From a virus, in IMG/VR virus record IMGVR_UViG_3300042564_002819, positions 1-64,000 of that record: a stretch of 64,000 nucleotides of DNA; one strand, given 5' to 3'. The position numbers and the translations under genes were made by a program. The notes under the pieces were generated by a model that was not told the DNA's origin, did not search any database, and was given only the letters and a program-made list of their open reading frames with translations. Positions 1 through 64,000 of the stretch are shown here, in pieces. Positions within the stretch are counted from its first letter, which is position 1. Each line of letters begins with the position of its first letter.

Positions 1-136
1 TCAACCATTCAAAGGTCCTACTCTAATGATGCCTGAGTTCGCTACTCTTAATGAATTAATCAATACAAAACCCACAGACTACGTATTGCTTGACTATCAA
101 TATCACGAGACCATCAAGGCAACAATGGCAGTATGA
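1..136 (+). CDS. 3' end of an unidentified CDS (partial)
   Basis: An open frame enters from the left edge and ends at TGA 134-136, giving the last 44 residues of a protein that ends in TIKATMAV. No motif is recognisable in this tail. The stop overlaps the start of the next gene (ATGA), the translational coupling used throughout this genome, which supports it as the real end of an upstream phage gene. Confidence 0.6.
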   Translation, partial: QPFKGPTLMMPEFATLNELINTKPTDYVLLDYQYHETIKATMAV

Positions 137-402
137 TGGGGGTTAACATGGGTTATCAACCCGGGCCAAGAGAAACAGTTGATAAAAAATACGCTTTGTT
201 TCCTATTAAAACCAATAGCAATAGGTGGGTGTGGTTAAAAGAATATTATAAAATCAAAACCTACTATGACGAAAACGGAAAACCACCTATAAAGAGTTTG
301 ACTTGGGATTTGGTTTTAACCAAAAACGAATACTTGATTTGGTGTATTAAAAATCCTAAGAAAGAACCTGTGCTGCCAAGATTTAAAAGTGCAGTATATT
401 AA
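133..402 (+). CDS. Hypothetical protein, 89 aa
   Basis: The gene is not recognised. It encodes a basic, aromatic-rich soluble protein with no signal peptide or membrane segment. The start at 133 overlaps the upstream stop by four bases; an alternative ATG lies at 148 (MGYQPG). The stop codon lies inside the left arm of a strong hairpin, so this is the last gene of a rightward unit that meets the leftward phoH gene. Confidence 0.6.
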   Translation: MMGVNMGYQPGPRETVDKKYALFPIKTNSNRWVWLKEYYKIKTYYDENGKPPIKSLTWDLVLTKNEYLIWCIKNPKKEPVLPRFKSAVY

Positions 403-429
403 ATAAAAGGGCCTTTCGGCCCTTTTATT
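402..429. terminator. Bidirectional intrinsic terminator
   Basis: A perfect 12-bp inverted repeat (402-413 and 418-429; AATAAAAGGGCC, loop TTTC) lies between convergent genes. T-runs follow the GC core on both strands, so it should stop transcription both ways. The last base of one stop codon and the stop of phoH fall within its arms. Confidence 0.85.
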
Positions 430-1165
430 ATTCGTCTCCATATACCCGAAGAACTTCTTTTACTGCTTGATGGCGTTCAATATCTTTGTATGCAAATTCG
501 CAAACATCGATACGTTTTGCTTCAAAGTCTTTTAAGTGTCCGATAAAGTCTAATAATCCATTATCTTTGAGCCTATCAGCTTGTGCAAGATCACCTGTAA
601 CAACCATCTTTGAACCTGTGCCAATACGTGTTAATAGCATTTTCATTTGGTTCGGAGTGGCATTTTGCATTTCGTCTGCAATAATATATGCATCTTTAAA
701 TGTTCGACCACGCATGTATGCAAGAGGTGATATTTCAATAACCCCTTCTTGAATCATGCTTTCAATTTCGTTTGCATAGAAATATTCTCTAAAAACATCA
801 AATATCGGTCTAGTCCACGGTGCCATTTTTTGTTCTAAAGTACCTGGTAAAAACCCAAGATCCTCGTCTGCACTGACTGCTGGTCTTGTTACGATGATTC
901 TATCTACTTCACCATCTAAGAATTTTTTTACGGCCACCTGGCAAGCTATCATAGTTTTGCCGGTTCCTGCTGGACCAATTCCAAAGACTATGTCTTTACT
1001 CGAATCCAATAGTTGTAACACATAAGTTTCTTGACTCTTATTTCTTGGAAGTATATCAACTGTTCTAGTTTTTTTTGGAAGGAAAGTGTTAATTTTAACA
1101 ACGTTATTTGAAACAACGTTGTTAGACGAAAAAGTTGCTTGCTTTTTAGCTTTAGCTCTACCCAT
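428..1165 (-). CDS. phoH: PhoH-like P-loop ATPase
   Basis: A 245-aa PhoH-family ATPase, common in marine phages; its physiological role in phages is unsettled. Walker A GPAGTGKT is at residues 64-71 and Walker B with YIIADE near 160-165, followed by the family's QMKMLLTRIG and VVTGD segments. I chose ATG at 1165 (MGRAKAKK) because AGGAGG lies six bases upstream; a longer frame to 1228 lacks such a site. It is the only leftward gene in the first 45 kb and is isolated by the terminator at 402-429. Confidence 0.93.
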   Translation of the reverse strand: MGRAKAKKQATFSSNNVVSNNVVKINTFLPKKTRTVDILPRNKSQETYVLQLLDSSKDIVFGIGPAGTGKTMIACQVAVKKFLDGEVDRIIVTRPAVSADEDLGFLPGTLEQKMAPWTRPIFDVFREYFYANEIESMIQEGVIEISPLAYMRGRTFKDAYIIADEMQNATPNQMKMLLTRIGTGSKMVVTGDLAQADRLKDNGLLDFIGHLKDFEAKRIDVCEFAYKDIERHQAVKEVLRVYGDE

Positions 1166-1282
1166 TAAGTCCTCCTGTGAGTTCGGATAGCAGGGTGTAT
1201 TCCGTTGCAGGAATATCCTTCCCTGCACACTTATTTAACCTTTGATGACGAAAGAAAAGTGCGTATATTGAATAGTAAAACA

Positions 1283-1290
1283 GATAAATA
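1283..1290 (+). promoter_or_regulatory. T4-like late promoter box GATAAATA
   Basis: GATAAATA lies 25 bases before the ATG at 1316 and downstream of the divergent phoH start. It differs by one base from the T4 late consensus TATAAATA, and the same box recurs before other likely structural genes. Confidence 0.55.
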
Positions 1291-1315
1291 AGTATAGAGT
1301 AAACTAGGAATTATT

Positions 1316-1864
1316 ATGGTAAACATTCTCGACACTTTAGACGTAATACGAAACATTGAAAGTATGTATGATAGCAATACGCTATTTAATGTACTAAAAG
1401 ACTTTGAACGAGTACTCGACGAACTTGATTTGTATGTTTACAAAAATTGGGAAGATGGGGAATTAGCCGCAGGACCTTCTGTTGACAGACATTGGGTTAC
1501 TGTTAAGTTTTTCTGGCCTAAAGAAAAGATGCCCGACCCAATGGGTGGGAAAAGATTATTAGATTACGATTGCAAAATAAAATACGAAAAATCTTACTTA
1601 ATTAAGCCAAAAAAAGTTTTAACACAAGACGATTTTAGACCGGGTACTAAAAAAGGCAAACTTGAAAGACATCCTATCTGGATAGTAGAAATAAAAATGC
1701 CTAAAAAATTACTTTCGGATATGTATACATCGCATTTAGAAGATCTCGATTTAGAAACATCCGATGTTCAATTAAAACCAAATGTTCCAACTGAGGCACC
1801 GCCGGAACCTGGTTCGACTGGTGCTGGAGAACAACTTACACCAATTAGCGGAGAAAATCTATAA
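1316..1864 (+). CDS. Conserved phage protein, probable virion component, 182 aa
   Basis: Not functionally identified. The protein has an acidic helical N-terminus, a central segment rich in W, P and M (residues about 60-75, FFWPKEKMPDP), a basic stretch with RPGTKKGK, and a Pro/Glu/Thr-rich low-complexity tail. From memory such proteins are conserved in T4-like marine phages and found with structural genes; that is recollection, not a search. It follows a late-type promoter box, fitting a late structural role. Its stop overlaps the next start by one base (TAATG). Confidence 0.7.
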   Translation: MVNILDTLDVIRNIESMYDSNTLFNVLKDFERVLDELDLYVYKNWEDGELAAGPSVDRHWVTVKFFWPKEKMPDPMGGKRLLDYDCKIKYEKSYLIKPKKVLTQDDFRPGTKKGKLERHPIWIVEIKMPKKLLSDMYTSHLEDLDLETSDVQLKPNVPTEAPPEPGSTGAGEQLTPISGENL

Positions 1865-2583
1865 TGTCTTTAAATACTGGCGATTTAGTTGACATGGTCG
1901 ACAAGGTACTTGAAATCGACGCATATAAAAGCAAAATGGGTAGCGATCAAGACATTGTTGTATTAAGTTTTACAGTTTTAGAAGAGGCACCTGCTAAAGA
2001 TTTGGTTAACTTTATTGAAAAGGGTTATTCGTTTGTGCTAGACGCTGCTACATCAAGTGGCGAACAAGATGACGGTATGTATAAAGTATTTGTTGAGATT
2101 GAGCGTGACAAACAAATTGCTGAACAAATAATGGAATTGATGGACGGTATAAAGAAGTTAACTAATAAAAATAATTATAGATTTAGATATTACAAATCAT
2201 TTAAGTCTGTTCCGTTAACTTTAGAAAATTTACAAAAAGAAGTTCCATCCACTACAGAAGATTATACAGAAGTTGTAACAGAATCTAACATGAACAACTT
2301 TAAGAACTTTTTTAATAAAAGTTATTTAGAATCTATAGATTTAGATTCCAATGATGAATTAGTATTAAAAAAAGCCTATGCTGATCCAATTGGTTTTAAA
2401 ATTAAAGATTTTGGCAATTCTCAACATGTAAACGAAAATATTTCTGAAAAAATTAACATGAACGATTATGCAGAAATTTTATTTTTAACTAAGTATATTG
2501 GTGACTATAACGTAACAAAATTTGGTAATAAAACTCTCACTTTTGAAAACAACGGTCATATGTTAGTTTTAGAAAGACTATAA
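1864..2583 (+). CDS. Conserved phage protein, probable virion component, 239 aa
   Basis: Function unknown. The N-terminal half (about 1-115) is mixed alpha/beta with an acidic character, including VFVEIERDKQIAEQI and a FRYYKSFKSVP strand. The C-terminal half is more Asn/Lys-rich. There is no signal peptide or membrane helix. It is coupled to the 182-aa gene before it and precedes the lysis cassette, so it is likely expressed late. The pairing of these two proteins suggests joint function, by inference only. Confidence 0.68.
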   Translation: MSLNTGDLVDMVDKVLEIDAYKSKMGSDQDIVVLSFTVLEEAPAKDLVNFIEKGYSFVLDAATSSGEQDDGMYKVFVEIERDKQIAEQIMELMDGIKKLTNKNNYRFRYYKSFKSVPLTLENLQKEVPSTTEDYTEVVTESNMNNFKNFFNKSYLESIDLDSNDELVLKKAYADPIGFKIKDFGNSQHVNENISEKINMNDYAEILFLTKYIGDYNVTKFGNKTLTFENNGHMLVLERL

Positions 2584-2618
2584 GAGTTACACATAAAAAA
2601 CGAAAGGGTAAAACAATA

Positions 2619-3506
2619 ATGAGTGCTGACCAATTTAAATTTAAATTTACTAAAGAACAATTAAAAGAAATACTACACGGAAATCCAGATTCAGACAAAT
2701 GGTTTGAAGCATGTGTTTCAATTTTTCCAAAATATGAAATTACAACAATCGAGCGTGTAGCAGGATTTCTAGCCCAATGTGCTCATGAATCCGGTAATTT
2801 TAAAATGTTAGAAGAAAACCTAAACTATAAAGAAGAAACTCTTCTTAAAGTTTTCCCACGTTACTTTGGACCAGGAAAGCGTAACGCAAAAGAATACGCT
2901 CGTAACCCAGAGAAGATTGCAAACTATGTTTACATGGACGAGTTCCGTACTAGCAAGATGGGTAACGTAAAAGAAGGCGACGGCTGGAGATTCCGCGGTC
3001 GTGGACTTAAGCAGTTGACTGGTCGTGAGAACTACACTAACTTTGGTAAGAGTGTTAACATGACAGCAGAACAAGCCGCAGATTATGTTGCAACAGAAAA
3101 AGGTGCTATCGAATCAGCTTGCTGGTTCTGGAATAGTAAAAAATTAAATGCTGTTGCTGATACACAAGACATTGTTAAAATGACCAAGATCATCAACGGT
3201 GGCGACATTGGTTTAGCTGATCGTAAAAGCCGTTTTGAACATGCATTAAAGGTACTTGGCGGAAATTTTACGCCATCCGCTGCCGCATCAAGCGTATCTA
3301 CCGCAGCGTCAGCATCGACTTCAGAAACTTTAAAGAAAGGATCAAAAGGCCCTTCCGTAGCAAAATTGCAAGAAGCACTTGGAATTACAGCAGACGGCTC
3401 ATTTGGCCCTGGAACAGAGTCAGCATTAAAGGCTTGGCAAGCAAAGAATGGGTTAACAGCGGACGGAGTAGCTGGACCAAAAACGTTAGCAAAGTTACTA
3501 AGTTAA
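2619..3506 (+). CDS. Endolysin: GH19 chitinase/lysozyme-like domain plus peptidoglycan-binding domain
   Basis: A peptidoglycan hydrolase for host lysis. Residues about 1-215 resemble glycoside hydrolase family 19 phage endolysins: AHESGNF at 55-61 carries the likely catalytic Glu57, and GDGWRFRGRGLKQLTGRENY at 120-139 is the conserved substrate-groove segment. An Ala/Ser-rich linker (about 218-235) leads to a C-terminal PG_binding_1-type repeat (about 236-295, KGSKGPSVAKLQEAL). A GAAAGGGT-like site precedes the ATG. No secretion signal is present, so release would need the holin encoded just downstream. Confidence 0.88.
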   Translation: MSADQFKFKFTKEQLKEILHGNPDSDKWFEACVSIFPKYEITTIERVAGFLAQCAHESGNFKMLEENLNYKEETLLKVFPRYFGPGKRNAKEYARNPEKIANYVYMDEFRTSKMGNVKEGDGWRFRGRGLKQLTGRENYTNFGKSVNMTAEQAADYVATEKGAIESACWFWNSKKLNAVADTQDIVKMTKIINGGDIGLADRKSRFEHALKVLGGNFTPSAAASSVSTAASASTSETLKKGSKGPSVAKLQEALGITADGSFGPGTESALKAWQAKNGLTADGVAGPKTLAKLLS

Positions 3507-3535
3507 CCAATATAGGTATTCCTGGAGGTGGCAAT

Positions 3536-4000
3536 ATGTTAGGTCTAAAAGGCATGATGATTATGGGAGCAGTAATGGCAACTATGGCCGGTGGCTTTTA
3601 CTTCTACTATCAAGATAGTCAAAAACGCATGGCCGTTTTACAAGCTAACAATGCTAAACTAGAAACAGCAGTTCAAATCAATGAAGAAACTATTACAACT
3701 CTGCAGGCTGATTATGCAAAAGCTAATGCAGAGTTGAATAGAATTAACAACGAGTTTCAAAAGATTAGAGAGCAAAACAAAGAGCTCTCTAATCGTTTAG
3801 CAAAGCACGATTTAGGATTATTGGGTAGTGAAAAACCTGCATTAGTAGAACGTATTATTAACGGTGCAAGTAATAAAGTAGGAAGATGCTTTGAGCTATT
3901 AAGCGGAGCAGAACTAACAGACAATGAAAGGAATGCAAAAGATGCAAAATCGTTCAATAGTGAATGTCCTTGGCTTTACGACAGCCTTGTTAACAATTAG
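3536..4000 (+). CDS. i-spanin (Rz-like), membrane-anchored coiled coil
   Basis: A 154-aa protein with one N-terminal membrane helix (about residues 5-25) and then a long Gln/Asn/Glu-rich coiled-coil region (about 30-95), the layout of Rz-type inner-membrane spanins. The start at 3536 is set by GGAGG at 3524-3528; the frame extends further upstream inside the endolysin gene but without a credible start. The next gene overlaps its 3' end and encodes a lipoprotein, the classic Rz/Rz1 nested arrangement. Together they would join inner and outer membranes in the last lysis step. Confidence 0.78.
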   Translation: MLGLKGMMIMGAVMATMAGGFYFYYQDSQKRMAVLQANNAKLETAVQINEETITTLQADYAKANAELNRINNEFQKIREQNKELSNRLAKHDLGLLGSEKPALVERIINGASNKVGRCFELLSGAELTDNERNAKDAKSFNSECPWLYDSLVNN

Positions 4001-4403
4001 TGCGTGTTCAGCACCACCTAGGGAAATACAAGTAAGTGCAAAACCAATTGAAAAACCTGAATTGGTTTTGCCAAAATCCGACAGACTTAGCACTAGAGAA
4101 GTAGAATGGATTGTTATTACTCCTGAGAATTTTCAAGAGATAGTTTCTAAAATTTCTGCAAAAGGTAAACCAGTTGTATTTTTTGCATTAACAGACGAAG
4201 GATACGAAGCACTTGCACTTAACCTCAGTGACTTACGAGCATTTATGCAACAACAACAAGCAATTATAGTTGCATACGAAGGTTACTACAAGGATAGCAA
4301 TAGTGCATTAGAAGCTGCTAATGCAGAGATTGAAAATGTTAACAGCGAAGTAAATGCTGCCAACACAGAGCAACCAAAACGACGTATATGGCCATTTAAT
4401 TAA
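3924..4403 (+). CDS. o-spanin-like outer-membrane lipoprotein
   Basis: A 159-aa lipoprotein: a basic N-terminus, a hydrophobic segment, and a lipobox LTISAC with Cys28 as the predicted acylated residue. The mature part has a short Pro-rich stretch, a folded segment (about 55-110) and a helical tail ending in KRRIWPFN. It overlaps the i-spanin gene by 77 bases, the usual Rz1 position, but is much longer than typical Rz1, so it may have an extra role. Start choice is uncertain: ATG codons at 3924, 3933 and 3942 all keep the signal peptide. Confidence 0.72.
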   Translation: MKGMQKMQNRSIVNVLGFTTALLTISACSAPPREIQVSAKPIEKPELVLPKSDRLSTREVEWIVITPENFQEIVSKISAKGKPVVFFALTDEGYEALALNLSDLRAFMQQQQAIIVAYEGYYKDSNSALEAANAEIENVNSEVNAANTEQPKRRIWPFN

Positions 4404-4405
4404 TC

Positions 4406-4663
4406 ATGGAAGAAGATTTTATTAATAAAAAATGGAGGCCCATGATGGCATGGACTTACATGATTATTAATATTTTTGACTTTATTTTATTTCCTATATT
4501 CTGGTCAATGTTGCAAACAATACACGGCGGTATTGTAACACAACAATGGGATCCTATTACGCTAGGCGGTGGTGGGTTATTTCATGTTGCTATGGGTGCA
4601 GTACTTGGTATTGCAGCATATGGACGAACTAAAGAAAAACTTGAAGACAAACACATGTCATAA
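4406..4663 (+). CDS. Holin-like membrane protein
   Basis: An 85-aa protein with two clear hydrophobic segments (about 15-36 and 52-73) separated by a short polar loop containing QQWDP, plus the Gly-rich LGGGGLFHVAMGAVLGIAAYG helix and a charged tail. It resembles the GTA/3TM-type holin family from memory. It sits directly after endolysin and spanins, completing a four-gene lysis cassette (endolysin, i-spanin, o-spanin, holin). It would form the inner-membrane lesion that releases the endolysin. Confidence 0.72.
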   Translation: MEEDFINKKWRPMMAWTYMIINIFDFILFPIFWSMLQTIHGGIVTQQWDPITLGGGGLFHVAMGAVLGIAAYGRTKEKLEDKHMS

Positions 4664-4667
4664 TCAC

Positions 4668-4697
4668 TTGACATTATAGATAGTCTAGCTATATACT
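4668..4697 (+). promoter_or_regulatory. Sigma70-like promoter of dnaJ
   Basis: TTGACA at 4668-4673 and TATACT at 4692-4697 with an 18-base spacer. The ATG of dnaJ begins only six bases after the -10 box, so the predicted mRNA would be leaderless. Confidence 0.7.
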
Positions 4698-4703
4698 TAT
4701 AGT

Positions 4704-5516
4704 ATGGACTATTATTCAATTTTAGGCGTTAGCAAGTCTGCAAGCCAAGAAGAAATTAAAAAAGCTTACAGAAATTTAGTTATGGAACATCACCCCGATA
4801 AGGGCGGTGACCATGCTAAGTTTTCTGCAATCAATGAAGCATACGAAACATTAAAAGATCCGGCTAAACGTGCAGAGTACGATTCGCCTACACCGCAAGG
4901 ATTCGCCTATCAAAACTTTAATGGCCCAAGATTTGAAGATTTGTTCTCAGATCTATTTGGTCAATTTAGACAGCAACAAGCAAAAAACAGAGACATAAAG
5001 CTGTCAATAACACTTTCTTTAGAAGACGTATTAACCGAAAAAGATTTGATAGTTAATTACTCGTTGCTTAATGGTAAAAATACACATGCAAATATTAAAA
5101 TTCATGCAGGGGTTGAAAGCGGAGAAAGTATTAGGTTTAGAGGACTCGGTGATAATACAATAAGTCATTACCCTCGAGGTGACTTGATTGTTTTTATAAA
5201 GATTAAAAATCATAATACATTTTTAAGAGACGGAAAACATTTAAAAATTACACATTCGGTTAACATTTTCGATTTAATTTTAGGAACAAAAATTGAATTG
5301 GGTGTGTTATCCGGCGGAAAAATAAGTTTATCAGTTCCAAAGGGAACACAACCCGGAACAGTTATGAGTGTTTCGGGATATGGATTGCCGTGCTATAGAA
5401 CAGGTATAACTGGTAATTTATATGTTACATTGAAAGGTGTTGTTCCAAAAATTGAAGATAAGAAGTTATTAGAAAGGATTCAAGAATTAAATGATGCAAT
5501 TAATAAAGGCTCCTAA
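4704..5516 (+). CDS. dnaJ: DnaJ/CbpA-type Hsp40 co-chaperone
   Basis: A 270-aa J-domain protein that would stimulate the ATPase of a host DnaK. The J domain occupies about 1-66 with HPD at 30-32. A short linker follows and then the two-part C-terminal substrate-binding region (about 90-250). The Gly/Phe-rich part is short and there is no cysteine zinc finger, so it resembles CbpA rather than classical DnaJ. It has its own sigma70-like promoter, overlaps the deformylase gene by 26 bases and heads a block of three protein-quality genes. Confidence 0.9.
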   Translation: MDYYSILGVSKSASQEEIKKAYRNLVMEHHPDKGGDHAKFSAINEAYETLKDPAKRAEYDSPTPQGFAYQNFNGPRFEDLFSDLFGQFRQQQAKNRDIKLSITLSLEDVLTEKDLIVNYSLLNGKNTHANIKIHAGVESGESIRFRGLGDNTISHYPRGDLIVFIKIKNHNTFLRDGKHLKITHSVNIFDLILGTKIELGVLSGGKISLSVPKGTQPGTVMSVSGYGLPCYRTGITGNLYVTLKGVVPKIEDKKLLERIQELNDAINKGS

Positions 5517-6009
5517 CTTAATGTTAGAGGCTCCTGTTAAAAAGTTTGATTACGAATTAATGCATCCAGCACCGCTTGCACTCGACATGATAGACATCAT
5601 GAATAAAGAAAGTGGGCTTGGGTTAAGTGCAAATCAAGTAGGATTGAACGCACAAATCTTTGTTATGAAAACTATATTAAATAAAACCCACGGCAATCCG
5701 TTGGTAGTTATTAACCCTATAATTACAGGTTTGAGCAAAGAGATAGAAGAAGGTATAGAAGGCTGCTTGAGCCATCCTGATTTATTCTTGAAGGTTAGGA
5801 GACCTATATCCTGTACAGTTGAATTTGACACCTTGACAAATGACCTTAAAAGTGTTATACATGTAGATACAAAGTTCGATGACATAGATGCCCGCATATT
5901 CTTACACGAATATGATCATTTGCACGGCATTCAGTTTACTAACCGAGTCAGTAAATTGAAACTAACAATGGCAGAAAAACGTCGATTAAAAAGGAAAAAG
6001 AATGGTTGA
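5491..6009 (+). CDS. def: Peptide deformylase
   Basis: A 172-aa metal hydrolase removing N-terminal formyl groups from nascent proteins. All three family motifs are present: GLGLSANQ at 42-49, EGCLS at 90-94 with the metal-binding Cys92, and HEYDH at 139-143 with two metal His and the catalytic Glu. The C-terminus is short and basic, as in phage and organellar forms. The start lies inside the 3' end of dnaJ, and its stop overlaps the start of the clpA-like gene. Phage deformylases are known in cyanophages and thought to speed maturation of virion or photosynthetic proteins; here only the family is certain. Confidence 0.95.
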   Translation: MMQLIKAPNLMLEAPVKKFDYELMHPAPLALDMIDIMNKESGLGLSANQVGLNAQIFVMKTILNKTHGNPLVVINPIITGLSKEIEEGIEGCLSHPDLFLKVRRPISCTVEFDTLTNDLKSVIHVDTKFDDIDARIFLHEYDHLHGIQFTNRVSKLKLTMAEKRRLKRKKNG

Positions 6010-8260
6010 GCCAACTAAACACTTACAATTAGTTTTTGATAAAGCTAACAATGATGCAAAAAAGTTGCAACACGAGTATATTACACTTGAGCATCTTTTG
6101 TACGCAATGCTATGTGATGAAAATTTTGAAGGCATTATTACTGGGTACGGTGCAGACCCAGTTCTAATGAAGAAAAATTTAGAAAATTATCTTAAAACTA
6201 AGTTAGAAGAAATTAAAGTTACTGATACTAAGTATAAGCCTAAAAAAACTAGTACAGTTGAAAGAGTGCTTAGTCGTGCGTTTGCACAGGTACTTTTCCA
6301 AGGAAGAAATCAAATTGACATCTCTGATGTTTTTATAAGCATCTTGAGTGAAAAAAGATCACATGCATACTTTATCACTCAGCAAGCTGGCATTGACAAA
6401 GATAAATTTGTCATGCACATTAACACAGATGTCGAAGAGTACAGCGAAGCTACTCAAGAAGTATTTGAAAATCAAGGTATTGCAAGTAAAGCACTAAAAA
6501 CATTTACTACTGATTTGAATGCTAATGTTAAGGCAAATAAGATTGATCCGGTGATTGGTCGAGATGAAGAAATTGAACAAGTTGCATTGGCTCTCGGTCG
6601 TCGTACAAAATCTAACGTGCTAATGGTCGGCGATCCGGGTGTTGGTAAAACTGCAATTGCAGAAGGTCTTGCATGGCGTATTGTTAACAAGCAAGTGCCT
6701 AAGTTCTTAGAAGACTATACTGTGTACTCGTTGGACATTGGAAGTATGCTTGCTGGTTCCAAGTATCGCGGAGACTTTGAAGAACGATTTAAACTTGTGT
6801 TGCAAGGCTTAACTACAAAAGGCAACACCATTATGTTTATCGACGAAGCACACATGATTTCAGGTGCCGGTGCCGGTAGCGGAAACAGTGCAAACGATCT
6901 TGCTAATATGCTAAAACCTGCACTGTCAAAAGGAAATATTAAAGTAGTTGCATCTACTACTTGGGAAGAATATCGCAAGTATTTCGAAAAAGATCGTGCT
7001 CTTATGCGTCGTTTCCAACGTGTAAGTGTTGACGAACCTACGTCCGAGATGGCAATTGATATTCTTAAAGGAGTTAGAAAATACTACGAAGAGTATCACA
7101 AGGTCGAAATTACTGACGCAGCAATTGAAGAAGCTGTTAAGTTATCAGTAAAATATCAAGCTGACAAAAAGCTTCCTGATAAAGCGATTGATCTTATCGA
7201 CGTTGCATGTTCTAGATTTAAAGTTCTAGAACAAGAAGATAATAAAGTAGTTGACGTCAAGAATATTCAATTTGAATTGGCAAAGTTAATTAAGATTCCT
7301 GAAGAACAAGTTGCTGAAAAAGAAACTGAAAATCTTGCTCACCTCGAGTCTAATCTTAAAGGAAGTGTATACGGACAAGATTCTGCAATCGAAACTATTG
7401 TCGACAAGATTTTAGTAGCACAAGCCGGTCTTAAATCAGAAAACAAACCTATTGGGTCGTTTGTGTTTATGGGTCCAACTGGTACAGGTAAGACTGAAAC
7501 AGCCAAACAACTTGCAAAACATCTCGGAGTAAATCTTGTTAGATTTGACATGAGTGAATACCAAGAAAAGCATTCGGTTGCAAAGTTTATCGGTGCACCT
7601 CCGGGTTATGTAGGGTTTGAAGACAACGCCGGACAACTTATAGTTAAGCTACAGGAGAATCCAAATTGCGTTCTTTTGCTTGACGAAATTGAAAAAGCAC
7701 ATCCAGAAGTTAGTGCAGTTTTGTTGCAACTAATGGATAACGGTAAAGTCACTGGCTCAAACGGCAAAGAAGCAGATGCGAGAAATTGCATACTTATCTT
7801 AACTACTAACTTAGGTGCTAAAGAAGCAGAGAAGAACAGTATCGGATTTGGAGACAGCTTAGAAAGAGATTACGAAGACGGTGAATTAAAGAAATACTTT
7901 GCACCAGAATTCCGTAATAGACTTGACGCTATTATTACATTTAGCAAGCTTGGTAAACCGGTAATGCTCAAGATTGTAGGGAAGTTCTTGTCTGAACTTA
8001 GAGATCAGGTTGCTGGAAAAGAAATTAAGATTTCAGTTACCGACGAAGCTCTTGACTATCTTGTTGACAAAGGTTTTGATACTAAGATGGGAGCTAGACC
8101 GTTGCAACGTGTTATTGACAAAGATATTAAACGTCCACTATCGAGACTTATGTTGTTCGGAGAGTTAAAGAACGGCGGCAAAGTTAACATCAATTTAAAA
8201 AATAATGAGATAACCCTTGAAGTATTTGCAAATGAAGAATCAAAAATTGCACGAAACTAA
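6002..8260 (+). CDS. clpA: ClpA-type AAA+ unfoldase
   Basis: A 752-aa protein with the full ClpA architecture: an N-terminal Clp repeat domain (about 1-140), AAA+ module D1 with Walker A GDPGVGKT at 210-217 and FIDEAH at 279-284, and module D2 with GPTGTGKT at 491-498 and LLDEIE at 559-564. An IGF tripeptide at 614-616 sits where ClpA and ClpX carry the ClpP-docking loop, so it may engage host ClpP. The M domain of ClpB is missing. No clpP is seen in the window. It overlaps def at the start and the next gene at the end. Confidence 0.95.
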   Translation: MVEPTKHLQLVFDKANNDAKKLQHEYITLEHLLYAMLCDENFEGIITGYGADPVLMKKNLENYLKTKLEEIKVTDTKYKPKKTSTVERVLSRAFAQVLFQGRNQIDISDVFISILSEKRSHAYFITQQAGIDKDKFVMHINTDVEEYSEATQEVFENQGIASKALKTFTTDLNANVKANKIDPVIGRDEEIEQVALALGRRTKSNVLMVGDPGVGKTAIAEGLAWRIVNKQVPKFLEDYTVYSLDIGSMLAGSKYRGDFEERFKLVLQGLTTKGNTIMFIDEAHMISGAGAGSGNSANDLANMLKPALSKGNIKVVASTTWEEYRKYFEKDRALMRRFQRVSVDEPTSEMAIDILKGVRKYYEEYHKVEITDAAIEEAVKLSVKYQADKKLPDKAIDLIDVACSRFKVLEQEDNKVVDVKNIQFELAKLIKIPEEQVAEKETENLAHLESNLKGSVYGQDSAIETIVDKILVAQAGLKSENKPIGSFVFMGPTGTGKTETAKQLAKHLGVNLVRFDMSEYQEKHSVAKFIGAPPGYVGFEDNAGQLIVKLQENPNCVLLLDEIEKAHPEVSAVLLQLMDNGKVTGSNGKEADARNCILILTTNLGAKEAEKNSIGFGDSLERDYEDGELKKYFAPEFRNRLDAIITFSKLGKPVMLKIVGKFLSELRDQVAGKEIKISVTDEALDYLVDKGFDTKMGARPLQRVIDKDIKRPLSRLMLFGELKNGGKVNINLKNNEITLEVFANEESKIARN

Positions 8261-8927
8261 AAAACTGCATTACGGAAAATATTTGTACAAGATTAGTATC
8301 GAAAATCCTCTGACATATATTTTCCGTACACAGAATCAACGTAGTGGTAAACTCGGCTATGCTAGAACTAAACTAGAAGAGTTTGTCACTAACAAAAAGC
8401 CGAAGTCTTTTGTATTAAATACACGATACAGAAAAACAGTAGTCGAGCCCGAACACATCAAAGATGCACAATCGATTTATAATATACTCAGAATCGAGGA
8501 AGATTATATAATAAGATGTGAGCACAAGAAGTTACTCATTTATAGCAATTCTGTAGACTTAATCGACAAAATTTCTAATAAAGTAGTAGGTGAAGTCGAA
8601 ACCTGGAAGCCAGATGATAAAGCATTATCTACTTTAACAGAACAAAAAAACGTTATTATAAGTAACAAACCTACCGACTATCCTTACAAAGTTACGTTTG
8701 GTAACAAACCTGCAAAGCCTGAATTAGCTGCGTGGATTGCAAAAAATACCGATAAAGTATTAGCCGGACCTATCTTGATGAAAAATCTCCAATACGGCCT
8801 TCGGTGGATACAAGGACAGTACATATTTGCTAGAGACGAAAACATTATTATGTTATTACAAATGATTGTTGGTGATAACATAGCAAGAATTGATAAAATA
8901 ATCTATAAGGCTAATATAGATAAATAG
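8232..8927 (+). CDS. Conserved hypothetical protein, 231 aa
   Basis: No family recognised. It is a basic soluble protein, Lys-rich at the N-terminus (HYGKYLYKISIENP) and with an aromatic segment near the C-terminus (YGLRWIQGQYIFARDE). I prefer the ATG at 8232, inside the 3' end of the clpA gene; a TTG at 8217 is also in frame. Its stop lies within a late-type box that precedes the next gene, suggesting the two genes belong to different transcription classes. Confidence 0.6.
   Translation: MKNQKLHETKKLHYGKYLYKISIENPLTYIFRTQNQRSGKLGYARTKLEEFVTNKKPKSFVLNTRYRKTVVEPEHIKDAQSIYNILRIEEDYIIRCEHKKLLIYSNSVDLIDKISNKVVGEVETWKPDDKALSTLTEQKNVIISNKPTDYPYKVTFGNKPAKPELAAWIAKNTDKVLAGPILMKNLQYGLRWIQGQYIFARDENIIMLLQMIVGDNIARIDKIIYKANIDK
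8919..8926 (+). promoter_or_regulatory. T4-like late promoter box GATAAATA
   Basis: GATAAATA overlaps the stop codon of the upstream gene and ends five bases before the ATG at 8932. A T4-type late start would give a very short or absent leader. Confidence 0.45.
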
Positions 8928-8931
8928 TTAT

Positions 8932-9297
8932 ATGTCAGTAACTAGCGAAATTATTTTATCAGTGCAAACTCATCCTGTCGGTAACAGTGAAGAATCTGTT
9001 ACCGGCAATTCCTTTAAAGGCGACGGATATTACAATAGATCCGACGGATTTCATACTGTGCAGTACAGTGTTATTGGATTTGTTGGTACTATCAAGATGC
9101 AAGCCACACTGTCTACTAGTCCAGCCGAAGGCGATTGGTTCACAGTATCTGATTCAGTTCATACAAGTGCTAACACTAATGCAACTGAAAGTAATGGTTC
9201 ATTTATTAAAAATTTTACAGGTAACTATGTGTGGGTTAGAGCAGTCATATCCGGTTGGACTGCTGGCACTGTTTCGTCGATATTGTTAAATCACTAA
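8932..9297 (+). CDS. Putative small virion protein, 121 aa
   Basis: A beta-rich protein with no Cys and many Ser, Thr, Gly and Val residues, typical of decoration, neck or baseplate beta-sandwich proteins. The segment GTIKMQATLSTSP and the ending WVRAVISGWTAG suggest repeated strands that end in a lectin-like or jelly-roll edge. The late-type promoter box just before the ATG also suggests a structural role. This is composition and context only; no named family is recognised. Confidence 0.6.
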   Translation: MSVTSEIILSVQTHPVGNSEESVTGNSFKGDGYYNRSDGFHTVQYSVIGFVGTIKMQATLSTSPAEGDWFTVSDSVHTSANTNATESNGSFIKNFTGNYVWVRAVISGWTAGTVSSILLNH

Positions 9298-9306
9298 GGA
9301 AGTATT

Positions 9307-9903
9307 ATGAAAAATTTTATAAGTATAATTTGGGAAGAAGGCAACGTAAATAAAGACAAGCTAGTCGAATCTGTAATTAATACTAACAATCTTCCACTAA
9401 ATGAGAGTAATGTAAAATACATATCCGGCAAAACCGAACAGGGTGCTAACTTATTACGTATAGCTATTACTAAAAATTTATCAGAAAGCGAATGCGATAT
9501 ACTTGCAGATAAAATTGCAGATAAAGTATTTGAAATGGGCCTAGATGACTTCGATCTCGAATTTACTACTGAAGATGAAGTAGTGGATGAAGAAACCTAC
9601 GATGGCGATGAATTCTACGAAGCATACGGAGTTATGTGGTTCAACGAAGACGAAATATTAGACGAAGCAGAATATCAAGGACGCAAAGTACCGCTAGGAA
9701 AACCTATGCGTGGTGACGTTAAAAAATTTAAAGTGTATGTAAGAAACCCAAGTGGCAACGTAGTTAAAGTAAACTTCGGCGATCCTAACATGAAAATTAA
9801 AAAGTCTAACCCAGCAAGACGCAGAAGTTTCCGTGCAAGACACAATTGTGATAATCCTGGACCTAGAACTAAGGCAAGATATTGGAGTTGCAGGGCTTGG
9901 TGA
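9307..9903 (+). CDS. Conserved phage protein with C-terminal basic Cys-containing domain, 198 aa
   Basis: Two parts are visible: an acidic N-terminal region (about 1-125, many Asp/Glu) and a strongly basic C-terminal domain (about 126-198) with GKPMRGD, NPSGNVVKVNFGDPNM, two RR/RARH stretches and a YWSCRAW ending. The C-terminal domain resembles a conserved domain of unknown function in T4-like marine phages (DUF5872-like, from memory). A function in head contents or DNA contact is possible given the charge, but unproven. An AAGGAAG site precedes the ATG. Confidence 0.65.
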   Translation: MKNFISIIWEEGNVNKDKLVESVINTNNLPLNESNVKYISGKTEQGANLLRIAITKNLSESECDILADKIADKVFEMGLDDFDLEFTTEDEVVDEETYDGDEFYEAYGVMWFNEDEILDEAEYQGRKVPLGKPMRGDVKKFKVYVRNPSGNVVKVNFGDPNMKIKKSNPARRRSFRARHNCDNPGPRTKARYWSCRAW

Positions 9904-10013
9904 TGCATTACAATACTTTACATTGGAAAAAAAGCATGGGTAAGCACATTAGTAGAGGAAAACATAAAAACTTCCTAGTCGAACAACTAAGTACATATAA
10001 GGATTTGACATAA
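9903..10013 (+). CDS. Small hypothetical protein, 36 aa
   Basis: An open frame fills the gap between two genes exactly: its ATG overlaps the upstream TGA (TGATG) and its TAA overlaps the downstream ATG (TAATG). The product is basic (MHYNTLHWKKSMGKHISRGK at the N-terminus) and has no known motif. Coupling at both ends, as elsewhere here, is the main support. Confidence 0.5.
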   Translation: MHYNTLHWKKSMGKHISRGKHKNFLVEQLSTYKDLT

Positions 10014-10369
10014 TGGTAAAAATAGTCGAATTTACCGATCTTGCATTAAATGCACACACCAATGAACCTAATGGAGCACTTCCTTGGGATGTAGTAGAAG
10101 ATTTGGTTGTGTATATGCGTAACGAGCCAAACTTTTACAGACAAAAGTTATACCCTACAATGTTAGAAGTTCAAAAAACTGTTAAAAAAGGCGGCAAGTT
10201 TAATAAAAGAAAAATGATACCTCTTGTAGACGAAGCTGTTTTGTCGTATATTAAAAAGTATAACATCAAAAAAACACCAGAAGAATTGCTATCAGATTCT
10301 GAAAAAATGGATTGCATTTCTAAAATTTTAGAAGACGAAGTAGAAAACTTTAAAAAAGGATCTTATTAA
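10013..10369 (+). CDS. Conserved hypothetical protein, 118 aa
   Basis: A helical protein, acidic at the N-terminus and Lys-rich in the middle (KKGGKFNKRK, about 60-70). The visible segment ALPWDVVEDLVVYMRNEPNFYR suggests a compact helical fold. No domain is recognised. It is coupled at both ends by one-base overlaps with the neighbouring genes and lies among the small putative head-associated genes. Confidence 0.62.
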   Translation: MVKIVEFTDLALNAHTNEPNGALPWDVVEDLVVYMRNEPNFYRQKLYPTMLEVQKTVKKGGKFNKRKMIPLVDEAVLSYIKKYNIKKTPEELLSDSEKMDCISKILEDEVENFKKGSY

Positions 10370-11886
10370 TGCAACTAAGAGAACTGTTTAATCAAAATAA
10401 GACAACAGCAGTTCTTGCATTTGGAAGAATGAATCCAATTACTATTGGACATCGCAAATTAGCTGAAACAATAAAAAGTATACCCGGCGACGGTTATATT
10501 TTTCTTTCTCATAAACAAAATTCTAAAACCGATCCTTTAAGTTTTGAAACAAAACTTAAGTTTGCAAAAGAATACTTTCCAGGGATAACTGTTGGTGATT
10601 CGTCGGTAAGAACTATTATCGAAGCTATTAAAAAAGTAAATTCACTAGGTTACACAAAACTGGTTTATGTAGCAGGTTCGGACAGAGTTAACGAATTTAC
10701 ACAACTACTAAATGCATATAACAATAAAGAATACTTCTTCGAGAGTATTGAAATAGTTAATGCAGGAGCACGAGATCCTGACGCCGAAGGTGTCGAAGGC
10801 ATTAGTGCAAGCAAACTTAGAGAAGCTGCTATAAAAAATGATGTTAAAACATTTCTAGCAGGAACTCCTAACAACAAGTTTTCTTTAGAAATGTTTGAAG
10901 CTGTTCGTAAAAATATGACCGATGTTACGTCCGAGCCCAAGCATAGCAATGTAAAAAAAAATGATTTAATACCAGCATTGGAAAAATTTCTTCCAATTGC
11001 TATGGAAGTATTAAACATTGAAAAACTTCCAAAAATTAAACTAGAAAAACATATAGAAACAAAAGATCAGCCATCATTTGGCAGATTTGTAAATGACAAA
11101 GTTGTTATCCACCTAGGAATTCAAAATCGTCATCCTATAGATATTCTAAGAACATTGGCTCATGAACTTGTACATTTTAAACAATTACTAGATGGAAAAC
11201 TAGACAAAAATAGTGGCATGACAGGAAGCCCTGAAGAAAACGAAGCACACATTAAAGCAGGCATCGTTATGCGTCTGTTTGACAAAAAATATCCAGAATA
11301 TTTTAAAGAACCAGCAGTTAATTTTTCAGAATCAAAAGTAATGTATGTCGAACCGCAGTTCGACGTAGAATGGGATGAGGCAAAAAGATATCCCGAATTT
11401 GCTAAGTTAGGATTCGAAGGATGGCTCAACCTTGTTAAAAAAGGCAAAGCTGTAACTATTAAATCGGCAAAGGGTATAAACAACACCGATGCTAATGAGC
11501 CTGATAGTTTTAAATCTTTAGATCAAAACAAACAAAAACGAGCAATGTCGCAAATACAAAGCGGCAAAGTAGAAATGCCAATAATAGCAGTTTACCCAGA
11601 TGGTTGGAAAGAGCTTATTGGCGGAAATACTCGTTTAACAGGGATGTTAGCAACACAAAGCAAAGCAACTGTTTGGGTCTTTAAAGTTCCTAATGAAATT
11701 CTAGATGAAAACTTTGCAGATGGTAAAGTAAAAGGTAAAAGCAGACCAGGACGTGTAAAACGTGCAGGTGCTAGTTGCAACGGTAGTGTTACAGCACTAC
11801 GTAAAAGAGCAAAAAACAGTTCAGGTGAAAAAGCGAGGATGTATCATTGGTGTGCAAACATGAAGAGTGGACGCAAGAAGAACTAG
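10369..11886 (+). CDS. Multidomain protein: nucleotidyltransferase-like, metallopeptidase-like and ParB/sulfiredoxin-like parts
   Basis: A 505-aa mosaic. Residues about 13-180 form a nucleotidyltransferase-like Rossmann domain: GRMNPITIGH at 19-28 matches the (T/H)xGH signature and GISASKLREAA the ISSTxIR-type motif. About 190-315 holds an HELVH motif at 265-269, as in zinc peptidases. About 340-450 has an ELIGGNTRLTG segment typical of ParB/Srx-like domains. The basic Cys-containing tail (about 455-505) recalls the C-terminus of the 198-aa neighbour. The N-terminus MQLRELF resembles the targeting-like starts of nearby genes. Substrate unknown; the three folds are read from motifs. Confidence 0.72.
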   Translation: MQLRELFNQNKTTAVLAFGRMNPITIGHRKLAETIKSIPGDGYIFLSHKQNSKTDPLSFETKLKFAKEYFPGITVGDSSVRTIIEAIKKVNSLGYTKLVYVAGSDRVNEFTQLLNAYNNKEYFFESIEIVNAGARDPDAEGVEGISASKLREAAIKNDVKTFLAGTPNNKFSLEMFEAVRKNMTDVTSEPKHSNVKKNDLIPALEKFLPIAMEVLNIEKLPKIKLEKHIETKDQPSFGRFVNDKVVIHLGIQNRHPIDILRTLAHELVHFKQLLDGKLDKNSGMTGSPEENEAHIKAGIVMRLFDKKYPEYFKEPAVNFSESKVMYVEPQFDVEWDEAKRYPEFAKLGFEGWLNLVKKGKAVTIKSAKGINNTDANEPDSFKSLDQNKQKRAMSQIQSGKVEMPIIAVYPDGWKELIGGNTRLTGMLATQSKATVWVFKVPNEILDENFADGKVKGKSRPGRVKRAGASCNGSVTALRKRAKNSSGEKARMYHWCANMKSGRKKN

Positions 11887-12005
11887 AGCATTATGTTCGT
11901 GTTTTAAAAGAACACGAACTACGTAGGGCAAGTACCGACGAGAGGAACAAGTATTGGTATGAATATAGAAGATCTAAAGAGATTAGCAGGAATAACAGAA
12001 TTTAA
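11850..12005 (+). CDS. Possible small protein, 51 aa, GTG start
   Basis: A GTG-initiated frame overlaps the 3' end of the 505-aa gene by 37 bases and the 5' end of the next gene by 47. It spans a gap of 72 bases that otherwise has no gene. The product is highly charged and helical (starts MCKHEEWTQEELEHYV). Composition looks coding, but the long overlaps and GTG start leave doubt. Confidence 0.35.
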   Translation: MCKHEEWTQEELEHYVRVLKEHELRRASTDERNKYWYEYRRSKEISRNNRI

Positions 12006-12186
12006 AGGTTATACACCTTACGAAGGTTCTAACATTTCTGTAACCGGGACTGAAAAGCGTCGTATAGAACGAGAAAAAAACATTAAACCTGGAGACAAAG
12101 AATGGTTTGAATTGTGGTTTAATCTTCCATACATGACAGGTTCGCTAAATACAAAGCCGGGCTTTAGAGGACGAAAGAAAAAATGA
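11959..12186 (+). CDS. Small protein with targeting-like N-terminus, 75 aa
   Basis: It begins MNIEDLKRLAGITEF and has a basic C-terminus (RGRKKK). The N-terminus contains an I-T-E site like the hydrophobic-x-Glu sites of T4 internal proteins. A GAGGAAC site lies upstream. The stop overlaps the next start by four bases (ATGA). No enzymatic domain is visible; a packaged head protein is an inference from the neighbours. Confidence 0.55.
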   Translation: MNIEDLKRLAGITEFKGYTPYEGSNISVTGTEKRRIEREKNIKPGDKEWFELWFNLPYMTGSLNTKPGFRGRKKK

Positions 12187-12578
12187 GATTCAAAGATATT
12201 ATTTCCGAAGCATCCAAGCCAAAAGATTATGGAATTCCAGCTGCTATAGATCCTGATGTTGAACGATCAATTCCGGGAACTTTTGTTATACCCGAATTAA
12301 GAAACACAGATCCCTACATGCAATATCGTATGGGATTAGCACTTGCAGTTGCACAAGCAACTAAAAGCAGAGAAGTTAAGTTTGATCAAGAAACAGCTTG
12401 GGCTGAAAATTTTATTACTACTGCATATGCCGAAGAAGAACAAGAAACTATTAAACTAGCAGCAAAGTTAATGGGAGTTAGTACAAGGCAAGTTACCAGT
12501 ACTAAAAGTCAAGAGATCGACAGCGTTAACAAAACAAGTCCAGTTGCTAAACCAAAACGCAACAAATACGGAGTTTAA
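12183..12578 (+). CDS. Putative internal head protein with capsid-targeting-like N-terminus, 131 aa
   Basis: Starts MRFKDIISEASK, closely similar in layout to the T4 capsid-targeting peptide, with a possible gp21-type cleavage after I-S-E. The body is helical with a DPYMQYRMGLALAVAQATK segment that recurs in altered form in the next gene (DYGQYRLMMALA). It ends with the 16-residue tail NKTSPVAKPKRNKYGV, identical to the end of its neighbour, so the two are tandem paralogues or share a functional tag. Confidence 0.65.
   Translation: MRFKDIISEASKPKDYGIPAAIDPDVERSIPGTFVIPELRNTDPYMQYRMGLALAVAQATKSREVKFDQETAWAENFITTAYAEEEQETIKLAAKLMGVSTRQVTSTKSQEIDSVNKTSPVAKPKRNKYGV
12528..12565 (+). repeat. Direct repeat copy 1 (38 bp, gene tail)
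   Basis: A 38-bp stretch identical to 12916-12953. It encodes most of the shared C-terminal tag of the two adjacent small genes, and divergence begins only in the last codons. Confidence 0.9.
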
Positions 12579-12579
12579 C

Positions 12580-12966
12580 ATGAAAGTAAGAGAAATTGTA
12601 AGCGAAGCTGCTGGAAGCAAATTATCAAAAAGAGAACAAGAAGCAACTGTAGGATTGCATACATACGACGATGGCCCAAATCTTGGAGCATTCGGCAGTG
12701 ACTACGGACAATACAGATTAATGATGGCTCTTGCTTGTTCCGACGGAAAGACTCCGCCTGATATAGATGCATTAAGCTGGATCGGGAAGAAGAAAACTGC
12801 ACACCCTTATACCGATGTTGAAGCAGAAATGCTTAAGCAAGGTTATAAAGTAATCGGTCTAAAATACGACGACTTAAATAAAGGTGATACAAAAAGCAAA
12901 GAGCTTGATAGCACAAACAAAACAAGTCCAGTTGCTAAACCAAAACGCAACAAGTATGGTGTATAA
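12580..12966 (+). CDS. Putative internal head protein, paralogue of the preceding gene, 128 aa
   Basis: Starts MKVREIVSEAAG, again a targeting-like peptide with a V-S-E site, followed by a body similar in plan to the preceding 131-aa protein and the identical tail NKTSPVAKPKRNKYGV. The ATG at 12580 follows the previous stop by one base; upstream in-frame sequence belongs to the duplicated tail of the neighbour and is not a credible start. The C-terminal tag is basic and could bind DNA or the scaffold, which is inference. Confidence 0.65.
   Translation: MKVREIVSEAAGSKLSKREQEATVGLHTYDDGPNLGAFGSDYGQYRLMMALACSDGKTPPDIDALSWIGKKKTAHPYTDVEAEMLKQGYKVIGLKYDDLNKGDTKSKELDSTNKTSPVAKPKRNKYGV
12916..12953 (+). 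repeat. Direct repeat copy 2 (38 bp, gene tail)
   Basis: Second copy of the 38-bp repeat at 12528-12565, in the same reading frame of the second gene. It marks recent duplication or recombination between adjacent genes. Confidence 0.9.
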
Positions 12967-13418
12967 TGAAAATTGAAGACCTATTCGAAGAAAAAGGAAC
13001 AAAAGCTGAAGCAGGTTATCAGCCCGATCCTAAGAATGGTCAAAAATGTATTAATTGTACAATGTGGAGAGATCCAAACAAGTGTACAGCAGTTGCAGGT
13101 AATATTAGTCCAAACGGTTGGTGCAAATGGTATGCCGGCGGTGCTTACGGTAAGCGTGGCAAAAAAATCGACGAAGACGGACGTATTGTGAAAGGTGTTA
13201 ACACTACTATTGACGTAGGTCCGGACGAAATTAAAAAGCAAAGTGCAAAGTTTGGAAACTCAGTAACAAAAGATGGATTACCTCCATTTTTAAGAACAAA
13301 CGGTAAGGTAAACGAAGAAGCCAAGTATACTTTGCGTGAATGGGCAGCAATTCAAGGTGGACATACTTTAGAAGATGAACCAATAAAACCTAAGTTATTT
13401 GATTGGAATAAATATTAA
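12966..13418 (+). CDS. HiPIP-like four-cysteine protein with targeting-like N-terminus, 150 aa
   Basis: Starts MKIEDLFEEKG like its neighbours. Residues about 27-55 contain C-x2-C-x8-C-x12-C ending in NGWCKWY, which matches the high-potential iron-sulfur protein signature (two Cys, a third Cys, then GWC-x2-Y) but with a shorter second gap. It may bind a [4Fe-4S] cluster or zinc. The C-terminal half is ordinary and ends LFDWNKY. Similar four-Cys phage proteins are known to me; their role is not established. The start overlaps the upstream stop by one base. Confidence 0.65.
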   Translation: MKIEDLFEEKGTKAEAGYQPDPKNGQKCINCTMWRDPNKCTAVAGNISPNGWCKWYAGGAYGKRGKKIDEDGRIVKGVNTTIDVGPDEIKKQSAKFGNSVTKDGLPPFLRTNGKVNEEAKYTLREWAAIQGGHTLEDEPIKPKLFDWNKY

Positions 13419-13419
13419 T

Positions 13420-13611
13420 ATGCTAATTCGCGAGTTACAAGATACAAAAGTTTTTTCAATATTTGTTGCAACTGTACAAGTTAAACAAAACTTTTATAGT
13501 CAATGGATCCCTGTGCAGGTGTCGGCCCGTAACATGCAAGAAGCAAAACAGCAGATTCTAGCCCAATATGGAAAAGATTCAAAAATTAGCGGATTAAAAA
13601 AAGCAAAATGA
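13420..13611 (+). CDS. Small protein with targeting-like N-terminus, 63 aa
   Basis: Starts MLIRELQDTK one base after the upstream stop. The middle is beta-rich (VFSIFVATVQVKQ) followed by a helix and a basic end. It resembles a small dsRBD- or ferredoxin-like fold in pattern only. Its TGA overlaps the next ATG (ATGA). Confidence 0.55.
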   Translation: MLIRELQDTKVFSIFVATVQVKQNFYSQWIPVQVSARNMQEAKQQILAQYGKDSKISGLKKAK

Positions 13612-13781
13612 AAATTGTAGAGATAACTGAAAAAGCTTTATTAAAAACTCCATTGGGTAGAGAAAAAATAAAAGCAGACCAAGCTAGAGGAAATGATCCT
13701 TGGCCTAAAAAAAGTAAGCCTACACTTGGCCCTACACAAAAACATCCACTGCGTGGAAAATTAGTTGGAGGCGGCTTATAA
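13608..13781 (+). CDS. Small basic protein with targeting-like N-terminus, 57 aa
   Basis: A short open frame coupled at both ends (ATGA with the previous gene, TAATG with the next). The product starts MKIVEITEKALL, with an I-T-E site, and continues as a basic, Pro- and Gly-rich, probably unstructured tail ending KLVGGGL. The composition suits a packaged, DNA-contacting head peptide, which is inferred. Confidence 0.55.
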   Translation: MKIVEITEKALLKTPLGREKIKADQARGNDPWPKKSKPTLGPTQKHPLRGKLVGGGL

Positions 13782-13957
13782 TGAAAATACTTGAAATAAT
13801 TGAGTCTGCATCAGCAGGAGCCACTGGTGCAAGTGGAATAGCAACTGTTGTTAATCCATCTAAAAAATCTAAAAAGTCTAAAACATGGAAACCTACTGAT
13901 AATGCATTAGACATGAAAAATACAAGTTTGTTTGGCACAACTCTAATAAAACGATAA
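13781..13957 (+). CDS. Small protein with targeting-like N-terminus, 58 aa
   Basis: Starts MKILEIIESASAGATG, with an I-I-E site, then a Ser/Lys-rich basic stretch (PSKKSKKSKTWKP) and a short C-terminus. It is coupled to the preceding gene by a one-base overlap, and its stop lies inside the late-type box at 13953-13960. The pattern of hydrophobic targeting start plus basic disordered body is the same as in the preceding genes. Confidence 0.55.
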   Translation: MKILEIIESASAGATGASGIATVVNPSKKSKKSKTWKPTDNALDMKNTSLFGTTLIKR

Positions 13958-13960
13958 ATA
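13953..13960 (+). promoter_or_regulatory. T4-like late promoter box GATAAATA
   Basis: GATAAATA lies 23 bases before the ATG at 13984, in the only real gap in this gene run, with TAATAAATAT following directly and a CGGAG ribosome-binding site after it. Confidence 0.55.
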
Positions 13961-13983
13961 TAATAAATATTCCGGAGATTACA

Positions 13984-14499
13984 ATGAGAAATAAAAAGAT
14001 TAGCGAAGGACTATCAGAGTTAGCAGACACAACAGATCGTGATCATGAAATTCAGATGGCTCGTGCAGAATTATATAAAATTGCAGATTATGCTATCCAA
14101 CTACATAATCTATTAAGAAATATTTCAGAAGAAGAAGGTCTAGAAGCCTGGCAACAATCAAAAATAACAAAAGCAGCCGATTATGTTGGCTCTGTATTCC
14201 ATGCACTATCATACGATAAGAAAGTTCAACCTTCAGTCGGATCACCTACACCGCCAATGGCATCAAGTCCTGCACAGCTAGGAATGTCAGAATCCGATAT
14301 CAAAAACTATAAGTCGTTGCTTGAAAAAGCAAAGTCAAGAGCACAACAAAAGTTTATGGGCATGGTTTATGCTGCAAAGAAAGGCGAAAAGCCTGCTAGT
14401 CCAGAAGTTGCTAAAGTTGCAAAAGGCATGAGTAAGAGTGATGCAAAAGACTTTGCAAAAACAAAGCACAAAGGTAAACCAGAGCACGTCAAGAAATAA
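13984..14499 (+). CDS. DUF3008-like protein, 171 aa
   Basis: The C-terminal part (about 118-171, AQQKFMGMVYAAKKGEKPAS then GMSKSDAKDFAKTKHKGKPE) matches the DUF3008 family, a short domain of unknown function in bacteria and phages. The N-terminal part is helical with MRNKKISEGLS at the start, another targeting-like motif with I-S-E. A CCGGAG site precedes the ATG and the late-type box drives it. A packaged DNA-associated protein would fit the basic tail, by inference. Confidence 0.72.
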   Translation: MRNKKISEGLSELADTTDRDHEIQMARAELYKIADYAIQLHNLLRNISEEEGLEAWQQSKITKAADYVGSVFHALSYDKKVQPSVGSPTPPMASSPAQLGMSESDIKNYKSLLEKAKSRAQQKFMGMVYAAKKGEKPASPEVAKVAKGMSKSDAKDFAKTKHKGKPEHVKK

Positions 14500-15095
14500 T
14501 GGAATATGCCGAGAATCTAGTTTGGAAAAATATTGATCCGGACCATATGTGGATTCTTGATAAGCTAATACTGTCTAAAAAATTAAATTATACTAGTGGC
14601 CCGGTTGGTTTAGACGTACCAAAGCCGGGCCACTATATTGTTAGACCCTGTGTCAATATGCAAGGCTTAGGGTTAGGAGCACAACGAGTTTGGCTTGAAA
14701 AATCTACAAAGCATTTGCCTGTGGGATACTTTTGGTGTGAGTGGTTCGAAGGCAGACACTTGAGTATAGACTATCATCATGGTAAACAGGTTTTAGCAGT
14801 CGAAGGGCATAAACCTGATAACACATTTACACGATGGGATAGTTGGATTAAAGTTTCTGATAGACTAAAGATGCCCGATGTAATAAAACCTTTTGCTGAA
14901 ATATACGAATGGATTAACATAGAGTATATCGGAAAGAAATGTATAGAAGTACATTTTAGACACAATCAAGATTTTGAAAATAATATAACACATTTTATTC
15001 CTGTGTGGGAGGGCGACAGTACTGAGCCACCAGAAGGCTATTCTTACAAAGTGTATCCGGATGTACACGGAAGAATAGGTGCGTTTGTAAAATAA
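14499..15095 (+). CDS. Conserved hypothetical protein, 198 aa
   Basis: Coupled to the DUF3008-like gene by a one-base overlap. It is a mixed alpha/beta protein rich in Trp, His and aromatic residues, with YIVRPCVNMQGLGLG (about 47-61) and WCEWFEGRHLS (about 78-88). The pattern faintly suggests an ATP-grasp-like or nucleotide-binding fold but no diagnostic catalytic set is visible, so function is left open. It ends just before the promoter of dsbA. Confidence 0.6.
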   Translation: MEYAENLVWKNIDPDHMWILDKLILSKKLNYTSGPVGLDVPKPGHYIVRPCVNMQGLGLGAQRVWLEKSTKHLPVGYFWCEWFEGRHLSIDYHHGKQVLAVEGHKPDNTFTRWDSWIKVSDRLKMPDVIKPFAEIYEWINIEYIGKKCIEVHFRHNQDFENNITHFIPVWEGDSTEPPEGYSYKVYPDVHGRIGAFVK

Positions 15096-15098
15096 AAA

Positions 15099-15127
15099 TT
15101 GACTTTTTTGGTATCTTGTATTACATT
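15099..15127 (+). promoter_or_regulatory. Sigma70-like promoter of dsbA
   Basis: TTGACT at 15099-15104 and TACATT at 15122-15127 with a 17-base spacer, followed by AAAGGAG and the ATG at 15146. The -10 match is four of six. Confidence 0.5.
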
Positions 15128-15145
15128 TACATAAAGGAGTACACA

Positions 15146-15412
15146 ATGAGTGATAGAGTTTACGGACCAGAAGAAAAAGCTAAATTAGAAAGACTAGTAA
15201 AAGAAGGCGTTAGTGTTATGCAAGAAGTTGACGACCTTACTAGTAGTCTTAAAGACACAATTAAAAGTGTTGCAGAAGAATTAAATATAAAACCTACAAT
15301 TATTAACAAAGCAATCAAAGTTGCAATGAAGCGTGATTGGAATAAACATCAAGACGCATTCGAGGATCTAGAAACCCTTGTTTCTACCTTGGGCTACGAC
15401 AAAGATGCTTGA
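15146..15412 (+). CDS. dsbA: DsbA-like dsDNA-binding late transcription protein
   Basis: An 88-aa helical protein resembling T4 DsbA, which binds double-stranded DNA near late promoters. The C-terminal half shows the family pattern of a helix KSVAEELNIKPTIINKAIKVA, then a charged stretch and an acidic helix ending LGYDKDA. The ATG at 15146 has AAAGGAG upstream; an in-frame ATG at 15116 overlaps the promoter and is unlikely. The gene lies just upstream of the DNA polymerase gene. Confidence 0.8.
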   Translation: MSDRVYGPEEKAKLERLVKEGVSVMQEVDDLTSSLKDTIKSVAEELNIKPTIINKAIKVAMKRDWNKHQDAFEDLETLVSTLGYDKDA

Positions 15413-15638
15413 ACCGATAATACATAAAGATATTTTAGGAAATGAAATTAAACTAGGGGATACTGTTGTATACCCTAGTCATAACTCTTTAAAAATAGCA
15501 GTTGTAAAAAAAATTAATCCTAAAATGATAAATGTTGTAGCAGTAGGACGTAGCTGGCCTGACAGAAAGTATTCCACTGATCTGTTGGTTGTTAACGATC
15601 CTAAAATTACAATATACATTTTAAAAAATACTAAGTAA
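15405..15638 (+). CDS. Hypothetical protein, 77 aa
   Basis: The ATG at 15405 overlaps the end of dsbA. The product has a small-barrel pattern (GNEIKLGDTVVYPSHNSLK), with alternating hydrophobic and basic strands as in KOW/SH3-like folds. No family is assigned. It is probably co-transcribed with dsbA. Confidence 0.6.
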   Translation: MLEPIIHKDILGNEIKLGDTVVYPSHNSLKIAVVKKINPKMINVVAVGRSWPDRKYSTDLLVVNDPKITIYILKNTK

Positions 15639-15706
15639 TCTATAGAGTCGCTCACTTAAGAGCATGTAGATGGTAAGTTGGCCAAGAAACAACAAAGGAG
15701 TAATAA

Positions 15707-18373
15707 GTGCCGTACGTTGACGCAATGTTCGATAGAGATAATGATATTATCCGATTAGTCGAACGAAAAGATGGTAAAAGAATTTATCAAGAATATCCAG
15801 TAAAATATACTTTCTATTACGGTGATCCTAAAGGCAAATATAAAAGCGTTTATGGTGATCCGCTTAGTAGAATAGTCTGCAAGAATACTAAAGACTATAG
15901 AAAAGAACTTGCAATTAACAAAAATAAAACACTATTCGAGTCTGACATTAATCCTATTTTTCAATGCTTAAGTGAAAATTATGAAAATCAAGATGCACCA
16001 AAGTTAAACGTTGCATTTTTTGACATCGAGACCGACTTTGATCCTGAGAGAGGATTCGCTCCAACAAACGATCCCTTCATGCCAATTACGGCAATTACAG
16101 TTCATTTGCAATGGTTAGATGCATTAATTACGCTGGCTGTTCCTCCAAAAACTCTCACAATGGAACAAGCTAAAGAACTTTGCGTTGAATGGGGTGACTC
16201 ATGTATACTGTTCGAAAAAGAAGCAGACATGCTTGATACATTTCTTGACTTAATACAAGACGCTGACATTTTAAGCGGTTGGAACTCAGAAGGGTATGAC
16301 GTTCCTTATACTGTAAATAGAGTAGCTCGTGTACTAAGTAAGAACGACACTAGAAGATTCTGTTTGTGGGATCAACATCCCAAAAAACGAGAATACGAAA
16401 AATATGGAAAAACTTCTGAGACATATGATTTTGTAGGCCGTGTGCATATTGACTCGCTAGAGCTTTATAGAAAATACACATACGAAGAACGTCATAGCTA
16501 TAGACTTGACGCGATCGGCGAAATGGAGATCGGCGAAAACAAAACTGTTTACGAAGGTACGCTAGATCAACTGTATAACAACGACTTTAGAACTTTTATT
16601 GAATACAACAGACAAGACGTTGCACTACTCGACAAACTAGATAAAAAACTTCGTTTTATTGATCTAGCAAATGAAATTGCACATGATAATACAGTTCTAT
16701 TGCAAACTATTATGGGTGCCGTAGCTGTTACTGAACAAGCTATTATTAACGAAGCACACAGACGAGGTATGCAAGTTCCTAACAGACGTGATCACGGCGG
16801 TAACACTCAAGCTGCCGGTGCGTATGTTGCATATCCTAAAAAAGGGTTGCATCAGTGGATTGGTTCTATGGACTTAAACAGTTTGTATCCATCTGTTATT
16901 AGAGCGTTGAACATGGCGCCAGAAAGTATCGTTGGGCAATTAAGACCTGAATATACAGATCAATATATCTACGAACAAATGACGTTGCATAAAAAGAGTT
17001 TTGCGGCAGCATGGGAAGGCCTATTTGGTACTTTTGAATATATGTGGGTTATGGAACAGCGTAGAGATAAAACAATTACAATCGACTGGGAAGACGGAAG
17101 ATCGGATGTTTTAAGCGGTGCTGAAATTTATAAATTAATGTTTGACAGCAACATGCCGTGGATGATTAGTGCCAATGGCACTATATTTACACACGAGTTT
17201 GAATCTGTTATTCCTGGATTGTTAGCTCGCTGGTATAAAGAACGTAAAGAACTACAAGCAATGCTTAAAAAAGCAAAGGATGCAGGAAACGAAACAGAAA
17301 TTTCGTTCTGGGATAAGCGACAGCTAGTTAAGAAAATTAACCTTAATAGTTTATATGGTGCTATTCTAAATCCAGGTTGCAGATTCTTTGATAAAAGAAT
17401 AGGTCAGTCAACTACACTCACCGGTAGACAGATTGCAAAACACATGGCTGGAAAAGTAAATGAAATAGTTACTGGCGATTATAACCATGTTGGACAAGCT
17501 GTAATCTACGGTGATACAGACTCTGTATATTTTAGTGCGTATCCAACACTTAAAAACGAGATCAATGCAGGAAAAATACCGTGGAGTAAAGAAAACGTTG
17601 TTACATTGTATGATCAGATTGCCAACGAAGTAAACAAAACATTTAGTGATTTTATGGGAAGTGCATTCCATTGCCCAAAAACTCGTGCCGAAGTTATTAA
17701 AGCAGGTCGCGAAATTGTAGGCGAAACTGGATTGTTTATTACTAAGAAACGCTATGCTGTTCTAGTGTATGACGAAGAAGGCAAGCGTAAAGATATCGAC
17801 GGTAAGCCAGGTAAAATAAAAGCAATGGGTCTTGATCTTAAACGCTCCGATACGCCAGTATTCATGCAAGACTTTTTGTATGATCTTTTAACTATGGTAT
17901 TGCTACAAGAACCTGAAAAAGCAATTCTCGATAGTATTACAAAATTTAGAAGAGACTTTAAATCTAGACCTGGTTACGAAAAAGGTTCTCCTAAACGTGC
18001 TAATAACATTCAAGCATATCAACGAGAAGAAGCAAAACTCGGAAGAGCTAACATGCCTGGACATGTTAGGGCAAGTATTAACTGGAATACATTAAAACGC
18101 ATGAACGGTGATCGATATTCACAAGAGATTGTTGACGGTATGAAAGTTATTGTTTGCAAGGTAAAACAAAATCCTCTAGGATTTACCAGTGTCGCATATC
18201 CAACTGACGAACTGCGTTTACCTCAGTGGTTTAAAGAATTGCCGTTTGATGATAGTGCAATGGAAGAAGTTATCATTGATAACAAGCTTGATAACCTAAT
18301 CGGAGTTCTAGATTACGATTTGCAGTCAACAAAGCAAAACACAACTTTTAATTCTTTATTTGAATGGGAATAA
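15707..18373 (+). CDS. 43: Family B DNA polymerase (gp43-like)
   Basis: An 888-aa replicative polymerase with 3'-5' proofreading. The exonuclease motifs are FDIETD at 105-110, the SGWNSEGYDVPY segment and YNRQD near 300. The polymerase motifs are MDLNSLYPS at 388-396, KKINLNSLYGA near 545, and YGDTDS at 601-606. Length matches T4 gp43. The start is GTG at 15707 with AGGAG six bases before it. The C-terminus ends NSLFEWE, a plausible clamp-interacting tail. It would act with the gp45-like clamp encoded at 20.5 kb. Confidence 0.97.
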   Translation: MPYVDAMFDRDNDIIRLVERKDGKRIYQEYPVKYTFYYGDPKGKYKSVYGDPLSRIVCKNTKDYRKELAINKNKTLFESDINPIFQCLSENYENQDAPKLNVAFFDIETDFDPERGFAPTNDPFMPITAITVHLQWLDALITLAVPPKTLTMEQAKELCVEWGDSCILFEKEADMLDTFLDLIQDADILSGWNSEGYDVPYTVNRVARVLSKNDTRRFCLWDQHPKKREYEKYGKTSETYDFVGRVHIDSLELYRKYTYEERHSYRLDAIGEMEIGENKTVYEGTLDQLYNNDFRTFIEYNRQDVALLDKLDKKLRFIDLANEIAHDNTVLLQTIMGAVAVTEQAIINEAHRRGMQVPNRRDHGGNTQAAGAYVAYPKKGLHQWIGSMDLNSLYPSVIRALNMAPESIVGQLRPEYTDQYIYEQMTLHKKSFAAAWEGLFGTFEYMWVMEQRRDKTITIDWEDGRSDVLSGAEIYKLMFDSNMPWMISANGTIFTHEFESVIPGLLARWYKERKELQAMLKKAKDAGNETEISFWDKRQLVKKINLNSLYGAILNPGCRFFDKRIGQSTTLTGRQIAKHMAGKVNEIVTGDYNHVGQAVIYGDTDSVYFSAYPTLKNEINAGKIPWSKENVVTLYDQIANEVNKTFSDFMGSAFHCPKTRAEVIKAGREIVGETGLFITKKRYAVLVYDEEGKRKDIDGKPGKIKAMGLDLKRSDTPVFMQDFLYDLLTMVLLQEPEKAILDSITKFRRDFKSRPGYEKGSPKRANNIQAYQREEAKLGRANMPGHVRASINWNTLKRMNGDRYSQEIVDGMKVIVCKVKQNPLGFTSVAYPTDELRLPQWFKELPFDDSAMEEVIIDNKLDNLIGVLDYDLQSTKQNTTFNSLFEWE

Positions 18374-18374
18374 T

Positions 18375-18809
18375 ATGAAAGTAGGTATAGTATTTTCAAC
18401 ATTTGATCTTCTTCATGCCGGGCATATAGGAATGCTGCGTGAAGCAAAACAACATTGCGATTATCTTATTGTAGGATTACAAACAGATCCTACAATAGAT
18501 AGGCCTACTACAAAAAATAAACCTGTGCAAACATTGGTAGAACGTTATGCACAATTAAATGCTGTTAAGTTTGTTGATGAAATTGTTCCATATCAAACCG
18601 AAGAAGACGTGATTGATATATTAGAACTTTTTGAAATTGATATAAGATTTTTAGGTGAAGAGTATCGAGAACAAGACTTTACAGGTAAAGACGTATGTCG
18701 AAAGCGTGGTATCGAACTACACTTTAATAAACGAGATCATAGATTCAGCAGTAGTGGTTTGCGTCGCAGAGTAGCAGAGGCAGAAAAAGATGCACGACAA
18801 GGATCTTGA
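18375..18809 (+). CDS. Glycerol-3-phosphate cytidylyltransferase-like protein
   Basis: A 144-aa single-domain cytidylyltransferase. HAGH at 14-17 is the nucleotide-binding HxGH signature and RFSSSGLRRRV near the C-terminus matches the RTEGISTT-like substrate loop. The family forms CDP-glycerol or similar CDP-linked precursors; the real substrate is unknown. The ATG at 18375 follows the polymerase stop by one base. Next to the phosphomannomutase and dehydrogenase genes, it suggests a small activated-sugar or polyol pathway. Confidence 0.82.
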   Translation: MKVGIVFSTFDLLHAGHIGMLREAKQHCDYLIVGLQTDPTIDRPTTKNKPVQTLVERYAQLNAVKFVDEIVPYQTEEDVIDILELFEIDIRFLGEEYREQDFTGKDVCRKRGIELHFNKRDHRFSSSGLRRRVAEAEKDARQGS

Positions 18810-18987
18810 GATTTACAACTTAATAGCACGTCTAGAAGAAAAGATTAACAATTTAATCAACTCTACTGAAAGACAAGAGCAAGAATTAACTTTGCTTAGA
18901 AATGAATTCGAACTTGTTAAAAACGAAGGTTGTTGGCTTTCTAAACAAAATCCAGATCATGTACACGGAGATTTTAAACATGAATAA
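18790..18987 (+). CDS. Small coiled-coil protein, 65 aa
   Basis: A heptad-patterned acidic helix spans about residues 5-48 (LIARLEEKINNLINSTERQE), followed by a short tail with Cys and His residues. It overlaps the cytidylyltransferase gene by 20 bases and the next gene by 8. No family is recognised; SlyX-like small coiled coils look similar. Confidence 0.6.
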   Translation: MHDKDLEIYNLIARLEEKINNLINSTERQEQELTLLRNEFELVKNEGCWLSKQNPDHVHGDFKHE

Positions 18988-19702
18988 ATTTATCTTTGAT
19001 GTTGATGGAACATTAACTCCTAGCAGAATGCCAATTGACAAAAACTTTGCTGAATACTTTATATCTTTTTGCAATGATAATTCTGTTTATCTAGTTACCG
19101 GTTCTGACTATGCTAAAACTCTTGAACAATTAGGAGAAGACATTTGTCTTTCTGTAAAAAAAGTATACAATTGTTCCGGAAACGAAGTACGAGAAAAAGA
19201 AACATTGGTTAAATCAAGCGATTGGTCTTTATCCAAAAATGCAAAAGAATGGCTGTTAAATCAACTGTCTCAAAGTTCTTTTCCTTTAAGAACTGGCAAT
19301 CATATTGAAGAACGTACCGGAACTGTGAATTTTAGCGTTGTTGGTAGAAATGCAACTTTAAAAGAAAGAATGATGTATGTTCAATACGACCGTATGACTA
19401 ATGAACGAGAATTGATTGCAACAGATTTTAATCTTACATTTGACACATTGGATGCAAAGGTCGGTGGTGAAACAGGAATCGATATCTTTTTAAAAGGACA
19501 CGACAAACGTCAGATTATTAAAGATTTTAGTAAGCAACATAAACTTATCTTTTTTGGAGATAGGATGGATATTAAAGGAAATGATTATCCTTTAAAGAAT
19601 GAAATTGAAACTAATAACCGAGGTATTTGTTATAACGTTAAAGATTGGCAAGATACTTACGAACGGTTAATGTATTTGCAGGAGGCCAAGATAGCAGCAT
19701 GA
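18980..19702 (+). CDS. Eukaryotic-type phosphomannomutase (HAD superfamily)
   Basis: A 240-aa HAD enzyme. FDVDGTLTPSR at 6-16 carries the nucleophile Asp7 and acid/base Asp9. The cap region has RTGNHIEERTGTVNFSVVGR and the end has GGETGIDIFLKGHDKRQI and FFGDRMDIKGNDYPL, which line up with human PMM1/PMM2 rather than the ManB-type bacterial mutase. It should interconvert mannose 6-phosphate and mannose 1-phosphate. The start at 18980 overlaps the preceding gene by 8 bases, and the stop overlaps the dehydrogenase start. Confidence 0.85.
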   Translation: MNKFIFDVDGTLTPSRMPIDKNFAEYFISFCNDNSVYLVTGSDYAKTLEQLGEDICLSVKKVYNCSGNEVREKETLVKSSDWSLSKNAKEWLLNQLSQSSFPLRTGNHIEERTGTVNFSVVGRNATLKERMMYVQYDRMTNERELIATDFNLTFDTLDAKVGGETGIDIFLKGHDKRQIIKDFSKQHKLIFFGDRMDIKGNDYPLKNEIETNNRGICYNVKDWQDTYERLMYLQEAKIAA

Positions 19703-20454
19703 TAGTAATTGCAGGATTTGGATTTGTTGGCAAAGCGTATTACAACGCTTTTAAATCATATAGAAGCATCGAAATTGTAGACCCTAAGTATAACAACAAT
19801 AAAATAAAAGACATGGAAAAACTTAGAGGCGTAATAGTTTGTGTATCAACGCCGCAAGGAGACGACGGAAGTTGTTATATGGATAATGTTTACAATGTTG
19901 TCTCTGACGTTCCTGAACATGTTCCTATAATGATAAAAAGTACAATTAGTTTAGAGGGATGGGATCAACTAGCAGAAAAATTTCCCAATCATCAAATAAC
20001 ATTTAGCCCAGAGTTTTTACGAGCAGCAACAGCCGATGCTGATGTAAAGAATACAACTCATGTCTTTTTAGCAGGAGGAAATACTGATTACTGGAGAGAC
20101 TTTTATAGTTTTGCCTTTCCTGAAGCTAAAATTACAATATGTTTGCCACAAGAAGCAATTGCAATTAAATATTTTAGGAATTCATTTTTAGCAACAAAGT
20201 GTAGTTTCTTTAATGAAGTATACGATTTTTGTCAAGCTATTGGGCTAGATTACAACAACGTTCGCTACGGTATTGCAGCAGATTCTAGAATAGGCGATAG
20301 TCATACATTTATTGAACCACTTGCACGTGGTTGGGGCGGATATTGTTTTCCTAAAGACACTTCTGCTCTTCTAAAAATGGCAGAGAATAATAACGTAAAT
20401 CTAAATACACTTGATGCGGCAGTTAAATCTAATGATATAATTAGAAAAAAATAA
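19699..20454 (+). CDS. UDP-glucose/GDP-mannose dehydrogenase-like protein, short form
   Basis: A 251-aa NAD-dependent dehydrogenase homologue. The Rossmann start is IAGFGFVG at 4-11, SPEFLRA is at 103-109, the catalytic Lys region IKYFRNSFLATK is near 156-167 and Cys216 lies in GGYCFPKD. The usual C-terminal UDP-binding domain of UGDH (roughly 130 further residues) is missing, so it ends soon after the active-site Cys. It may act on a smaller substrate or be a reduced phage form. It lies right after phosphomannomutase, so GDP-mannose oxidation is one possibility. Confidence 0.8.
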   Translation: MIVIAGFGFVGKAYYNAFKSYRSIEIVDPKYNNNKIKDMEKLRGVIVCVSTPQGDDGSCYMDNVYNVVSDVPEHVPIMIKSTISLEGWDQLAEKFPNHQITFSPEFLRAATADADVKNTTHVFLAGGNTDYWRDFYSFAFPEAKITICLPQEAIAIKYFRNSFLATKCSFFNEVYDFCQAIGLDYNNVRYGIAADSRIGDSHTFIEPLARGWGGYCFPKDTSALLKMAENNNVNLNTLDAAVKSNDIIRKK

Positions 20455-20482
20455 TTGACTTTTAGGCAATATAATATAAAAT
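20455..20482 (+). promoter_or_regulatory. Sigma70-like promoter of the sliding clamp gene
   Basis: TTGACT at 20455-20460 and TAAAAT at 20477-20482 with a 16-base spacer, followed by TTGGAGAAAA and the ATG at 20503. A closer TATAAT at 20470 is too near the -35 box. Confidence 0.5.
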
Positions 20483-20502
20483 AAAACAAATTGGAGAAAA
20501 AT

Positions 20503-21231
20503 ATGAAAGACATTTTACAAGACATCGTTTCGCACACATATAGCTTAGGCTTTATTACTACACTTAAAGTTACAGCAGATAATAACACATCAATTGATAG
20601 TATGGCAGATGACAGATCTGTTATCATAACCGGAGTTACACACAAACCGGTTGCAGAATTTACTGGTGTTTTTGGTATGCCAGATCTCGGCAAACTTGCA
20701 TATCACTTAAAGAATCCTGAATACAAAGAAAAAGCCAAGATCGACGTTAAACAAGAAGATCGTAATGGCGAACTTATTCCAACACACATTCATTTTGAGA
20801 ATTCTGCAGGAGACTTTCAAAACGATTACAGATTTATGAATCGTGCAGTTATTGAAGAAAAACTTAAATCAGTTAAGTTTAAGGGAAATAGCTGGGATGT
20901 TGAGATAGAGCCATCTATGGCATCAATATCAAGAATGAAATTAATGGCCGGTGCCCATTCAGAAGAACTTGTTTTTTATGTTAAAACAGAAAATGGAGAT
21001 CTTAATTTTTACTTCGGTGATGCAAGTACACACGCTGGTAAGTTTACATTCCAACATGGAATTACAGGAAAACTTACACATAGCTGGGCGTGGCCTGTTT
21101 CGCAAACTATTGCAATTTTAAATCTCGACGGCGACAAAAAGCTATCAATTACTGACCAAGGTGCTATGAAAATTACAGTTGATAGCGGTATGGCTAAGTA
21201 CGATTATATACTTCCGGCACAACAAAAATAA
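20503..21231 (+). CDS. 45: DNA polymerase sliding clamp (gp45-like)
   Basis: A 242-aa processivity factor that forms a ring on DNA with the gp43-like polymerase and, in T4, also activates late transcription. Recognition rests on overall pattern and the C-terminal segment ITDQGAMKITVDSGMAKYD followed by a DYILPAQ ending, typical of T4-like clamps. It has a GGAG site and its own sigma70-like promoter, suggesting early or middle expression. Confidence 0.85.
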   Translation: MKDILQDIVSHTYSLGFITTLKVTADNNTSIDSMADDRSVIITGVTHKPVAEFTGVFGMPDLGKLAYHLKNPEYKEKAKIDVKQEDRNGELIPTHIHFENSAGDFQNDYRFMNRAVIEEKLKSVKFKGNSWDVEIEPSMASISRMKLMAGAHSEELVFYVKTENGDLNFYFGDASTHAGKFTFQHGITGKLTHSWAWPVSQTIAILNLDGDKKLSITDQGAMKITVDSGMAKYDYILPAQQK

Positions 21232-21241
21232 GGAGTTAGCT

Positions 21242-21649
21242 ATGGATCAGTTTGATATTACTGAATTTGCTAAAATGTTTGACGCAGCACTTGCGTCAGA
21301 CAACCCAGCAGTTAAAAAAGCACTGCGTAACTTTATGATGGTAGCTGCCATTGTTCATGCTCAAGAATTAAATGAAGATGAACGACTAATGGGTCCATTC
21401 GAGGCATTGCTTAAAAAAGTACAATCTCTTGAGAGCATGGTGCGAGAATTACAAAACAATCGTACATACAAAGACCAATATAAAGATTATTATAATTCCA
21501 ATCCAACTTGGGTATATCAACCTACCACAAGCATAAGCACTACTAGCGGTACTTCCAGTGACGCTAAAACTTGGAAAGGTACGTACAACGGCCAACCAAT
21601 CGACCCTTCTGAGATCTATGAGTTATTGAAAGATTTAAAATTTAAATGA
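21242..21649 (+). CDS. Conserved hypothetical protein, 135 aa
   Basis: The ATG at 21242 follows AAGGAGTTAGC and lies ten bases after the clamp stop. The N-terminal half is helical and acidic (about 1-70). A Tyr/Ser/Thr-rich linker follows, and a short C-terminal helix PSEIYELLKDLKFK. No family recognised. It overlaps the start of the DpdA-like gene by four bases, so it is likely co-translated with it. Confidence 0.62.
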   Translation: MDQFDITEFAKMFDAALASDNPAVKKALRNFMMVAAIVHAQELNEDERLMGPFEALLKKVQSLESMVRELQNNRTYKDQYKDYYNSNPTWVYQPTTSISTTSGTSSDAKTWKGTYNGQPIDPSEIYELLKDLKFK

Positions 21650-23211
21650 AAACAAATCTAACAGAAACACAAAACGACTACGCTGTATTCTTGCCTAGTA
21701 TCAGCGGCTTTTACGCTACATTCGTAGGCAAACAACGTTATGGAGAATATGTAGATCCGACTCGTGTTCCTGAAGGCATTGGTGAAGTAGAAGCATTAAA
21801 CTTTTTAAACCCAAGCAAAGGAGCCTTCCATTATAAGTGGGCTCTTTATAGTGCTGGACATGCGGAACTTGATACTGCTAAATTTAGTGAAAAAGAAGAT
21901 ATGCTACGCAACCGTGATAGAAACAACAGTTGGTTGCTAGGAGACTCGGGCGGGTTCCAGATTGCTAAAGGACTTTGGGAGGGCGACTGGACTGATCCAA
22001 ACTGCCCTAAAGCACAAAAGAAACGTGAATTAGTTGTAAACTGGATGGAAGCATACATGGACTATGGCATGATGCTGGATATTCCAACTTGGACTTTCCA
22101 AGATAAGAAAGCTGCAAAAGCAGCCAATATTCACAGTTATCAAGATGCAGTTGATGCTACTCACATTAACGCAAGATATTACATGGCTAATCGTCGTGGT
22201 AACTTTAAAGTGCTGAACGTATTGCAAGGCAGCAATCATGCAGATGCCGACAACTGGTATAACGAATTTAAAGATTATTGTGATCCTAAAAAATATCCAG
22301 AAACACATTTTAATGGGTGGGCTATGGGTGGCCAGAACATGTGTGATGTACATTTAATTTTACGTCGACTTGTACACATGATACACGATGGGTTGCTTGA
22401 GACTGGCGTTCACGATGTTATGCACTTCTTAGGCACTAGCAAATTAGAATGGGCAGTACTGCTTACTGACATTCAACGTGCTGTTAGAAAATATCACAAT
22501 CCTAACTTTATGATTACATACGACTGTGCAAGTCCATTCCTTGCTACTGCAAACGGACAGGTGTATCACAGCATTAGAATCGAAGATCGAGGCAAGTGGA
22601 GTTATATGATGAGTCCAAGTGCAGACGACAAGAAATATGCTACTGATACAAGACCTTTTAAAGATGCCGTTGAACAAGATGGTATATTAGAAGCATTTGA
22701 GGATTCGCCTATAAGCAAGCATCTACAAATCAAAGATGTTTGTATCTATAAACCAGGAGACCTAAATAAAGTAGGCAACGAAGGCAGAACCAGCTGGGAT
22801 AGCTTTAGCTATGCACTGCAAATGGGACACAATGTTTGGATGCATATCGAAAGTACGCAACGTGCAAATGAAAAATACGATGAAGGATTATTTCCTTACA
22901 TGTTAATAAATGAAAAGTTTGAAAGAACTACATTTAAAGATCTTGTAGATGAAATTTTTAGTCTAAAAGATAGAGCCAAGAGTCTTAAATTAATTGACGA
23001 CAATAGTAGATTTTGGATGCAGGTGATAGGAACTAGACTTAACGTTGGTAAAAAAGCTGTCAATGCTCTTACAAATTATCAAAAATTAACTGAAGAGTCA
23101 CACACAGAAATTACTAGCGAAATGCTCAGCGAAGAAGAATTAGCTCGTTGGGAGAAGAAAAAAATCAAAACAAAGTCGTATATGCCAAATGATCTATGGG
23201 AGAATAGTTAA
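21646..23211 (+). CDS. dpdA: TGT-superfamily transglycosylase, DpdA-like
   Basis: A 521-aa protein with the tRNA-guanine transglycosylase fold signatures: DSGGFQ at 100-105 (proton-acceptor Asp100), NVLQGSN near 191-197, NGWAMGGQ near 223-230 and TYDCASP at 291-297, where Asp293 is in the place of the catalytic nucleophile. No CxCxxC zinc motif is apparent, unlike canonical TGT. Phage members of this family (DpdA) exchange guanine in DNA for 7-deazaguanines. FolE and QueE genes 7-10 kb downstream support that role, though a tRNA target cannot be excluded. Confidence 0.82.
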   Translation: MKTNLTETQNDYAVFLPSISGFYATFVGKQRYGEYVDPTRVPEGIGEVEALNFLNPSKGAFHYKWALYSAGHAELDTAKFSEKEDMLRNRDRNNSWLLGDSGGFQIAKGLWEGDWTDPNCPKAQKKRELVVNWMEAYMDYGMMLDIPTWTFQDKKAAKAANIHSYQDAVDATHINARYYMANRRGNFKVLNVLQGSNHADADNWYNEFKDYCDPKKYPETHFNGWAMGGQNMCDVHLILRRLVHMIHDGLLETGVHDVMHFLGTSKLEWAVLLTDIQRAVRKYHNPNFMITYDCASPFLATANGQVYHSIRIEDRGKWSYMMSPSADDKKYATDTRPFKDAVEQDGILEAFEDSPISKHLQIKDVCIYKPGDLNKVGNEGRTSWDSFSYALQMGHNVWMHIESTQRANEKYDEGLFPYMLINEKFERTTFKDLVDEIFSLKDRAKSLKLIDDNSRFWMQVIGTRLNVGKKAVNALTNYQKLTEESHTEITSEMLSEEELARWEKKKIKTKSYMPNDLWENS

Positions 23212-23436
23212 ATGAGTAATTATGAAGATGAAAACGACAAGTTAAAAGCCCATCTAGAAGAACTAAAAAGAAAACACAAAGATTTAGATACTTACATTAA
23301 ATCAGAATTTAATAATCAAAATTTAATTCCAGAAGTATATAAATTAAAAACACAAAAGCTATGGCTCAAAGATGAGATACACAGAATTGAAAACAAGTTA
23401 TTAAATTCCGGTAATATTGTAAATGGTACTGTCTGA
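23212..23436 (+). CDS. DUF465/YdcH-like small helical protein, 74 aa
   Basis: A charged helical hairpin with LKRKHKDLDTYIKSEF (about 18-33) and LKTQKLWLKDEIHRIENKL (about 45-63), the two-helix pattern of the DUF465/YdcH family of unknown function. The ATG abuts the stop of the dpdA-like gene and the end overlaps the next small gene by 14 bases. Confidence 0.68.
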   Translation: MSNYEDENDKLKAHLEELKRKHKDLDTYIKSEFNNQNLIPEVYKLKTQKLWLKDEIHRIENKLLNSGNIVNGTV

Positions 23437-23596
23437 AAAAAGTTTAAAATTAGAAGCATTAGAAATTGCTTTAAAAGATTTAGATCGTATAATAGAAGCA
23501 TTAAAATCTCAAGAATATCCGCAAGAACAGATAAACGAATACGTTAAGAAACGCTGGGCTGTTTGGAATGAAATATATCAGGTAAGAAAATTATGA
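23423..23596 (+). CDS. Small helical protein, 57 aa
   Basis: An open frame covers the 156 bases between two longer genes and overlaps them by 14 and 4 bases (ATGA at the 3' end). The product is one or two amphipathic helices (LEALEIALKDLDRIIEALK) followed by an aromatic segment RWAVWNEIYQV. Coding composition and tight coupling support it; function is unknown. Confidence 0.6.
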   Translation: MVLSEKSLKLEALEIALKDLDRIIEALKSQEYPQEQINEYVKKRWAVWNEIYQVRKL

Positions 23597-24123
23597 AAAG
23601 AATTTATGAACAGGGAATAGAAGAACAAATACAATACTTTTTTGGTACTGAAGTAGAACACACTCCTGCATTTGGTAAAAAGACTTTGTTTGTAGTAGGA
23701 ATAAAAGATCCAGACGAAGTCACAGCAATTGCAAATTCAAATAGCGTTGATCATATCTATCTAGGTGCAAATCAAAGTTTTTCTATAACAGGTGAGCATG
23801 GTACTAACGAAGAAATAGAAGGATGGGAGAAACTAGCTATTAGCCTTTTAAAACAAGGATTTTGGGTTACGTTAGATTTTGATATACGTTATGTTGAATG
23901 GATATTAGAATCTGGCTTTACAGAATACAATCGTTTCATTCCAATGATATCTGCAAAGTTGCCTTATATTTCGCAACTTGGTTACAATGCATGTCTAAAA
24001 TTAGACGATAAAGATTTTGATGCAACAAATCCCGGTGTATGGACACACAGAGTACACGATTTGTTAGATAAAGATGTATTTACGGATTGGTCTAAGTATA
24101 CAACTGATACTATTATTAGTTGA
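23593..24123 (+). CDS. Conserved hypothetical protein, 176 aa
   Basis: An alpha/beta protein with a strand-turn start (KKTLFVVGIKDPDEV), a VDHIYLGANQSF segment, WVTLDFDIRYVEWILE (about 97-112) and an acidic C-terminus. From memory similar proteins occur in T4-like marine phages without assigned function. It ends at the -35 element of the promoter at 24120. Confidence 0.62.
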   Translation: MKRIYEQGIEEQIQYFFGTEVEHTPAFGKKTLFVVGIKDPDEVTAIANSNSVDHIYLGANQSFSITGEHGTNEEIEGWEKLAISLLKQGFWVTLDFDIRYVEWILESGFTEYNRFIPMISAKLPYISQLGYNACLKLDDKDFDATNPGVWTHRVHDLLDKDVFTDWSKYTTDTIIS

Positions 24124-24148
24124 CAAATGTATACGAGCGTAGTAGTAT
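24120..24148 (+). promoter_or_regulatory. Sigma70-like promoter overlapping a start region
   Basis: TTGACA at 24120-24125 and TAGTAT at 24143-24148 with a 17-base spacer. The -10 box overlaps the first possible ATG (24147) of the next gene, which would favour the internal ATG at 24204 for transcripts from here. Confidence 0.45.
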
Positions 24149-24599
24149 GAATTATCAAGAGCATTATTACACTTACATAGCTAGAAAACTAAGAGAAGAG
24201 AGAATGAATCAACCATTAAAAAGTATTTGGGTTACCTTCCGAAAAGAAGGCATACACTTGTATCCTGCCGCAGCAACAGATCCCAAACTTGCAACCGGTG
24301 ACTGGGACGATGTGTCGTTCCTAGGTGTTCCGCATAGGCACATTTTTCACTTTAAAGTTCGTATCGAAGTATTTCACGATGATCGAGATATTGAATTTAT
24401 TCAATTCAAGCGTTGGCTTGAAAAACTGTACAACGAAGACATTCTAGAACTTAATCACAAAAGTTGCGAAATGATCAGCGATGACTTGTATCAAGAAATT
24501 TCTGCAAGGTATCCGGGCCGCCTTGTCGAAATCGAAGTCTCCGAAGACGGAGAAAATGGCTCAATAATTTTTTATCCCACTAACAGTAACGCCACTTAA
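24147..24599 (+). CDS. Conserved phage protein, 150 aa (131 aa from the internal start)
   Basis: No functional family is known to me. It has WVTFRKEGIHLYPAAATDP near the N-terminus, HRHIFHFKVRIEVFHDDR in the middle and an acidic C-terminal helix with CEMISDDLY; the His-rich core suggests a compact metal-binding or ligand-binding fold. The start is uncertain: ATG 24147 lies in a -10 box, while ATG 24204 is preceded by the purine-rich AAGAGAAGAGAGA. Conserved in T4-like marine phages from memory. Confidence 0.6.
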   Translation: MNYQEHYYTYIARKLREERMNQPLKSIWVTFRKEGIHLYPAAATDPKLATGDWDDVSFLGVPHRHIFHFKVRIEVFHDDRDIEFIQFKRWLEKLYNEDILELNHKSCEMISDDLYQEISARYPGRLVEIEVSEDGENGSIIFYPTNSNAT

Positions 24600-24611
24600 A
24601 GGAGAAATTAC

Positions 24612-24806
24612 ATGGCAATTACTAACCCTACCGTTAACAAAGTGTTTTCGGACCTTGAAGAGTTTCGTAACTTTTGTCGATTTGAAGGGCATGTGTTTAA
24701 CGAAGCAGATTTGTATAAGTCTGACGCTAGAGCGTGGCAGGCATTTACAAAGCACAGGAATTGGCTTCGTGCAAAGTCAAGAGTAAAGGTAAAGCGTAAT
24801 GCGTAA
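24612..24806 (+). CDS. Small basic conserved protein, 64 aa
   Basis: An AAAGGAG site precedes the ATG. The product is helical with an acidic first part (SDLEEFRNFCRFEGHVFNE) and a basic end (NWLRAKSRVKVKRNA). No known family. Its stop overlaps the glycosyltransferase-like gene by eight bases. Confidence 0.6.
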   Translation: MAITNPTVNKVFSDLEEFRNFCRFEGHVFNEADLYKSDARAWQAFTKHRNWLRAKSRVKVKRNA

Positions 24807-25962
24807 ACTATTCTATATGGGTTTAGAACCATATGAGGGTAGATACACACTTCAGTTAGAAGATTGGAGCCGTAAGGTCTTTGAACGCCGTGGCATTGAG
24901 TATATCTCGGTGCCCGGTGTTACCATTGATAACACCAAGTCTATCCAAGTTGGTCAAGTGCTTGACGCACATGGACGCTCATTCTTTAGTATGAGCCAAA
25001 TGATGAATCTTGTACAAATGATGCGTAACGGCGAAGTAACTGGCGAAGATGTAGTATTCTTTGAAGATATGTTTCAACCCGGTATCGAATCTCTTCCTTA
25101 CATTATGGATCAGATTCCAGTAGAACAGCGTCCAAAGGTTTGGGTACGTTGTCTAGCACAAACTGTTGACCCTGACGACTTTGTACACGTTTGGGGTATG
25201 AGCAAATGGATGAGTTTGTATGAAGCAATGACTAATGAATTTGTTACTGGCGTTCTTGCTAGTAATGAAGAAATGGTTGCTAATATGAAAATTGCTAACT
25301 GGCGAGCTCCTATTTACAACGTTAGCGGGCTTGCTTTTGGCAAAGAAGAAGTACAAGGTCGTGTGAAAGATATCAAACCTTGGATTGAACGTGCTAATCG
25401 TGTGGTATTTGCTGCACGGTGGGATCAAGAAAAACAACCAGACTTTTACATGGATATTGTAGAACAATGTGCAAATCACTATGTAGAATTTGCAGTCTTA
25501 CAAGGTGGCCCTCTACGTTCAAACAATCCTAAATACATTGAACGTGCAAGAGCTTTAGAAGCGGCAGGTAAACTTAAGATCTACGAAAATCTTAAGAAAA
25601 ACGACTACTACAATATTCTAAACGATAGTCGGGTGATGTTTAACTGTGCTTTGCAAGACTGGACTAGTAATACTGTTAGTGAAGCAGATGCACTTGGTTG
25701 CAATGTTCTGTTTCCTGCTTATCGCAGTTTTCCAGAAATCTTTGCAAACGATCATACAAGAATGTATGTTCCGTGGAGTAAAGAAGATGCTATGAACAAA
25801 TTGTATGCATTGCTAAAAGCACCGCATATGGATATTGGAAAGATTAGCGATTGGACCGATGCTACTATTGATCGTTACATTGACATTATGCAAGGTAACG
25901 GTGAACAATGGCGTCGTGACACTAATCGCTACAGAGACTTTGTATCGGAGAAGAAGTATTGA
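24799..25962 (+). CDS. Glycosyltransferase-like protein (GT-B type)
   Basis: A 387-aa protein with two Rossmann-like halves. The C-terminal half has VVFAARWDQEKQPDFYMDIVE (from about 200), LQGGPLRSNNPKYIERARAL and, near 297-315, SEADALGCNVLFPAYRSFPE, matching the Glu-x7-Glu region that binds the nucleotide sugar in GT4-type enzymes. The donor and acceptor are unknown; modified phage DNA or host/virion surface are candidates. Its stop overlaps the TTG start of the epimerase gene, implying a shared pathway. Confidence 0.7.
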   Translation: MRKLFYMGLEPYEGRYTLQLEDWSRKVFERRGIEYISVPGVTIDNTKSIQVGQVLDAHGRSFFSMSQMMNLVQMMRNGEVTGEDVVFFEDMFQPGIESLPYIMDQIPVEQRPKVWVRCLAQTVDPDDFVHVWGMSKWMSLYEAMTNEFVTGVLASNEEMVANMKIANWRAPIYNVSGLAFGKEEVQGRVKDIKPWIERANRVVFAARWDQEKQPDFYMDIVEQCANHYVEFAVLQGGPLRSNNPKYIERARALEAAGKLKIYENLKKNDYYNILNDSRVMFNCALQDWTSNTVSEADALGCNVLFPAYRSFPEIFANDHTRMYVPWSKEDAMNKLYALLKAPHMDIGKISDWTDATIDRYIDIMQGNGEQWRRDTNRYRDFVSEKKY

Positions 25963-26825
25963 AAGTTTTGGTCACAGGAGCAACTGGTTATATTGGAAGC
26001 CACGTTTGCAAAATCTTAAAAGAACACGGGCACTATGTAGAGGCTTGGGATATTAACTTTTGGGGGGAATATAACGACATTTCTGCATACTGTGATCAAT
26101 TTTATCATTACGATGTAACTAAAAACGTAAAAGGTGAATTTGACGCAGTTGTGCATCTTGCTGGAAGAAGTTTAGTCGAACCTAGTATGCGAACTCCTAC
26201 AGAATATTATTTTACTAATATTCTCGGTACTTCTAACATGCTCGACTGTGTAAAAACTGGCCACTTTATTTTTGCTAGTACTAGCAGTGCTTGGGAAATG
26301 GCATCGCCTTATGCTCGCAGTAAAGTTGCGGCAGAAGATATTATTAAAGAAAAAGCTGCCGGTTATACTATTTTTAGATTTTTTAACGTAAGTGGAACAA
26401 ATGGCATCCATAGACAGCTATGTGCTCCGTCTCATCTCATACATGTAGCTGCCTTAGTTGCAGCAGGTAAACGTCCATATATTAACGTTTACGGAACAGA
26501 CTATTCTACTCGTGATGGTACTTGTATCCGCGATTACGTACATGTAGTCGATCTTGCAACCGCTATTGTAAAGGCAGTGGAAACTGGTCCTAAAAACACT
26601 CCTTATGAGTGCCTAGGCAGTAATCACGGGTGGACTGTGTTAGAAGTATTAGATACCATGGAACGTGTAACTGGTATTAATATTAATAGAATTTACGCAG
26701 ATCGTCGCCCAGGCGATGCAGTTTCTTCAGTTGTTGATAAACTAAGCGACTTTATTACTTTAGAAAAAACAATCGAAGATATGTGCTTAGACCAGTATAA
26801 CTTTGAAAGATCACGAAATGGATAA
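25959..26825 (+). CDS. NAD-dependent sugar epimerase (GalE-like extended SDR)
   Basis: A 288-aa extended short-chain dehydrogenase. TGATGYIGSH at 6-15 is the NAD-binding GxxGxxG, VVHLAGRS follows near 65, and STSSAWEMASPYARSK carries the catalytic Ser and the YxxxK pair. RDGTCIRDYVHVVDLA is the characteristic GalE-type segment. It probably epimerises a UDP-sugar. The start is TTG with GGAG upstream, overlapping the glycosyltransferase stop. Shorter than E. coli GalE (338 aa), it still holds the catalytic set. Confidence 0.88.
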   Translation: MKVLVTGATGYIGSHVCKILKEHGHYVEAWDINFWGEYNDISAYCDQFYHYDVTKNVKGEFDAVVHLAGRSLVEPSMRTPTEYYFTNILGTSNMLDCVKTGHFIFASTSSAWEMASPYARSKVAAEDIIKEKAAGYTIFRFFNVSGTNGIHRQLCAPSHLIHVAALVAAGKRPYINVYGTDYSTRDGTCIRDYVHVVDLATAIVKAVETGPKNTPYECLGSNHGWTVLEVLDTMERVTGININRIYADRRPGDAVSSVVDKLSDFITLEKTIEDMCLDQYNFERSRNG

Positions 26826-27147
26826 TGACGAATTTTTAAAACAGTATGAATTTATATTTTCTAACGAGGACGTTATTAATATTGATTTAAATGATATAAC
26901 ATCAAACACAATTACAGTTTCGACAATTGGCGGAACTGACAATGCAGGCCTGGTTATGACCGGCGACGGTTGGCAATGGACAACGCAGTACAACGTAGTG
27001 TTTCAAGATATAATGCCAAGCCTGAGTACTTTAAATAGCATGTGTAAAGAATATCCTGCATTAGAGAAAGCTTATGAAAATTTTAAAACAGTTTACAAAA
27101 TGGTTGAACAAGACTGGAACGGAAAACAAAAAGACAGCAACGCTTAA
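26818..27147 (+). CDS. Hypothetical protein with shared C-terminal helix, 109 aa
   Basis: The ATG at 26818 overlaps the epimerase stop. The first half is beta-rich (SNTITVSTIGGTDNAGLVM) and the C-terminal helix contains CKEYPALEKAYENFKTVYKM. A similar Y/FP-x-(L/F)-x-K-x(3)-YE helix ends the next two proteins, so the three may interact or share an origin. The reading frame runs 74 bases into the next gene. Confidence 0.6.
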   Translation: MDNDEFLKQYEFIFSNEDVINIDLNDITSNTITVSTIGGTDNAGLVMTGDGWQWTTQYNVVFQDIMPSLSTLNSMCKEYPALEKAYENFKTVYKMVEQDWNGKQKDSNA

Positions 27148-27601
27148 AGAAGCATATTCTGGATACAATCCAGAATATGCTTATATGAATCGCAAAAAAA
27201 CAGAGGCAGAAAAGAAGCGTTTAGAAAAATGGACAAAAGAGCTAAAAAGTATGAGTACATACAATAGCAATAATACAAATGTTTATAGTGGAGGTGGCTT
27301 TGGCGGAACAGGTTACGTGTCTGGTTACACTTTGACAAACAGCACTATTACTACTAACACTACAAATTTTTCTGATAGTGCTATTATTATCAATGGCGGA
27401 CCCAACGGTAGTATGAAGGTTGATGTTCCGTTGATTGTAAATGGCAGAGACGTTATGAAAGAACTTGACGAAATGCGTGACGCTCTGTTATTATTAAAAA
27501 GACACGTAAACATGGAAGAAAAGTATCCGCGGCTAAAAGAATTAAAAGATGAGTACGAGCAAGCTCTCGAAAAATACCAAACATTTGAGGCATTAAAATG
27601 A
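27074..27601 (+). CDS. Hypothetical protein with Gly/Thr/Asn-rich centre, 175 aa
   Basis: A basic helical N-terminus, a low-complexity centre (about 62-105, Gly/Tyr/Thr/Asn-rich) and a C-terminal helical region with EEKYPRLKELKDEYEQALEK. This suits a small structural or tail-associated protein. The start at 27074 has GAGAAAG upstream but overlaps the previous gene by 74 bases; ATG 27185 is an alternative after that gene's stop. Confidence 0.58.
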   Translation: MKILKQFTKWLNKTGTENKKTATLKEAYSGYNPEYAYMNRKKTEAEKKRLEKWTKELKSMSTYNSNNTNVYSGGGFGGTGYVSGYTLTNSTITTNTTNFSDSAIIINGGPNGSMKVDVPLIVNGRDVMKELDEMRDALLLLKRHVNMEEKYPRLKELKDEYEQALEKYQTFEALK

Positions 27602-27894
27602 TACCGGTACATGTAAACTATCAAATACCATATACTAGCAACGGGGATGAACGTGCTCACAATGGCGAAGTGCGAGCAATTAATGGACAGTTACAAGTTT
27701 ACAATGGCTCGTATTTTGTGCCTATACACACTACTGCCTGGGTTGATAATATTGAACTCGGTACTGTTGTAGAATGGTGTAAGCAGAAAATGCAACAGGA
27801 ACTGCGTGAACAAGCGTTGGCAGAACGTTTCCCTGCATTTGCTAAAGCAAAAGAAAACTATGAAATAGTAAAGGCATTAGTTCAACATGAATAA
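27598..27894 (+). CDS. Hypothetical protein with shared C-terminal helix, 98 aa
   Basis: Beta-rich N-terminal half (HVNYQIPYTSNGDERAHNGE) and a C-terminal helix with AERFPAFAKAKENYEIVKAL, the same motif as in the two genes before it. The ATG overlaps the previous stop (ATGA) and the end overlaps the phosphoribosyltransferase gene by eight bases. Function unknown. Confidence 0.6.
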   Translation: MIPVHVNYQIPYTSNGDERAHNGEVRAINGQLQVYNGSYFVPIHTTAWVDNIELGTVVEWCKQKMQQELREQALAERFPAFAKAKENYEIVKALVQHE

Positions 27895-28453
27895 AACTTA
27901 TTACAGTTGGCAAGATGTTGAAACTGCCGCAAGTTGCATTATGCTCAGTATGCAAAAAGATCCCTGGTACCCAGATTGGATTGTAGGATTAAGTCGAGGC
28001 GGATTGCCTCTAGCCACTATTCTAAGTAACCGCCTTGGTGTTCCTATGCAACCTTTAGTTGTTTCTTTACGTGACGGTGAAGCTGGCTGGCAAACTGAAA
28101 CTAATTGCTGGCTTCCAGAACTTGCTTTCGGTTATGTCGAAGTAGAAGAACGTGAAATTTATCGCACCCGTTGGGATATTAGCAAACGAAAAAATATCTT
28201 AATCGTTGATGACATTAACGATACTGGTGCTACGTTCAATTGGATTAAAAAAGATTGGGAATCGAGTGTATTCCCAAATGAACGTGCTGCATGGGATACA
28301 GTATGGGACAAAAACGTTCGATTTGCTGTGATGACACAGAATTGGGGTAGTAGTTTTGAACCAGATTATTGGTGGCACGAAGTAAACAAAGCAGAAAAAG
28401 ATTGTTGGTTAGTATACCCTTGGGAGAAGGAATCATGGCTAAAAAGAACATAA
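27887..28453 (+). CDS. Phosphoribosyltransferase (xanthine/hypoxanthine-guanine type)
   Basis: A 188-aa type I PRTase. The start segment DWIVGLSRGGLPLATILSNR (about 31-50) is the flexible PPi-binding loop region and NILIVDDINDTGATF (about 102-116) is the PRPP-binding loop with its acidic pair. The hood is Trp-rich, as in Gpt-like proteins. It would salvage or form purine nucleotides; a link to the deazaguanine pathway is speculative. Its 3' end overlaps the HIT gene by 19 bases. Confidence 0.82.
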   Translation: MNKTYYSWQDVETAASCIMLSMQKDPWYPDWIVGLSRGGLPLATILSNRLGVPMQPLVVSLRDGEAGWQTETNCWLPELAFGYVEVEEREIYRTRWDISKRKNILIVDDINDTGATFNWIKKDWESSVFPNERAAWDTVWDKNVRFAVMTQNWGSSFEPDYWWHEVNKAEKDCWLVYPWEKESWLKRT

Positions 28454-28830
28454 CCGGACCGTGGACTGATGTAGTTATAGATACAAAAACTTACACTGTA
28501 TTTAAAGATGGTTTTCCTGTCACAGAAGGACATTTGTTGTTTGTTCCTAAAGAAGAAACAATGGAATGTTTAATGGCTTGCTACAAAGCAGCATATGCAT
28601 GGGGCTACGGCTGGATTAATGAAGGTTATTGCGACGGCTACAACATAGGTCAAAATGTAGGCAAAAGTGCAGGACAAACAGTTGATTGGCCTCACATTCA
28701 TTTAATCCCAAGAAGAACCGGCGACATGACAGACCCACGAGGCGGAGTTAGACATGTAATTCCGGAAAGAGGCAATTATAAAAAACACGAATTTGATTGG
28801 GACAATCTGTCTCATGGTCAGGCAGCATAA
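28435..28830 (+). CDS. HIT-family nucleotide hydrolase/transferase
   Basis: A 131-aa histidine-triad protein. NVGKSAGQTVDWPHIHLIPR (about 77-96) matches the family's NxGxxAGQxVxHxHxHxxPR, with Trp replacing the first His of the triad while the central catalytic His and the last His remain. HIT enzymes act on ApnA, AMP-lysine and similar phosphoesters. The ATG at 28435 follows GGAGAAGGAATC. Next to a phosphoribosyltransferase, it suggests nucleotide handling. Confidence 0.78.
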   Translation: MAKKNITGPWTDVVIDTKTYTVFKDGFPVTEGHLLFVPKEETMECLMACYKAAYAWGYGWINEGYCDGYNIGQNVGKSAGQTVDWPHIHLIPRRTGDMTDPRGGVRHVIPERGNYKKHEFDWDNLSHGQAA

Positions 28831-28842
28831 GGAGATTATACA

Positions 28843-29055
28843 ATGCAGGAATTAAGAAATACAATGCTTTCAGCTGTTAAGAAACATGCAGAAGCACACA
28901 TCGAAAAGCACCGTGTTAATATCGAAATTTATCTTCGAAATTCTGTCGGAGTTGGCGAGCATAGCGATATTATGGATGCAATTGAAAAAGAATTAGCACA
29001 CATGGCAGAATATGAAGATCATCTTGAAATTCTCGAAAAGTATTTCAAGGAATAA
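28843..29055 (+). CDS. Small conserved helical phage protein, 70 aa
   Basis: A helical, His- and Glu-rich protein starting MQELRNTMLSAVKKHAEAHI and ending EYEDHLEILEKYFKE. AAGGAG precedes the ATG. I recall similar short proteins in T4-like marine phages, always unnamed. Function unknown. Confidence 0.65.
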   Translation: MQELRNTMLSAVKKHAEAHIEKHRVNIEIYLRNSVGVGEHSDIMDAIEKELAHMAEYEDHLEILEKYFKE

Positions 29056-29060
29056 AGTTA

Positions 29061-29843
29061 GTGACAAGTATAAAATTATTTGATGTTTTATCCGAAGATG
29101 CTGTTTATAATCTAATTGGACATTGTAAAGAGTGTTGGGATTACACCTATCCTAATAGCCAAGCATTAGAAGAAGCATCATACCGTGCCCTTGCCCCTTT
29201 TTTTAAAAATTGTCAGCATTTAGGAGCAGCTAATACAATTGTTGATGTTCTAATAGATTCAAATGCTCTTGATATTAAAGGATGCAAAAAATTAACACAT
29301 ATAGGAAAAACTAATGAGTCATCGAATCACATTAAAAATAGATTTGTAGAGAAAATTTTACCAGATGGATCAAAGATTATTTTTAAGATCCCTAACCAAA
29401 TCGAAACTATGGTTAAACGACCTAAAAGAGATGTAAACAATTGGTCCGGTGATCCAAAAGGACTTGTAGAGTTGTGTTTAAAAGATTACAACGATTTTGC
29501 ATGGTCGACTGCAAAATCTGCAGGATGTAAAAATCTATACAGTCTTGTAGTATTATACGGGGAAAGCAACGGATACAGATCTATTTATGTTACGTTAAAA
29601 GAATTCTCAGTTCCACAAATCGAAACAGCTATACAAAATTCTAAAAAAAAGTATACTGGCTATGATAAAAACGGAAATGAAGTTTGTTTAATAAAAGTAA
29701 TAAGCACCGGCAGTATTAATATTCACAAATTTTTTGATACATCTGAAGGAGTATTACATACCTATCCTGTAAAAAATGGTGTACCTAAATTTTTTAATAA
29801 ATCAGATCTGTTAATAGATGGACCAATAACAAATATTAAATAA
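29061..29843 (+). CDS. Unidentified protein, possibly nuclease-like, 260 aa
   Basis: A GTG-start gene five bases after the previous stop. VDVLIDSNALDIKG (about 62-75) has the spacing of an Asp followed by D-x-K, as in PD-(D/E)xK nucleases, and the rest has alternating helices and strands (LYSLVVLYGESNGY). No diagnostic full motif is visible, so this is a suggestion only. It is the last gene before the folE promoter. Codon use looks like its neighbours. Confidence 0.5.
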   Translation: MTSIKLFDVLSEDAVYNLIGHCKECWDYTYPNSQALEEASYRALAPFFKNCQHLGAANTIVDVLIDSNALDIKGCKKLTHIGKTNESSNHIKNRFVEKILPDGSKIIFKIPNQIETMVKRPKRDVNNWSGDPKGLVELCLKDYNDFAWSTAKSAGCKNLYSLVVLYGESNGYRSIYVTLKEFSVPQIETAIQNSKKKYTGYDKNGNEVCLIKVISTGSINIHKFFDTSEGVLHTYPVKNGVPKFFNKSDLLIDGPITNIK

Positions 29844-29874
29844 TTTAAAAAATTACCAAATACTTTAATAAACC

Positions 29875-29903
29875 TTGACAAAAAATCTAAATAATTGTAT
29901 ACT
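29875..29903 (+). promoter_or_regulatory. Sigma70-like promoter of the folE operon
   Basis: TTGACA at 29875-29880 and TATACT at 29898-29903 with a 17-base spacer and TG one base upstream of the -10 box. A short hairpin (GGAC/GTCC) follows in the leader before the GGAG site. It is the best match in the window. Confidence 0.78.
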
Positions 29904-29947
29904 TATAAAGATAGGACATCCTCGTCCTTGATAACTCGGAGAAAGAA

Positions 29948-30634
29948 TTGAAAACTAGTAAAAAAATTAAACAACGCATCGAAGAAGCAGGTGCAAGATA
30001 TTGGGCAGGTGACAATATCAGTGAATATATCAAAGAAGGCGAATTAAACGAACTGATCGACGAACTTACAGAAAAGTTCGAAGATGTTCTCGATAGCCTT
30101 GTTATCGATCGTAAGAACGATCCAAACAGCATGGACACCGGCAGACGTCTTGCAAAAATGTATGTCAAAGAACTTATGGCAGGTCGTTACTACCCAATGC
30201 CCAACGCAACGGCATTTCCGAATCATACTAATGAACCGTATAAAGGTATGTTGGTTGTTCGTAGCGAACTAACAAGCATGTGCAGTCATCATCACCAGCC
30301 TGTTAAAGGTGTAGCATATATCGGTATTATTGCTGCCGATACGCTGATTGGCTTGAGCAAGTATACACGTATTGCACAATGGTGTGCTCGTCGTGGAACA
30401 CTGCAAGAAGAACTTGCAATGGATATTGCTCGTGAAATTAAATCAGCAACTGGTTCAAAAGACGTTGCTGTTTATATTCAGGCTACTCACGGCTGTTGTG
30501 AGAATAGAGGCATTATGGCACACTCAAGCCTAACACAAACAACTGTTCTCGAAGGTGTATTCAAAAGCGATCAAAGTGTTAAAAAAGAATTCTTTGACAA
30601 CATTAAACTACAACAGGAGTTTGCACCAAGATGA
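29948..30634 (+). CDS. folE: GTP cyclohydrolase I
   Basis: A 228-aa enzyme converting GTP to dihydroneopterin triphosphate, the first step of the 7-deazaguanine and folate pathways. Family motifs: SMCSHHHQPVKGVAYIGI (about 110-127) with zinc ligands Cys112 and His115, GLSKYTRIAQWCARR at 135-149, and HGCCENRG near 181-188 with Cys183. The start is TTG with GGAGAAAG upstream. It overlaps the next gene by four bases, and queE follows, so it forms a preQ0-type operon. Confidence 0.95.
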   Translation: MKTSKKIKQRIEEAGARYWAGDNISEYIKEGELNELIDELTEKFEDVLDSLVIDRKNDPNSMDTGRRLAKMYVKELMAGRYYPMPNATAFPNHTNEPYKGMLVVRSELTSMCSHHHQPVKGVAYIGIIAADTLIGLSKYTRIAQWCARRGTLQEELAMDIAREIKSATGSKDVAVYIQATHGCCENRGIMAHSSLTQTTVLEGVFKSDQSVKKEFFDNIKLQQEFAPR

Positions 30635-30921
30635 AATTTTTGAAAAGACTTGTAGCTAAATGGGTACAAGAAGCACAAGAAGAACGCTACAGTAACGGTA
30701 AAGGCGGAATATTAATTGCAAAAGACGTTGATAGCAACACTGTTAACGACGAGCCTATTCTAAACTTTAGAATTTACAGTGCTCAAAACGGTAAGATTAT
30801 CGAGTTTCATAGATATGATAGAAAGACCGACCGAAGCGATAAATCTGTTTACATTGTTGAAAAAGACAAAGACTTGTCCGAGTATGTGAATAAGTGCCTA
30901 AGCTTGGAGTTGCTGCGATGA
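30631..30921 (+). CDS. Small hypothetical protein between folE and queE, 96 aa
   Basis: A basic N-terminal helix (MKFLKRLVAKWVQEAQEERY) then a beta-rich body (ILNFRIYSAQNGKIIEFHRYD) and acidic end. Coupled on both sides (ATGA overlaps). Not recognised. Its place between two deazaguanine genes suggests a linked role but could be simple phage gene order. Confidence 0.62.
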   Translation: MKFLKRLVAKWVQEAQEERYSNGKGGILIAKDVDSNTVNDEPILNFRIYSAQNGKIIEFHRYDRKTDRSDKSVYIVEKDKDLSEYVNKCLSLELLR

Positions 30922-31793
30922 TGAAACTACGTTATAGCGAAGCATTTTATTCAGTGCAAGGCGAAGGCCAGTACGTAGGAGTACCTAGTGTATTCCTACG
31001 TACTTTCGGTTGTAACTTTCGTTGTCAAAACTTTGGACTACCTCGTGGCACACCCAAAGGACGTTATAACCCAGAAGTTGCTAAACTTATCGAAGACGGC
31101 GTTCACGAAACTGTAGAAAAGTTTGAAGATTTGCCGCTGGTATTTACAGGCTGTGACACTTATGCAAGTATCTACCCTGAGTTTAGACATCTTGTTATGG
31201 ATAAGACTATCGACGAAGTAGTAGATCATTTGCTAAGTATTACTCCAGAAGGTAAATGGACTATGGATAATGGACAGGATGTTCACCTTATCCTCACAGG
31301 CGGCGAACCGTTACTTGCTTGGCAACGTCTATATATCGAATTATTCGAACATCCAAGAATGGCGGATCTAAAAAATGTTACATTTGAAACAAATACTACA
31401 CAGTGGTTGCACGATGAGTTTAGAGAATACTTGGGAACTCGTGCAAGATTTAGAACAACGTTTAGTTGTAGTCCAAAGTTATCCGTTTCGGGAGAGTCTT
31501 GGACTGATGCTATTAAGCCTAGCGTTGCTCGTCAGTACTACGATATCCCTGGTGTTGATCTTTATCTTAAGTTTGTTGTGGCTGATGACGTGGATGTTGA
31601 GGAAGTTGGCAGAGCCGTTGATGCTTATCGCAGCGAAGGTGTTGAGTGTCCCGTTTATCTCATGCCGATGGGCGGGCGTACAGAAGGCTATAACCTCACT
31701 GTTCAAGAAGTTGCAAAACTTGCTATGGCAAAAGGATGGCGGTTCACCCCAAGACTCCACATTAGTCTATTCGGAAATGCCTGGGGAACTTGA
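30918..31793 (+). CDS. queE: QueE-like 7-carboxy-7-deazaguanine synthase (radical SAM)
   Basis: A 291-aa radical SAM enzyme that would form CDG, the precursor of preQ0. The start YSEAFYSVQGEGQYVGVPSV and the LTGGEPLL segment (126-133) are typical. The cluster motif is unusual: Cys32 and Cys36 are present (GCNFRCQNF) but residue 39 is Phe; a further Cys79 in FTGCDTY may supply the third ligand. I recall the same arrangement in phage QueE proteins. The ATG at 30918 overlaps the previous stop. Confidence 0.88.
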   Translation: MMKLRYSEAFYSVQGEGQYVGVPSVFLRTFGCNFRCQNFGLPRGTPKGRYNPEVAKLIEDGVHETVEKFEDLPLVFTGCDTYASIYPEFRHLVMDKTIDEVVDHLLSITPEGKWTMDNGQDVHLILTGGEPLLAWQRLYIELFEHPRMADLKNVTFETNTTQWLHDEFREYLGTRARFRTTFSCSPKLSVSGESWTDAIKPSVARQYYDIPGVDLYLKFVVADDVDVEEVGRAVDAYRSEGVECPVYLMPMGGRTEGYNLTVQEVAKLAMAKGWRFTPRLHISLFGNAWGT

Positions 31794-31859
31794 TAAAACC
31801 TCCAAATACTTTAGAGGCATACACACAGAAGAACAATTTAATAATCTAAGGAAAGATTT

Positions 31860-32954
31860 ATGAACTATATTTTTACTAGCGAAAGTGTTAGCGACGGACA
31901 CCCGGATAAGATTGCAGACCAAATTTCTGACGCACTAGTCGATGCTGGATTAAAAGCAGGCGACACTACTACTCGTGTTGCAATCGAGACACTTGTAACT
32001 ACCAACCACGTTACGTTGGCGGGCGAAGTAAAGAACTTTAATGTAAGCAAGGACGAAGTAAAAGAAATTGTATGCAATAAAGTTAAAGAGATTGGCTACG
32101 AACAGGATGGGTTTCATTGGGATAAACTAAAAATTTACAATGAAATCCATAGCCAAAGTGCTGATATTGCACTAGGTACAGATACATTCGGTGCAGGCGA
32201 TCAAGGCATTATGTTTGGTTATGCATGTAATCATACAGATAGTTACATGCCGGCACCCATTCATTATGCTCATAAAATTTTGCATGAACTCAAAGACCTG
32301 CGTAAAACCAACAATATACTCGGGCCCGATGCTAAATCACAAGTTAGTGTAGAATATAATGGTGCAAGACGTGAGGGTATTATTAAACGTATTGACCAAA
32401 TTGTTATTAGCACACAACATACAGAAGGTAATGTTAACGAAGCTCGTGAACTTGCTAAACAAGCTGCATACAATGTATTAGGAGATTTAATTGACGAAAA
32501 TACAGTATGGCATCTCAATCCTACTGGCAATTTTGTTATCGGTGGACCCGACGGTGACGCCGGTGTTACTGGACGAAAGATTATCGTTGATACTTATGGC
32601 GGCTTTGCTCCTCATGGCGGCGGCGCCTTTAGTGGCAAGGATCCAACGAAAGTGGATAGAAGTGCAGCGTACATGGCACGATGGTTAGCTAAAAACGTTG
32701 TAGCAGACGAAATGGCAGACTGGTGTAATATTCAACTATCATATGCTATCGGTGTTAAACAACCTACTAGTATTCTTATTGATAGTAATGGCCATAATCG
32801 CAGTATCGAACAGTTTATTCGTAACGAAATTGATTTAAGTCCAAAAGGTATTATTGATAGATTTGATTTGTTTAACTTTCATAAGTATAGTGAAAATTGT
32901 GTATATGGACATTTTGGAGACAAAGATGTGCCGTGGGAAAGAATCGGATGGTAA
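31860..32954 (+). CDS. metK: S-adenosylmethionine synthetase
   Basis: A 364-aa MetK homologue making SAM from Met and ATP. GHPDKIADQISDA begins at 13, GAGDQGIMFGYA lies near 111-122, and GGGAFSGKDPTKVDRSAAYM near 252-271 is the ATP/phosphate-binding loop. All main motifs are intact; the protein is slightly shorter than bacterial MetK (about 384). AAGGAAAG precedes the ATG. It follows queE by 66 non-coding bases and would feed the SAM-using enzymes of this genome. Virally encoded MetK is rare. Confidence 0.95.
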   Translation: MNYIFTSESVSDGHPDKIADQISDALVDAGLKAGDTTTRVAIETLVTTNHVTLAGEVKNFNVSKDEVKEIVCNKVKEIGYEQDGFHWDKLKIYNEIHSQSADIALGTDTFGAGDQGIMFGYACNHTDSYMPAPIHYAHKILHELKDLRKTNNILGPDAKSQVSVEYNGARREGIIKRIDQIVISTQHTEGNVNEARELAKQAAYNVLGDLIDENTVWHLNPTGNFVIGGPDGDAGVTGRKIIVDTYGGFAPHGGGAFSGKDPTKVDRSAAYMARWLAKNVVADEMADWCNIQLSYAIGVKQPTSILIDSNGHNRSIEQFIRNEIDLSPKGIIDRFDLFNFHKYSENCVYGHFGDKDVPWERIGW

Positions 32955-33046
32955 TGAAGAAATGTCTTAAAAGAATTACTGGCATAGAATCCGAAGAGCA
33001 AGCACTAGAGGCTAGCCGTAAACAGCTCGGAGAAGCTAATCTGTGA
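32954..33046 (+). CDS. Very small protein related to a nearby N-terminus, 30 aa
   Basis: Starts MKKCLKRITGIESEEQALEA, similar to the N-terminus of the 143-aa protein encoded at 33238 (MIKNWLRKITGIDEIKAEAE). The ATG overlaps the metK stop by one base and the stop overlaps the next GTG. It may be a truncated paralogue or a functional micropeptide. Confidence 0.45.
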   Translation: MKKCLKRITGIESEEQALEASRKQLGEANL

Positions 33047-33210
33047 GTCCAAATATTAAGTTAGATGTACAACTAGACGATATGATAAAGGTGATAAAAG
33101 AAGAGGCAATAAATTTAAAAAATGCCGGAGATCATCACCGTTCATACATCTTAAAAGAAGCAGCCAATTTCTTAACTGTACAAAAAAGAAATGGTGTTAA
33201 AAATATCTAA
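33043..33210 (+). CDS. Small hypothetical protein, 55 aa, GTG start
   Basis: An open frame filling most of the 283 bases between metK and the next long gene. The product is helical (LDDMIKVIKEEAINLKNAGD) with HHRSY and KEAANFL in the middle, which is a coding-like composition. It overlaps the preceding micro-ORF by four bases (GTGA). No family. Confidence 0.55.
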   Translation: MSPNIKLDVQLDDMIKVIKEEAINLKNAGDHHRSYILKEAANFLTVQKRNGVKNI

Positions 33211-33237
33211 TCTACTAAAAAATTTAAAAGGGATACA

Positions 33238-33669
33238 ATGATAAAGAACTGGCTTAGAAAAATTACAGGTATTGACGAAATTAAAGCTGAAGCAGAAGCA
33301 GCTAAGGCCGATCTTGTTATGCTTGTTGAGCAAAAGAAAAAACTAGAAGAAGAATCAGAACTTGCAAAACTCTCTCCTAAAGATCGTGCTACAAGAAAAG
33401 AAGAACCATACATATCTGTTATAGATACTAAAATAAATCCAGAAAACATTCGTAATGGTTTTTTTGAATTGGATTGGAATGAGTATTTTATTAAAGATCT
33501 GATAATGAATGGGTATGGAACTGAAGCCGATCCTGAAGAAGAAATTGTAGATAGATGGTTTCGTGATATAGTATATCAAATGCTTTCTGATGAAGGGCTT
33601 GACACGCAACGCGGTTCCGGCTATATTAACGTAGTTCCAATCGCTAAAGGCAAATCAGAGGTATCATGA
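33238..33669 (+). CDS. Conserved hypothetical protein with coiled-coil N-terminus, 143 aa
   Basis: Residues about 10-48 form a charged coiled coil, followed by a conserved core with NGFFELDWNEYFIKDLIMNG and a C-terminus VDRWFRDIVYQMLSDE. The ending GSGYINVVPIAKG is compact. I recall similar proteins in T4-like marine phages as hypothetical structural or replication-linked proteins. AAGGGATAC precedes the ATG and it overlaps the exonuclease gene by four bases. Confidence 0.63.
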   Translation: MIKNWLRKITGIDEIKAEAEAAKADLVMLVEQKKKLEEESELAKLSPKDRATRKEEPYISVIDTKINPENIRNGFFELDWNEYFIKDLIMNGYGTEADPEEEIVDRWFRDIVYQMLSDEGLDTQRGSGYINVVPIAKGKSEVS

Positions 33670-34664
33670 GCACTTACGTTTTAGTAGACACAGCAAATAC
33701 TTTTTTTCGAGCACGTCATGTTGTTAAAGGCGATGTCGATACTAAAGTTGGCATGGCTCTACACATTACCCTTAACAGCATTAAAAAAGCGTGGCTCGAC
33801 TTTAAAGCCGACCACGTTGTTTTTTGTCTTGAGGGCCGCAGCTGGCGTAAAGATTTTTATCAACCATACAAACGCAATCGTCAAGAAACTCGAAATGCAA
33901 TGAGTCCGCGTGAAGCCGAGGAAGATCGTGTGTTTTGGGAAATCTTTGATGAGTTTAAAGATTTTGTTACTAACAAAACAAATTGCACAGTGATCCAGAA
34001 TCCCATTCTTGAAGCTGATGACTTGATTGCTGGATGGATTCAAAGTCATCCTAACGATCATCATATCATTATTTCAACTGACAGTGACTTTGCACAGTTG
34101 GTTACACATAATGTAAAACAATATAATGGCGTTCAAAATACTTTGATTACACACGAAGGGTATTTTGACGACAAAGGCAAACCAATTAAAGATAAAAAAA
34201 CAAACGAAATTAAAACTGCTCCTAACCCAGAGTGGATGTTGTTTGAAAAGTGTATGCGTGGCGACACATCAGACAATGTATTTGCAGCATATCCTGGTGT
34301 AAGAACAAAAGGCACAAAAAACAAAGTCGGTCTTACTGAAGCATTTGCTGACAAAAAGACTAAAGGCTTTTCGTGGAATAATCTTATGCTACAGCGTTGG
34401 GTAGATCACAACAATGTTGAACACCGTGTTATTGATGATTATCAGCGTAATGTTACACTTTGCGATCTAACTGCACAACCCCTTCATATCAGAGATGAAA
34501 TTAATAAAACTATTGCTAATGTTATTCCAAAAGATGTTACTCAAGTTGGAATGAAACTTATGAAATTTTGTGCCAAGTGGGATATGAAAAGAATTGCTGA
34601 TCAAGCTATTGCATTTAGCGAACCTTTAAATGCAAAATATCCTAAACAGAAAGAACTACAATGA
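33666..34664 (+). CDS. 5'-3' exonuclease / RNase H (FEN-like)
   Basis: A 332-aa structure-specific nuclease, the counterpart of T4 RNase H, removing RNA primers during lagging-strand synthesis. Acidic metal-binding clusters are visible: VLVDTANTFFRAR at 6-18, ILEADDLIAG near 114-123, STDSDFAQL near 137-145 and CMRGDTSDNV near 194-203. The C-terminal helical part is divergent. It overlaps neighbours on both sides by four bases. Confidence 0.88.
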   Translation: MSTYVLVDTANTFFRARHVVKGDVDTKVGMALHITLNSIKKAWLDFKADHVVFCLEGRSWRKDFYQPYKRNRQETRNAMSPREAEEDRVFWEIFDEFKDFVTNKTNCTVIQNPILEADDLIAGWIQSHPNDHHIIISTDSDFAQLVTHNVKQYNGVQNTLITHEGYFDDKGKPIKDKKTNEIKTAPNPEWMLFEKCMRGDTSDNVFAAYPGVRTKGTKNKVGLTEAFADKKTKGFSWNNLMLQRWVDHNNVEHRVIDDYQRNVTLCDLTAQPLHIRDEINKTIANVIPKDVTQVGMKLMKFCAKWDMKRIADQAIAFSEPLNAKYPKQKELQ

Positions 34665-35143
34665 AACATCATATTATTGCAAAAGAAATACTGCATGATA
34701 AATTTTGGATAGTCGAAGATGAAGGTGTTAGAGTCGGAACGTTAACCAAAGACGAAAACTCTTTTATATTGTCAAGCAAGGGTGCTATCAGCTTTTACAA
34801 AGATGAAAAGCAACTTAAAAAGAAATTTGGAAAAAACTTTCTAACAGCTAAGATTACAACGCCTGTATCAAAAAGTGTCGAACACTCTGTACAAGGATAT
34901 CCTACTAGAGGAGTACCGTATAACAGCATGTTTGATATTTCTCGAAAGCTTCCGCTTTTTACTAAGAGCGAAAAGTCAAAAAGTGTTTATTGTGCAGGCT
35001 ATTATCTCATTAAATTTAATGTTAACTGGCTTAAAAGTTTTTGTCCAAAGCTAATTACTATAGAAAGGAACCAATACATGGGTCCTTATAAAACAGATAT
35101 AGAAATGAAAGCTGCATTAAGTAATGTCGATAGAACCAATTAA
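34661..35143 (+). CDS. Conserved hypothetical protein, 160 aa
   Basis: A basic beta-rich protein with FWIVEDEGVRVGTLTKDENS near the start, YPTRGVPYNSMFDISRKLPL in the middle and a Cys-containing C-terminal region (VYCAGYYLIKFN, CPKLITIERNQY). From memory it is a core T4-like marine phage protein of unknown role. It is located in the replication gene neighbourhood. Confidence 0.65.
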   Translation: MKHHIIAKEILHDKFWIVEDEGVRVGTLTKDENSFILSSKGAISFYKDEKQLKKKFGKNFLTAKITTPVSKSVEHSVQGYPTRGVPYNSMFDISRKLPLFTKSEKSKSVYCAGYYLIKFNVNWLKSFCPKLITIERNQYMGPYKTDIEMKAALSNVDRTN

Positions 35144-35366
35144 TACAACACCAATAACACAATTTATACAACAAGTTAAAGGTGCCGATTCAAGTAATTC
35201 TAAAGATATTAGACTAGACATAGCTACTGCAAAGTCTCTTGCGTTTACCCTAGGAATTGTAATGGGTAGATTAAATGGCGATTTAGAAAAATTTGTAAAA
35301 GAAAACTCGGGTGGAGGTAACGAAAATATAGTTATTTCCATGGACGGCGGTAGCAATTGGAACTGA
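35124..35366 (+). CDS. Small conserved phage protein, 80 aa
   Basis: Helical with RLDIATAKSLAFTLGIVMGR (about 30-49) and an acidic Gly-rich C-terminus. Overlaps the previous gene by 20 bases. Such proteins are widespread in marine myoviruses, always unnamed (recollection). Confidence 0.62.
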   Translation: MSIEPINTTPITQFIQQVKGADSSNSKDIRLDIATAKSLAFTLGIVMGRLNGDLEKFVKENSGGGNENIVISMDGGSNWN

Positions 35367-35372
35367 ATCTGT

Positions 35373-35380
35373 CATAAATA
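35373..35380 (+). promoter_or_regulatory. T4-like late promoter box CATAAATA
   Basis: CATAAATA ends 24 bases before the ATG at 35405, with TACGGAG serving as ribosome-binding site after it. It differs from the T4 consensus in the first base only. Confidence 0.45.
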
Positions 35381-35404
35381 TACGTATATAATACGGAGTA
35401 TTCC

Positions 35405-35695
35405 ATGAGTAGACCAAAGCCAAGTATATTGCTAGAATTTATAAACAGTAGAACATACAAGTGTGAGCAAATTTTAAATGCTGATGCAGTGTGGGCAGTA
35501 TTTTATAAAGGAAAGCCCTTTAATCTAAAAAGTTCAAATTCGTTAACTAGTTACCCCGGCCCGAAATATAAAAAAACAAGTTTTTCAAATCCTGGACATG
35601 CACATAACTTATCAAAAAAGTTAAACAGCATGTTTAAAACTACAGACTTTTCCGTGTATAAACTTACAAGCGGCGAAGAAGTTGACGATGAATAA
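35405..35695 (+). CDS. Conserved hypothetical protein, 96 aa
   Basis: A basic protein with KCEQILNADAVWAVFYKGKP and a PGPKYKKTSFSNPGHAHNL segment. No recognised domain. It follows a late-type box and CGGAG site, so late expression is likely. Its end overlaps the next gene by eight bases. Confidence 0.6.
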   Translation: MSRPKPSILLEFINSRTYKCEQILNADAVWAVFYKGKPFNLKSSNSLTSYPGPKYKKTSFSNPGHAHNLSKKLNSMFKTTDFSVYKLTSGEEVDDE

Positions 35696-36086
35696 AAATA
35701 TATATACAAAAATTTTTTTACAACAATTAGGAAAATCTGTTTCAGAAGCAGCTATTGCAGAAGCTTTACCTCTGTGGTGGCAAAACACGAGAGATAAAAA
35801 AGAAGGCGGGCTCGGGTTAACCGAAACTGGTTTTAATACTGTCAAAGAAATAGGTATCGAGTTTTACGAAATACCGTTTCCGTTAGATATGCCACTTACT
35901 GCACAAGTTATGATATATCTTGATCGATACATAGACAGTCCATATTACTTAACTAAGAAAAGTGTTTTTGTTACAAATGAAAAAAAGGCTGTAGAACTAA
36001 CACTGTTTAGTGGCGACATCAGAAAGTATGGACTTGCAAAAGCAATGAGGCGTCCTAGCGAAGATCAGGATGAACATAATTTATAA
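35688..36086 (+). CDS. Conserved hypothetical protein, 132 aa
   Basis: A mixed alpha/beta protein with ALPLWWQNTRDKKEGGLGL (about 26-44) and FYEIPFPLDMPLTAQVMIYL (about 62-81). ATG 35688 is preferred over the in-frame TTG at 35682. No function is assigned. It is coupled to the sulfotransferase gene by a 17-base overlap. Confidence 0.6.
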   Translation: MNKNIYTKIFLQQLGKSVSEAAIAEALPLWWQNTRDKKEGGLGLTETGFNTVKEIGIEFYEIPFPLDMPLTAQVMIYLDRYIDSPYYLTKKSVFVTNEKKAVELTLFSGDIRKYGLAKAMRRPSEDQDEHNL

Positions 36087-36753
36087 TGAAGAAGAAAAAA
36101 TTCTTATTTGTGCATTAGCACGTTGCGGAACAAACTTTCTTGCAGATATTGCTCCACATATCAATTATAAAGTTTTAGATGATTATCATCAAATAAAGAA
36201 TTTTTCTGAATATACTATTGTTAAGATTGTTCGAGAACCAATGAACAGATTTGTTAGTTGGTGGTATTCTTTTAAAGCAAATCTTTCTAAAACAGAAGAT
36301 CACCCCCGTGATTGGACCGAAGAAGAAACTAACAACTGGATTGAAAAATTTAAAGACGAAATGCACTACGACGAACATACCGGATTACAAAGCATTTTAT
36401 ATTTTCAAAATCCTGATTTAAATCATAACAACTTGTTTATAAAACTAGAAGATATAGACATTTTCTTAGGATTTTCTGTTGAAAAATATCGATTAAATCG
36501 ATATGTCGAAGACATGTATAATAATATCCCAATAATGAACAGGCTTATTAAAACTGTAAAAAGATTTTATAAAAGAGATCTAGAGTGGTATAATAATTTA
36601 GATACTAGGATACCGGGAAATTTTCGTTTAAAGTTTTTTTCTGTCTTGACAAAATTAGACATGGGTGTTATTGATAGAACTCATCCAATGACTATCGACC
36701 TCGGCACAATTAAAAACGATTTGGAAATTGATGTCGATTTTGGTAAATTTTAG
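36070..36753 (+). CDS. Sulfotransferase-like protein
   Basis: A 227-aa protein resembling carbohydrate sulfotransferases. ICALARCGTNFL at 13-24 is the 5'-phosphosulfate-binding loop and TIVKIVREPMNRFVSWW at 49-65 is the 3'-phosphate-binding motif (RxPxxRxxS). The C-terminal part is divergent. It would transfer sulfate from PAPS to a glycan or other hydroxyl or amine; no PAPS-forming genes are seen here. Its place near sugar genes and the modification island makes it a candidate decorating enzyme. Directly downstream is the promoter for the AAA+ gene. Confidence 0.8.
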   Translation: MNIIYNEEEKILICALARCGTNFLADIAPHINYKVLDDYHQIKNFSEYTIVKIVREPMNRFVSWWYSFKANLSKTEDHPRDWTEEETNNWIEKFKDEMHYDEHTGLQSILYFQNPDLNHNNLFIKLEDIDIFLGFSVEKYRLNRYVEDMYNNIPIMNRLIKTVKRFYKRDLEWYNNLDTRIPGNFRLKFFSVLTKLDMGVIDRTHPMTIDLGTIKNDLEIDVDFGKF

Positions 36754-36756
36754 TAG

Positions 36757-36785
36757 TTGACTTCACGAGTGTTTTGCATTATGTT
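36757..36785 (+). promoter_or_regulatory. Sigma70-like promoter of the MoxR-like gene
   Basis: TTGACT at 36757-36762 and TATGTT at 36780-36785 with a 17-base spacer. It is followed by TATAGGCACTGAACA (36791-36805), which also follows the promoter at 37959. Confidence 0.6.
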
Positions 36786-36790
36786 ACGTA

Positions 36791-36805
36791 TATAGGCACT
36801 GAACA
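36791..36805 (+). repeat. Shared leader element copy 1
   Basis: The 15-base TATAGGCACTGAACA in the 5' leader is identical to 37992-38006, and both lie in the same position relative to a sigma70-like promoter. Confidence 0.8.
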
Positions 36806-36822
36806 ACACGAAAGGATACAGT

Positions 36823-37905
36823 ATGTCTGACAATACTCGCACCGTTAGCCCGAACAAGGCTAAGACTGGCATTAAACATGCATTGCTTAAAAAACGTCCA
36901 ATTTTCCTGTGGGGTCCTCCTGGTATTGGAAAATCCGACGTAGTTCACCAGATTGGTGAACTTATTGACGCTCACGTTATTGACGTCCGCTTGTCGCTTT
37001 GGGAACCTACTGACATCAAAGGTATTCCGTACTTTGATTCCAATGAAAGCAAAATGGTTTGGGCACCGCCGAGCGAACTTCCGGACGAAGCTCTTGCTGC
37101 AAAACACAAAAATATCATTTTGTTCCTTGACGAAATGAACAGTGCTGCACCTGCTGTGCAAGCTGCTGCGTATCAGCTGATTCTTAACCGTAAAGTTGGC
37201 ACTTATCGACTGCCCGACAACGTTATGATTGTTGCTGCCGGTAACCGTGAAGCTGACAAAGGTGTTACTTATCGTATGCCGGCGCCGCTTGCTAACCGCT
37301 TTGTTCACCTCGAAATGCAGGTTAACTTCGACGACTGGTTCCAGTGGGCAGTTGACAACAAAATTCACAAAGATGTAGTTGGTTTCCTTAACTTCTCAAA
37401 GAAGGACCTCTACGACTTTGATCCTAAATCGCCAAGCCGTTCTTTTGCAACTCCGCGTTCGTGGTCGTTTGTTAGCGAACTGCTTTCCGATAATCTTGAC
37501 GACGGTACTACCACTGACCTGGTTGCAGGTGCAGTTGGTGAAGGACTTGCCGTTAAGTTCATGGCTCACCGCAAGGTTGCTGCTAGTATGCCTGACCCAA
37601 CTGACATTCTTGCCGGTAAGGTCAAAGAGATGAAGACTAAAGAAATCAGTGCCATGTATTCCTTGACAGTCTCGCTCTGCTACGAGCTCAAAGATGCATC
37701 CGACAAAGGCGATAAGAAGTTTGACGATAAAGTCAACAACTTCCTTCGGTTTGCGATGGATAATTTCGACACTGAACTTGTTGTAATGGGCATTAAACTT
37801 GCTCTTACTCAGTATCAACTGCCGATCGATCCTGATGCTGTTGAATGCTTTGACGAGTTCCACAATCGCTACGGCAAATACATTAAAGCAGCTCAGTCTG
37901 CTTAA
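36823..37905 (+). CDS. MoxR-type AAA+ ATPase
   Basis: A 360-aa single AAA+ module: Walker A GPPGIGKS at 31-38, Walker B LFLDEMN at 100-106, sensor 1 in MIVAAGNREAD and an arginine-finger region with PLANRF. MoxR ATPases act as chaperones or remodellers together with VWA-domain proteins, and such a partner is encoded next. The leader has GAAAGGA. Base composition is visibly richer in G+C than in flanking genes, suggesting separate acquisition. An intrinsic terminator follows. Confidence 0.9.
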   Translation: MSDNTRTVSPNKAKTGIKHALLKKRPIFLWGPPGIGKSDVVHQIGELIDAHVIDVRLSLWEPTDIKGIPYFDSNESKMVWAPPSELPDEALAAKHKNIILFLDEMNSAAPAVQAAAYQLILNRKVGTYRLPDNVMIVAAGNREADKGVTYRMPAPLANRFVHLEMQVNFDDWFQWAVDNKIHKDVVGFLNFSKKDLYDFDPKSPSRSFATPRSWSFVSELLSDNLDDGTTTDLVAGAVGEGLAVKFMAHRKVAASMPDPTDILAGKVKEMKTKEISAMYSLTVSLCYELKDASDKGDKKFDDKVNNFLRFAMDNFDTELVVMGIKLALTQYQLPIDPDAVECFDEFHNRYGKYIKAAQSA

Positions 37906-37916
37906 GGTGAGAAATA

Positions 37917-37947
37917 AAGTGGGCGGGTTGAACTCCGCCCACTTTTT
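37917..37947 (+). terminator. Intrinsic terminator after the MoxR-like gene
   Basis: Perfect 10-bp stem AAGTGGGCGG/CCGCCCACTT (37917-37926, 37935-37944), eight-base loop and a T-run to 37947. It separates the ATPase and VWA genes into two transcripts. Confidence 0.88.
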
Positions 37948-37958
37948 CTATCCACTGG

Positions 37959-37987
37959 TTGACATCTAACGTAAATACTGTTACATT
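37959..37987 (+). promoter_or_regulatory. Sigma70-like promoter of the VWA gene
   Basis: TTGACA at 37959-37964 and TACATT at 37982-37987 with a 17-base spacer, followed by the same leader element as the MoxR-like gene. The two partners therefore appear to be co-regulated by duplicate promoters. Confidence 0.62.
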
Positions 37988-37991
37988 ACAG

Positions 37992-38006
37992 TATAGGCAC
38001 TGAACA
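37992..38006 (+). repeat. Shared leader element copy 2
   Basis: Identical to 36791-36805 (TATAGGCACTGAACA), located just after the -10 box of the VWA gene promoter. Confidence 0.8.
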
Positions 38007-38017
38007 CGAGGTATACT

Positions 38018-39304
38018 ATGTCTGTTAAACAAACTGCGTCCAAGACTAAAAAAAACTGGAAGCCTAATCCGAATCTTACAGAAGCAGAACTTAAAAAAAT
38101 GCGAGAAGATGTTCTCGATCGCATTATTGTTGCTCGAGTTGGATTGCTCTTGCGCCATCCGTTCTTTGGTAATATGGCCACTCGACTTCGTATCGAGCCA
38201 GCCGATGACTGGCTTCCTACTGCGGCAACTGACGGGCGTCATCTTTACTTTAACACTCAGTTCTTTAATGCTATGGACAATAAAGAAATTGAGTTTGTTA
38301 TTGCACACGAAATTCTTCACTGTGTATACGATCACCTTACTCGTCGTGAAAGCAGAGATCCTAAACTTTACAACATCGCAGCAGACTACGTTGTAAACAA
38401 CTTGCTGGTCCGTGACCGAATTGGTGCTAAACCCAAGGTTGTTGATTGTTTCCAAGATTTTAAATATGACAAGTGGACTTCAGAAGAAGTTTACGACGAT
38501 CTATTTAAGAACGCTAAGAAGATCGATCTTGATTCGCTCGGCGAATTGCTCGATGAGCATATTGACTGGAACGACGAGGATGATAGCGACAACGACGGCG
38601 ACAAAGAGGGTAAGGGCGGCAGACCGCGTTTGAGTAAAGAAGATTTGCGTCAGATTCGTGACGAAATCAAAGAAGCAATGATTCAAGCTGCCCAAAGTGC
38701 TGGTGCTGGTAACGTTCCTGGAGAAATTCAGCGAATGATTAAAGAGCTAACAGAGCCAAAAATGAATTGGCGTCAACTGTTGCGTCAGCAAATCCAGAGC
38801 ACTATTCGTAATGACTACACTTTTGCTCGACCGTCTCGCAAAGGTTGGCATACCGGTGCTGTATTGCCAGGTATGAACTTCGACCAACAAATTGACATTT
38901 GTGTGTCTATTGACATGTCAGGTTCTATTAGCAACGAACAAGGATCCGACTTCCTTGGCGAGATCAAAGGTATTATGGAAGAATTTAAAAGCTATAATAT
39001 CAAGGTTTGGTGTTTCGATACTAAGGTTTACAACGAAGATGACTTTAGTGCAGACAACGGCAAAGACATCAGCGAATATCAGGTTGTTGGCGGTGGCGGC
39101 ACCGACTTTGAATGCAACTGGGCATACATGAAGAAACATGATATTCAGCCTAAAAAGTTTATCATGTTTACTGATGGATATCCGTTTGGTAGCTGGGGTG
39201 ATGAATCCTATTGCGATACAATCTTCATTATCCACAGCAATCATAATAAAAATCTCGAAGCACCGTTCGGCATTACTGCCCACTACGAGAAAGCAAATGG
39301 CTAA
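38018..39304 (+). CDS. VWA-domain protein with metallopeptidase-like N-terminus
   Basis: A 428-aa protein. The N-terminal region (about 25-130) resembles the putative metallopeptidase domain of DUF2201-type proteins, with HEILH at 97-101. An acidic linker (about 175-205) follows. The C-terminal VWA-like domain holds a MIDAS motif DMSGS at 299-303 and a GGGGTDF loop near 363-369. MoxR/VWA pairs remodel or mature protein complexes; the target here is unknown. GAGG precedes the ATG. Composition is G+C-richer, like its partner. Confidence 0.87.
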   Translation: MSVKQTASKTKKNWKPNPNLTEAELKKMREDVLDRIIVARVGLLLRHPFFGNMATRLRIEPADDWLPTAATDGRHLYFNTQFFNAMDNKEIEFVIAHEILHCVYDHLTRRESRDPKLYNIAADYVVNNLLVRDRIGAKPKVVDCFQDFKYDKWTSEEVYDDLFKNAKKIDLDSLGELLDEHIDWNDEDDSDNDGDKEGKGGRPRLSKEDLRQIRDEIKEAMIQAAQSAGAGNVPGEIQRMIKELTEPKMNWRQLLRQQIQSTIRNDYTFARPSRKGWHTGAVLPGMNFDQQIDICVSIDMSGSISNEQGSDFLGEIKGIMEEFKSYNIKVWCFDTKVYNEDDFSADNGKDISEYQVVGGGGTDFECNWAYMKKHDIQPKKFIMFTDGYPFGSWGDESYCDTIFIIHSNHNKNLEAPFGITAHYEKANG

Positions 39305-39581
39305 AAAAGAAAGTGTTAATCCACTTAATGTTTTAGATGCAAGGAGGGTAGATTTCTGCCCTCCTTATTTTGAATCAACAACTATTGCACCAACTTATAA
39401 CTTAGCAAAAGCGTTGGATGAGTGGATATACGAAAACTTATCCGGTAGATACTACATCGGATCTGCTGTTGATCTAGAAAGTTCTAGACCTTTTAAATCT
39501 AAGATTAAAATAGGATTTGAAAATCCTACAGAAATGAGTTTTTTCATGTTGGCTTGTCCAATTCTGAAATACAACAAATAA
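39297..39581 (+). CDS. Conserved hypothetical protein, 94 aa
   Basis: The ATG at 39297 overlaps the VWA stop. A small alpha/beta protein with SGRYYIGSAVDLESSRPFKSK and a C-terminal strand FFMLACPILKY. No family assigned. Early in the gene lies a hairpin that would be a terminator if non-coding (39341-39366). Confidence 0.6.
   Translation: MAKKESVNPLNVLDARRVDFCPPYFESTTIAPTYNLAKALDEWIYENLSGRYYIGSAVDLESSRPFKSKIKIGFENPTEMSFFMLACPILKYNK
39341..39366 (+). terminator. Terminator-like hairpin inside a coding region
   Basis: AAGGAGGG (39341-39348), ten-base loop, CCCTCCTT (39359-39366), then ATTTTG. It lies 37 bases after the VWA stop and within the next gene, so it could attenuate read-through or hide a ribosome-binding-like GGAGG. 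Confidence 0.45.
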
Positions 39582-39616
39582 TTTAAAAATATATAATATA
39601 CAAGGAGAAATACAAA

Positions 39617-39856
39617 ATGTCTACACAAAAACCAGAAACCAACCCTACCGATCTAAACATCCAAGATCTTGCAACTATGAAAAGTATCATCGAAATTGCA
39701 AGCGAACGCAGTGCATTTAAGCCTGCTGAGATGGCTGCGGTTGGTATTGTTTATAACAAACTCGACATGTTTTTAAAAGCTGTTGAAGAACAACAAAAGC
39801 AAGCACAAGCTGCCGCTGCACAAGCGACACCTGCTGCTACCGAGGAAAGCGAATAA
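39617..39856 (+). CDS. Small conserved phage protein, 79 aa
   Basis: A helical core DLNIQDLATMKSIIEIASERS (about 12-32) with FKPAEMAAVGIVYNKL and an Ala/Gln-rich tail. CAAGGAG precedes the ATG. I recall this family as widespread in T4-like marine phages and of unknown role. It overlaps the next gene by one base. Confidence 0.65.
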   Translation: MSTQKPETNPTDLNIQDLATMKSIIEIASERSAFKPAEMAAVGIVYNKLDMFLKAVEEQQKQAQAAAAQATPAATEESE

Positions 39857-40467
39857 TGGCTAATTTAAAACATGTAGGACGTTTAAAAAACAACAAAAAA
39901 AGAACGATTGTAGCCTACAGAACCTTGCCTGGAGATCCGTACAGTTGTTTGGTTGTTCTTACGGAATCTTTGCCAGCTGATGAACACGATGTGTTAATTA
40001 AGTTGGTAGAATCGCCTGCTGGGCAACAAGCAAATGAGCTTGCCGAAGCAATGGCAAGGTCGTATCTACCGGATGGCAGAAACATGCTTGCTGGATTTCA
40101 TGCCACCGGTAAATTAAAAAAATTACGCACAGTTGATGTTGAAATGACTCCTGATACAAAAAGTGTAGTCGGGCTAGATCAGCTAAATGAACTCATTGCA
40201 ACTCAGCGTGGTATTGCAATCGAGGATCTTGCTATAAAGCCTACTAATCAGGCACCGGCTGCTAAACCAGAGAAAGTATCCGAAGCGGTTCAAGAGTTTG
40301 AACAAATTCCCGACAACAATCAACATGTAGTTCTTACAGACGAAGAACGTGCTACACAACTTAGGGGTCAAGCCGACAGGTTGTATAAGGAAGCTAAACG
40401 TTTGAGAGATGAGGCTGAAGAAATTTCCCCGACTAAGAAAAAGGCAAGCTCTAAAGAAAGTGTCTAA
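39856..40467 (+). CDS. Conserved phage protein, 203 aa
   Basis: A beta-strand N-terminal domain (about 1-110) starting MANLKHVGRLKNNKKRTIVA and containing LPGDPYSCLVV, then a variable Pro/Ala/Glu-rich linker and a C-terminal charged helix (LRGQADRLYKEAKRLRDEAE). From memory this occurs beside the preceding small protein in marine myoviruses. Function unknown. Confidence 0.65.
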   Translation: MANLKHVGRLKNNKKRTIVAYRTLPGDPYSCLVVLTESLPADEHDVLIKLVESPAGQQANELAEAMARSYLPDGRNMLAGFHATGKLKKLRTVDVEMTPDTKSVVGLDQLNELIATQRGIAIEDLAIKPTNQAPAAKPEKVSEAVQEFEQIPDNNQHVVLTDEERATQLRGQADRLYKEAKRLRDEAEEISPTKKKASSKESV

Positions 40468-40777
40468 GAAAAAAATAACACATACTGAGCATAGCGAAGA
40501 GCATTGGCAGGAAATATTTGACTCTATTGACATGGAGTATCTTCCTTTAGAATACATTAATCGTATTGTTATTACATTTCAAGACGGTGCTGTTTGGGAT
40601 ATTGATATCGACGACAGTAGAAAAAAACAACCTATCGAATACATAGAAGATCAACTTGATCAACTATTTGAAGAATACGATACAAAAATTGAAACTATAG
40701 ACTTTAGATTAGATTTAGAACGTGTTAAAAACGACCTAAGTAAAAGAGTATATAGATTTCTCAAATTGAATAAGTGA
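40460..40777 (+). CDS. Hypothetical protein, 105 aa, GTG start
   Basis: The GTG at 40460 overlaps the upstream stop by eight bases and begins VSKKKITHTEHSEEHWQEIF; the in-frame region further upstream lies inside the previous gene. An acidic alpha/beta protein (WDIDIDDSRKKQPIEYIEDQ) ending in a basic helix. No family; precedes the tail-fibre leader. Confidence 0.58.
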   Translation: MSKKKITHTEHSEEHWQEIFDSIDMEYLPLEYINRIVITFQDGAVWDIDIDDSRKKQPIEYIEDQLDQLFEEYDTKIETIDFRLDLERVKNDLSKRVYRFLKLNK

Positions 40778-40780
40778 TTC

Positions 40781-40827
40781 ATCCCCTAGTGTGATAAATA
40801 TATATAATTAATATCACACTAGGGGAT
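40781..40827. repeat. Perfect 16-bp inverted repeat around a late promoter box
   Basis: ATCCCCTAGTGTGATA (40781-40796) and its exact complement (40812-40827) flank an AT-rich centre. The GATAAATA box overlaps the left arm. It could be an operator, a 5' hairpin of the fibre mRNA or a terminator of the upstream gene. Confidence 0.9.
40793..40800 (+). promoter_or_regulatory. T4-like late promoter box GATAAATA
   Basis: GATAAATA begins in the left arm of the inverted repeat and ends 34 bases before the ATG of the fibre gene. Confidence 0.55.
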
Positions 40828-40834
40828 TTCTAAT

Positions 40835-42280
40835 ATGACATTGCGACTAAGACGCGGAACTGATCTTGCAAGACAATCTATCGTTTTTCAGGAAGGCGAG
40901 CTCGTTTACATAACCGACACAAAAGACTTGTACGCCGGGGACGGTACCACTGTAGGTGGTATAAAAGTATCTAACATTGGGTCGCCTAGTAGTCTAACAC
41001 AAAATTTAAATCTTAACGGTTATAGTATTCAAGGTAGTGGTACAATAAGTGCTACTTCGTTTGTTGGTGACGGTTCTGGACTAACTGGCATAGACATCGG
41101 TGTACAGTCGGGACAAGAATATGATATTAGCATACGCGGTGCTGTTAGAGGATATGACAGTACTGTATTAGTAGATCCGGCTAGTAACACAATATTCGGC
41201 AACTTTTTTGGGGATGGAACAAATTTAGTAAATGTTCCCGGTACTATTGTGCCAAGTGGTGAATATACTATAAACGTTACAGGATACATTAGAGCATTTG
41301 ATAACGATATTCTTGTTGATGCAGAAACAAAAACTATGTATGGCGATTTTATAGGAACTCATCAGGGATCGCTAAGAGCCGAAGATAGTACACTGTTAAT
41401 CGATTCAAATTCTAGTTCTTTCTTTGGAACATTTATCGGAGACGGAAGTCTCTTATCAAATATATCATTAACTCAAATAGCCGAAGTTGGAATAGTTAAT
41501 CCAACTTTTAATGATGTACTATTTTATGACGGAAGTAGTTGGGTTAATTTATCGGCTTCTGACATAGGAATTTCTGAAGGCGGTAATTATAAAATTAGTG
41601 TTGTAGGTCTTGACAGCACAATTATAGTTGATGCTACAACAGGAACGGTAACAGCTGATCGAACAAATACTTCTAGAATTTTTCACAGTAGTGGCGATGT
41701 TCTTATTGTAACTTCCGCTGAGAGCGGTGAATCTACTGTTCTAATGACTGATTCCGTTGATAACACATCAGAACTTCGTTTACGTAGAACATCCAACTCG
41801 GCTATTACCGATGACATGGTTTACGGAAAACTTACTTTTGAAAAGACTGAGAATTTCCTTACTACTACATCCGCTATTATCGGGGCTGACAACCTCGGGC
41901 TGTTTTTCTCGTACAATTCTAACGGAGTAGATTTTGACGAATCTACATATATAACATACTCGTTTGAAAATAAGCTTGGTATAGGAACCTTTAGTCCTAC
42001 TGAGCGTCTAGATGTTCGTGGAAATGCAGTAGTTACAGGAACTGTTACTGCTGCATCATTTAACGGTTCGGTTGTGGCAGACGACAGCACTACTATAATT
42101 GATGCAATTAACGGATCAATTGTTGCAAGTAATTATGTAATGTTTGGTCGGTTAACTACTTCTGAACGCGATGCCCTATTTCCAGAAAATGGAATGGTTA
42201 TTTATAACACCACAGCAAATAGATTTCAGGGCTATCAAAACAATTCTTGGATCAATATCGACGACGGCACAAGTGCGTAA
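40835..42280 (+). CDS. Tail-fibre-like virion protein
   Basis: A 481-aa beta-rich protein. The N-terminus LRRGTDLARQSIVFQEGELV with YITDTKDLYAGDGTTVGGI is the base segment common in phage fibre and tropism-determinant proteins. Repeats of the type FxGDGxxLxxI occur (FVGDGSGLTGI, FFGDGTNLVNV, FIGDGSLLSNI), alternating with DSTxxVDxxxxxxFG strands, suggesting a repetitive beta structure. The C-terminus (NRFQGYQNNSWINIDDGTSA) is typical of fibre ends. No intramolecular chaperone domain is visible. Confidence 0.8.
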   Translation: MTLRLRRGTDLARQSIVFQEGELVYITDTKDLYAGDGTTVGGIKVSNIGSPSSLTQNLNLNGYSIQGSGTISATSFVGDGSGLTGIDIGVQSGQEYDISIRGAVRGYDSTVLVDPASNTIFGNFFGDGTNLVNVPGTIVPSGEYTINVTGYIRAFDNDILVDAETKTMYGDFIGTHQGSLRAEDSTLLIDSNSSSFFGTFIGDGSLLSNISLTQIAEVGIVNPTFNDVLFYDGSSWVNLSASDIGISEGGNYKISVVGLDSTIIVDATTGTVTADRTNTSRIFHSSGDVLIVTSAESGESTVLMTDSVDNTSELRLRRTSNSAITDDMVYGKLTFEKTENFLTTTSAIIGADNLGLFFSYNSNGVDFDESTYITYSFENKLGIGTFSPTERLDVRGNAVVTGTVTAASFNGSVVADDSTTIIDAINGSIVASNYVMFGRLTTSERDALFPENGMVIYNTTANRFQGYQNNSWINIDDGTSA

Positions 42281-42285
42281 TACTA

Positions 42286-42318
42286 ATTACTTTACAAGAG
42301 AATCTCTTGTAAAGTAAT
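42286..42318 (+). terminator. Perfect hairpin after the fibre gene
   Basis: ATTACTTTACAAGAGA (42286-42301) and its exact complement (42303-42318) lie just after the fibre stop. The stem is AT-rich and lacks a long T-run, so it may terminate transcription or protect the mRNA 3' end. Confidence 0.65.
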
Positions 42319-42346
42319 GTTTACTCAATAAGCTTAAAGTTGTAAA

Positions 42347-42916
42347 ATGAAAATTAAGAATGTAATAATTCACGGAAAAATTTCCGACCCGTCCTACTTT
42401 GATAAAATGATGTCGCTGCTATCTGCAGATGAAAGTAAGAGAAATGAAAATTATACATATGAAAATATGGATTTTAAAAATCATTTAACTTATGACTTGC
42501 TGCTTACCGACGACGACGAAATCATTTGTTTTAGCGGACTTTATTCTAGACCCGGTTGGGGTGAACGCATTTATAGAAGTTCCAACAGAACTTACGTAAA
42601 TCCTAAATTTAGAAATAATGCATACAACTTTTATAATCCAATGTACATTGTTCCTCATCAGGTAACTAAGTTTCAATCACACATAGATATTGTTTTTAGT
42701 TCTAGAGAGCATTATAAATCAGAATTTTTTTTTAAAAAAGCAAAGACTGTGGTTGACTTTTACAAAGATTGGGATATAATGGATAATATGATAAAAGTTG
42801 TGCCCACGTCAACTAAAAAATCTGCATATCAAAAAGTTATAGTAAAATCTTTTACTGGTGCTAAATTGCCATTTGCATCTATAACAAAAGATGAATGGAA
42901 TATGTTGCCCGATTAA
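42347..42916 (+). CDS. Unidentified protein, 189 aa
   Basis: No family is certain. The N-terminus MKIKNVIIHGKISD is strand-like; the middle DDDEIICFSGLYSRPGWGER followed by YVNPKFRNNAY has a faint resemblance to GNAT acyltransferases, where such a strand pair precedes the acyl-CoA site. The C-terminal half has HIDIVFSSREHYKSEF and FYKDWDIMDNMIKV. It is the first gene after the fibre and marks the left edge of the accessory island. Confidence 0.55.
   Translation: MKIKNVIIHGKISDPSYFDKMMSLLSADESKRNENYTYENMDFKNHLTYDLLLTDDDEIICFSGLYSRPGWGERIYRSSNRTYVNPKFRNNAYNFYNPMYIVPHQVTKFQSHIDIVFSSREHYKSEFFFKKAKTVVDFYKDWDIMDNMIKVVPTSTKKSAYQKVIVKSFTGAKLPFASITKDEWNMLPD
42753..42780 (+). promoter_or_regulatory. 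Possible internal sigma70-like promoter
   Basis: TTGACT (42753-42758) and an exact TATAAT (42775-42780), 16-base spacer, inside the preceding coding region and about 225 bases upstream of the island's first PP-loop gene. Coding constraint could explain it. Confidence 0.4.
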
Positions 42917-43004
42917 GCTGTGTTTTAAATTTTATAAAACAACTGCCCAATCAAGTAATAGATAAACATAGAAAATTATGTAAGTTGAAAGAAATTAAAA
43001 AATA

Positions 43005-44276
43005 ATGGGTAGATTATACATAAACGATGTAGAAAAATTTATTTTACAAAAACTAAAAAAACCAGATATAACACACCCAGCAATTTATGTTAATCCAGGA
43101 ATAGTAGACTTATCCACTATTCCTTATAAAATTTATAATAAGGATCAAGATTTCTTATTACTTAAAAACGATGTAAGTAACATTTCTATAAAAGTAGAAG
43201 TTAACAACAAAATACATGATTTTTATATTATAAATAAACAATTTGTTAGCACAAATACTTGTAAGTTTTCTAAAGATTCTAATTTATCATTTGGATACGG
43301 TTTAACTGCTTTACCTAATTTGCCTTTGCTTCCTTTTATAGAAAAGTTTAAAATTCCTAAAGACATTGAAGTTATGTCATGGTGGGATGAATGTGTAAAC
43401 AGTGCAAAACATATAAAAGAAAGATATAAAGATATCTTTCTTTGTTTAAGTGGAGGATTAGATTCTGAACTTATGGCTCTTGCATTTATCGATGCTAATG
43501 TTAAATTTACGGCATTTTCTTTAGTTTATAAGCATAAAGATAAAATATTAAACGAACACGATATTAAACACGCTGTTGATTTATGTAAAAAATATAACAT
43601 AAAACTTGTTACCAAAGATGTGAATATTCTAGAAGATCTATATAACAACAGACATAGAGAATATTTTATAAACGGAGTTTATGAAACTTATTTTATTCTG
43701 CCATATCTTTATACTCAACAACTTATGATCGAACACATAAACAAGTTAGGCGGCGTTCCGATCATGGCCTCAGATCAGGTCGAAATGAAACTGAATAAAG
43801 ATGGCGAAGTATGCATCGGAGACTGTTCTTATTCTATAGGCCTTTCTGCTCCTACGTGGGCACACTTGACTAACAACACATGCATTTATGATTTTTTTAT
43901 GTATAGTCCAGAGCAAATATATGCATTTTTAAAACTAGAAGATGTGCAATCAACCAAGACAGTCGATTATAATTTTAAAAGAAAAGTTAGTATGATGCAT
44001 GGATCTCAAAAATTAAAATTTTATGAGAAAATAACAGGCTACGAATACATCAAGGAATCACTATTAATATACTATAAAAAAGAAATGCACGAAATTACAT
44101 TTAACACAATCGAAGATATTGACTGGACTAAAAAACCAATGGCACAGTTTATACATCCAATAAAAGATATAATTTCTGAAAATGAATTTAACAACTGGCA
44201 AATTATTAGAACAACATCAAATGACTTTTTAGCAAGAGGATTTAAAGAAAATGACCCACTATACTACGACATATAA
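43005..44276 (+). CDS. PP-loop ATP pyrophosphatase (asparagine synthase-like fold)
   Basis: A 423-aa protein with SGGLDS at 149-154, the ATP-pyrophosphatase loop of the N-type ATPase superfamily, and a following strand FTAFSLVYKH plus a KAVDLCKKYNIKLVTKD segment typical of the fold. There is no class II glutaminase domain with N-terminal Cys. It would adenylate a carboxyl or carbonyl group for amidation or ligation. The gene overlaps the homospermidine synthase gene by 26 bases, so polyamine or amine conjugation is a plausible setting. Confidence 0.75.
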   Translation: MGRLYINDVEKFILQKLKKPDITHPAIYVNPGIVDLSTIPYKIYNKDQDFLLLKNDVSNISIKVEVNNKIHDFYIINKQFVSTNTCKFSKDSNLSFGYGLTALPNLPLLPFIEKFKIPKDIEVMSWWDECVNSAKHIKERYKDIFLCLSGGLDSELMALAFIDANVKFTAFSLVYKHKDKILNEHDIKHAVDLCKKYNIKLVTKDVNILEDLYNNRHREYFINGVYETYFILPYLYTQQLMIEHINKLGGVPIMASDQVEMKLNKDGEVCIGDCSYSIGLSAPTWAHLTNNTCIYDFFMYSPEQIYAFLKLEDVQSTKTVDYNFKRKVSMMHGSQKLKFYEKITGYEYIKESLLIYYKKEMHEITFNTIEDIDWTKKPMAQFIHPIKDIISENEFNNWQIIRTTSNDFLARGFKENDPLYYDI

Positions 44277-45600
44277 AAATTTTAAAAAAATAATTATCCT
44301 CGGTGCAGGTAGCATTTCTAATGCACTGTTACCGTTAATATACAAACACATCGAAAATCCTAATGTTACAATTATTTCTGAAGATAACCGAAATAGTGAC
44401 ATCACTGAACAATACAATCTTACTAGAATTTTAAAAAAAATTGAGAAAGATTCTTACAAAGAGCTTCTGTCAAATTATACATCCGACGGTGATCTAGTAA
44501 TTAACTTAACAGTCGACGTGTCTTCACAAGATTTAATCGATTATTGCATGTTAAACAATTTAAATTATATAGATACATGTATTCAACCGTGGCCAGGATT
44601 TTTTGACAACTTTTCGATGTCAGACAGTGAAAGATCAAATTATGGATTAAGAAACAAACTAATCAGTACAAAAAACGATAGAAAAAATAAATCTACAGCT
44701 ATTGTATCGCACGGTGCTAATCCCGGGTTAGTAAACCACATAGTTAAAGACGGAATTTTAAGAATATCAAAAATTCTTGGATACGAAGATACACCCACAA
44801 ATAAAATTGAATGGGCAGAGCTTTCTAAAAAAATAGGACTTAAAACAATACACGTATCTGAGAGAGATTCGCAATTTGACTTATCCGAAAAAAAGAAAAA
44901 CGAATTCGTGAATACTTGGAGCGTTGATGGTTTTATTGCCGAGGGAATATTGCCTGCAGAACTCGGTTGGGGTACACACGAACTAGAAATGCCATCGCAA
45001 GGCTGCAACCACGAATACGGAACAAAGTCATCCATTTTCTTAAAAACTCCCGGATGTTCTACAAAAGTAAAAACATGGACGCCAAGTCATAAAAGTATCG
45101 TAGGCTATTTAATAACACATCAGGAATCTATGTCAATTGCAGAATTTTTAACAACTGATCACTATAGACCGACTGTGCATTATGCATATTGTCCGTGTGA
45201 TGTAGCATCCGAAAGTCTTGAAGAATTAGTTAAAAGAAACTTAAAAGGTCAAGATAATGCAAGAATAATGACAGACTCTCTAGTCGGCGGTATGGACGAG
45301 TTAGGAGTTTTGTTTATGGGAGATTTTGGTGCATACTGGCTAGGAAGTCAACTAAGCATCGACGAAACTAGATCATTGATTAGTCATAATAATGCAACTA
45401 GTCTACAAGTAGTTGCACCGTTGTTTGCTGCAATGCTCTGGGTTAACGAGAACACACATTGCGGATTACTAGAACCTGATGATTTGCCCTATGACTTTAT
45501 TTTAGACAAGTCGATGCCGTATCTCGGTAAGTATGTATTTGTAAAATCAGACTTTACTGTGAAAGATTGGCAATTTGTAAATTTTCTAGTAAGTGAGTAA
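44251..45600 (+). CDS. hss: Homospermidine synthase
   Basis: A 449-aa protein closely following the plan of bacterial homospermidine synthase: NAD-binding ILGAGSISNALLPLI at 16-30, NLTVDVSSQDLIDYC near 90-104, YIDTCIQPWPGFF near 111-123, HGANPGLVNHIVKDG, then ERDSQFDLSEKKKNEFVNTW with SVDGFIAEGILPAELGWGTH, and HYAYCPCD and VGGMDELGVLFMGD near the C-terminus. It makes homospermidine from putrescine (or related amines) using NAD. Host-like genes of this type are uncommon in phages. Ends tail-to-tail with the next gene. Confidence 0.92.
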   Translation: MTHYTTTYKNFKKIIILGAGSISNALLPLIYKHIENPNVTIISEDNRNSDITEQYNLTRILKKIEKDSYKELLSNYTSDGDLVINLTVDVSSQDLIDYCMLNNLNYIDTCIQPWPGFFDNFSMSDSERSNYGLRNKLISTKNDRKNKSTAIVSHGANPGLVNHIVKDGILRISKILGYEDTPTNKIEWAELSKKIGLKTIHVSERDSQFDLSEKKKNEFVNTWSVDGFIAEGILPAELGWGTHELEMPSQGCNHEYGTKSSIFLKTPGCSTKVKTWTPSHKSIVGYLITHQESMSIAEFLTTDHYRPTVHYAYCPCDVASESLEELVKRNLKGQDNARIMTDSLVGGMDELGVLFMGDFGAYWLGSQLSIDETRSLISHNNATSLQVVAPLFAAMLWVNENTHCGLLEPDDLPYDFILDKSMPYLGKYVFVKSDFTVKDWQFVNFLVSE

Positions 45601-45614
45601 TCACTTACTAGAAA
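45583..45614. terminator. Bidirectional hairpin spanning two stop codons
   Basis: TTTCTAGTAAGTGA (45583-45596), loop GTAA, and its exact complement (45601-45614). It sits exactly at the junction of convergent genes; the hss stop is in the loop and the other stop begins the right arm. Confidence 0.8.
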
Positions 45615-46182
45615 TAATTGTTGCAACTAAATGTATTCTTTCTTTTGTACTAGCATTAAACGCTGTATGCTTTTTCTGAGTTTCTGTATACCACCATTTA
45701 TTTTTTTCTAAGTGACACACTTGATCTTCTATTACCATTAAGCATCCTTCTTGAGTTTGCATAGGATAATGAACTCTTACATTATGGTCAACATGCCACG
45801 ACAAGCATGTTTTTGGTCTTGATTTCATTATTCTAACTCTGCCCAAGACAAACATACTGTCTAATGCGTTATATGCAGTTTCAAAAAGTGTTCCATGAAA
45901 TCTTGTGCATAGGTGTTTAAAATCTTCTTCTTTTAAAGGATTTTCTCGTACAACAGGATTAGTTGGAATTCCTGATTTAATATCTATCCCTGCTTTGTCC
46001 CAATCTAAATCTAAACTACCAACTCCGTGATGTATATTGTCCGGTTGATCGTCTGTAGTATTTAAACAGATTTGGTTTGGTTCTCTTGGAGAAAAATTAA
46101 TAATATTCATATCTAATAATCTGTTATACTCTTCTATTAAATTAAGTATAGGCAATCCAGATATTTCGCGAAAGTTTTCCAT
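45601..46182 (-). CDS. Aspartyl/asparaginyl beta-hydroxylase-like 2OG/Fe(II) oxygenase
   Basis: A 193-aa cupin-fold oxygenase. WHVDHNVRVHYPMQT has His130-x-Asp132, HTAFNAS supplies the distal His172, and RIHLVATI carries Arg182 for 2-oxoglutarate, as in PF05118-type hydroxylases. The substrate is unknown. It lies last in the minus-strand operon from 48914 to 45601 with the SDR and radical SAM genes, suggesting a hydroxylation step in the island's pathway. TTTTTCC-type AAGGAAAAA precedes the ATG. Confidence 0.82.
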   Translation of the reverse strand: MENFREISGLPILNLIEEYNRLLDMNIINFSPREPNQICLNTTDDQPDNIHHGVGSLDLDWDKAGIDIKSGIPTNPVVRENPLKEEDFKHLCTRFHGTLFETAYNALDSMFVLGRVRIMKSRPKTCLSWHVDHNVRVHYPMQTQEGCLMVIEDQVCHLEKNKWWYTETQKKHTAFNASTKERIHLVATIISSK

Positions 46183-46195
46183 TTTTTCCTTTTTA

Positions 46196-46726
46196 TTACT
46201 TTGGCAATATTGTCATTGATGTCAATCTATAACTACGAGTCATATTCACAGAATCTATAATAAATTGTGCAGCATCATTAGTATTTATAAAGCTAGATGG
46301 ATTGACCATACTTAAAATCCGTTCAGTGCCTATATAACCAAATCTAAACATAGTAACCTTGCACGGTTTGTTCATATTAGCTAACTGCTCGTTGGCTTTT
46401 TCTAAGCTTGCTTTTTGTGCTGAATATTCGTGAGGATGGCGTTTGATTCCATCTGTAGTATTACTACCAATGTTTATAATAATTTTGTCAAGTTCTGCCC
46501 ATCTATCCCACAATTCATATAGTAACTGTGTTTGAGCATATCCATCATGTGCATTATTAATAAACACATCGCAATGTATAGATTTGTCGATAATGCACTG
46601 TCTACTTAACGGATCTGTTATATCATATCCGGTTGATGTACTAAATCCTACAACTTTGTCATTGCCTACTAAATTAACAATTGCTTTTCCTAAACCATTA
46701 GTATGACCTGTTATTGCAATATTCAT
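46196..46726 (-). CDS. Short-chain dehydrogenase/reductase (SDR)
   Basis: A 176-aa classical SDR, shorter than usual (about 250). TGHTNGLGKA at 6-15 is the cofactor-binding GxxxGxG-like segment, NNAHDG near 57-62 matches NNAG, and YSAQKASLE carries YxxxK near 101-105. The end lacks the usual substrate loop. It lies between a twitch radical SAM gene and the beta-hydroxylase gene in one operon. Confidence 0.85.
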   Translation of the reverse strand: MNIAITGHTNGLGKAIVNLVGNDKVVGFSTSTGYDITDPLSRQCIIDKSIHCDVFINNAHDGYAQTQLLYELWDRWAELDKIIINIGSNTTDGIKRHPHEYSAQKASLEKANEQLANMNKPCKVTMFRFGYIGTERILSMVNPSSFINTNDAAQFIIDSVNMTRSYRLTSMTILPK

Positions 46727-46743
46727 AATTTTATAATTTCCTT

Positions 46744-47796
46744 TTATTTTTTTAATACATCCGATAACTCTGGGATATACTTATCTATACTTTTTTTCAA
46801 TATAAGATCTTGGTACTTTGTTTTTTCCACTAACATCTTATTAAGTTTGTAATTATATTTGTAATCTTTTATAAAACTAGAATTGTAATTGTTTTTATGT
46901 TTTTCTATATATTCCGGTGGCAATGAGTTTAGCGTAAATTCTACAGGATCTTTTATAAGAACAGGATTATGTTCTAAATTAAACTCTTTACTAAAATTAT
47001 TTAATTGTTCTATATTATGAAAATTATATGCCTGCACTACTGTATGAATGTATCTCATACTTTTCTTGTTGTTGTTTTTAAAAAAATCTTCCCATTTTTC
47101 TAAATTTTTAACTACCGAGTCCCATTTACATCCATCACGTATAAATTCGTTAACTCTTTCAGTGCCGTCTATACTGTACCCAACAAAAATTTCATCTGCA
47201 TTAAGTAGTTGTGTTTCGAACTTTTCTGGTGATACAGTCAGATTTGTGTTAATGTAAAATTTTATTTTATTATCACTATGATTTTTAATAAAATTAAAAA
47301 TGTTTTCTATTTCATCTGTAAGTAATGGCTCTCCACCAAGGTATTTTATTGTATTAACCTGTGTTCCAGTAATGCTTTTTAATAATTTTTCTATATTATA
47401 GGAAACTACTCCAGCAGTTTTTAAATTATCTTCAGTTTTCTTCCAAAGACTGCTATGTTTCGGATCGCACATGCGACACCGGCTATTGCATTTATTGCTT
47501 ACCGCAATTTCTAACATATCAAAGACATTTATGTCAGACTGACAATAAAAACTATAGCTATCTCTAACAGAATGCATCCCTAGCATTTCTGTTTTCTTAC
47601 ACGATAAGCACCCTTTGTCCCATGAATCTCCTTCCATATTTTTTCTTATAGAAGCAATATAATCCGAATTTAAAAATTCTAAAGGTGTTAAATCATCTAC
47701 TGTGTACGGACTTGTTTCAGGATATTCGCAGCAAGGTCTATATTTTCCACTAATTTCTACACATACTTGATTATATAACGCTTTACATAAGGGCAT
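46744..47796 (-). CDS. Radical SAM protein with N-terminal twitch-like cysteine region (1)
   Basis: A 350-aa protein. The core motif is Cys103-x3-Cys107-x2-Cys110 (CNSRCRMC), followed by a TIKYLGGEPLL segment. The N-terminal about 90 residues contain CC at 22-23 and Cys63/Cys66 (C-x2-C), resembling proteins annotated as twitch-domain radical SAM, where extra Cys may bind a second cluster. Similar proteins occur in marine phages (recollection). It overlaps the upstream radical SAM gene by one base. Confidence 0.85.
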   Translation of the reverse strand: MPLCKALYNQVCVEISGKYRPCCEYPETSPYTVDDLTPLEFLNSDYIASIRKNMEGDSWDKGCLSCKKTEMLGMHSVRDSYSFYCQSDINVFDMLEIAVSNKCNSRCRMCDPKHSSLWKKTEDNLKTAGVVSYNIEKLLKSITGTQVNTIKYLGGEPLLTDEIENIFNFIKNHSDNKIKFYINTNLTVSPEKFETQLLNADEIFVGYSIDGTERVNEFIRDGCKWDSVVKNLEKWEDFFKNNNKKSMRYIHTVVQAYNFHNIEQLNNFSKEFNLEHNPVLIKDPVEFTLNSLPPEYIEKHKNNYNSSFIKDYKYNYKLNKMLVEKTKYQDLILKKSIDKYIPELSDVLKK

Positions 47797-48914
47797 TATA
47801 ATTCTTTCTTAAACTTTGGAATTTTACTATCTGCACTGCTTACACAACTAGATGTTATGCACGGCATAGGTTTGTCAAACAATTTAAATCCTGTTTCGAT
47901 ATTACCCAACGGAACATCGTGGCATGAATACGAACGTTTAACCGATCCATCCGGCTCTCTAATAATTATGCCCTGGTATCCTGCATTGCAACTCCAACCT
48001 TTAAAGTTATTGAAGTTAAACGCATTAAATCGTTCGGCCTGATCCATATACCATTTTTCGCCTTTAGAGTCGGTAAACTCTACTTGCATGTGCCACGGCA
48101 CAGTAGCATCATTACGTCCTATTGTGTAGTCAGGAAGTTCAAATGTCGGAGTCGGTCTGTTTGCCCAGATACGTTTGTTTTCTGTATATGCTCGTTGTGG
48201 CATTCCGTTCCACAGTCTCTTAAGCATATCAGGAGTATAACCATCTACTACCCTGCTAGCAGTAGGATCACTTTGTGGCTTGAGTGTAACGTTAATTCCC
48301 TGTTCGTGGAAGAATAAAGCATTTTCCCAATCCTTTTCGAACCATTCTGGAACCATAACCATATTGATTGTAATTTGTATATCATATTCTTGACACAGGA
48401 TTAACTTGTCTGCAAAATCCTGCATCTTTTCCTTTGTGTCTAAATGTTCTGTATGCAAGCTAGCAGTAATACTTGCACGATGAAAGGGCTTAGAATATTC
48501 TACGTATTGTTCAAACCATTTCATTGGCCTTGAACAATTTGATGTCATATGAATGGAAGTGTAATTAGTATTAGAAACATCATCAGCAAGATATTTGAGA
48601 ATATCCAAATACCCAGGGTGAAAAGTAGGCTCGCCACCAGATAAACTAAAATGAAAGCTATTAAAACCGTTATCACGTGCTTGACGTTTTATTTCGTCGA
48701 TTGTTTTGAGACATAGCTCTGTAGGTCGATGATCTTTTGTGTTGGATCTTGCGTACGGCCAACAATAGCTGCATCTGTAGTTGCAGAATCTTCCAAGGAG
48801 CCAAGATACAGTAAATAAGTCTCTATATAAGAGTGTCCGTTGGCCGACTTGGACAATGTCGTCAAACGGGATTTTGGTAAAGTCATAATTGCTCCATTTT
48901 AAATCTTCGGTCAT
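47796..48914 (-). CDS. Radical SAM/SPASM-like protein
   Basis: A 372-aa protein with Cys44-x3-Cys48-x2-Cys51 (CNYRCSYC) and a LSGGEPTFHPG segment. Near the C-terminus, WSCNAGYQGIIIREPDGSVK, YSCHD and PCITSSC give several Cys in SPASM-like spacing, suggesting additional [4Fe-4S] clusters. It is the first gene after a sigma70-like promoter and heads a four-gene leftward operon (this gene, twitch radical SAM, SDR, hydroxylase). Confidence 0.87.
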   Translation of the reverse strand: MTEDLKWSNYDFTKIPFDDIVQVGQRTLLYRDLFTVSWLLGRFCNYRCSYCWPYARSNTKDHRPTELCLKTIDEIKRQARDNGFNSFHFSLSGGEPTFHPGYLDILKYLADDVSNTNYTSIHMTSNCSRPMKWFEQYVEYSKPFHRASITASLHTEHLDTKEKMQDFADKLILCQEYDIQITINMVMVPEWFEKDWENALFFHEQGINVTLKPQSDPTASRVVDGYTPDMLKRLWNGMPQRAYTENKRIWANRPTPTFELPDYTIGRNDATVPWHMQVEFTDSKGEKWYMDQAERFNAFNFNNFKGWSCNAGYQGIIIREPDGSVKRSYSCHDVPLGNIETGFKLFDKPMPCITSSCVSSADSKIPKFKKEL

Positions 48915-48920
48915 ATTTTT

Positions 48921-48948
48921 AGTATAACACCTTTCTCGTATTTGTCAA
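48921..48948 (-). promoter_or_regulatory. Sigma70-like promoter of the leftward radical SAM operon
   Basis: On the minus strand TTGACA (48948-48943) and TATACT (48926-48921) with a 16-base spacer. The ATG starts six bases after the -10 box, the same geometry as for dnaJ, again implying a leaderless mRNA. Confidence 0.72.
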
Positions 48949-48979
48949 TTATGTTTATATTTAACAGATAAGTATTAGC

Positions 48980-49942
48980 ATGATTTATGACGAGCTCACT
49001 CATTTTAAAAACTATGTATTTGTAGATTGGGATATAAGTAGTCGCTGCAATTACAATTGCTATTACTGCACACCCGAGTCACATGACGGAAAAATAAATT
49101 TTCCCGATATAACTGTTGCAAAAAAAGTAGTCGAAAAAATAGAGAAAGAATACAGTTCTTGTAAAGAATTTGCAGTGTATAATCTTTTAGGTGGAGAACC
49201 TACTATATGGAATGATTTGCCAGAATTTAGCAAATATATCAAATCTATTAACAACAAAAATATATTACAATTGTTGACAAACGGCAATAGAACACTAAGA
49301 TGGTGGGAAAATTCTGCACCATACATAGATAAAATTATTGTTAGTGTGCATGTTGCACAAACCGATATTGTTAAATTAGTAGAAAAGTTTAACAAGCTAG
49401 CAGATAAAATCTATATAGACTTTCAATTTGCAATGGATGTTGCAGTGTTTGATCAAGCCGTTGAAGATTATTATTATGCTTATAACAACCTGCATGAAAA
49501 TATTTGTTTATATTCTAAGCCTTTACGGAAAGTGTTAAATAACACCGAATTGATGCCATATACAGAATTGCAAATTGAAACTATTAAAAAGTTACCATCT
49601 AAATGGAGCAGATCTATCGAAATATTCGAAACTCCTATGGTTAAAAAGCTTAACGGAACAGTTGTAGACCCTGCTGTTAATATTGGTAAATTAGTTTTAT
49701 CAAAAGAAAACAACTGGTACGGATGGGCTTGTTGGATTGGCATAGATACTATTACTATTAATCGATACGGAAATGTTAAAATAGGTTCTGGTTGCAACCC
49801 CGACCTAGTGCTCGGTAATATAAATTCTTTAGATTTTAAATTTCCACTGATTCCTGTCAAGTGTAAATATACTACTTGTGGATGTTTTGCTGATATATCT
49901 ACAACAAAAAAATTAAACTACACAGGACCTATGATTCTTTAA
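48980..49942 (+). CDS. Radical SAM/SPASM-like protein
   Basis: A 320-aa protein with Cys23-x3-Cys27-x2-Cys30 (CNYNCYYC) and LLGGEPTIWNDL. The C-terminal region has WACWIGIDTITINRYGNVK, SGCNPD and KYTTCGCF, a SPASM-like set of Cys. It resembles the divergent gene at 48914. Its end overlaps the convergent B12-type gene by four bases. No ribosome-binding site is obvious; GATAAGTATTAG precedes the ATG. Confidence 0.85.
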   Translation: MIYDELTHFKNYVFVDWDISSRCNYNCYYCTPESHDGKINFPDITVAKKVVEKIEKEYSSCKEFAVYNLLGGEPTIWNDLPEFSKYIKSINNKNILQLLTNGNRTLRWWENSAPYIDKIIVSVHVAQTDIVKLVEKFNKLADKIYIDFQFAMDVAVFDQAVEDYYYAYNNLHENICLYSKPLRKVLNNTELMPYTELQIETIKKLPSKWSRSIEIFETPMVKKLNGTVVDPAVNIGKLVLSKENNWYGWACWIGIDTITINRYGNVKIGSGCNPDLVLGNINSLDFKFPLIPVKCKYTTCGCFADISTTKKLNYTGPMIL

Positions 49943-51399
49943 TATAGCTTATTAAATTTTTCTAAATGTGCATTTACGATTTTTTCCATATGTGAATTTT
50001 TGCCATATACTTCGTTTATTAAATTCCATATTTCCGATATTCTCTTCTTTCTGACTTCCGGAGAATTGTCTTTATACTTCCAATTAAGAGAACTATTATA
50101 ATATTCTAAATCGTCCTTTATAGTCTCATAAATTATAGAATCCTTATCTAATATCAATGTATTTCCGAATCCAAAATGAATTAGTGGAGTTTGCGAGTAA
50201 TCGCCGACCTTTGTATCAAGATATCCTATCTCTTTTAATTTTCTAATAGTGTCTAATGTTATCTTGTGATCTTCATCTGTTTCAGTTGGATATCCAACTA
50301 TCATTAGCAAACTGTGTTGTATTCTATTTTTTTGAAGTTGTTCAAGGCAAAACCACATATCTTCATCTTTGATCTTTTTACCCATATGAAATCTAACACT
50401 TTCACTAAAGCTTTCTAGTCCAACATCAAGTCCGTGACATCCGCTATCTTTCATTAACTGAAAATCCTCTGCTGTACACTGTGATTGAGGTCGCATAATC
50501 CATTGACTGCTCCAAGTAAAACCAGGGTCTGTTTTTCTATATTCTTTTAATAAATTTAGTAATTCTCTAAATGTTTTCATACTTCCGTTTATTAAGCTAT
50601 CGGTAAAATGAAAATCTGTTCGGTTCCAGAGTTTACGAATTTCTACTATCTCAGTAAAAATACTTTTAGCAGATCTAAATTTATACTTCGGCCAAAGTCG
50701 ATGTATATCGCAAAATGTACAATTTTTAACACACCCTCTACTTCCAGTTATGTAAACAGTTTTTCCGTTTTTAAACCTGTTAGGATATAAAGTCCATTCT
50801 ATATCGCTATAGTCAGGTATTAGTACAGTTGACAAATCTTCAACTTGGTGTGCTTCGTCTGAGTTAATTCCAGGAGCAGACACATTACCTTTTAATAATT
50901 CAACTAAAGAAAATTCTGCATCTCCGTGTATAAAAAAATCAATCAAACCTCTATTGAGCGGATACTGAGCTCGATAACCACGAACGTCGGCGCCGCCCCA
51001 AATAATCTTTGTGTTAGGTAAGTATTTTTTTATTAACATAGAAAAGTAAATTGCAAAAGTTCTACTATACTCAGTTAGCAAACTCATGCCTACAAATCTT
51101 GGTTTTAATTTTTTTAAATCGTTAATAACACTATTTGTCCAATTTTTATATTTTTTAAGAAAAATTTTATGTTCTTTTTCTAAAGAATAATCCCACTCGG
51201 TTACAAATATTTTATCATCATTTTTAAAGAAATACTTTTCTTTTTCCTCATCGGACATTATATTATACAATTGTATATTTAGGTCTATTATTTTGCATGA
51301 AAATCCTTCTGCAGAAAGATGACTTTTAAGAATTGCCGGACCTACTGTAGGAGCATATGGATCTATTTTTGGTATTACTAATATTGCTATATCTACCAT
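49939..51399 (-). CDS. B12-binding-type radical SAM protein (1)
   Basis: A 486-aa protein counted from ATG 51399 (MVDIAILVIPKID), which aligns with the start of its paralogue at 53209; a start 18 bases further upstream is possible. The N-terminal about 180 residues look like a B12-binding Rossmann domain (GMSLLTEYSR, IIWGGADVRGY) but no DxHxxG motif is seen. The radical SAM motif GSRGCVKNCTFCD has Cys223-x3-Cys227-x2-Cys230, followed by FTDSLINGS and GLDVGLESFSE. Such enzymes do methylations, cyclisations or other radical reactions. Confidence 0.86.
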   Translation of the reverse strand: MVDIAILVIPKIDPYAPTVGPAILKSHLSAEGFSCKIIDLNIQLYNIMSDEEKEKYFFKNDDKIFVTEWDYSLEKEHKIFLKKYKNWTNSVINDLKKLKPRFVGMSLLTEYSRTFAIYFSMLIKKYLPNTKIIWGGADVRGYRAQYPLNRGLIDFFIHGDAEFSLVELLKGNVSAPGINSDEAHQVEDLSTVLIPDYSDIEWTLYPNRFKNGKTVYITGSRGCVKNCTFCDIHRLWPKYKFRSAKSIFTEIVEIRKLWNRTDFHFTDSLINGSMKTFRELLNLLKEYRKTDPGFTWSSQWIMRPQSQCTAEDFQLMKDSGCHGLDVGLESFSESVRFHMGKKIKDEDMWFCLEQLQKNRIQHSLLMIVGYPTETDEDHKITLDTIRKLKEIGYLDTKVGDYSQTPLIHFGFGNTLILDKDSIIYETIKDDLEYYNSSLNWKYKDNSPEVRKKRISEIWNLINEVYGKNSHMEKIVNAHLEKFNKLY

Positions 51400-51400
51400 T

Positions 51401-52024
51401 TTATATATCTTTTCCATTATTTAATAAGCTATGATACCACCCGTTTGGTCGGAGACACCCTCTTCTATTTGTATAGTCTATATTATGTAAATCTAAAAAT
51501 TGTTTTATTTGTAAACATAATTCGTTGTATTTGTCTTGATTATTTGCAAAAAATAAAAATCCCTTGTATAATAATACAGGATATAGTTCTTTGTTATTTA
51601 TGCACACACTAATGTCAACAGTTCGTGTTAGTTCTGCACCGAACCCACATATTGCCATACAAGTTTTTTTAAATTGTTTGTTTAAAAAATATGTTTTGTA
51701 ATCTATGTTATAGGCATCAGTAAATAAAAAATCAAGAGAATTGCTATTAAGATTAGAAGTTCCATCTCCTATGTCTATAGTCAGATTCGGTATTTTTTGT
51801 TTCCACGACTCGTATAAAACTAATAATCTTTCTTTTTCTACTTGTTGCTGAGAATCTTGAAAGTTTTCATAAAAGCTTAACGTGTTAAGAAATTTTGCTT
51901 TATTTAAAAAACAACTGCATATATCTTGCCCATCGTATATTCCAATCATTGCTGAATTTTTAAACAATTCTGATTTGGATTCGATTAAATTTGCTATTAA
52001 ATTATATTTTATTGTTGGTATCAT
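51401..52024 (-). CDS. Unidentified protein, 207 aa
   Basis: I place the start at ATG 52024 (MIPTIKYNLI), since earlier sequence overlaps the upstream radical SAM gene. The segments AMIGIYDGQDICSCFL, LTIDIGDGTSNLNSNSLDFLFTDAYN and MAICGFGAEL are arranged like alternating strands and could be a divergent class I methyltransferase, but no clear SAM-binding glycine motif is visible. It lies between two radical SAM genes and stops one base before the start of the next. Confidence 0.55.
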   Translation of the reverse strand: MIPTIKYNLIANLIESKSELFKNSAMIGIYDGQDICSCFLNKAKFLNTLSFYENFQDSQQQVEKERLLVLYESWKQKIPNLTIDIGDGTSNLNSNSLDFLFTDAYNIDYKTYFLNKQFKKTCMAICGFGAELTRTVDISVCINNKELYPVLLYKGFLFFANNQDKYNELCLQIKQFLDLHNIDYTNRRGCLRPNGWYHSLLNNGKDI

Positions 52025-52035
52025 TTTAAAGTTTT

Positions 52036-53145
52036 TTATAAATTTACTTTCATGTTTTGTTCTTGTTCTCGTTTTACAATGCCACATGTTTTAATGCACC
52101 TAGGTATTACATTATCATCACCCCAAGATTTTTCTAACTCTTCAGAAAAGAATTTATGCAATAATATTTCTGCCCATGATTTATCTTTCAAAGACAACTC
52201 TGTAAGAGGATATTTTAATTCGGCTTCTGAAAATTTTCTAAAAGATTCGTTGTCATCACTTATATAACAACACGGAAATACTTCTAGTCTGCTATTTACA
52301 TATATCTTTTTTGCTTCTTGATATATGCAAGATATTTTCCATTTGGAGAGTTTTTCAACCGGATTGTAATTTCCTGTGGTAAATTCAGTTACTGATAGTT
52401 GGTTGTTTAGTGATTCCATAATTTCATCATGAGAATGTGTACTTTTAGATCTAACTATAGATTTCATAGTGTCATGACTAGGATGTCGCAAATCTTTTTG
52501 AATAGGAGGTTCGAGATAGTGTGTAATTTCTTTTTTAGAATTCATAACAGGAAAAGGATCAAAGTTATCAAACCGCGGAGTTCGACGTATTCTAAAATCG
52601 TTAACACCAATTTCGGATGCTATATTTTTACATTTTTCAATCTCATGTTCGTTATGCTTAAATGCTAAAAAGTCCCATCGTACTTTTACAGAACCTTTGC
52701 AGCATATTTTCATATGAGAAAGTATTTTATTAATATGAGTATTTTGTCTGTACAAATGGTTAGTTTCTATACCATCAACCCCGAAAGTTATTCTATCATT
52801 TTTATCTAAAATTTCTACTAATTTTTCCCACCAGCTATCTGTTTTGAGACTTCCATTTGTAAATATTTCAATGTTTAGATTTCTGCTTTTAGCTTTATAT
52901 ATTGCTTCAAATAAATATCTCGAAGCAATAGGATCACCGTGTGTTCCGCAAAAATAAACACGTTTTAGATTTGGCAACTCTTCGGAAAATACTTTGTCTA
53001 TGTCCTCTAACGACCACTCCGTTAATCCAAGTCCTGGTCGGTCTACGGATCCAAATATATTTCTATTACACATAGGACAGGATGCGTTACATTTGTTTGT
53101 AATCTCTACATGCATCTCTTCTATTGTGTCAGTTCTTAAAAACAT
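52036..53145 (-). CDS. Radical SAM protein with C-terminal SPASM-like cysteines (1)
   Basis: A 369-aa protein with Cys19-x3-Cys23-x2-Cys26 (CNASCPMC), FCGTHGDPIAS in place of GGEP, and TFGVDGIETNHLYRQNT. The C-terminal part has ISCIYQ, VFPCCYISDD and IPRCIKTCG, a SPASM-like Cys set. It is a clear paralogue of the gene at 58146 (shared GVDG/GIDG and KHN-x-H-x-I motifs). It heads a leftward operon. Confidence 0.86.
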   Translation of the reverse strand: MFLRTDTIEEMHVEITNKCNASCPMCNRNIFGSVDRPGLGLTEWSLEDIDKVFSEELPNLKRVYFCGTHGDPIASRYLFEAIYKAKSRNLNIEIFTNGSLKTDSWWEKLVEILDKNDRITFGVDGIETNHLYRQNTHINKILSHMKICCKGSVKVRWDFLAFKHNEHEIEKCKNIASEIGVNDFRIRRTPRFDNFDPFPVMNSKKEITHYLEPPIQKDLRHPSHDTMKSIVRSKSTHSHDEIMESLNNQLSVTEFTTGNYNPVEKLSKWKISCIYQEAKKIYVNSRLEVFPCCYISDDNESFRKFSEAELKYPLTELSLKDKSWAEILLHKFFSEELEKSWGDDNVIPRCIKTCGIVKREQEQNMKVNL

Positions 53146-53158
53146 GTTTTTTAAATCC

Positions 53159-53166
53159 TATAAATA
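53159..53166 (+). promoter_or_regulatory. T4-like late promoter box TATAAATA
   Basis: An exact TATAAATA lies in the 63-base divergent gap, 42 bases before the ATG at 53209. It is the only exact T4 late consensus I noted and points to the rightward five-gene cluster. Confidence 0.5.
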
Positions 53167-53208
53167 TATGCATGTATTTAACTTTAACAGAGAGATAAAG
53201 ATTTATAT

Positions 53209-54723
53209 ATGACTGATATAGTCTTTCTTACTTTACCAAGATTAGAACTTAGAGCACCGATAACTGCTCCTGCATTGTTAAAATCGATGGTTGAAAAGCA
53301 TGGATATACTGCATTTTGCTATGATTTAAATCTAGATTTGTGGCACAGTATAGATGCATCTACCTACGGACATGTTTGGTTTGACACTGATCTAACATTT
53401 AGATACGAAGACAAGTTTAAAGATTTTTGGAATTCGCATATCTTGCCGTGTGTACCAAGATGGATTGAAACTATTAAATCTAAAAATACATCGTGGGTTG
53501 GGATTACTATTTTTAGTCAAAGAAGTAAGTGGATTAGTATTGCAATATGCGAATTATTACGTAAAGAATTGCCTGAAGTAAAGATTGTAGCAGGTGGTCC
53601 TTTTTGCGAATTTACCGGGCCGCTGCTATATGAAAAAAATCTAGTTGATGCTTATGTAGTTGGCGAAGGCGAACTTGCTATTTTAGATATCCTTAGAGGA
53701 AATTTTTCAAATCCTGGAATAAATGGCAATGATCCTGTACAAATTGAAGATTTAGATACTATTCCTATTCCGGATTATAGTGATTTTCCAATGGAATTAT
53801 ATCCAAAAACTTGGTATGATCCAAGAATAAAAGATCACGACAAATTAGGAACAGAATTTGTATACATCACTGGCAGTAGAGGATGTGTAAGAAAGTGTAC
53901 ATTTTGTGATATACAAAGTGTTTGGCCAAAGTTTAGATTTAGAAGTGGTATTAGTATAGCAACAGAAATGTTAGAACAAAATCAAAAATACGGAAGTAAA
54001 AGATTCTTGTTTACTGACAGCTTGCTAAATGGAAGTGTTAAACAGTTAAAGGATATATGCACAACTCTTATAAAAAATAAAAAATCAGGGCGTATGACTC
54101 ATGTAAATTGGCAGGGACAGTTTATTGCACGTCCAGAACATCAAATGTCAGAAGAAGTTTATTCATTAATGTACGAAGCGGGCCTTAGATTTGTAAGCAT
54201 CGGAGTCGAAAGTGGTAGCGAAAAAGTTCGAAACGATATGAAAAAAATGTTCGACGATTCTGCTATGGACTTTACATTTAACATGTGTGCAAAGTATAAA
54301 ATAGAAATGGCCTGGTTATTGCTTGTGGGGTATCCGACTGAAACAGAGGAAGAGTTTCAAAAAACACTTACTATGCTAGAAAAGTACCAATGGATTAACC
54401 AACAAGGGCTAATACGTAGCATTGCGTTAGGTCCAACGTTAGATATAGTTCCAGGATCGCCACTTTACAAAAATCAAGAAAAATTAGGAATTACTTGGGA
54501 CTCAAACAATCATTGGGTATATAAAGATAATACTCGAGAGATTAGAATTAAGAGATGGCTTAGATTAAAAGAAAAATGCATAGAGCTCGGATATCCAGTC
54601 GTAGAAAAAGCAACAGATCATCTTTTAGCCGAATTAGAAAAGATAACTGCACAAAAAAGTCAAGTAAACCATATTTACGATCATTATAATGAATTATCTG
54701 GAGCAATGGGGCCTAGCGTATAA
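53209..54723 (+). CDS. B12-binding-type radical SAM protein (2)
   Basis: A 504-aa paralogue of the gene at 49939. The N-terminal domain (about 1-170) has VGITIFSQRS and IVAGGPFCEF but no DxHxxG His ligand. The radical SAM motif GSRGCVRKCTFCD has Cys226-x3-Cys230-x2-Cys233, followed by FTDSLLNGS and SIGVESGSE. It leads a rightward cluster with an oxygenase, two QueC-like PP-loop proteins and a twitch radical SAM gene, so all are probably one pathway unit. Confidence 0.87.
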   Translation: MTDIVFLTLPRLELRAPITAPALLKSMVEKHGYTAFCYDLNLDLWHSIDASTYGHVWFDTDLTFRYEDKFKDFWNSHILPCVPRWIETIKSKNTSWVGITIFSQRSKWISIAICELLRKELPEVKIVAGGPFCEFTGPLLYEKNLVDAYVVGEGELAILDILRGNFSNPGINGNDPVQIEDLDTIPIPDYSDFPMELYPKTWYDPRIKDHDKLGTEFVYITGSRGCVRKCTFCDIQSVWPKFRFRSGISIATEMLEQNQKYGSKRFLFTDSLLNGSVKQLKDICTTLIKNKKSGRMTHVNWQGQFIARPEHQMSEEVYSLMYEAGLRFVSIGVESGSEKVRNDMKKMFDDSAMDFTFNMCAKYKIEMAWLLLVGYPTETEEEFQKTLTMLEKYQWINQQGLIRSIALGPTLDIVPGSPLYKNQEKLGITWDSNNHWVYKDNTREIRIKRWLRLKEKCIELGYPVVEKATDHLLAELEKITAQKSQVNHIYDHYNELSGAMGPSV

Positions 54724-54731
54724 GGAAAAAC

Positions 54732-55442
54732 ATGGAAGATTATATTGTACTTAAAAATGTGTTAACTCCCGAAGATATAAAAAATCTAAATGACATAAAA
54801 AGTCTGCTAAAGGACGATCCAGAATCTCATAGACCAAGAGCATCAAACGGAAAAAGACACAATAATGTATATAACATAACTGACAAAACAGTATACACAT
54901 TGGATCAGATTACCAAATGGCTCGATAACTATATGCCTTGGGATAAAGAAATTTATGAATACTGGGGAGTAAATTTTTACGACTTGCAAAATCCGTATGC
55001 ATTACACAGTGACGGAAACGATACTAGACGGGCGTTTTATCAAGGAATTATTCCACTTTCAGTAGAACCGAGCGACAAAGATGCATATACTATAATTTTT
55101 GATCAAACAGCAGATACCAACACTGAATGGATTTCGTCTGTGTATAATAAACCGGATGATTACGAACCGTTTTATAATAAGGGTATTCGAGATCCTAGTT
55201 ACTTCGGAGGCTGGTCAGACGAATATAAAATAGACGACGAAGTAGGATACAAACACTGGGGTAAAAAATGGAATACCACATTTAAAGAGGCCTACAAAGG
55301 TTTTAGCATAAAATATGAATATAAGTGGGAAGTTGGAGACATTTTCTTTTTTGATAGTAAGTTTACTCACTGTGCAACTGAATTAGCAGAAAAAGAAATA
55401 AATCAAAAAACAGGCTTGCTTTTTTGTTTAAATAGGAAATAA
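54732..55442 (+). CDS. 2OG/Fe(II) oxygenase-like protein
   Basis: A 236-aa protein with ALHSDGND at 90-97 (His92-x-Asp94) and THCATELA near 212-219 (His213), plus a basic residue after it, the facial-triad pattern of dioxygenases; the plan resembles PhyH or prolyl-hydroxylase-like phage proteins. The Trp- and Tyr-rich middle may bind an aromatic ligand. Substrate unknown. It sits between B12-type radical SAM and the QueC-like genes. Confidence 0.75.
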   Translation: MEDYIVLKNVLTPEDIKNLNDIKSLLKDDPESHRPRASNGKRHNNVYNITDKTVYTLDQITKWLDNYMPWDKEIYEYWGVNFYDLQNPYALHSDGNDTRRAFYQGIIPLSVEPSDKDAYTIIFDQTADTNTEWISSVYNKPDDYEPFYNKGIRDPSYFGGWSDEYKIDDEVGYKHWGKKWNTTFKEAYKGFSIKYEYKWEVGDIFFFDSKFTHCATELAEKEINQKTGLLFCLNRK

Positions 55443-55443
55443 A

Positions 55444-56250
55444 ATGCGTGTAGAAGAACTTAACAGATACTTTTCAACTGCTGTACCGTTTGCAAGTGTT
55501 GAAGATGTCGAAATAAAACAATATTATTATACAGACTTAGATAAAATAGAAATTGCTGTTCCAAGAAACGGTGCACCAATGGGAATGTTTTTGTCAGGCG
55601 GCCCTGATAGTGCCCTTACAGCCTACTTGTTAGTAAAAACAATTAAAGAATTTGGATTTAACAACCCTGTTTATCCTATAACTACTGAATTTCTTGCAAG
55701 GCCTTACAATATAAAATACGCTTGGGGAGTGTTAAGAAAAATAGAAGAACTATTAGATTTTAAATTTGAACAGCATCTTATTTTTCCTATGCCTAACCAT
55801 GCACTACCAATTAGTGACGAAGATAAAAAAGTAATCATGTCATTTAATATACAAGAATACCATGATAGATACAATCTAAGTTGTATTGTAAATGGACTAA
55901 CTGCAAATCCACCTATATCTGAAGTCGGAGATACAAAATACGGCGATAGTTCTAAAGAGCGTGACGAAGCAGAAGTTATTTTAAAAAAATTAAAAAGCAA
56001 GCGTGTGCAATATCCATTCTTATTTTCTAATAAAAGAGTAGTTTCATATTTTTATAATCATTTTGACTTGCTCGAAACCCTTTTCCCTATCACTCGTTCG
56101 TGTGAAGCTGAGATGCACGAAACCGAATATTTTACAAAAGATTGCTTTCAAGTAAGACGAGAAGAAAGATATTGCTGGTGGTGCAGAGAAAGACAATGGG
56201 GATTTGAAAAATACAGACCTGACGATTTTGTAAATAGGTTTAAAGGATAA
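55444..56250 (+). CDS. QueC-like PP-loop ATP pyrophosphatase (1)
   Basis: A 268-aa protein with SGGPDS at 51-56 and a C-terminal Cys set: RSCEAEM, KDCFQV and YCWWCRERQWG, four Cys that could bind zinc as in QueC. QueC converts carboxydeazaguanine to preQ0 through an adenylated amide. The sequence is divergent and may use another acid substrate. AAT-rich spacing and one-base gap to the previous gene; paralogue of the next gene. FolE and QueE upstream strengthen but do not prove the QueC-like role. Confidence 0.75.
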   Translation: MRVEELNRYFSTAVPFASVEDVEIKQYYYTDLDKIEIAVPRNGAPMGMFLSGGPDSALTAYLLVKTIKEFGFNNPVYPITTEFLARPYNIKYAWGVLRKIEELLDFKFEQHLIFPMPNHALPISDEDKKVIMSFNIQEYHDRYNLSCIVNGLTANPPISEVGDTKYGDSSKERDEAEVILKKLKSKRVQYPFLFSNKRVVSYFYNHFDLLETLFPITRSCEAEMHETEYFTKDCFQVRREERYCWWCRERQWGFEKYRPDDFVNRFKG

Positions 56251-56258
56251 GATTAATC

Positions 56259-57014
56259 ATGAAACCAAAACACCCAAATGTCGAATTTGAGGAAATGTGG
56301 GAAGTATCTGATGGCAGTGCAACTATAATTCCTATGAATAGTAAATGGAAAGCAATAGGCGTTCAAGTATCAGGAGGTTTAGACAGTGCTGTTCTCCTGT
56401 ACTTAACTGTCAAAACAATACAAAAACATAATCTAGATGTAAAAGTTGTTCCTATTAGTTTAGAAATTTACAATAAAGCAAAGAATTTAGAGAGTTCTAG
56501 AGCAGTAATACAAAAAGTTAAAGACATTACAGGATTTAAAAACTGGGGAGAATCGGTAGAAGCTATTGGAAAACCTTCTCAAGCAGAATTTATCGGAAAA
56601 AACAGTTTTTTTAGTTCTGTTATTAATACACTATTTTTAAAAAAAGCAATAGATTTTGAAATTAACGGAGTGACTAAAAACCCTCCTTTAGAAGTGTGTA
56701 AAGATTTTAAATTTAACGAATACAGAGAATTTGCAAGAGACAATCCGCGAACTATATACAACGGAATGCGAAATGCTAGTCCACACGCTTTTGTAGATAA
56801 AAAAGGAATAGTAGAACATTATATCAATCATAATCTAGTTGATGAAATAATTCCGCTAACGCTCTCTTGTGATGAAAAATTAGATATAATAATAAAAAAT
56901 GATTGGCCAATTCCTTGTGGCACCTGTTGGTGGTGCAGAGAAAGAAGATGGGGCCTCGAATCTCACAATCTTGATTATCAAAAATATAGTCCGTTAAATG
57001 CATATACCAAGTAA
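56259..57014 (+). CDS. QueC-like PP-loop ATP pyrophosphatase (2)
   Basis: A 251-aa protein with SGGLDS at 38-43 and a C-terminal LSCDEK followed by PCGTCWWCRERRWG, giving C...C-x2-C-x2-C, the closest match here to the QueC zinc motif. It also shares TKNPP and SCDEK segments with its paralogue. It could form preQ0 or catalyse a related amidation/nitrile reaction. It overlaps the next radical SAM gene by 17 bases. Confidence 0.77.
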   Translation: MKPKHPNVEFEEMWEVSDGSATIIPMNSKWKAIGVQVSGGLDSAVLLYLTVKTIQKHNLDVKVVPISLEIYNKAKNLESSRAVIQKVKDITGFKNWGESVEAIGKPSQAEFIGKNSFFSSVINTLFLKKAIDFEINGVTKNPPLEVCKDFKFNEYREFARDNPRTIYNGMRNASPHAFVDKKGIVEHYINHNLVDEIIPLTLSCDEKLDIIIKNDWPIPCGTCWWCRERRWGLESHNLDYQKYSPLNAYTK

Positions 57015-58182
57015 AACTTTTTGCAGCATGGCTTGGAACCATCAGTTTATCGATCCTACAGGACGAGTTAAGCCGTGTTGCAGATTTGCAGAAAAATTTA
57101 GACCAGTAGAAAACAATCTTAACAATAAAACATTGAGTGAAGTGTTTTATGGCGAGTGGATGACTGATATTCGACAAAAAATGCTAGCCGGAGACACTGT
57201 GCCGGGCTGCATTAGATGCTATCAAGAAGAAGCAGCCGGTAAAAAAAGTCTGCGAGAACGTTACCACGAAAACAAAGATCTTCCTATAGACGAGCTAGTT
57301 AATCTAACAAATCCAACTATTCGTTGGATAGAGCTTGCTATTAGCAACGATTGTAATCTTGCATGTAGGATGTGCGACAGTCGTTATGCGTGGAAATGGT
57401 TTAAAGAAGAAAAAGAGATGTACGGGTCCACTCTTAACACTGTTGAACACAGCAAAAGTGACATATCAAACATCTTTCCATTTATAAACGATCTAGTACA
57501 TATAAAATTTACAGGCGGAGAACCATTATTAACAAAAGATCAATGGCTATTAGTTGATAAAATGCTTGAGGAAAGAGACTGTAGTGACATTTTATTAAAT
57601 TATTCAACTAATTGTACAATAATGCCAAAAGACAGTTGGGTTGAAAAATGGAAAAAATTTAAACAAGTTGAATTTGCATTAAGTTTTGATAGTGCAAATC
57701 CTGCAGAATCTGAATATATACGTTGGCCTGCAAAATTTGAAACAACCGAAGCAGTTACAAAAAGATTTTTAGAACTTAAAAAAGAACATGGATTTCATGT
57801 ATTTTTAAGAAGTACTATAAGTTTATTGAATGTTTGGTACATGCCAGAAAGTATGCAATGGTGGCACGACAACGATCCTTCGTCAGTTAAAATAATGAAT
57901 CCTACACACTTGACATATCCCGAAAACTTATCTGTTACAGTATTACCACAGCATATTAAAGAAAGAATCACTTTAAAATTTGTTGATTATCAAAAAAATT
58001 GTAATATTAAAAAGATAAATGAAAGTTTAGAATACATCAAAAATTACATGAATAGCAAGGATGACAGTCATTTACTTCCGAGTTTAAAATCATATATAAC
58101 TCAGACCGATGCTTATAGAAATCAAGATTTTTTTAAAAACTATCCTCAATTTTCAGATATATTTGAACAATTGTGTGTTTGA
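56998..58182 (+). CDS. Radical SAM protein with N-terminal twitch-like cysteine region (2)
   Basis: A 394-aa protein. Core Cys119-x3-Cys123-x2-Cys126 (CNLACRMC), then FTGGEPLLTKDQ. N-terminal Cys9, CC at 27-28 and Cys71/Cys74 follow the same plan as the other four twitch-like proteins here. Its start lies inside the QueC-like gene. Its 3' end overlaps the convergent radical SAM gene by 37 bases, so the two mRNAs would be antisense there. Confidence 0.85.
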   Translation: MHIPSKTFCSMAWNHQFIDPTGRVKPCCRFAEKFRPVENNLNNKTLSEVFYGEWMTDIRQKMLAGDTVPGCIRCYQEEAAGKKSLRERYHENKDLPIDELVNLTNPTIRWIELAISNDCNLACRMCDSRYAWKWFKEEKEMYGSTLNTVEHSKSDISNIFPFINDLVHIKFTGGEPLLTKDQWLLVDKMLEERDCSDILLNYSTNCTIMPKDSWVEKWKKFKQVEFALSFDSANPAESEYIRWPAKFETTEAVTKRFLELKKEHGFHVFLRSTISLLNVWYMPESMQWWHDNDPSSVKIMNPTHLTYPENLSVTVLPQHIKERITLKFVDYQKNCNIKKINESLEYIKNYMNSKDDSHLLPSLKSYITQTDAYRNQDFFKNYPQFSDIFEQLCV

Positions 58183-59255
58183 TATTGTTTATACATATAA
58201 GAATCTTTTTTGCAATTTATTATGCAACTAGTACAAACATTATCAGATTTCCATGTTTCTTTGATCTTTTTAAAAATTTTAACTTGATCTAATATCCTAT
58301 CTATCGGATTTAATATTACATTGTTAAAAAAATAATCCTTTCTTATAGAATCTTTAAAAATTTCAACTATACTATCATATAGTATATTTTGTTTATAGTC
58401 TTGTTCGAATCCTATTGCAGTATGACAACACGGCCAAAGTCTCTGATCGTACGATAAAAACACACTGTTTTCATTTAAAGCATTACAAGATATTTTTCCT
58501 TTTCTCACTATCTTAGGACTTTCTAAACTATTTGCATACCCAACATCGGCACCATAATATTTGTGCCATTTTTTATCAAAGTGTTTAGTATCTCGTACAA
58601 TGTCGTTATTTTTAATATTATATGGTTCTAAAAAGTATGAATGTTCTAAATTTTTATCTACTACTGATAATTTTTTTTCTTTAAATCTTGTTGATTCTCT
58701 TGTAGCAAATTCGGTAAACTTGAGGTCAAATGCTAGTTTTTTGCATTCATCTATTTGATGTGCATTGTGTTTAAAAAGAGTCATCTCCCATCTAGCTATA
58801 CCACCAGATTCAATGTATGCTTTTGCATTTTGTATAACTCGCGAAAAAGAAGTATTTCTTCTATACAAATGATGGGTATCTTCTAATCCATCAATACCAA
58901 ATCTTACTTCAACATTTGGCTGTTCGCCTAACCATTTCCAAAATTCTAATGATTGTGCTCCGCCGTTTGTATGTATATTGATTTTAAAATTTAATTCAAC
59001 AAATACTTCTATTATCGATTTTGGATTAGTGTGCATTACAATATCTCCAAAATTTCCATTTATTAGTACCGTTTCGATGTCTTTAAAGAAAGGATGAGCT
59101 AATGTATTTTTTAAGTCAACTGCATTCCACTCTGAAATATTTAAGCGTGGATAAGTTTCTAGACTAGTTTCAAACGTCCTAGGACATTGCGGACATCTTG
59201 CATTACACGCACTAGTCGGTTCAAAATGAAGCATAGTTATAGGTGATGAATACAT
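58146..59255 (-). CDS. Radical SAM protein with C-terminal SPASM-like cysteines (2)
   Basis: A 369-aa paralogue of the gene at 52036, of equal length. Cys17-x3-Cys21-x2-Cys24 (CNARCPQC), then ETVLINGNFGD and RFGIDGLEDTHHLYRRNT. C-terminal ISCNALNENS, LWPCCHTAIG and VCTSCIINCK are SPASM-like. It is the last gene of a five-gene leftward operon. GAGGAGT lies just before its ATG. Confidence 0.86.
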   Translation of the reverse strand: MYSSPITMLHFEPTSACNARCPQCPRTFETSLETYPRLNISEWNAVDLKNTLAHPFFKDIETVLINGNFGDIVMHTNPKSIIEVFVELNFKINIHTNGGAQSLEFWKWLGEQPNVEVRFGIDGLEDTHHLYRRNTSFSRVIQNAKAYIESGGIARWEMTLFKHNAHQIDECKKLAFDLKFTEFATRESTRFKEKKLSVVDKNLEHSYFLEPYNIKNNDIVRDTKHFDKKWHKYYGADVGYANSLESPKIVRKGKISCNALNENSVFLSYDQRLWPCCHTAIGFEQDYKQNILYDSIVEIFKDSIRKDYFFNNVILNPIDRILDQVKIFKKIKETWKSDNVCTSCIINCKKDSYMYKQYQTHNCSNISEN

Positions 59256-59257
59256 GT

Positions 59258-60481
59258 TTACTCCTCGTAATATTCGTAGTATTTTAATTTTTCGTTAATA
59301 TAGTCTTGTAATAATGGGTTTACATCTTTTAGTGACAGTTTTCTTACTTTGCTAAAATACTCAATTGCTTCACTAAATTGTTTAATTCTACGTAATGTTA
59401 TATCTGAGCCGATTGTATTATATACTACTTGCAAATTTTCAATAATTTCTTCGTAGTTATCAAATCGATTTCTAAATTTATTTACAATTTTTATAGATCT
59501 TTTAACATACTTTTTAAATCTGTCGTCAAGAAATCCTACTGTTATACCCGGAGTGTAAACAATATTGGCTTTTACATCAATTTTAATTTTGTATTTCATA
59601 GTAATATAAATTAAAAAATTAAAATAGTCAGGCAACATTGTTATAGATATTGGATTTATTGCCATGTTTGTACTCATTAAATATCCTGTATTTGCCCACT
59701 TTTTAAAATTTTCAACAAATCTATCGTAAGAGCATCCATATCTAATATATTCAAAATTTTGTCCAACACTTTCAGCACTGATAGATATTAAGTAATTTAA
59801 ATTTGGATATTTTTGTTTGTAAAAACTCATTTTTTCTAAACACTTATCCATTATCTTAGGAGGAGTATTTGCATTTGTTTGTATAGTTAATAAGAGATAT
59901 GTATTCGGATCTGTATTTTTATAAAAACTCTCAATGGTCAAATCCAACAGTTCTTTTTTGTTTATACTCATTAGTAAAGGCTCTCCTCCTAAGAGTATTA
60001 TTTCGTAATAGTCATCTTCTTTTTTATTTTTAGCAACTTCGGAAATATAATTAAAAACATAGTCAGCATATTTTTTAGGAGTATGTTTATTTTTTATTTC
60101 TCTGTCAGCCCACGTTGGCGGCTCAACACTTGTATTTAATATTTCTTGTTCCCATTTACTACTGTAAATTCTACTACAATAGACACAAGCAGAATCACAG
60201 GTATTGTCAAAGTAAAGTTCAATTTGATATTTGTTCGGTCGTTTTTCGTAATGTTCGTTGCCGTGCATTCTCCACGATTTATTTTTAGAAAACTCAGCTT
60301 TCCAACAAGTATTACAAGAATTATTTTTTATACCATTTTGCAAATCTGTTTTTATTTTTTCAAGGTCGTCTGTAAACATTTCTGCACCAGGATGCATTTT
60401 ACAACAAAGACATACTGTATTTTCTAACGGTCTGAATACTATTTCATGAGAACTTCTTTTACATCCAAGATTATCTTGCAT
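59258..60481 (-). CDS. Radical SAM protein with N-terminal twitch-like cysteine region (3)
   Basis: A 407-aa protein. Core Cys95-x3-Cys99-x2-Cys102 (CDSACVYC), then LLGGEPLLMSINKK. N-terminal Cys7, the CLCC run at 24-27 and Cys56/Cys59 resemble the other twitch-like proteins, with one extra Cys. It overlaps the upstream gene by 11 bases and ends two bases before the next start. Confidence 0.85.
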   Translation of the reverse strand: MQDNLGCKRSSHEIVFRPLENTVCLCCKMHPGAEMFTDDLEKIKTDLQNGIKNNSCNTCWKAEFSKNKSWRMHGNEHYEKRPNKYQIELYFDNTCDSACVYCSRIYSSKWEQEILNTSVEPPTWADREIKNKHTPKKYADYVFNYISEVAKNKKEDDYYEIILLGGEPLLMSINKKELLDLTIESFYKNTDPNTYLLLTIQTNANTPPKIMDKCLEKMSFYKQKYPNLNYLISISAESVGQNFEYIRYGCSYDRFVENFKKWANTGYLMSTNMAINPISITMLPDYFNFLIYITMKYKIKIDVKANIVYTPGITVGFLDDRFKKYVKRSIKIVNKFRNRFDNYEEIIENLQVVYNTIGSDITLRRIKQFSEAIEYFSKVRKLSLKDVNPLLQDYINEKLKYYEYYEE

Positions 60482-61691
60482 TTTGTTTTACCTTAGTTGC
60501 CCAATTTGCTAATTCTGGATTATAATCATAAATGTTAAATCCTCTTAGAGAATTAATATAATCGATCCATCGCAATGCATGAGAATTGTCTTCATCAGTT
60601 GCCGAATATTTTAAAGTCTTTAATCTTTCTGTTCTTTCAAAAATTATAGGATTTTTTAAATATTCTGTATTGTTAAAAAAATCATTTACTAATCTATCTA
60701 TGTCGTTTTGTGGAACGATACTATATGCAGAATACTTTGGAAGAAAAACATAGTAATAAGCAAATACATCTACTAATCCTGTTTTTAACAACTCGTTTGC
60801 TGATTCCTTAAGAGTCCATAATGTATAGAGTGAAACTGTACTACTTGCTATAACTCTTTTTCCTGTTCTTCTTAAATATGTTTCCATATTTTCAAGTGTT
60901 TGTTCATAAGGAGTACTACGTATCCATTCGTAGATTTTTCCTGTGCCGTCAAGACTTGCAGTAACTAATAATTCAACATTGGGATTTTTATTTAACTTTT
61001 CTAAAATGTCCCAAATTTCTTCTGTAATTACTGCCCAATTAGAAACAATTAAAATACGCATTTCGTATTTTTTATCTACAATTTCTTTTAAAACTCTTAT
61101 ATTTCTTGGATCTGCAAAGGGCTCGCCCCCTTTAATAAGTAAAAACTTAATCGACGGTAACACTTCTAAAATCTTTTTCATGTCGTCGTCGGTGGCCTGG
61201 AAAGCCTTTGTATGTAAGTTTGATAATCCAGAATTTTCTCTAAATTCTAAACCTTCTTTTTTTGCACGTTTATCTAGTCCTATCCATTTACTGCTATAGA
61301 TACTTCCGCACATAGCACAGCTTTGATTACATAAGTTACTTGGAGTATACTCTAGTGATAAAATTTGCTTTCTCGAAGAATTAAAATTTTCATCCGACCA
61401 AGGAAGATTAACATAATGATCGTTGTCTATATGGGCAGGAATTCCATTTTCTCTATTGTCTTTGCAAGCTACACATGCACTTGGCCATTCACCTTTTTTA
61501 AATTTATTACGAATGCCATTTATTATGTCATTGTTGTAATAGTCAGTTAATGATGCTACCTCGCTAATATATGACCCGTGTTTTTTGCCAACTGTGCATA
61601 ATTTTAAATCTCCCAATGGACCAATGTTAAGTTGGCTCCACGGGGCTTTACACATCATCGGTCTACGAGATTGATATTCTTTATCAGACAT
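60471..61691 (-). CDS. Radical SAM protein with N-terminal twitch-like cysteine region (4)
   Basis: A 406-aa protein counted from ATG 61691, which follows AAGGGGATATA; a start 30 bases further upstream is in frame. Core Cys121-x3-Cys125-x2-Cys128 (CNQSCAMC), then LIKGGEPFADPRN. N-terminal Cys14, Cys32 and Cys73/Cys76. It overlaps the PLP enzyme gene by eight bases. Confidence 0.85.
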   Translation of the reverse strand: MSDKEYQSRRPMMCKAPWSQLNIGPLGDLKLCTVGKKHGSYISEVASLTDYYNNDIINGIRNKFKKGEWPSACVACKDNRENGIPAHIDNDHYVNLPWSDENFNSSRKQILSLEYTPSNLCNQSCAMCGSIYSSKWIGLDKRAKKEGLEFRENSGLSNLHTKAFQATDDDMKKILEVLPSIKFLLIKGGEPFADPRNIRVLKEIVDKKYEMRILIVSNWAVITEEIWDILEKLNKNPNVELLVTASLDGTGKIYEWIRSTPYEQTLENMETYLRRTGKRVIASSTVSLYTLWTLKESANELLKTGLVDVFAYYYVFLPKYSAYSIVPQNDIDRLVNDFFNNTEYLKNPIIFERTERLKTLKYSATDEDNSHALRWIDYINSLRGFNIYDYNPELANWATKVKQNAR

Positions 61692-62565
61692 TATATCCCC
61701 TTGCGTCAAATCTATTATCAACTAGCATTCTTAAAGGAGTTCTAACACTTACAAAAGTTCCATTATGAGATGCAATATTTATAGAATCAGTTTCTTCTAA
61801 TTTAAAATCTTTGCAAACTTTTGTATATTCTTTATTATAATTTTTCCACCAAAAGTCCGAGCCAAACCTGTCTATCATATTACACCCAATCCACATGTCG
61901 CTTACGTTATTATATCCAAAGTTATTCATAATATTTATAGGACCATCGATTTGTTCTTTACTGTATCGAACACCAATTCTTTGAGATCCCATCGAAAAGG
62001 CTTTACTTAGGCTAATTGAAAACGTCTTGATAGCAGAATGTGACAAATCTATATCAATGTTTTTACACTGTCCTAGCCATGCTGCATCTATGTGAACGTC
62101 GATAGAGTTTTTGTAACAAAAGTCTAAGAGTCGATCTATGTCGGGTATATTCCCTGCTGTTTTAACAGAAGGATAAGAAATAACTAGAACTGATCCTGAC
62201 GGTATTGCAGAATAATGTGTTACTTTTAAAATTTTTGGATTTAATCTCCAATGATATGCATACTCGCCTTCGAATATTACTAACTTATTACTGTATCTGT
62301 AATGCAGTTCGTCTATTTGCTGTGAAACACCTAATATAGCATCAGTAAATTTAAAAGACTCTAAATTTTTAATATTATTTAATTTAGAATTTTTAATCCA
62401 AGCTGTAACTTTTTCTATAAAGTATTTTGTATATTGATTGCTATCTGTTGGATATTCTTTCATATCTAGAGAATCTCGAAACCCAATAATTTTACCAACT
62501 AACATAGGAGGAATTCTAGATGTTAAAAACTTTTCTACACTTAAGTTATTATAATCCATATACAT
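61684..62565 (-). CDS. Fold-type I PLP-dependent enzyme (aminotransferase-like)
   Basis: A 293-aa protein, short for the family (about 380). DVHIDAAWLG at 157-166 holds Asp160, which contacts the PLP ring nitrogen, and SLSKAFSMGSQRIG at 185-198 holds the PLP-binding Lys188. YPSVKTAGNIPD (about 131-142) corresponds to the usual PNNPTG region. It would be an aminotransferase or lyase-like enzyme; its small size suggests a lost C-terminal part. It overlaps the radical SAM gene on each side, so it probably works on their product. Confidence 0.78.
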   Translation of the reverse strand: MYMDYNNLSVEKFLTSRIPPMLVGKIIGFRDSLDMKEYPTDSNQYTKYFIEKVTAWIKNSKLNNIKNLESFKFTDAILGVSQQIDELHYRYSNKLVIFEGEYAYHWRLNPKILKVTHYSAIPSGSVLVISYPSVKTAGNIPDIDRLLDFCYKNSIDVHIDAAWLGQCKNIDIDLSHSAIKTFSISLSKAFSMGSQRIGVRYSKEQIDGPINIMNNFGYNNVSDMWIGCNMIDRFGSDFWWKNYNKEYTKVCKDFKLEETDSINIASHNGTFVSVRTPLRMLVDNRFDARGYNV

Positions 62566-63916
62566 CGCCTTTTAACAATGCCCATGTTTTTTCGCATACA
62601 TCTTTTAGTTTTTCTTTTCTTGACTTATCTAATGTATTTGTATAATACCAAAACTTTTCTAAATCTTTAGAATGATCTTCTGAGTTCATAAATTTTATAT
62701 ATTGATCTAATATCTTACAAAAATACTTAAAGTTTTCCGATTTTTCTTTTTCGGTTAAATCTAGCAACGAAATCTCTGCTTTAGCTTCAATCTTTTTTTG
62801 TTCAAAGTAATTTTCTATCCACTGCTTACTTTCTTTTGGAAATATTTGAATATTTAAGAACTTTGGATTATGTAAAGGATGCGGACTTATTACCGGCTTG
62901 TGTTGCACCTCAACATTAATTCTTTTAAATTTTTGTTTGATTTTCCAAAGCATCATATCAGGCAAGTGAACTAGATTATATGCTTGTATAGTAGCAGCCC
63001 ACCATATTTTAAAATCTCCTTCAGCAGCGTCTAATTTTCGCATATTTTCTTCTATCTTGTGCCATTTGCTAGGATTTCTTATATAATCGTTTATTGGTCC
63101 TACAGCATCAACACTCATTCCAATTTGTATACGTTCAAAATGCTTCCAAATATTCCAAGCACGTTCTGGAATATTAGTAATATTTGTATTGTATTCTATC
63201 ACAATAGATTTAGATCTTCCGGCATCTATGCACTTTTGTAAAAACTCGTAATGTTGGTCTATTAATAAAGGTTCCCCTCCAACGATGTATAATCGTTCTA
63301 TTGTAGGAATTTCTTGTTCCATTTCCTTCCAAAAAGCAGGCTTTTCGTACCAAGAATAGATATCAACTTCGGGTTTATGCTTTCCGTTTGCTGTTTTTAT
63401 TAATTTTACAGTTTGCCCGCTATCTTTATATTGATTTCCCCAAAGCAATACGTTGTCATCGTACCACTGACTGCTATCTGTAGGCCCACACATTCTACAT
63501 TTTAAATTGCAAAGATTTCCAAAACGAAGATCCATGTATTTTATAGGATTTTCTTCTAAATCAATTGATCCATCTTGCTTCGTTTTTGATATGGCATCTT
63601 CTTTATTAATTACATGAGCCCATATATCTCTTTCCCAACTAGCTCTACTTTCCATTCCTGATTCTGCTTCACGTTTACATCTAATGCATGATTCGTGATA
63701 TTCATTATTTAACATAGCTAATCTAACTTCTTTCATTAGATTGCTGTTTCTAAATCCGTGTATAGTTTCAGTTGATAGGTTGTAATTCGATCCTGTTTCT
63801 GTTTTTACTAATCCCTGATTAATACTAACATTTGCATTACAACATATTCTTACATCGCCGTTATTTCTTACATTTAAACTCATCCACGGCAGTGGACAAA
63901 ATGCGTTATTTTCCAT
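62549..63916 (-). CDS. Radical SAM protein with N-terminal twitch-like cysteine region (5)
   Basis: A 455-aa protein, the longest twitch-like paralogue. Core Cys136-x3-Cys140-x2-Cys143 (CNLKCRMC), then YIVGGEPLLIDQH. N-terminal Cys7, CC at 25-26 and Cys77/Cys80. ATAGGATTTATAA precedes the ATG. First complete gene of the leftward operon that ends at 58146. Confidence 0.86.
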   Translation of the reverse strand: MENNAFCPLPWMSLNVRNNGDVRICCNANVSINQGLVKTETGSNYNLSTETIHGFRNSNLMKEVRLAMLNNEYHESCIRCKREAESGMESRASWERDIWAHVINKEDAISKTKQDGSIDLEENPIKYMDLRFGNLCNLKCRMCGPTDSSQWYDDNVLLWGNQYKDSGQTVKLIKTANGKHKPEVDIYSWYEKPAFWKEMEQEIPTIERLYIVGGEPLLIDQHYEFLQKCIDAGRSKSIVIEYNTNITNIPERAWNIWKHFERIQIGMSVDAVGPINDYIRNPSKWHKIEENMRKLDAAEGDFKIWWAATIQAYNLVHLPDMMLWKIKQKFKRINVEVQHKPVISPHPLHNPKFLNIQIFPKESKQWIENYFEQKKIEAKAEISLLDLTEKEKSENFKYFCKILDQYIKFMNSEDHSKDLEKFWYYTNTLDKSRKEKLKDVCEKTWALLKGDVYGL

Positions 63917-63930
63917 TTATAAATCCTATA

Positions 63931-64000
63931 TTAAGAAAGTTGCTTATCGTTTTTATTTTTTCCATGTCCGCTACTAAACTCAAATTTTTTGCCACAAGTT
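63931..64000 (-). CDS. Possible 3' end of another minus-strand CDS (partial)
   Basis: A frame from the right edge ends at TAA (63933-63931), encoding TCGKKFEFSSGHGKNKN and a short tail. A second frame in this stretch stays open to about 63905 and would overlap the next gene. Which one is real cannot be decided from 84 bases. Confidence 0.3.
   Translation of the reverse strand, partial: TCGKKFEFSSGHGKNKNDKQLS

What the first reader, a model, noticed from the sequence alone, without database searches (positions are those of the whole stretch)
9307..14499. Cluster of small proteins with capsid-targeting-like N-termini
Consecutive genes begin with the same kind of short motif: MRFKDIISEA, MKVREIVSEA, MKIEDLFEEK, MKIVEITEKA, MKILEIIESA, MRNKKISEGL, MNIEDLKRLAGITE, MQLRELF, MLIREL. 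T4 internal head proteins carry an N-terminal targeting peptide cut by gp21 after hydrophobic-x-Glu. This may be a set of co-packaged proteins injected with the DNA, including enzymes.
Basis: partly seen in the sequence, partly recalled or inferred. Interest (0 to 1): 0.75.

Follow-up and report, generated by a model that had tools for sequence, protein, structure and literature searches.

The report
Phage head cargo with cleavable tags
A giant T4-like virus of bacteria carries a cluster of proteins whose first 8-10 residues look like T4's removable "pack me into the head" tag, and the same cut signal recurs where their building blocks join, so the virus probably loads a mixed protein payload with its DNA and trims it inside the shell.

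Summary
Observation confirmed. Of the cluster genes, 6/12 match a strict leader motif, against 2/157 other genes surveyed in the same 330-kb virus and 0.7% of internal Met positions. The virus has a T4-type prohead protease and head module.

Interpretation largely supported. In relatives the same leader sits on unrelated cargo, and one cargo (a HiPIP domain) keeps its body while its leader is swapped. Homologues of two cluster modules are in cyanophage virions by mass spectrometry: the nucleotidyltransferase (leaders MKSFLQFLKE, MKNFSSFLTE) and DUF3008. Among non-structural S-CREM2 proteins, leader carriers are enriched in virions (4/5 versus 24/189, p=0.0016). S-SCSM1 showed no general enrichment (1/4).

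New here: the cut signal hydrophobic-x-Glu also marks module joints inside larger cargo proteins (84/101 internal joints). One joint module repeats the sequence after this phage's own capsid-protein maturation site: YLSE|SATAGATSAGNIAT in gp23, MKILEIIE|SASAGATGASGIAT in the cluster.

Best reading: capsid-targeted cargo, partly polyproteins, trimmed by gp21. Packaging and cleavage were not shown for this phage. New variant of a known kind.

The parts
9307..9903 (+). 198 aa; leader MKNFISIIWE|E; predicted internal joint ILDE|AEYQGRKVPLGKP after aa 120 (nt 9666) before a basic C-terminal module
   Evidence: phrog_7595 2.2e-10 on aa 118-198; leader MKxFINIVWE recurs in L041, L044, L047, L052
10013..10369 (+). 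118 aa; weak leader-like start MVKIVE|FTDLALN
   Evidence: only a loose fit
10369..11886 (+). 505 aa multidomain protein: leader MQLRELFN (no Glu at the cut position), PPAT/NMNAT-type nucleotidyltransferase aa ~10-185, HExxH-bearing region, a region shared with other cargo proteins, basic C-terminal NFADGK module; predicted joints VNFSE|SKV (aa 321) and ILDE|NFADGK (aa 447)
   Evidence: phrog_3041 1.7e-50; Foldseek PPAT E=3e-5; the leader has Glu in relatives L056, L075, L100, L130, L136; low pLDDT around the aa 447 joint
11959..12186 (+). 75 aa; MNIEDLKRLAGITE|F, loose leader fit
   Evidence: no family match
12183..12578 (+). 131 aa; leader MRFKDIISE|A; paralogue of 12580 sharing the tail SPVAKPKRNKYGV
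   Evidence: structure model unreliable, pLDDT 47
12580..12966 (+). 128 aa; leader MKVREIVSE|A; paralogue of 12183
12966..13418 (+). 150 aa; leader MKIEDLFE|E, HiPIP domain (aa ~10-60, four Cys), joint KKIDE|DGRIVKG after aa 70 (nt 13175), then GVNTT module
   Evidence: PF01355 6.5e-6, above cut-off; PioC 6xyv 2.1e-11; alignment; joint
13420..13611 (+). 63 aa; MLIREL leader without the cleavable Glu, like the phage's own post-portal core-position gene MILRELYYFDK (L002:17476)
13608..13781 (+). 57 aa; leader MKIVEITE|K
13781..13957 (+). 58 aa; leader MKILEIIE| followed by SASAGATGASGIATVV, matching the residues after the gp23 maturation site
13984..14499 (+). 171 aa; leader MRNKKISE|GLSELA..DHEIQMAR module; joints LGMSE|S (aa 103) and SLLE|K (aa 114); C-terminal DUF3008
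   Evidence: PF11450 8.8e-9; module joint counts; DUF3008 in an MS-labelled S-SCSM1 virion protein
15146..15412 (+). 88 aa flanking gene just before DNA polymerase, without a leader; marks the conserved locus (PA5oct homologue EST35_0310 is virion MS-positive)

Best explanation
The cluster encodes head cargo. Each protein carries an 8-10 residue N-terminal leader (roughly M-K/R-I-x-E/D-I/L-x-E) that binds the forming prohead core and draws the protein in before the shell closes. The phage's gp21-type protease then cuts after hydrophobic-x-Glu, removing the leader and also cutting multidomain cargo at module joints bearing the same signal, so several small mature proteins stay in the head with the DNA and are likely delivered on infection. 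Shown: leaders, protease and head module, leader swapping on a constant body, joint signal, virion presence of homologous modules. Inferred: packaging, cleavage and injection in this phage. Payload activities: a nucleotidyltransferase (possibly NAD-related), a HiPIP-type iron-sulphur protein, DNA-binding-like basic modules.
For: Leader enrichment. T4 reference leaders. gp21-type protease and head module. HiPIP body constant while leaders change type: MKIEDLFE, MKSFKEYLTE, MRFIEFISE, MKSFQEFLFE. Nucleotidyltransferase T4-GC190 in S-SM1 virions (PMC3037559), P-SSM2 orthologue MKSFSQFLTE; S-CREM2 cytidylyltransferase MKNFSSFLTE and S-SCSM1 NMNAT MKSFLQFLKE are virion proteins. S-CREM2: leader carriers 4/5 versus 24/189 among non-structural proteins, p=0.0016; pooled with S-SCSM1 5/9 versus 43/439, p=0.001. 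Near module boundaries Glu has a hydrophobic residue two positions upstream in 32.7% versus 24.7% elsewhere (p=3e-5); not seen for Asp, Lys, Gln, Ser, Asn or Gly, nor at other offsets tested for Glu. Named joints: 84/101 internal and 47/51 Glu-bearing leader joints are hydrophobic-x-Glu. The gp23 maturation site aligns with T4's and its downstream sequence recurs at 20 joints, counting gp23 itself. A Vibrio jumbo phage gene just after the portal starts MKLVELFE.
Against: No virion proteomics exists for this phage. In S-SCSM1 only 1 of 4 strict leader carriers was detected, not significant. Two cluster proteins lack the cut Glu. Joint modules were named after looking at boundaries and related sequences are not independent; an upstream Glu may just be a conserved module residue. 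Boundaries are also generally acidic: phi-x-D-[SAG] and polar-x-E-[SAG] are enriched too. No T4-type late promoter TATAAATA lies by the cluster, though head genes mostly lack it as well. PA5oct, a jumbo relative, has virtually no such leaders in the stretches read.
Confidence: 0.78

Rival explanations
1. The proteins are packaged and their leaders removed, but internal hydrophobic-x-Glu joints are relics of gene fusion between leader-bearing ORFs and are not cut; cargo stays multidomain.
For: Several modules occur both alone behind a leader and fused, so a fused ORF would keep its old leader Glu. Acidic linkers are common at boundaries in general.
Against: Where modules are fused, the residues around the hydrophobic-x-Glu (P2, P4-P6) have drifted but P3 and P1 are kept (hydrophobic at P3 74-100% versus about 0-20% at most neighbouring positions). 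NLG[LMI]xE is conserved to Glu and then diverges completely.
Confidence: 0.25
2. The leaders bind something else (scaffold only, membrane or another assembly partner) and the proteins act in the infected cell without being packaged.
For: Packaging was not tested in this phage; some leaders lack the Glu; S-SCSM1 gp30 (MKTFKQFMSE) was not detected in virions.
Against: Homologous nucleotidyltransferases with leaders are repeatedly found in cyanophage virions, and a DUF3008 protein too.
Confidence: 0.12
3. The N-terminal likeness is incidental: start-region codon bias or plain paralogy among small hypothetical proteins.
For: MK-rich, AT-rich starts are common; 12183 and 12580 are paralogues.
Against: Other N-termini of the same virus are the control and match 2/157. 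Bodies are unrelated (HiPIP, DUF3008, nucleotidyltransferase). A positional peak at Glu 5 and Glu 8-9 stays after weighting by family.
Confidence: 0.04

Closest known systems
T4 internal proteins IPI-III and Alt with capsid targeting sequence (CTS), cut by gp21
   Same: Short N-terminal leader ending in hydrophobic-x-Glu on unrelated proteins, gp21-type protease, T4-type head core genes (PMC9026906)
   Different: About eleven candidate genes in one cluster instead of scattered ip genes and alt; leader nearer to T4 gp24 (MAKINELLRE) than to IPIII; cargo includes enzymes and a HiPIP; signal repeated at internal joints. T4 Alt is the known precedent for a second, C-terminal cut (PMC5694885)
Polyvalent proteins (Iyer et al. 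2017, PMC5512222)
   Same: Multidomain phage proteins predicted to enter the host with DNA; polyprotein analogy already drawn there; LPD23 occurs in one relative's leader protein (L043)
   Different: There release is ascribed to embedded peptidases; here a separate prohead protease and an explicit signal at joints are proposed, plus a T4-type leader
Cyanophage virion NMNAT/cytidylyltransferase, SAM hydrolase and APH-like kinase (PMC10665884, PMC9602691, PMC3037559)
   Same: Homologous nucleotidyltransferase; same type of leader on all three S-CREM2 proteins
   Different: Authors left open whether these are contaminants and mention no targeting signal in the passages read; the leader supplies a reason
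phiKZ/SPN3US ejection proteins with propeptides cut after A/S-x-E (PMC5694885)
   Same: Prohead protease trims many head cargo proteins after x-Glu
   Different: Their propeptides are mostly longer than 100 residues; cut motif and phage group differ

Membership tests
T4 CTS / internal protein system | 6-20 residue N-terminal leader ending in hydrophobic-x-Glu | tested here: met
   Seven cluster proteins have it at Glu 7-11; 10369 and 13420 lack the Glu, 10013 and 11959 are loose
T4 CTS / internal protein system | Leader shared by otherwise unrelated proteins | tested here: met
   HiPIP, DUF3008, nucleotidyltransferase and unmatched bodies; swapped leaders on HiPIP
T4 CTS / internal protein system | gp21-type (S77) protease and gp20/22/23 head genes in the same genome | tested here: met
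T4 CTS / internal protein system | Proteins present inside virions | tested here: inconclusive
   Only homologues in cyanophages; no data for this phage; S-SCSM1 gives no general association
T4 CTS / internal protein system | Leader removed in mature virion; protein ejected into host | not testable with these tools
   Needs proteomics and infection assays
HiPIP (PF01355) | Profile match above curated cut-off and four cluster cysteines | tested here: met
   26.8 bits versus cut-off 22; C28, C31, C40, C53 invariant in nine sequences; PioC 2.1e-11
HiPIP (PF01355) | Binds [4Fe-4S] with high redox potential | not testable with these tools
   Biochemistry needed
Polyvalent proteins | Several disparate domains in one polypeptide delivered with DNA | tested here: inconclusive
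   505-aa protein: nucleotidyltransferase firm, HExxH peptidase and ParB-like parts only suggested; delivery not tested
PPAT/NMNAT-type nucleotidyltransferase | Fold and family match | tested here: met
   phrog_3041 1.7e-50; Foldseek to PPAT, prob 1.00; PF01467 itself 19.5 bits, just under cut-off 21

The most novel reading that the evidence does not exclude
T4-like jumbo and marine phages build their head payload as shuffled cassettes: a core-binding leader plus interchangeable modules separated by gp21 sites, so one prohead protease both trims leaders and dices packaged polyproteins. One cassette copies the mature N-terminal arm of the major capsid protein, so the same cut context serves shell and cargo.
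Probability: 0.45. Interest if true: 0.85.

Novelty: new variant of a known kind. Interest (0 to 1): 0.7.

Why it matters
It gives a sequence rule for predicting what T4-like phages carry in their heads, and offers a reason why NMNAT-like enzymes, a kinase and a SAM hydrolase keep appearing in cyanophage virion proteomes, which authors could not tell from contamination. If joints are cut, virion cargo is made as polyproteins processed by the head protease, testable with existing mass-spectrometry data by searching for semi-tryptic peptides after hydrophobic-x-Glu. Candidate payloads in relatives include superoxide dismutases, deoxynucleotidases and a HiPIP.

Tried and rejected
Structure of the 12183 family: pLDDT 47, unusable. 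T4 late promoter TATAAATA as a marker of late expression: uninformative. S-SCSM1 as a second virion test: no general association. PA5oct as a test in a related jumbo family: its cytidyltransferase has no leader and is not MS-labelled, but virtually no leaders were found in the stretches read, so it says little. A small-residue preference after the cut as boundary signal: enriched, but similar motifs were too, so the test was redone conditional on Glu. PDB phmmer with the nucleotidyltransferase: nothing. Paralogy as an explanation of the leaders: rejected, bodies unrelated.
Full report
OBSERVATION. The window is bases 1-64000 of a 330,024-base virus record. A strict leader pattern, written after seeing the cluster, matches 6/12 genes there, 0/65 elsewhere in the window and 2/157 in all other own stretches read (p=8e-7), with 0.7% at internal Met positions. 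A looser pattern gives 7/12 versus 17/157 (p=2e-4). Across 130 related loci the pattern occurs in 226/1318 dereplicated genes, and hydrophobic-x-Glu peaks sharply at Glu 5 and Glu 8-9, also after weighting by family.

PROTEASE AND HEAD. The genome has a T4 gp21-type protease (E=1.3e-26) within a portal, acidic core protein, protease, scaffold, major capsid module. gp23 aligns with T4 gp23 so that the known T4 cut FLTE|A falls at KYLSE|SATAGATSAGNIAT here; Vibrio phage 2.275.O (71.5% identical gp23), Phosso and PA5oct keep the site. The gene just after the portal starts MILRELYYFDK here and MKLVELFE|A in the Vibrio phage, so MxLxEL starts occur in a genuine head-core position, with or without the Glu. 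T4 work cited in PMC9026906 reports that an Asp at position 10 blocks processing but not targeting, so the two Glu-less cluster leaders could still target (inference).

LEADER IS MODULAR. T4 truth: IPII/IPIII MKTYQEFIAE, gp24 MAKINELLRE. The HiPIP domain (PF01355 above cut-off; PioC 2e-11) has a body that is well conserved in nine phages, four Cys invariant, while the first 8-11 residues switch between MKIEDLFE-type and T4 MKSFKEYLTE-type; the isolate S-SRM01 has MKSFQEFLFE. In relatives, leader-bearing proteins carry deoxynucleotidase (NT5C), peptidoglycan-binding, nucleotidyltransferase, Cu/Zn and Fe/Mn superoxide dismutase, pterin dehydratase, annexin-repeat and LPD23 domains. One AAA/ClpB hit in that scan may be an artefact of an internal start (my inference).

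VIRION EVIDENCE FROM RELATIVES. A putative cytidylyltransferase, T4-GC190, was found in purified S-SM1 virions (PMC3037559); its P-SSM2 orthologue starts MKSFSQFLTE. S-CREM2 virions hold 52 proteins (PMC10665884). Using the strict pattern fixed beforehand, leader carriers among non-structural proteins are 4/5 detected versus 24/189 (p=0.0016); its cytidylyltransferase, SAM hydrolase and kinase start MKNFSSFLTE, MKDFDSFLEE and VKRFDAFLTE, the last matching only the looser pattern. In S-SCSM1 the NMNAT (MKSFLQFLKE) is a virion protein, but only 1/4 strict carriers are; pooled 5/9 versus 43/439, p=0.001. The DUF3008 module of the cluster's last gene is nearly a whole protein labelled virion protein in S-SCSM1.

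JOINTS. Aligning leader-bearing proteins gives module boundaries. Near them Glu has a hydrophobic residue two upstream in 32.7% versus 24.7% elsewhere (p=3e-5); this holds for Glu and offset -2 only, among residues and offsets tested. Six modules show it exactly: NFADGK (50/50 Glu, 37 hydrophobic-x-Glu internally; 5/5 directly behind a leader), DGRIVKGVNTT (5/5; 14/14), TASAG (13/15; 5/5), NLG[LMI]xE followed by unrelated sequence (11/11), GLxDLA-DHE (12/14; 22/26), AEYQGRK (6/6). Patterns were chosen by hand, DGR and NLG patterns partly build the result in, and sequences are related, so p-values overstate. The informative part is that P3 and P1 are kept while neighbours vary. The TASAG module repeats the sequence after the gp23 maturation site, and window gene 13781 is leader plus this module. 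In the window the joints are ILDE|AEYQ (9307), FSE|S and ILDE|NFADGK (10369), KKIDE|DGRI (12966), LGMSE|S and SLLE|K (13984); the aa 447 joint lies in a low-confidence stretch just before a confident C-terminal module.

MECHANISM. Leaders bind the core, cargo is enclosed, gp21 cuts leaders and likely joints, and products leave with the DNA. Packaging and ejection follow from T4 knowledge, not from tests on this phage. The nucleotidyltransferase has a PPAT/NMNAT-type fold; restoring NAD on entry is a guess that others have also raised (PMC9602691, PMC10665884). HiPIP and superoxide dismutases in relatives hint at redox protection of incoming DNA; this is speculation.

CONTEXT. The cluster lies between ClpA and DNA polymerase; in PA5oct the same interval holds MS-detected structural genes and a leaderless cytidyltransferase not labelled by MS, so it looks like a variable hot spot.

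VERDICT. The polyprotein-like joints and the capsid-protein echo are the new part. The library searches found no paper describing them, but the library is incomplete.

Noticed in passing
window 42347-63916: Dense run of radical-SAM-like genes (several SPASM- or B12-binding-looking) with asparagine-synthase-like, PP-loop and dioxygenase-like neighbours; looks like an odd biosynthetic cluster in a phage. Judged by eye from translations.
   Followed up: no
window 21646-32954: TGT-like, GTP cyclohydrolase-like, QueE-like and SAM synthetase-like genes: possible deazaguanine DNA modification pathway.
   Followed up: no
L002 11046-11861 (G000 131046-131861): 271 aa protein starting MKISSIIAE|Q, leader-like, with TATAAATA 28 nt upstream.
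   Followed up: partly
L004 16178-16726 (G000 176178-176726): 182 aa protein starting MKKLNEYITE|S, T4-type leader, with a relative in L107.
   Followed up: partly
L145 7704-10313 (S-CREM2 gp12): Virion Cas9-like nuclease has an internal leader-like stretch LRFASFMAE|AA near its N-terminus, so its annotated start may be too early, although the Leu codon is CTG.
   Followed up: partly
L150 31626-31835 (S-SCSM1 gp93): DUF3008 virion protein ends in RTFKEFLEYIE, resembling a leader at the C-terminus; T4 Alt also has a C-terminal propeptide.
   Followed up: no
L101 9090-11705: Leader-bearing 871 aa protein with peptidoglycan-binding and annexin-repeat matches, unusual in a phage.
   Followed up: no
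L029 418-1335: Leader-bearing protein with a Cu/Zn superoxide dismutase domain (2.2e-47) between a GVNTT and an NFADGK module.
   Followed up: partly

Follow-up and report, generated by a model that had tools for sequence, protein, structure and literature searches.

What does a T4-like phage build with a dense run of radical SAM (rSAM) genes? The stretch of DNA that raises this question, hereafter the window, comprises 64,000 bases (1–64,000) of a 330,024-base viral record, whose gp23 match (E = 5e-102) and T4-type DNA polymerase support its assignment to a T4-like phage. The original prediction, made from the window, counted eleven genes with a CxxxCxxC rSAM motif at 46.7–63.9 kb and proposed that they build a nucleobase, a polyamine-containing metabolite or a surface group. 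The count is exact: eleven open reading frames (ORFs) of at least 150 aa carry the motif there, that is 11 of the 21 such ORFs at 42.3–64 kb, compared with 0/37 in the first 42.3 kb of the window. Pfam Radical_SAM matches all eleven, ten above its curated cut-off and one (58146..59255) slightly under it. Across the whole record there are 16 Radical_SAM matches, every one at 47–89 kb, so the clustering is not due to chance and 46.7–63.9 kb is merely the left part of an island that runs on to about 92.6 kb, with a total size of about 50 kb. Tail-collar/fibre genes flank this island at right and a fibre-like structural gene (40835..42280, + strand) forms its left edge; an N-terminus similar to that of the latter (RLRRGT...EGELVYxTDTK.L..GDGTTVGGI) marks the end of the island in a relative, G147, described below. 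The island had been correctly observed, yet understated.

Sorted by our own profiles, the rSAM proteins of the island comprise eight with an N-terminal twitch domain (TWI), four SPASM-like and two B12-binding members, plus R47 and R48; the aligned TWI and SPASM members retain invariant cysteines. Within the window the TWI genes lie at 46744..47796 (−; NF033640 above cut-off), 56998..58182 (+; TWI56), 59258..60481 (−; TWI59), 60471..61694 (−; ATG start set at 61694) and 62549..63916 (−; TWI62). SPASM-type genes lie at 52036..53145 (−), 58146..59255 (−; SPASM58) and, with its last bases inside the window, 63931..64000 (−; 63931–64980 of the record), and B12-binding ones at 49939..51417 (−) and 53209..54723 (+; B12rSAM53). 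R47 (47796..48914, −) recurs at 82–88% identity in the islands of three other contigs, and R48 lies at 48980..49942 (+). Membership of the prokaryotic viperins (pVip), and with it a defence role, was considered and rejected: rSAM47 and rSAM48 score 41–42 bits against a cut-off of 180, a generic rSAM similarity.

The remaining genes of the window part include a 189-aa protein with no Pfam match (42347..42916, +) and u51, a 228-aa protein (51401..52087, −) that is also present in the closest relative. Several enzymes had been named among them with varying success. One of two expected 2OG/Fe oxygenases is clear (AspHydrox45, of Asp/Asn beta-hydroxylase type; 45601..46182, −; PF05118), and the other (54732..55442, +) is putative, having no Pfam match but an HxD...H motif that is invariant across relatives. 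The SDR-like protein (46196..46726, −) is weak, with a Pfam score under the cut-off, and the PLP-enzyme-like PLP61 (61684..62565, −) has no Pfam match, no PDB match and no solved relative by sequence, but does carry a conserved lysine motif (SLSK...G....G..RIG). Adjoining genes overlap or abut, as the predicted tight operons would have them, but strands alternate over at least six units, and the island is therefore not a single operon.

The window portion (42–64 kb) contains no recognised glycosyltransferase (GT); these sit further right in the record. The first stretch right of 64 kb holds QueC64, TWI65, SPASM67, a 75-aa ORF, MT69, GTrep69 and TWI72; the next a StrB1-type amidinotransferase, DegT, a 2OG protein, GTs, a UDP-sugar dehydrogenase, an rSAM gene (81731–83653), an epimerase and TWI87; and the right end GTa89, u90, two GT8 genes and a 115-aa ORF, followed by the fibre genes. 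The rSAM protein at 81731–83653 (641 aa) has an N-terminal part that is B12-binding-like as judged by eye, and is probably a further B12-binding member. Compared with solved enzymes, the amidinotransferase is closest to StrB1 (342 bits, against 227 for SxtG) and is predicted to be of the inosamine-phosphate type. Together with DegT, the UDP-sugar dehydrogenase and the epimerase it points to amino- or guanidino-sugar chemistry, and the amidinotransferase/DegT pair recalls, as a lead, streptidine-type chemistry. The GT8 pair profile-matches glycogenin (E = 3.6e-5) with invariant DxD columns; the GTa model is GT-A-like and nearest to WrtF and the peptide S-glycosyltransferases SunS/ThuS, a weak match (E = 6e-4, TM about 0.3), and GTrep69 is a repeat protein related to GTa.

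Could the product be a hypermodified DNA or tRNA base? Three PP-loop ATP pyrophosphatases had been reported in the window, of which two, QueC55 (55444..56250, +) and QueC56 (56259..57014, +), are upheld by a conserved SGGxDS motif and fold, and one (43005..44276, +) has weak Pfam matches alone. QueC55, QueC56 and QueC64 are mutually related and QueC-like, and with the GTP cyclohydrolase FolE encoded at 30071–30604 they would suit such a pathway. However, QueD and TGT/DpdA were not found in the 330-kb record, which may be incomplete, no rSAM protein tested reaches the QueE cut-off, and the site among fibre genes and the turnover of cassettes described below also argue against it. The canonical QueC motifs YxQxHxxE, VPxRN and YPDC (PMC13329287) are each found in 0/23 QueC-like sequences, the island's three being likewise without them. 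With no QueD, TGT/DpdA or QueC substrate motifs found, we rejected a nucleobase pathway as the main reading and consider it very improbable.

The QueC-like proteins instead have features of their own. All 23 sequences keep SGGxDS, 19/23 have C(x)10-17CxxCxxC in place of the canonical C(x)8CxxCxxC, with insertions in the four others including QueC55, and the subgroup's own motifs are GxTxNP and C[WF]xCxER. Canonical QueC, Cap9 and QatC (PF06508) share the PP-loop with these sequences, most of which also carry a four-cysteine motif, and are set apart by the three substrate motifs. QueC55, the one subgroup member used as query, had no tblastn match in 50,697 GenBank phages, and GTa89, MT69 and the 75- and 115-aa ORFs had no tblastn match in GenBank phages either. 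In a tree of the family, which does not give the direction of transfer, QueC56 belongs to a supported group of 12 sequences, nine of them from Bdellovibrionia, and QueC64 clusters with phage sequences, so the island is a mosaic.

The predicted polyamine metabolite draws on one gene, a homospermidine synthase homologue (44251..45600, +) that aligns over residues 12–436 with solved enzymes (E = 2.5e-106), a full-length homology that makes a strong case for this assignment. An enzyme so genuine by sequence, and the similar gene sets that Bdellovibrionia carry without phage fibres, would be compatible with a diffusible secondary metabolite or polyamine derivative produced in infection, but among the relatives found the synthase is confined to this virus and near-identical contigs, no exporter was seen, and the linkage with fibres and GTs is fixed. 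We give such a product a very slim chance.

The surface group can be judged from how the island recurs. IMG/VR searches found at least 588 relatives by SPASM alignment and at least 137 by QueC-like alignment, of which the best ~80 of each were kept, and at least 594 by GTa, of which 73 kept loci of at least 10 kb were analysed; single-protein searches returned chiefly copies of this virus. Gene maps of the relatives contain many islands with at least four rSAM genes (maximum 14 within 21 kb), and other long viral records have 13, 13, 18, 19 and 23 rSAM matches. Among the kept GTa loci of at least 10 kb, the fibre family is present in 66/73, the 115-aa ORF in 69/73, at least one rSAM gene in 60/73 and at least three in 37/73. 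In loci around DNA polymerase, which control for the replication region and not for other structural regions, fibre genes, MT69 and three or more rSAM genes were each found in 0/53, although 10/53 had a single or second rSAM match and 10/53 a GT match. The best SPASM relatives kept have at least three rSAM genes in 53/60 loci and a GT in 41/60. Fibre genes lie within 10 kb of 14/60 SPASM loci and 1/61 QueC loci among the best relatives kept, a low proximity that is limited by island length and contig ends, but for these loci the linkage is also weaker.

A common gene order emerges in aquatic viral contigs: fibre genes, the 115-aa ORF, GT8, GT8, u90, GTa, a variable rSAM/sugar cassette and GTrep69, behind which MT69, the 75-aa ORF, SPASM and TWI often or usually follow. 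The fibre genes and the nearly constant set that follows them (115-aa ORF, two GT8, u90, GTa) share one strand; the exchangeable genes, located between this set and GTrep69/MT69 and also beyond the latter, encode rSAM, QueC-like, aminotransferase, amidinotransferase, oxygenase and sugar enzymes. In G147, a 357-kb relative with an 80% identical DNA polymerase, the same slot runs from fibre genes to the RLRRGT-type structural gene; its fixed genes resemble those of our island (GTa 71%, GTrep69 65% identical), whereas all of its rSAM proteins except R47 (51%) show 23–43% identity to anything here. Likewise, several of the genes shared with the nearest relative contig show 72–88% identity, against 38% for TWI59 and 54% for SPASM58. 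Cassettes turn over on a fixed frame, as a host-recognition locus would lead one to expect. The comparison of gene content in related phages that had been proposed as a check thus reveals similar fibre-linked rSAM islands in many aquatic viral contigs, and of the three products put forward the surface group is the best supported, by the linkage to fibre genes, the presence of GTs and sugar enzymes, and the exchange of cassettes. On balance, and with modest confidence, we read the island as the host-recognition cluster of a jumbo T4-like phage grown to unusual size, linked to the fibre genes and devoted to biosynthesis and decoration, with the fibres as the most likely target.

Much of this toolkit also occurs outside phages. 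The QueC-like alignment, run against genomes of bacteria and archaea, led to Bdellovibrionia, where a 936-kb contig carries a cluster of TWI, PLP61, SPASM, SDR, QueC, TWI, SPASM, B12-rSAM and TWI genes. B12rSAM53 is 64% identical to its orthologue on that contig and 68% identical to one in another genome, and the best Bdellovibrionia matches of TWI56 (57–59%), SPASM63 (54–56%), QueC56 (40–45%) and TWI62 (43–45%) are also encoded by clustered genes. Several of these genomes have at least ten rSAM genes in 30–40 kb, and homologues of GTa, GTrep69 and MT69 occur in some of them; the QueC-like gene is present in 7/144 Bdellovibrionia genomes and is therefore accessory there. In contrast to the phage island, these islands are chromosomal, include HTTM-like membrane pairs and showed no phage fibre genes; because much of the toolkit is present without an evident phage fibre, the substrate in Bdellovibrionia may differ. 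The fibre as candidate target is weakened by this fibre-free toolkit and by the weak GT-A match, and LPS precursors of the host are an equally plausible target.

An island directed at the host would alter the LPS core or O-chain during infection, giving superinfection exclusion or receptor masking. The authors of a study of pelagimyophages propose the same host-surface role for the glycosyltransferases of their host recognition cluster (HRC; PMC7029224), and a GmhA-like gene (LPS heptose synthesis; judged by eye) adjoins rSAM clusters in two Bdellovibrionia genomes. The fixed GTs nevertheless come directly after the fibre genes on the same strand, and neither a flippase nor a polymerase nor a GT anchored in the membrane was found: of 46 island proteins scanned for hydropathy, none has a clear membrane segment, the two borderline cases being in proteins expected to be soluble. 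We regard LPS modification as unlikely, and the same scan gave no sign of the membrane components of an O-antigen or capsule system of the Wzx/Wzy or Gtr kind.

The rSAM enzymes might also act on protein, either the fibres or a small substrate, installing crosslinks, epimerisations, C-methylations and hydroxylations in the manner of RiPP maturation. SPASM/twitch and B12-rSAM families are akin to RiPP maturases, an Asp/Asn-hydroxylase-type oxygenase recurs among related islands (homologues of AspHydrox45 in many of them), protein N-termini can be modified by QueC-family enzymes, and the conserved 75-aa ORF is often upstream of an rSAM or QueC gene. Yet the six window rSAM proteins tested score far under the curated cut-offs of named RiPP maturases, and the sugar-pathway genes would be left unaccounted for. 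The 75-aa ORF itself looked promising as a RiPP precursor, but it is uniformly conserved along its whole length with no variable core, which makes it a doubtful candidate. Protein modification of this kind strikes us as decidedly unlikely.

The claim that no described phage system combines these genes was too strong. Pelagimyophages and cyanomyophages, which are likewise T4-like, have in the HRC a hypervariable island among their structural genes that combines tail fibres with glycosyltransferases and rSAM cassettes; its mean length in pelagimyophages is 44.6 kb (PMC7029224). Our island shares with it the T4-like core genome, a large variable island among tail-fibre genes, and GTs with rSAM cassettes; the HRC is also defined by its location between VrlC and the neck gene gp14, and our island differs in its 16 rSAM genes, its constant fibre-GT8-GT8-u90-GTa frame, its QueC-like subgroup and its 330-kb genome. 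Campylobacter phages CP220 and CPt10 have an exchangeable module of five rSAM genes and an amidinotransferase (11–12 rSAM genes per genome) in which sequence is swapped and function kept, with oxygen-independent metabolism as the published suggestion (PMC2853527). Multiple rSAM genes with an amidinotransferase and the swap of content at one locus are common to both systems, as are homologous SPASM, R48 and amidinotransferase proteins, but the CP220/CPt10 cluster is smaller and has no QueC-like match. Pelagibacter phage Mosig EXVC030M encodes homologues of SPASM, R48, MT69, AspHydrox, PLP61, SGNH and the epimerase in its tail fibres–VrlC region, with three MoaA-like (rSAM-type) genes annotated and no QueC-like match, and Vibrio phage K566, like CP220 and Mosig, has homologues of island families. 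The isolated cyanophage Synechococcus S-SCSM2R resembles the island in its adjacent GTs, DegT-type gene, rSAM, 2OG oxygenase and inosamine amidinotransferase, but in the stretch examined one rSAM gene is annotated, against 16 here, and no QueC-like gene was noted. The smaller rSAM sets of CP220/CPt10, pelagimyophages and S-SCSM2R are real precedents; new are the scale, the recurrence, the constant fibre-GT frame, the QueC-like subgroup and the link to Bdellovibrionia.

If the island does decorate fibres, as we favour, soluble enzymes in the host cytoplasm would make unusual sugar or aminocyclitol-like groups, with rSAM and B12-rSAM enzymes taking the difficult C–H steps (epimerisation, oxidation, methylation) and QueC-like PP-loop enzymes activating carboxylates with ATP. 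BtrN and other twitch rSAM enzymes of aminocyclitol pathways catalyse comparable oxidations. The constant glycosyltransferases would then transfer the product, the fibres being the most likely acceptor, and swapping a cassette would alter the decoration and, through it, host recognition or evasion.

These results advise caution when auxiliary-gene surveys assign viral genes called “queC” or “ahbD” to queuosine or haem synthesis; the authors of one survey have themselves found their ahbD calls doubtful (PMC9301287). More tentatively, the island may represent a widespread and hitherto unrecognised class of phage system in which the virion fibres are chemically rebuilt by at least a dozen rSAM enzymes together with a new subgroup of the QueC family, with a toolkit shared with Bdellovibrionia, a possibility that we hold as rather doubtful. 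Such rebuilding, whether via an exotic sugar or on the polypeptide itself, would add combinatorial chemical variability beyond protein sequence. If the favoured decoration of fibres holds, some aquatic T4-like phages spend ~50 kb and up to two dozen oxygen-sensitive enzymes on unusual surface chemistry at the host-recognition locus. That would constitute a new axis of phage–host co-evolution, and such islands would supply rSAM and QueC-family reactions yet to be characterised.

The 75-aa open reading frame (ORF) at record 68126-68350 (L009:4627-4851) is conserved over its full length in 32 loci, where it usually lies with MT69 or the glycosyltransferase-type GTrep69 on one side and a radical-SAM or QueC gene on the other; a tblastn search of GenBank phages returned no match to it. 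At record 69859-72432 (L009:6360-8933), an 857-aa protein carries about six tandem repeat units, and the unit resembles part of the same protein's GTa-like C-terminal domain.

Flanked by fibre genes and GT8, a 115-aa ORF (record 92564-92908; L010:10565-10909) occupies this position in 23 loci of one set and is present in 69 of 73 loci found with GTa. Its product is possibly a fibre accessory protein.

Elsewhere, GTP cyclohydrolase I (window 30071-30604) has no accompanying QueD in the record, and a 505-aa protein (window 10369-11886) matches phage cytidyltransferases in its N-terminal part, most of the C-terminal part being without assignment.

Phage-type island genes also occur on MAG contigs labelled Pacearchaeota, Acidimicrobiaceae and Chloroflexi (L184, L185 and L186), which may be misbinned phage contigs. 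Chromosomal islands with at least 10 radical-SAM genes occur in Bdellovibrionia (G003:C1:747-775 kb, G002:C275 and G001:C15:639-665 kb; loci L193-L198); these islands have HTTM-like membrane pairs, and a GmhA-like gene lies nearby in two genomes.
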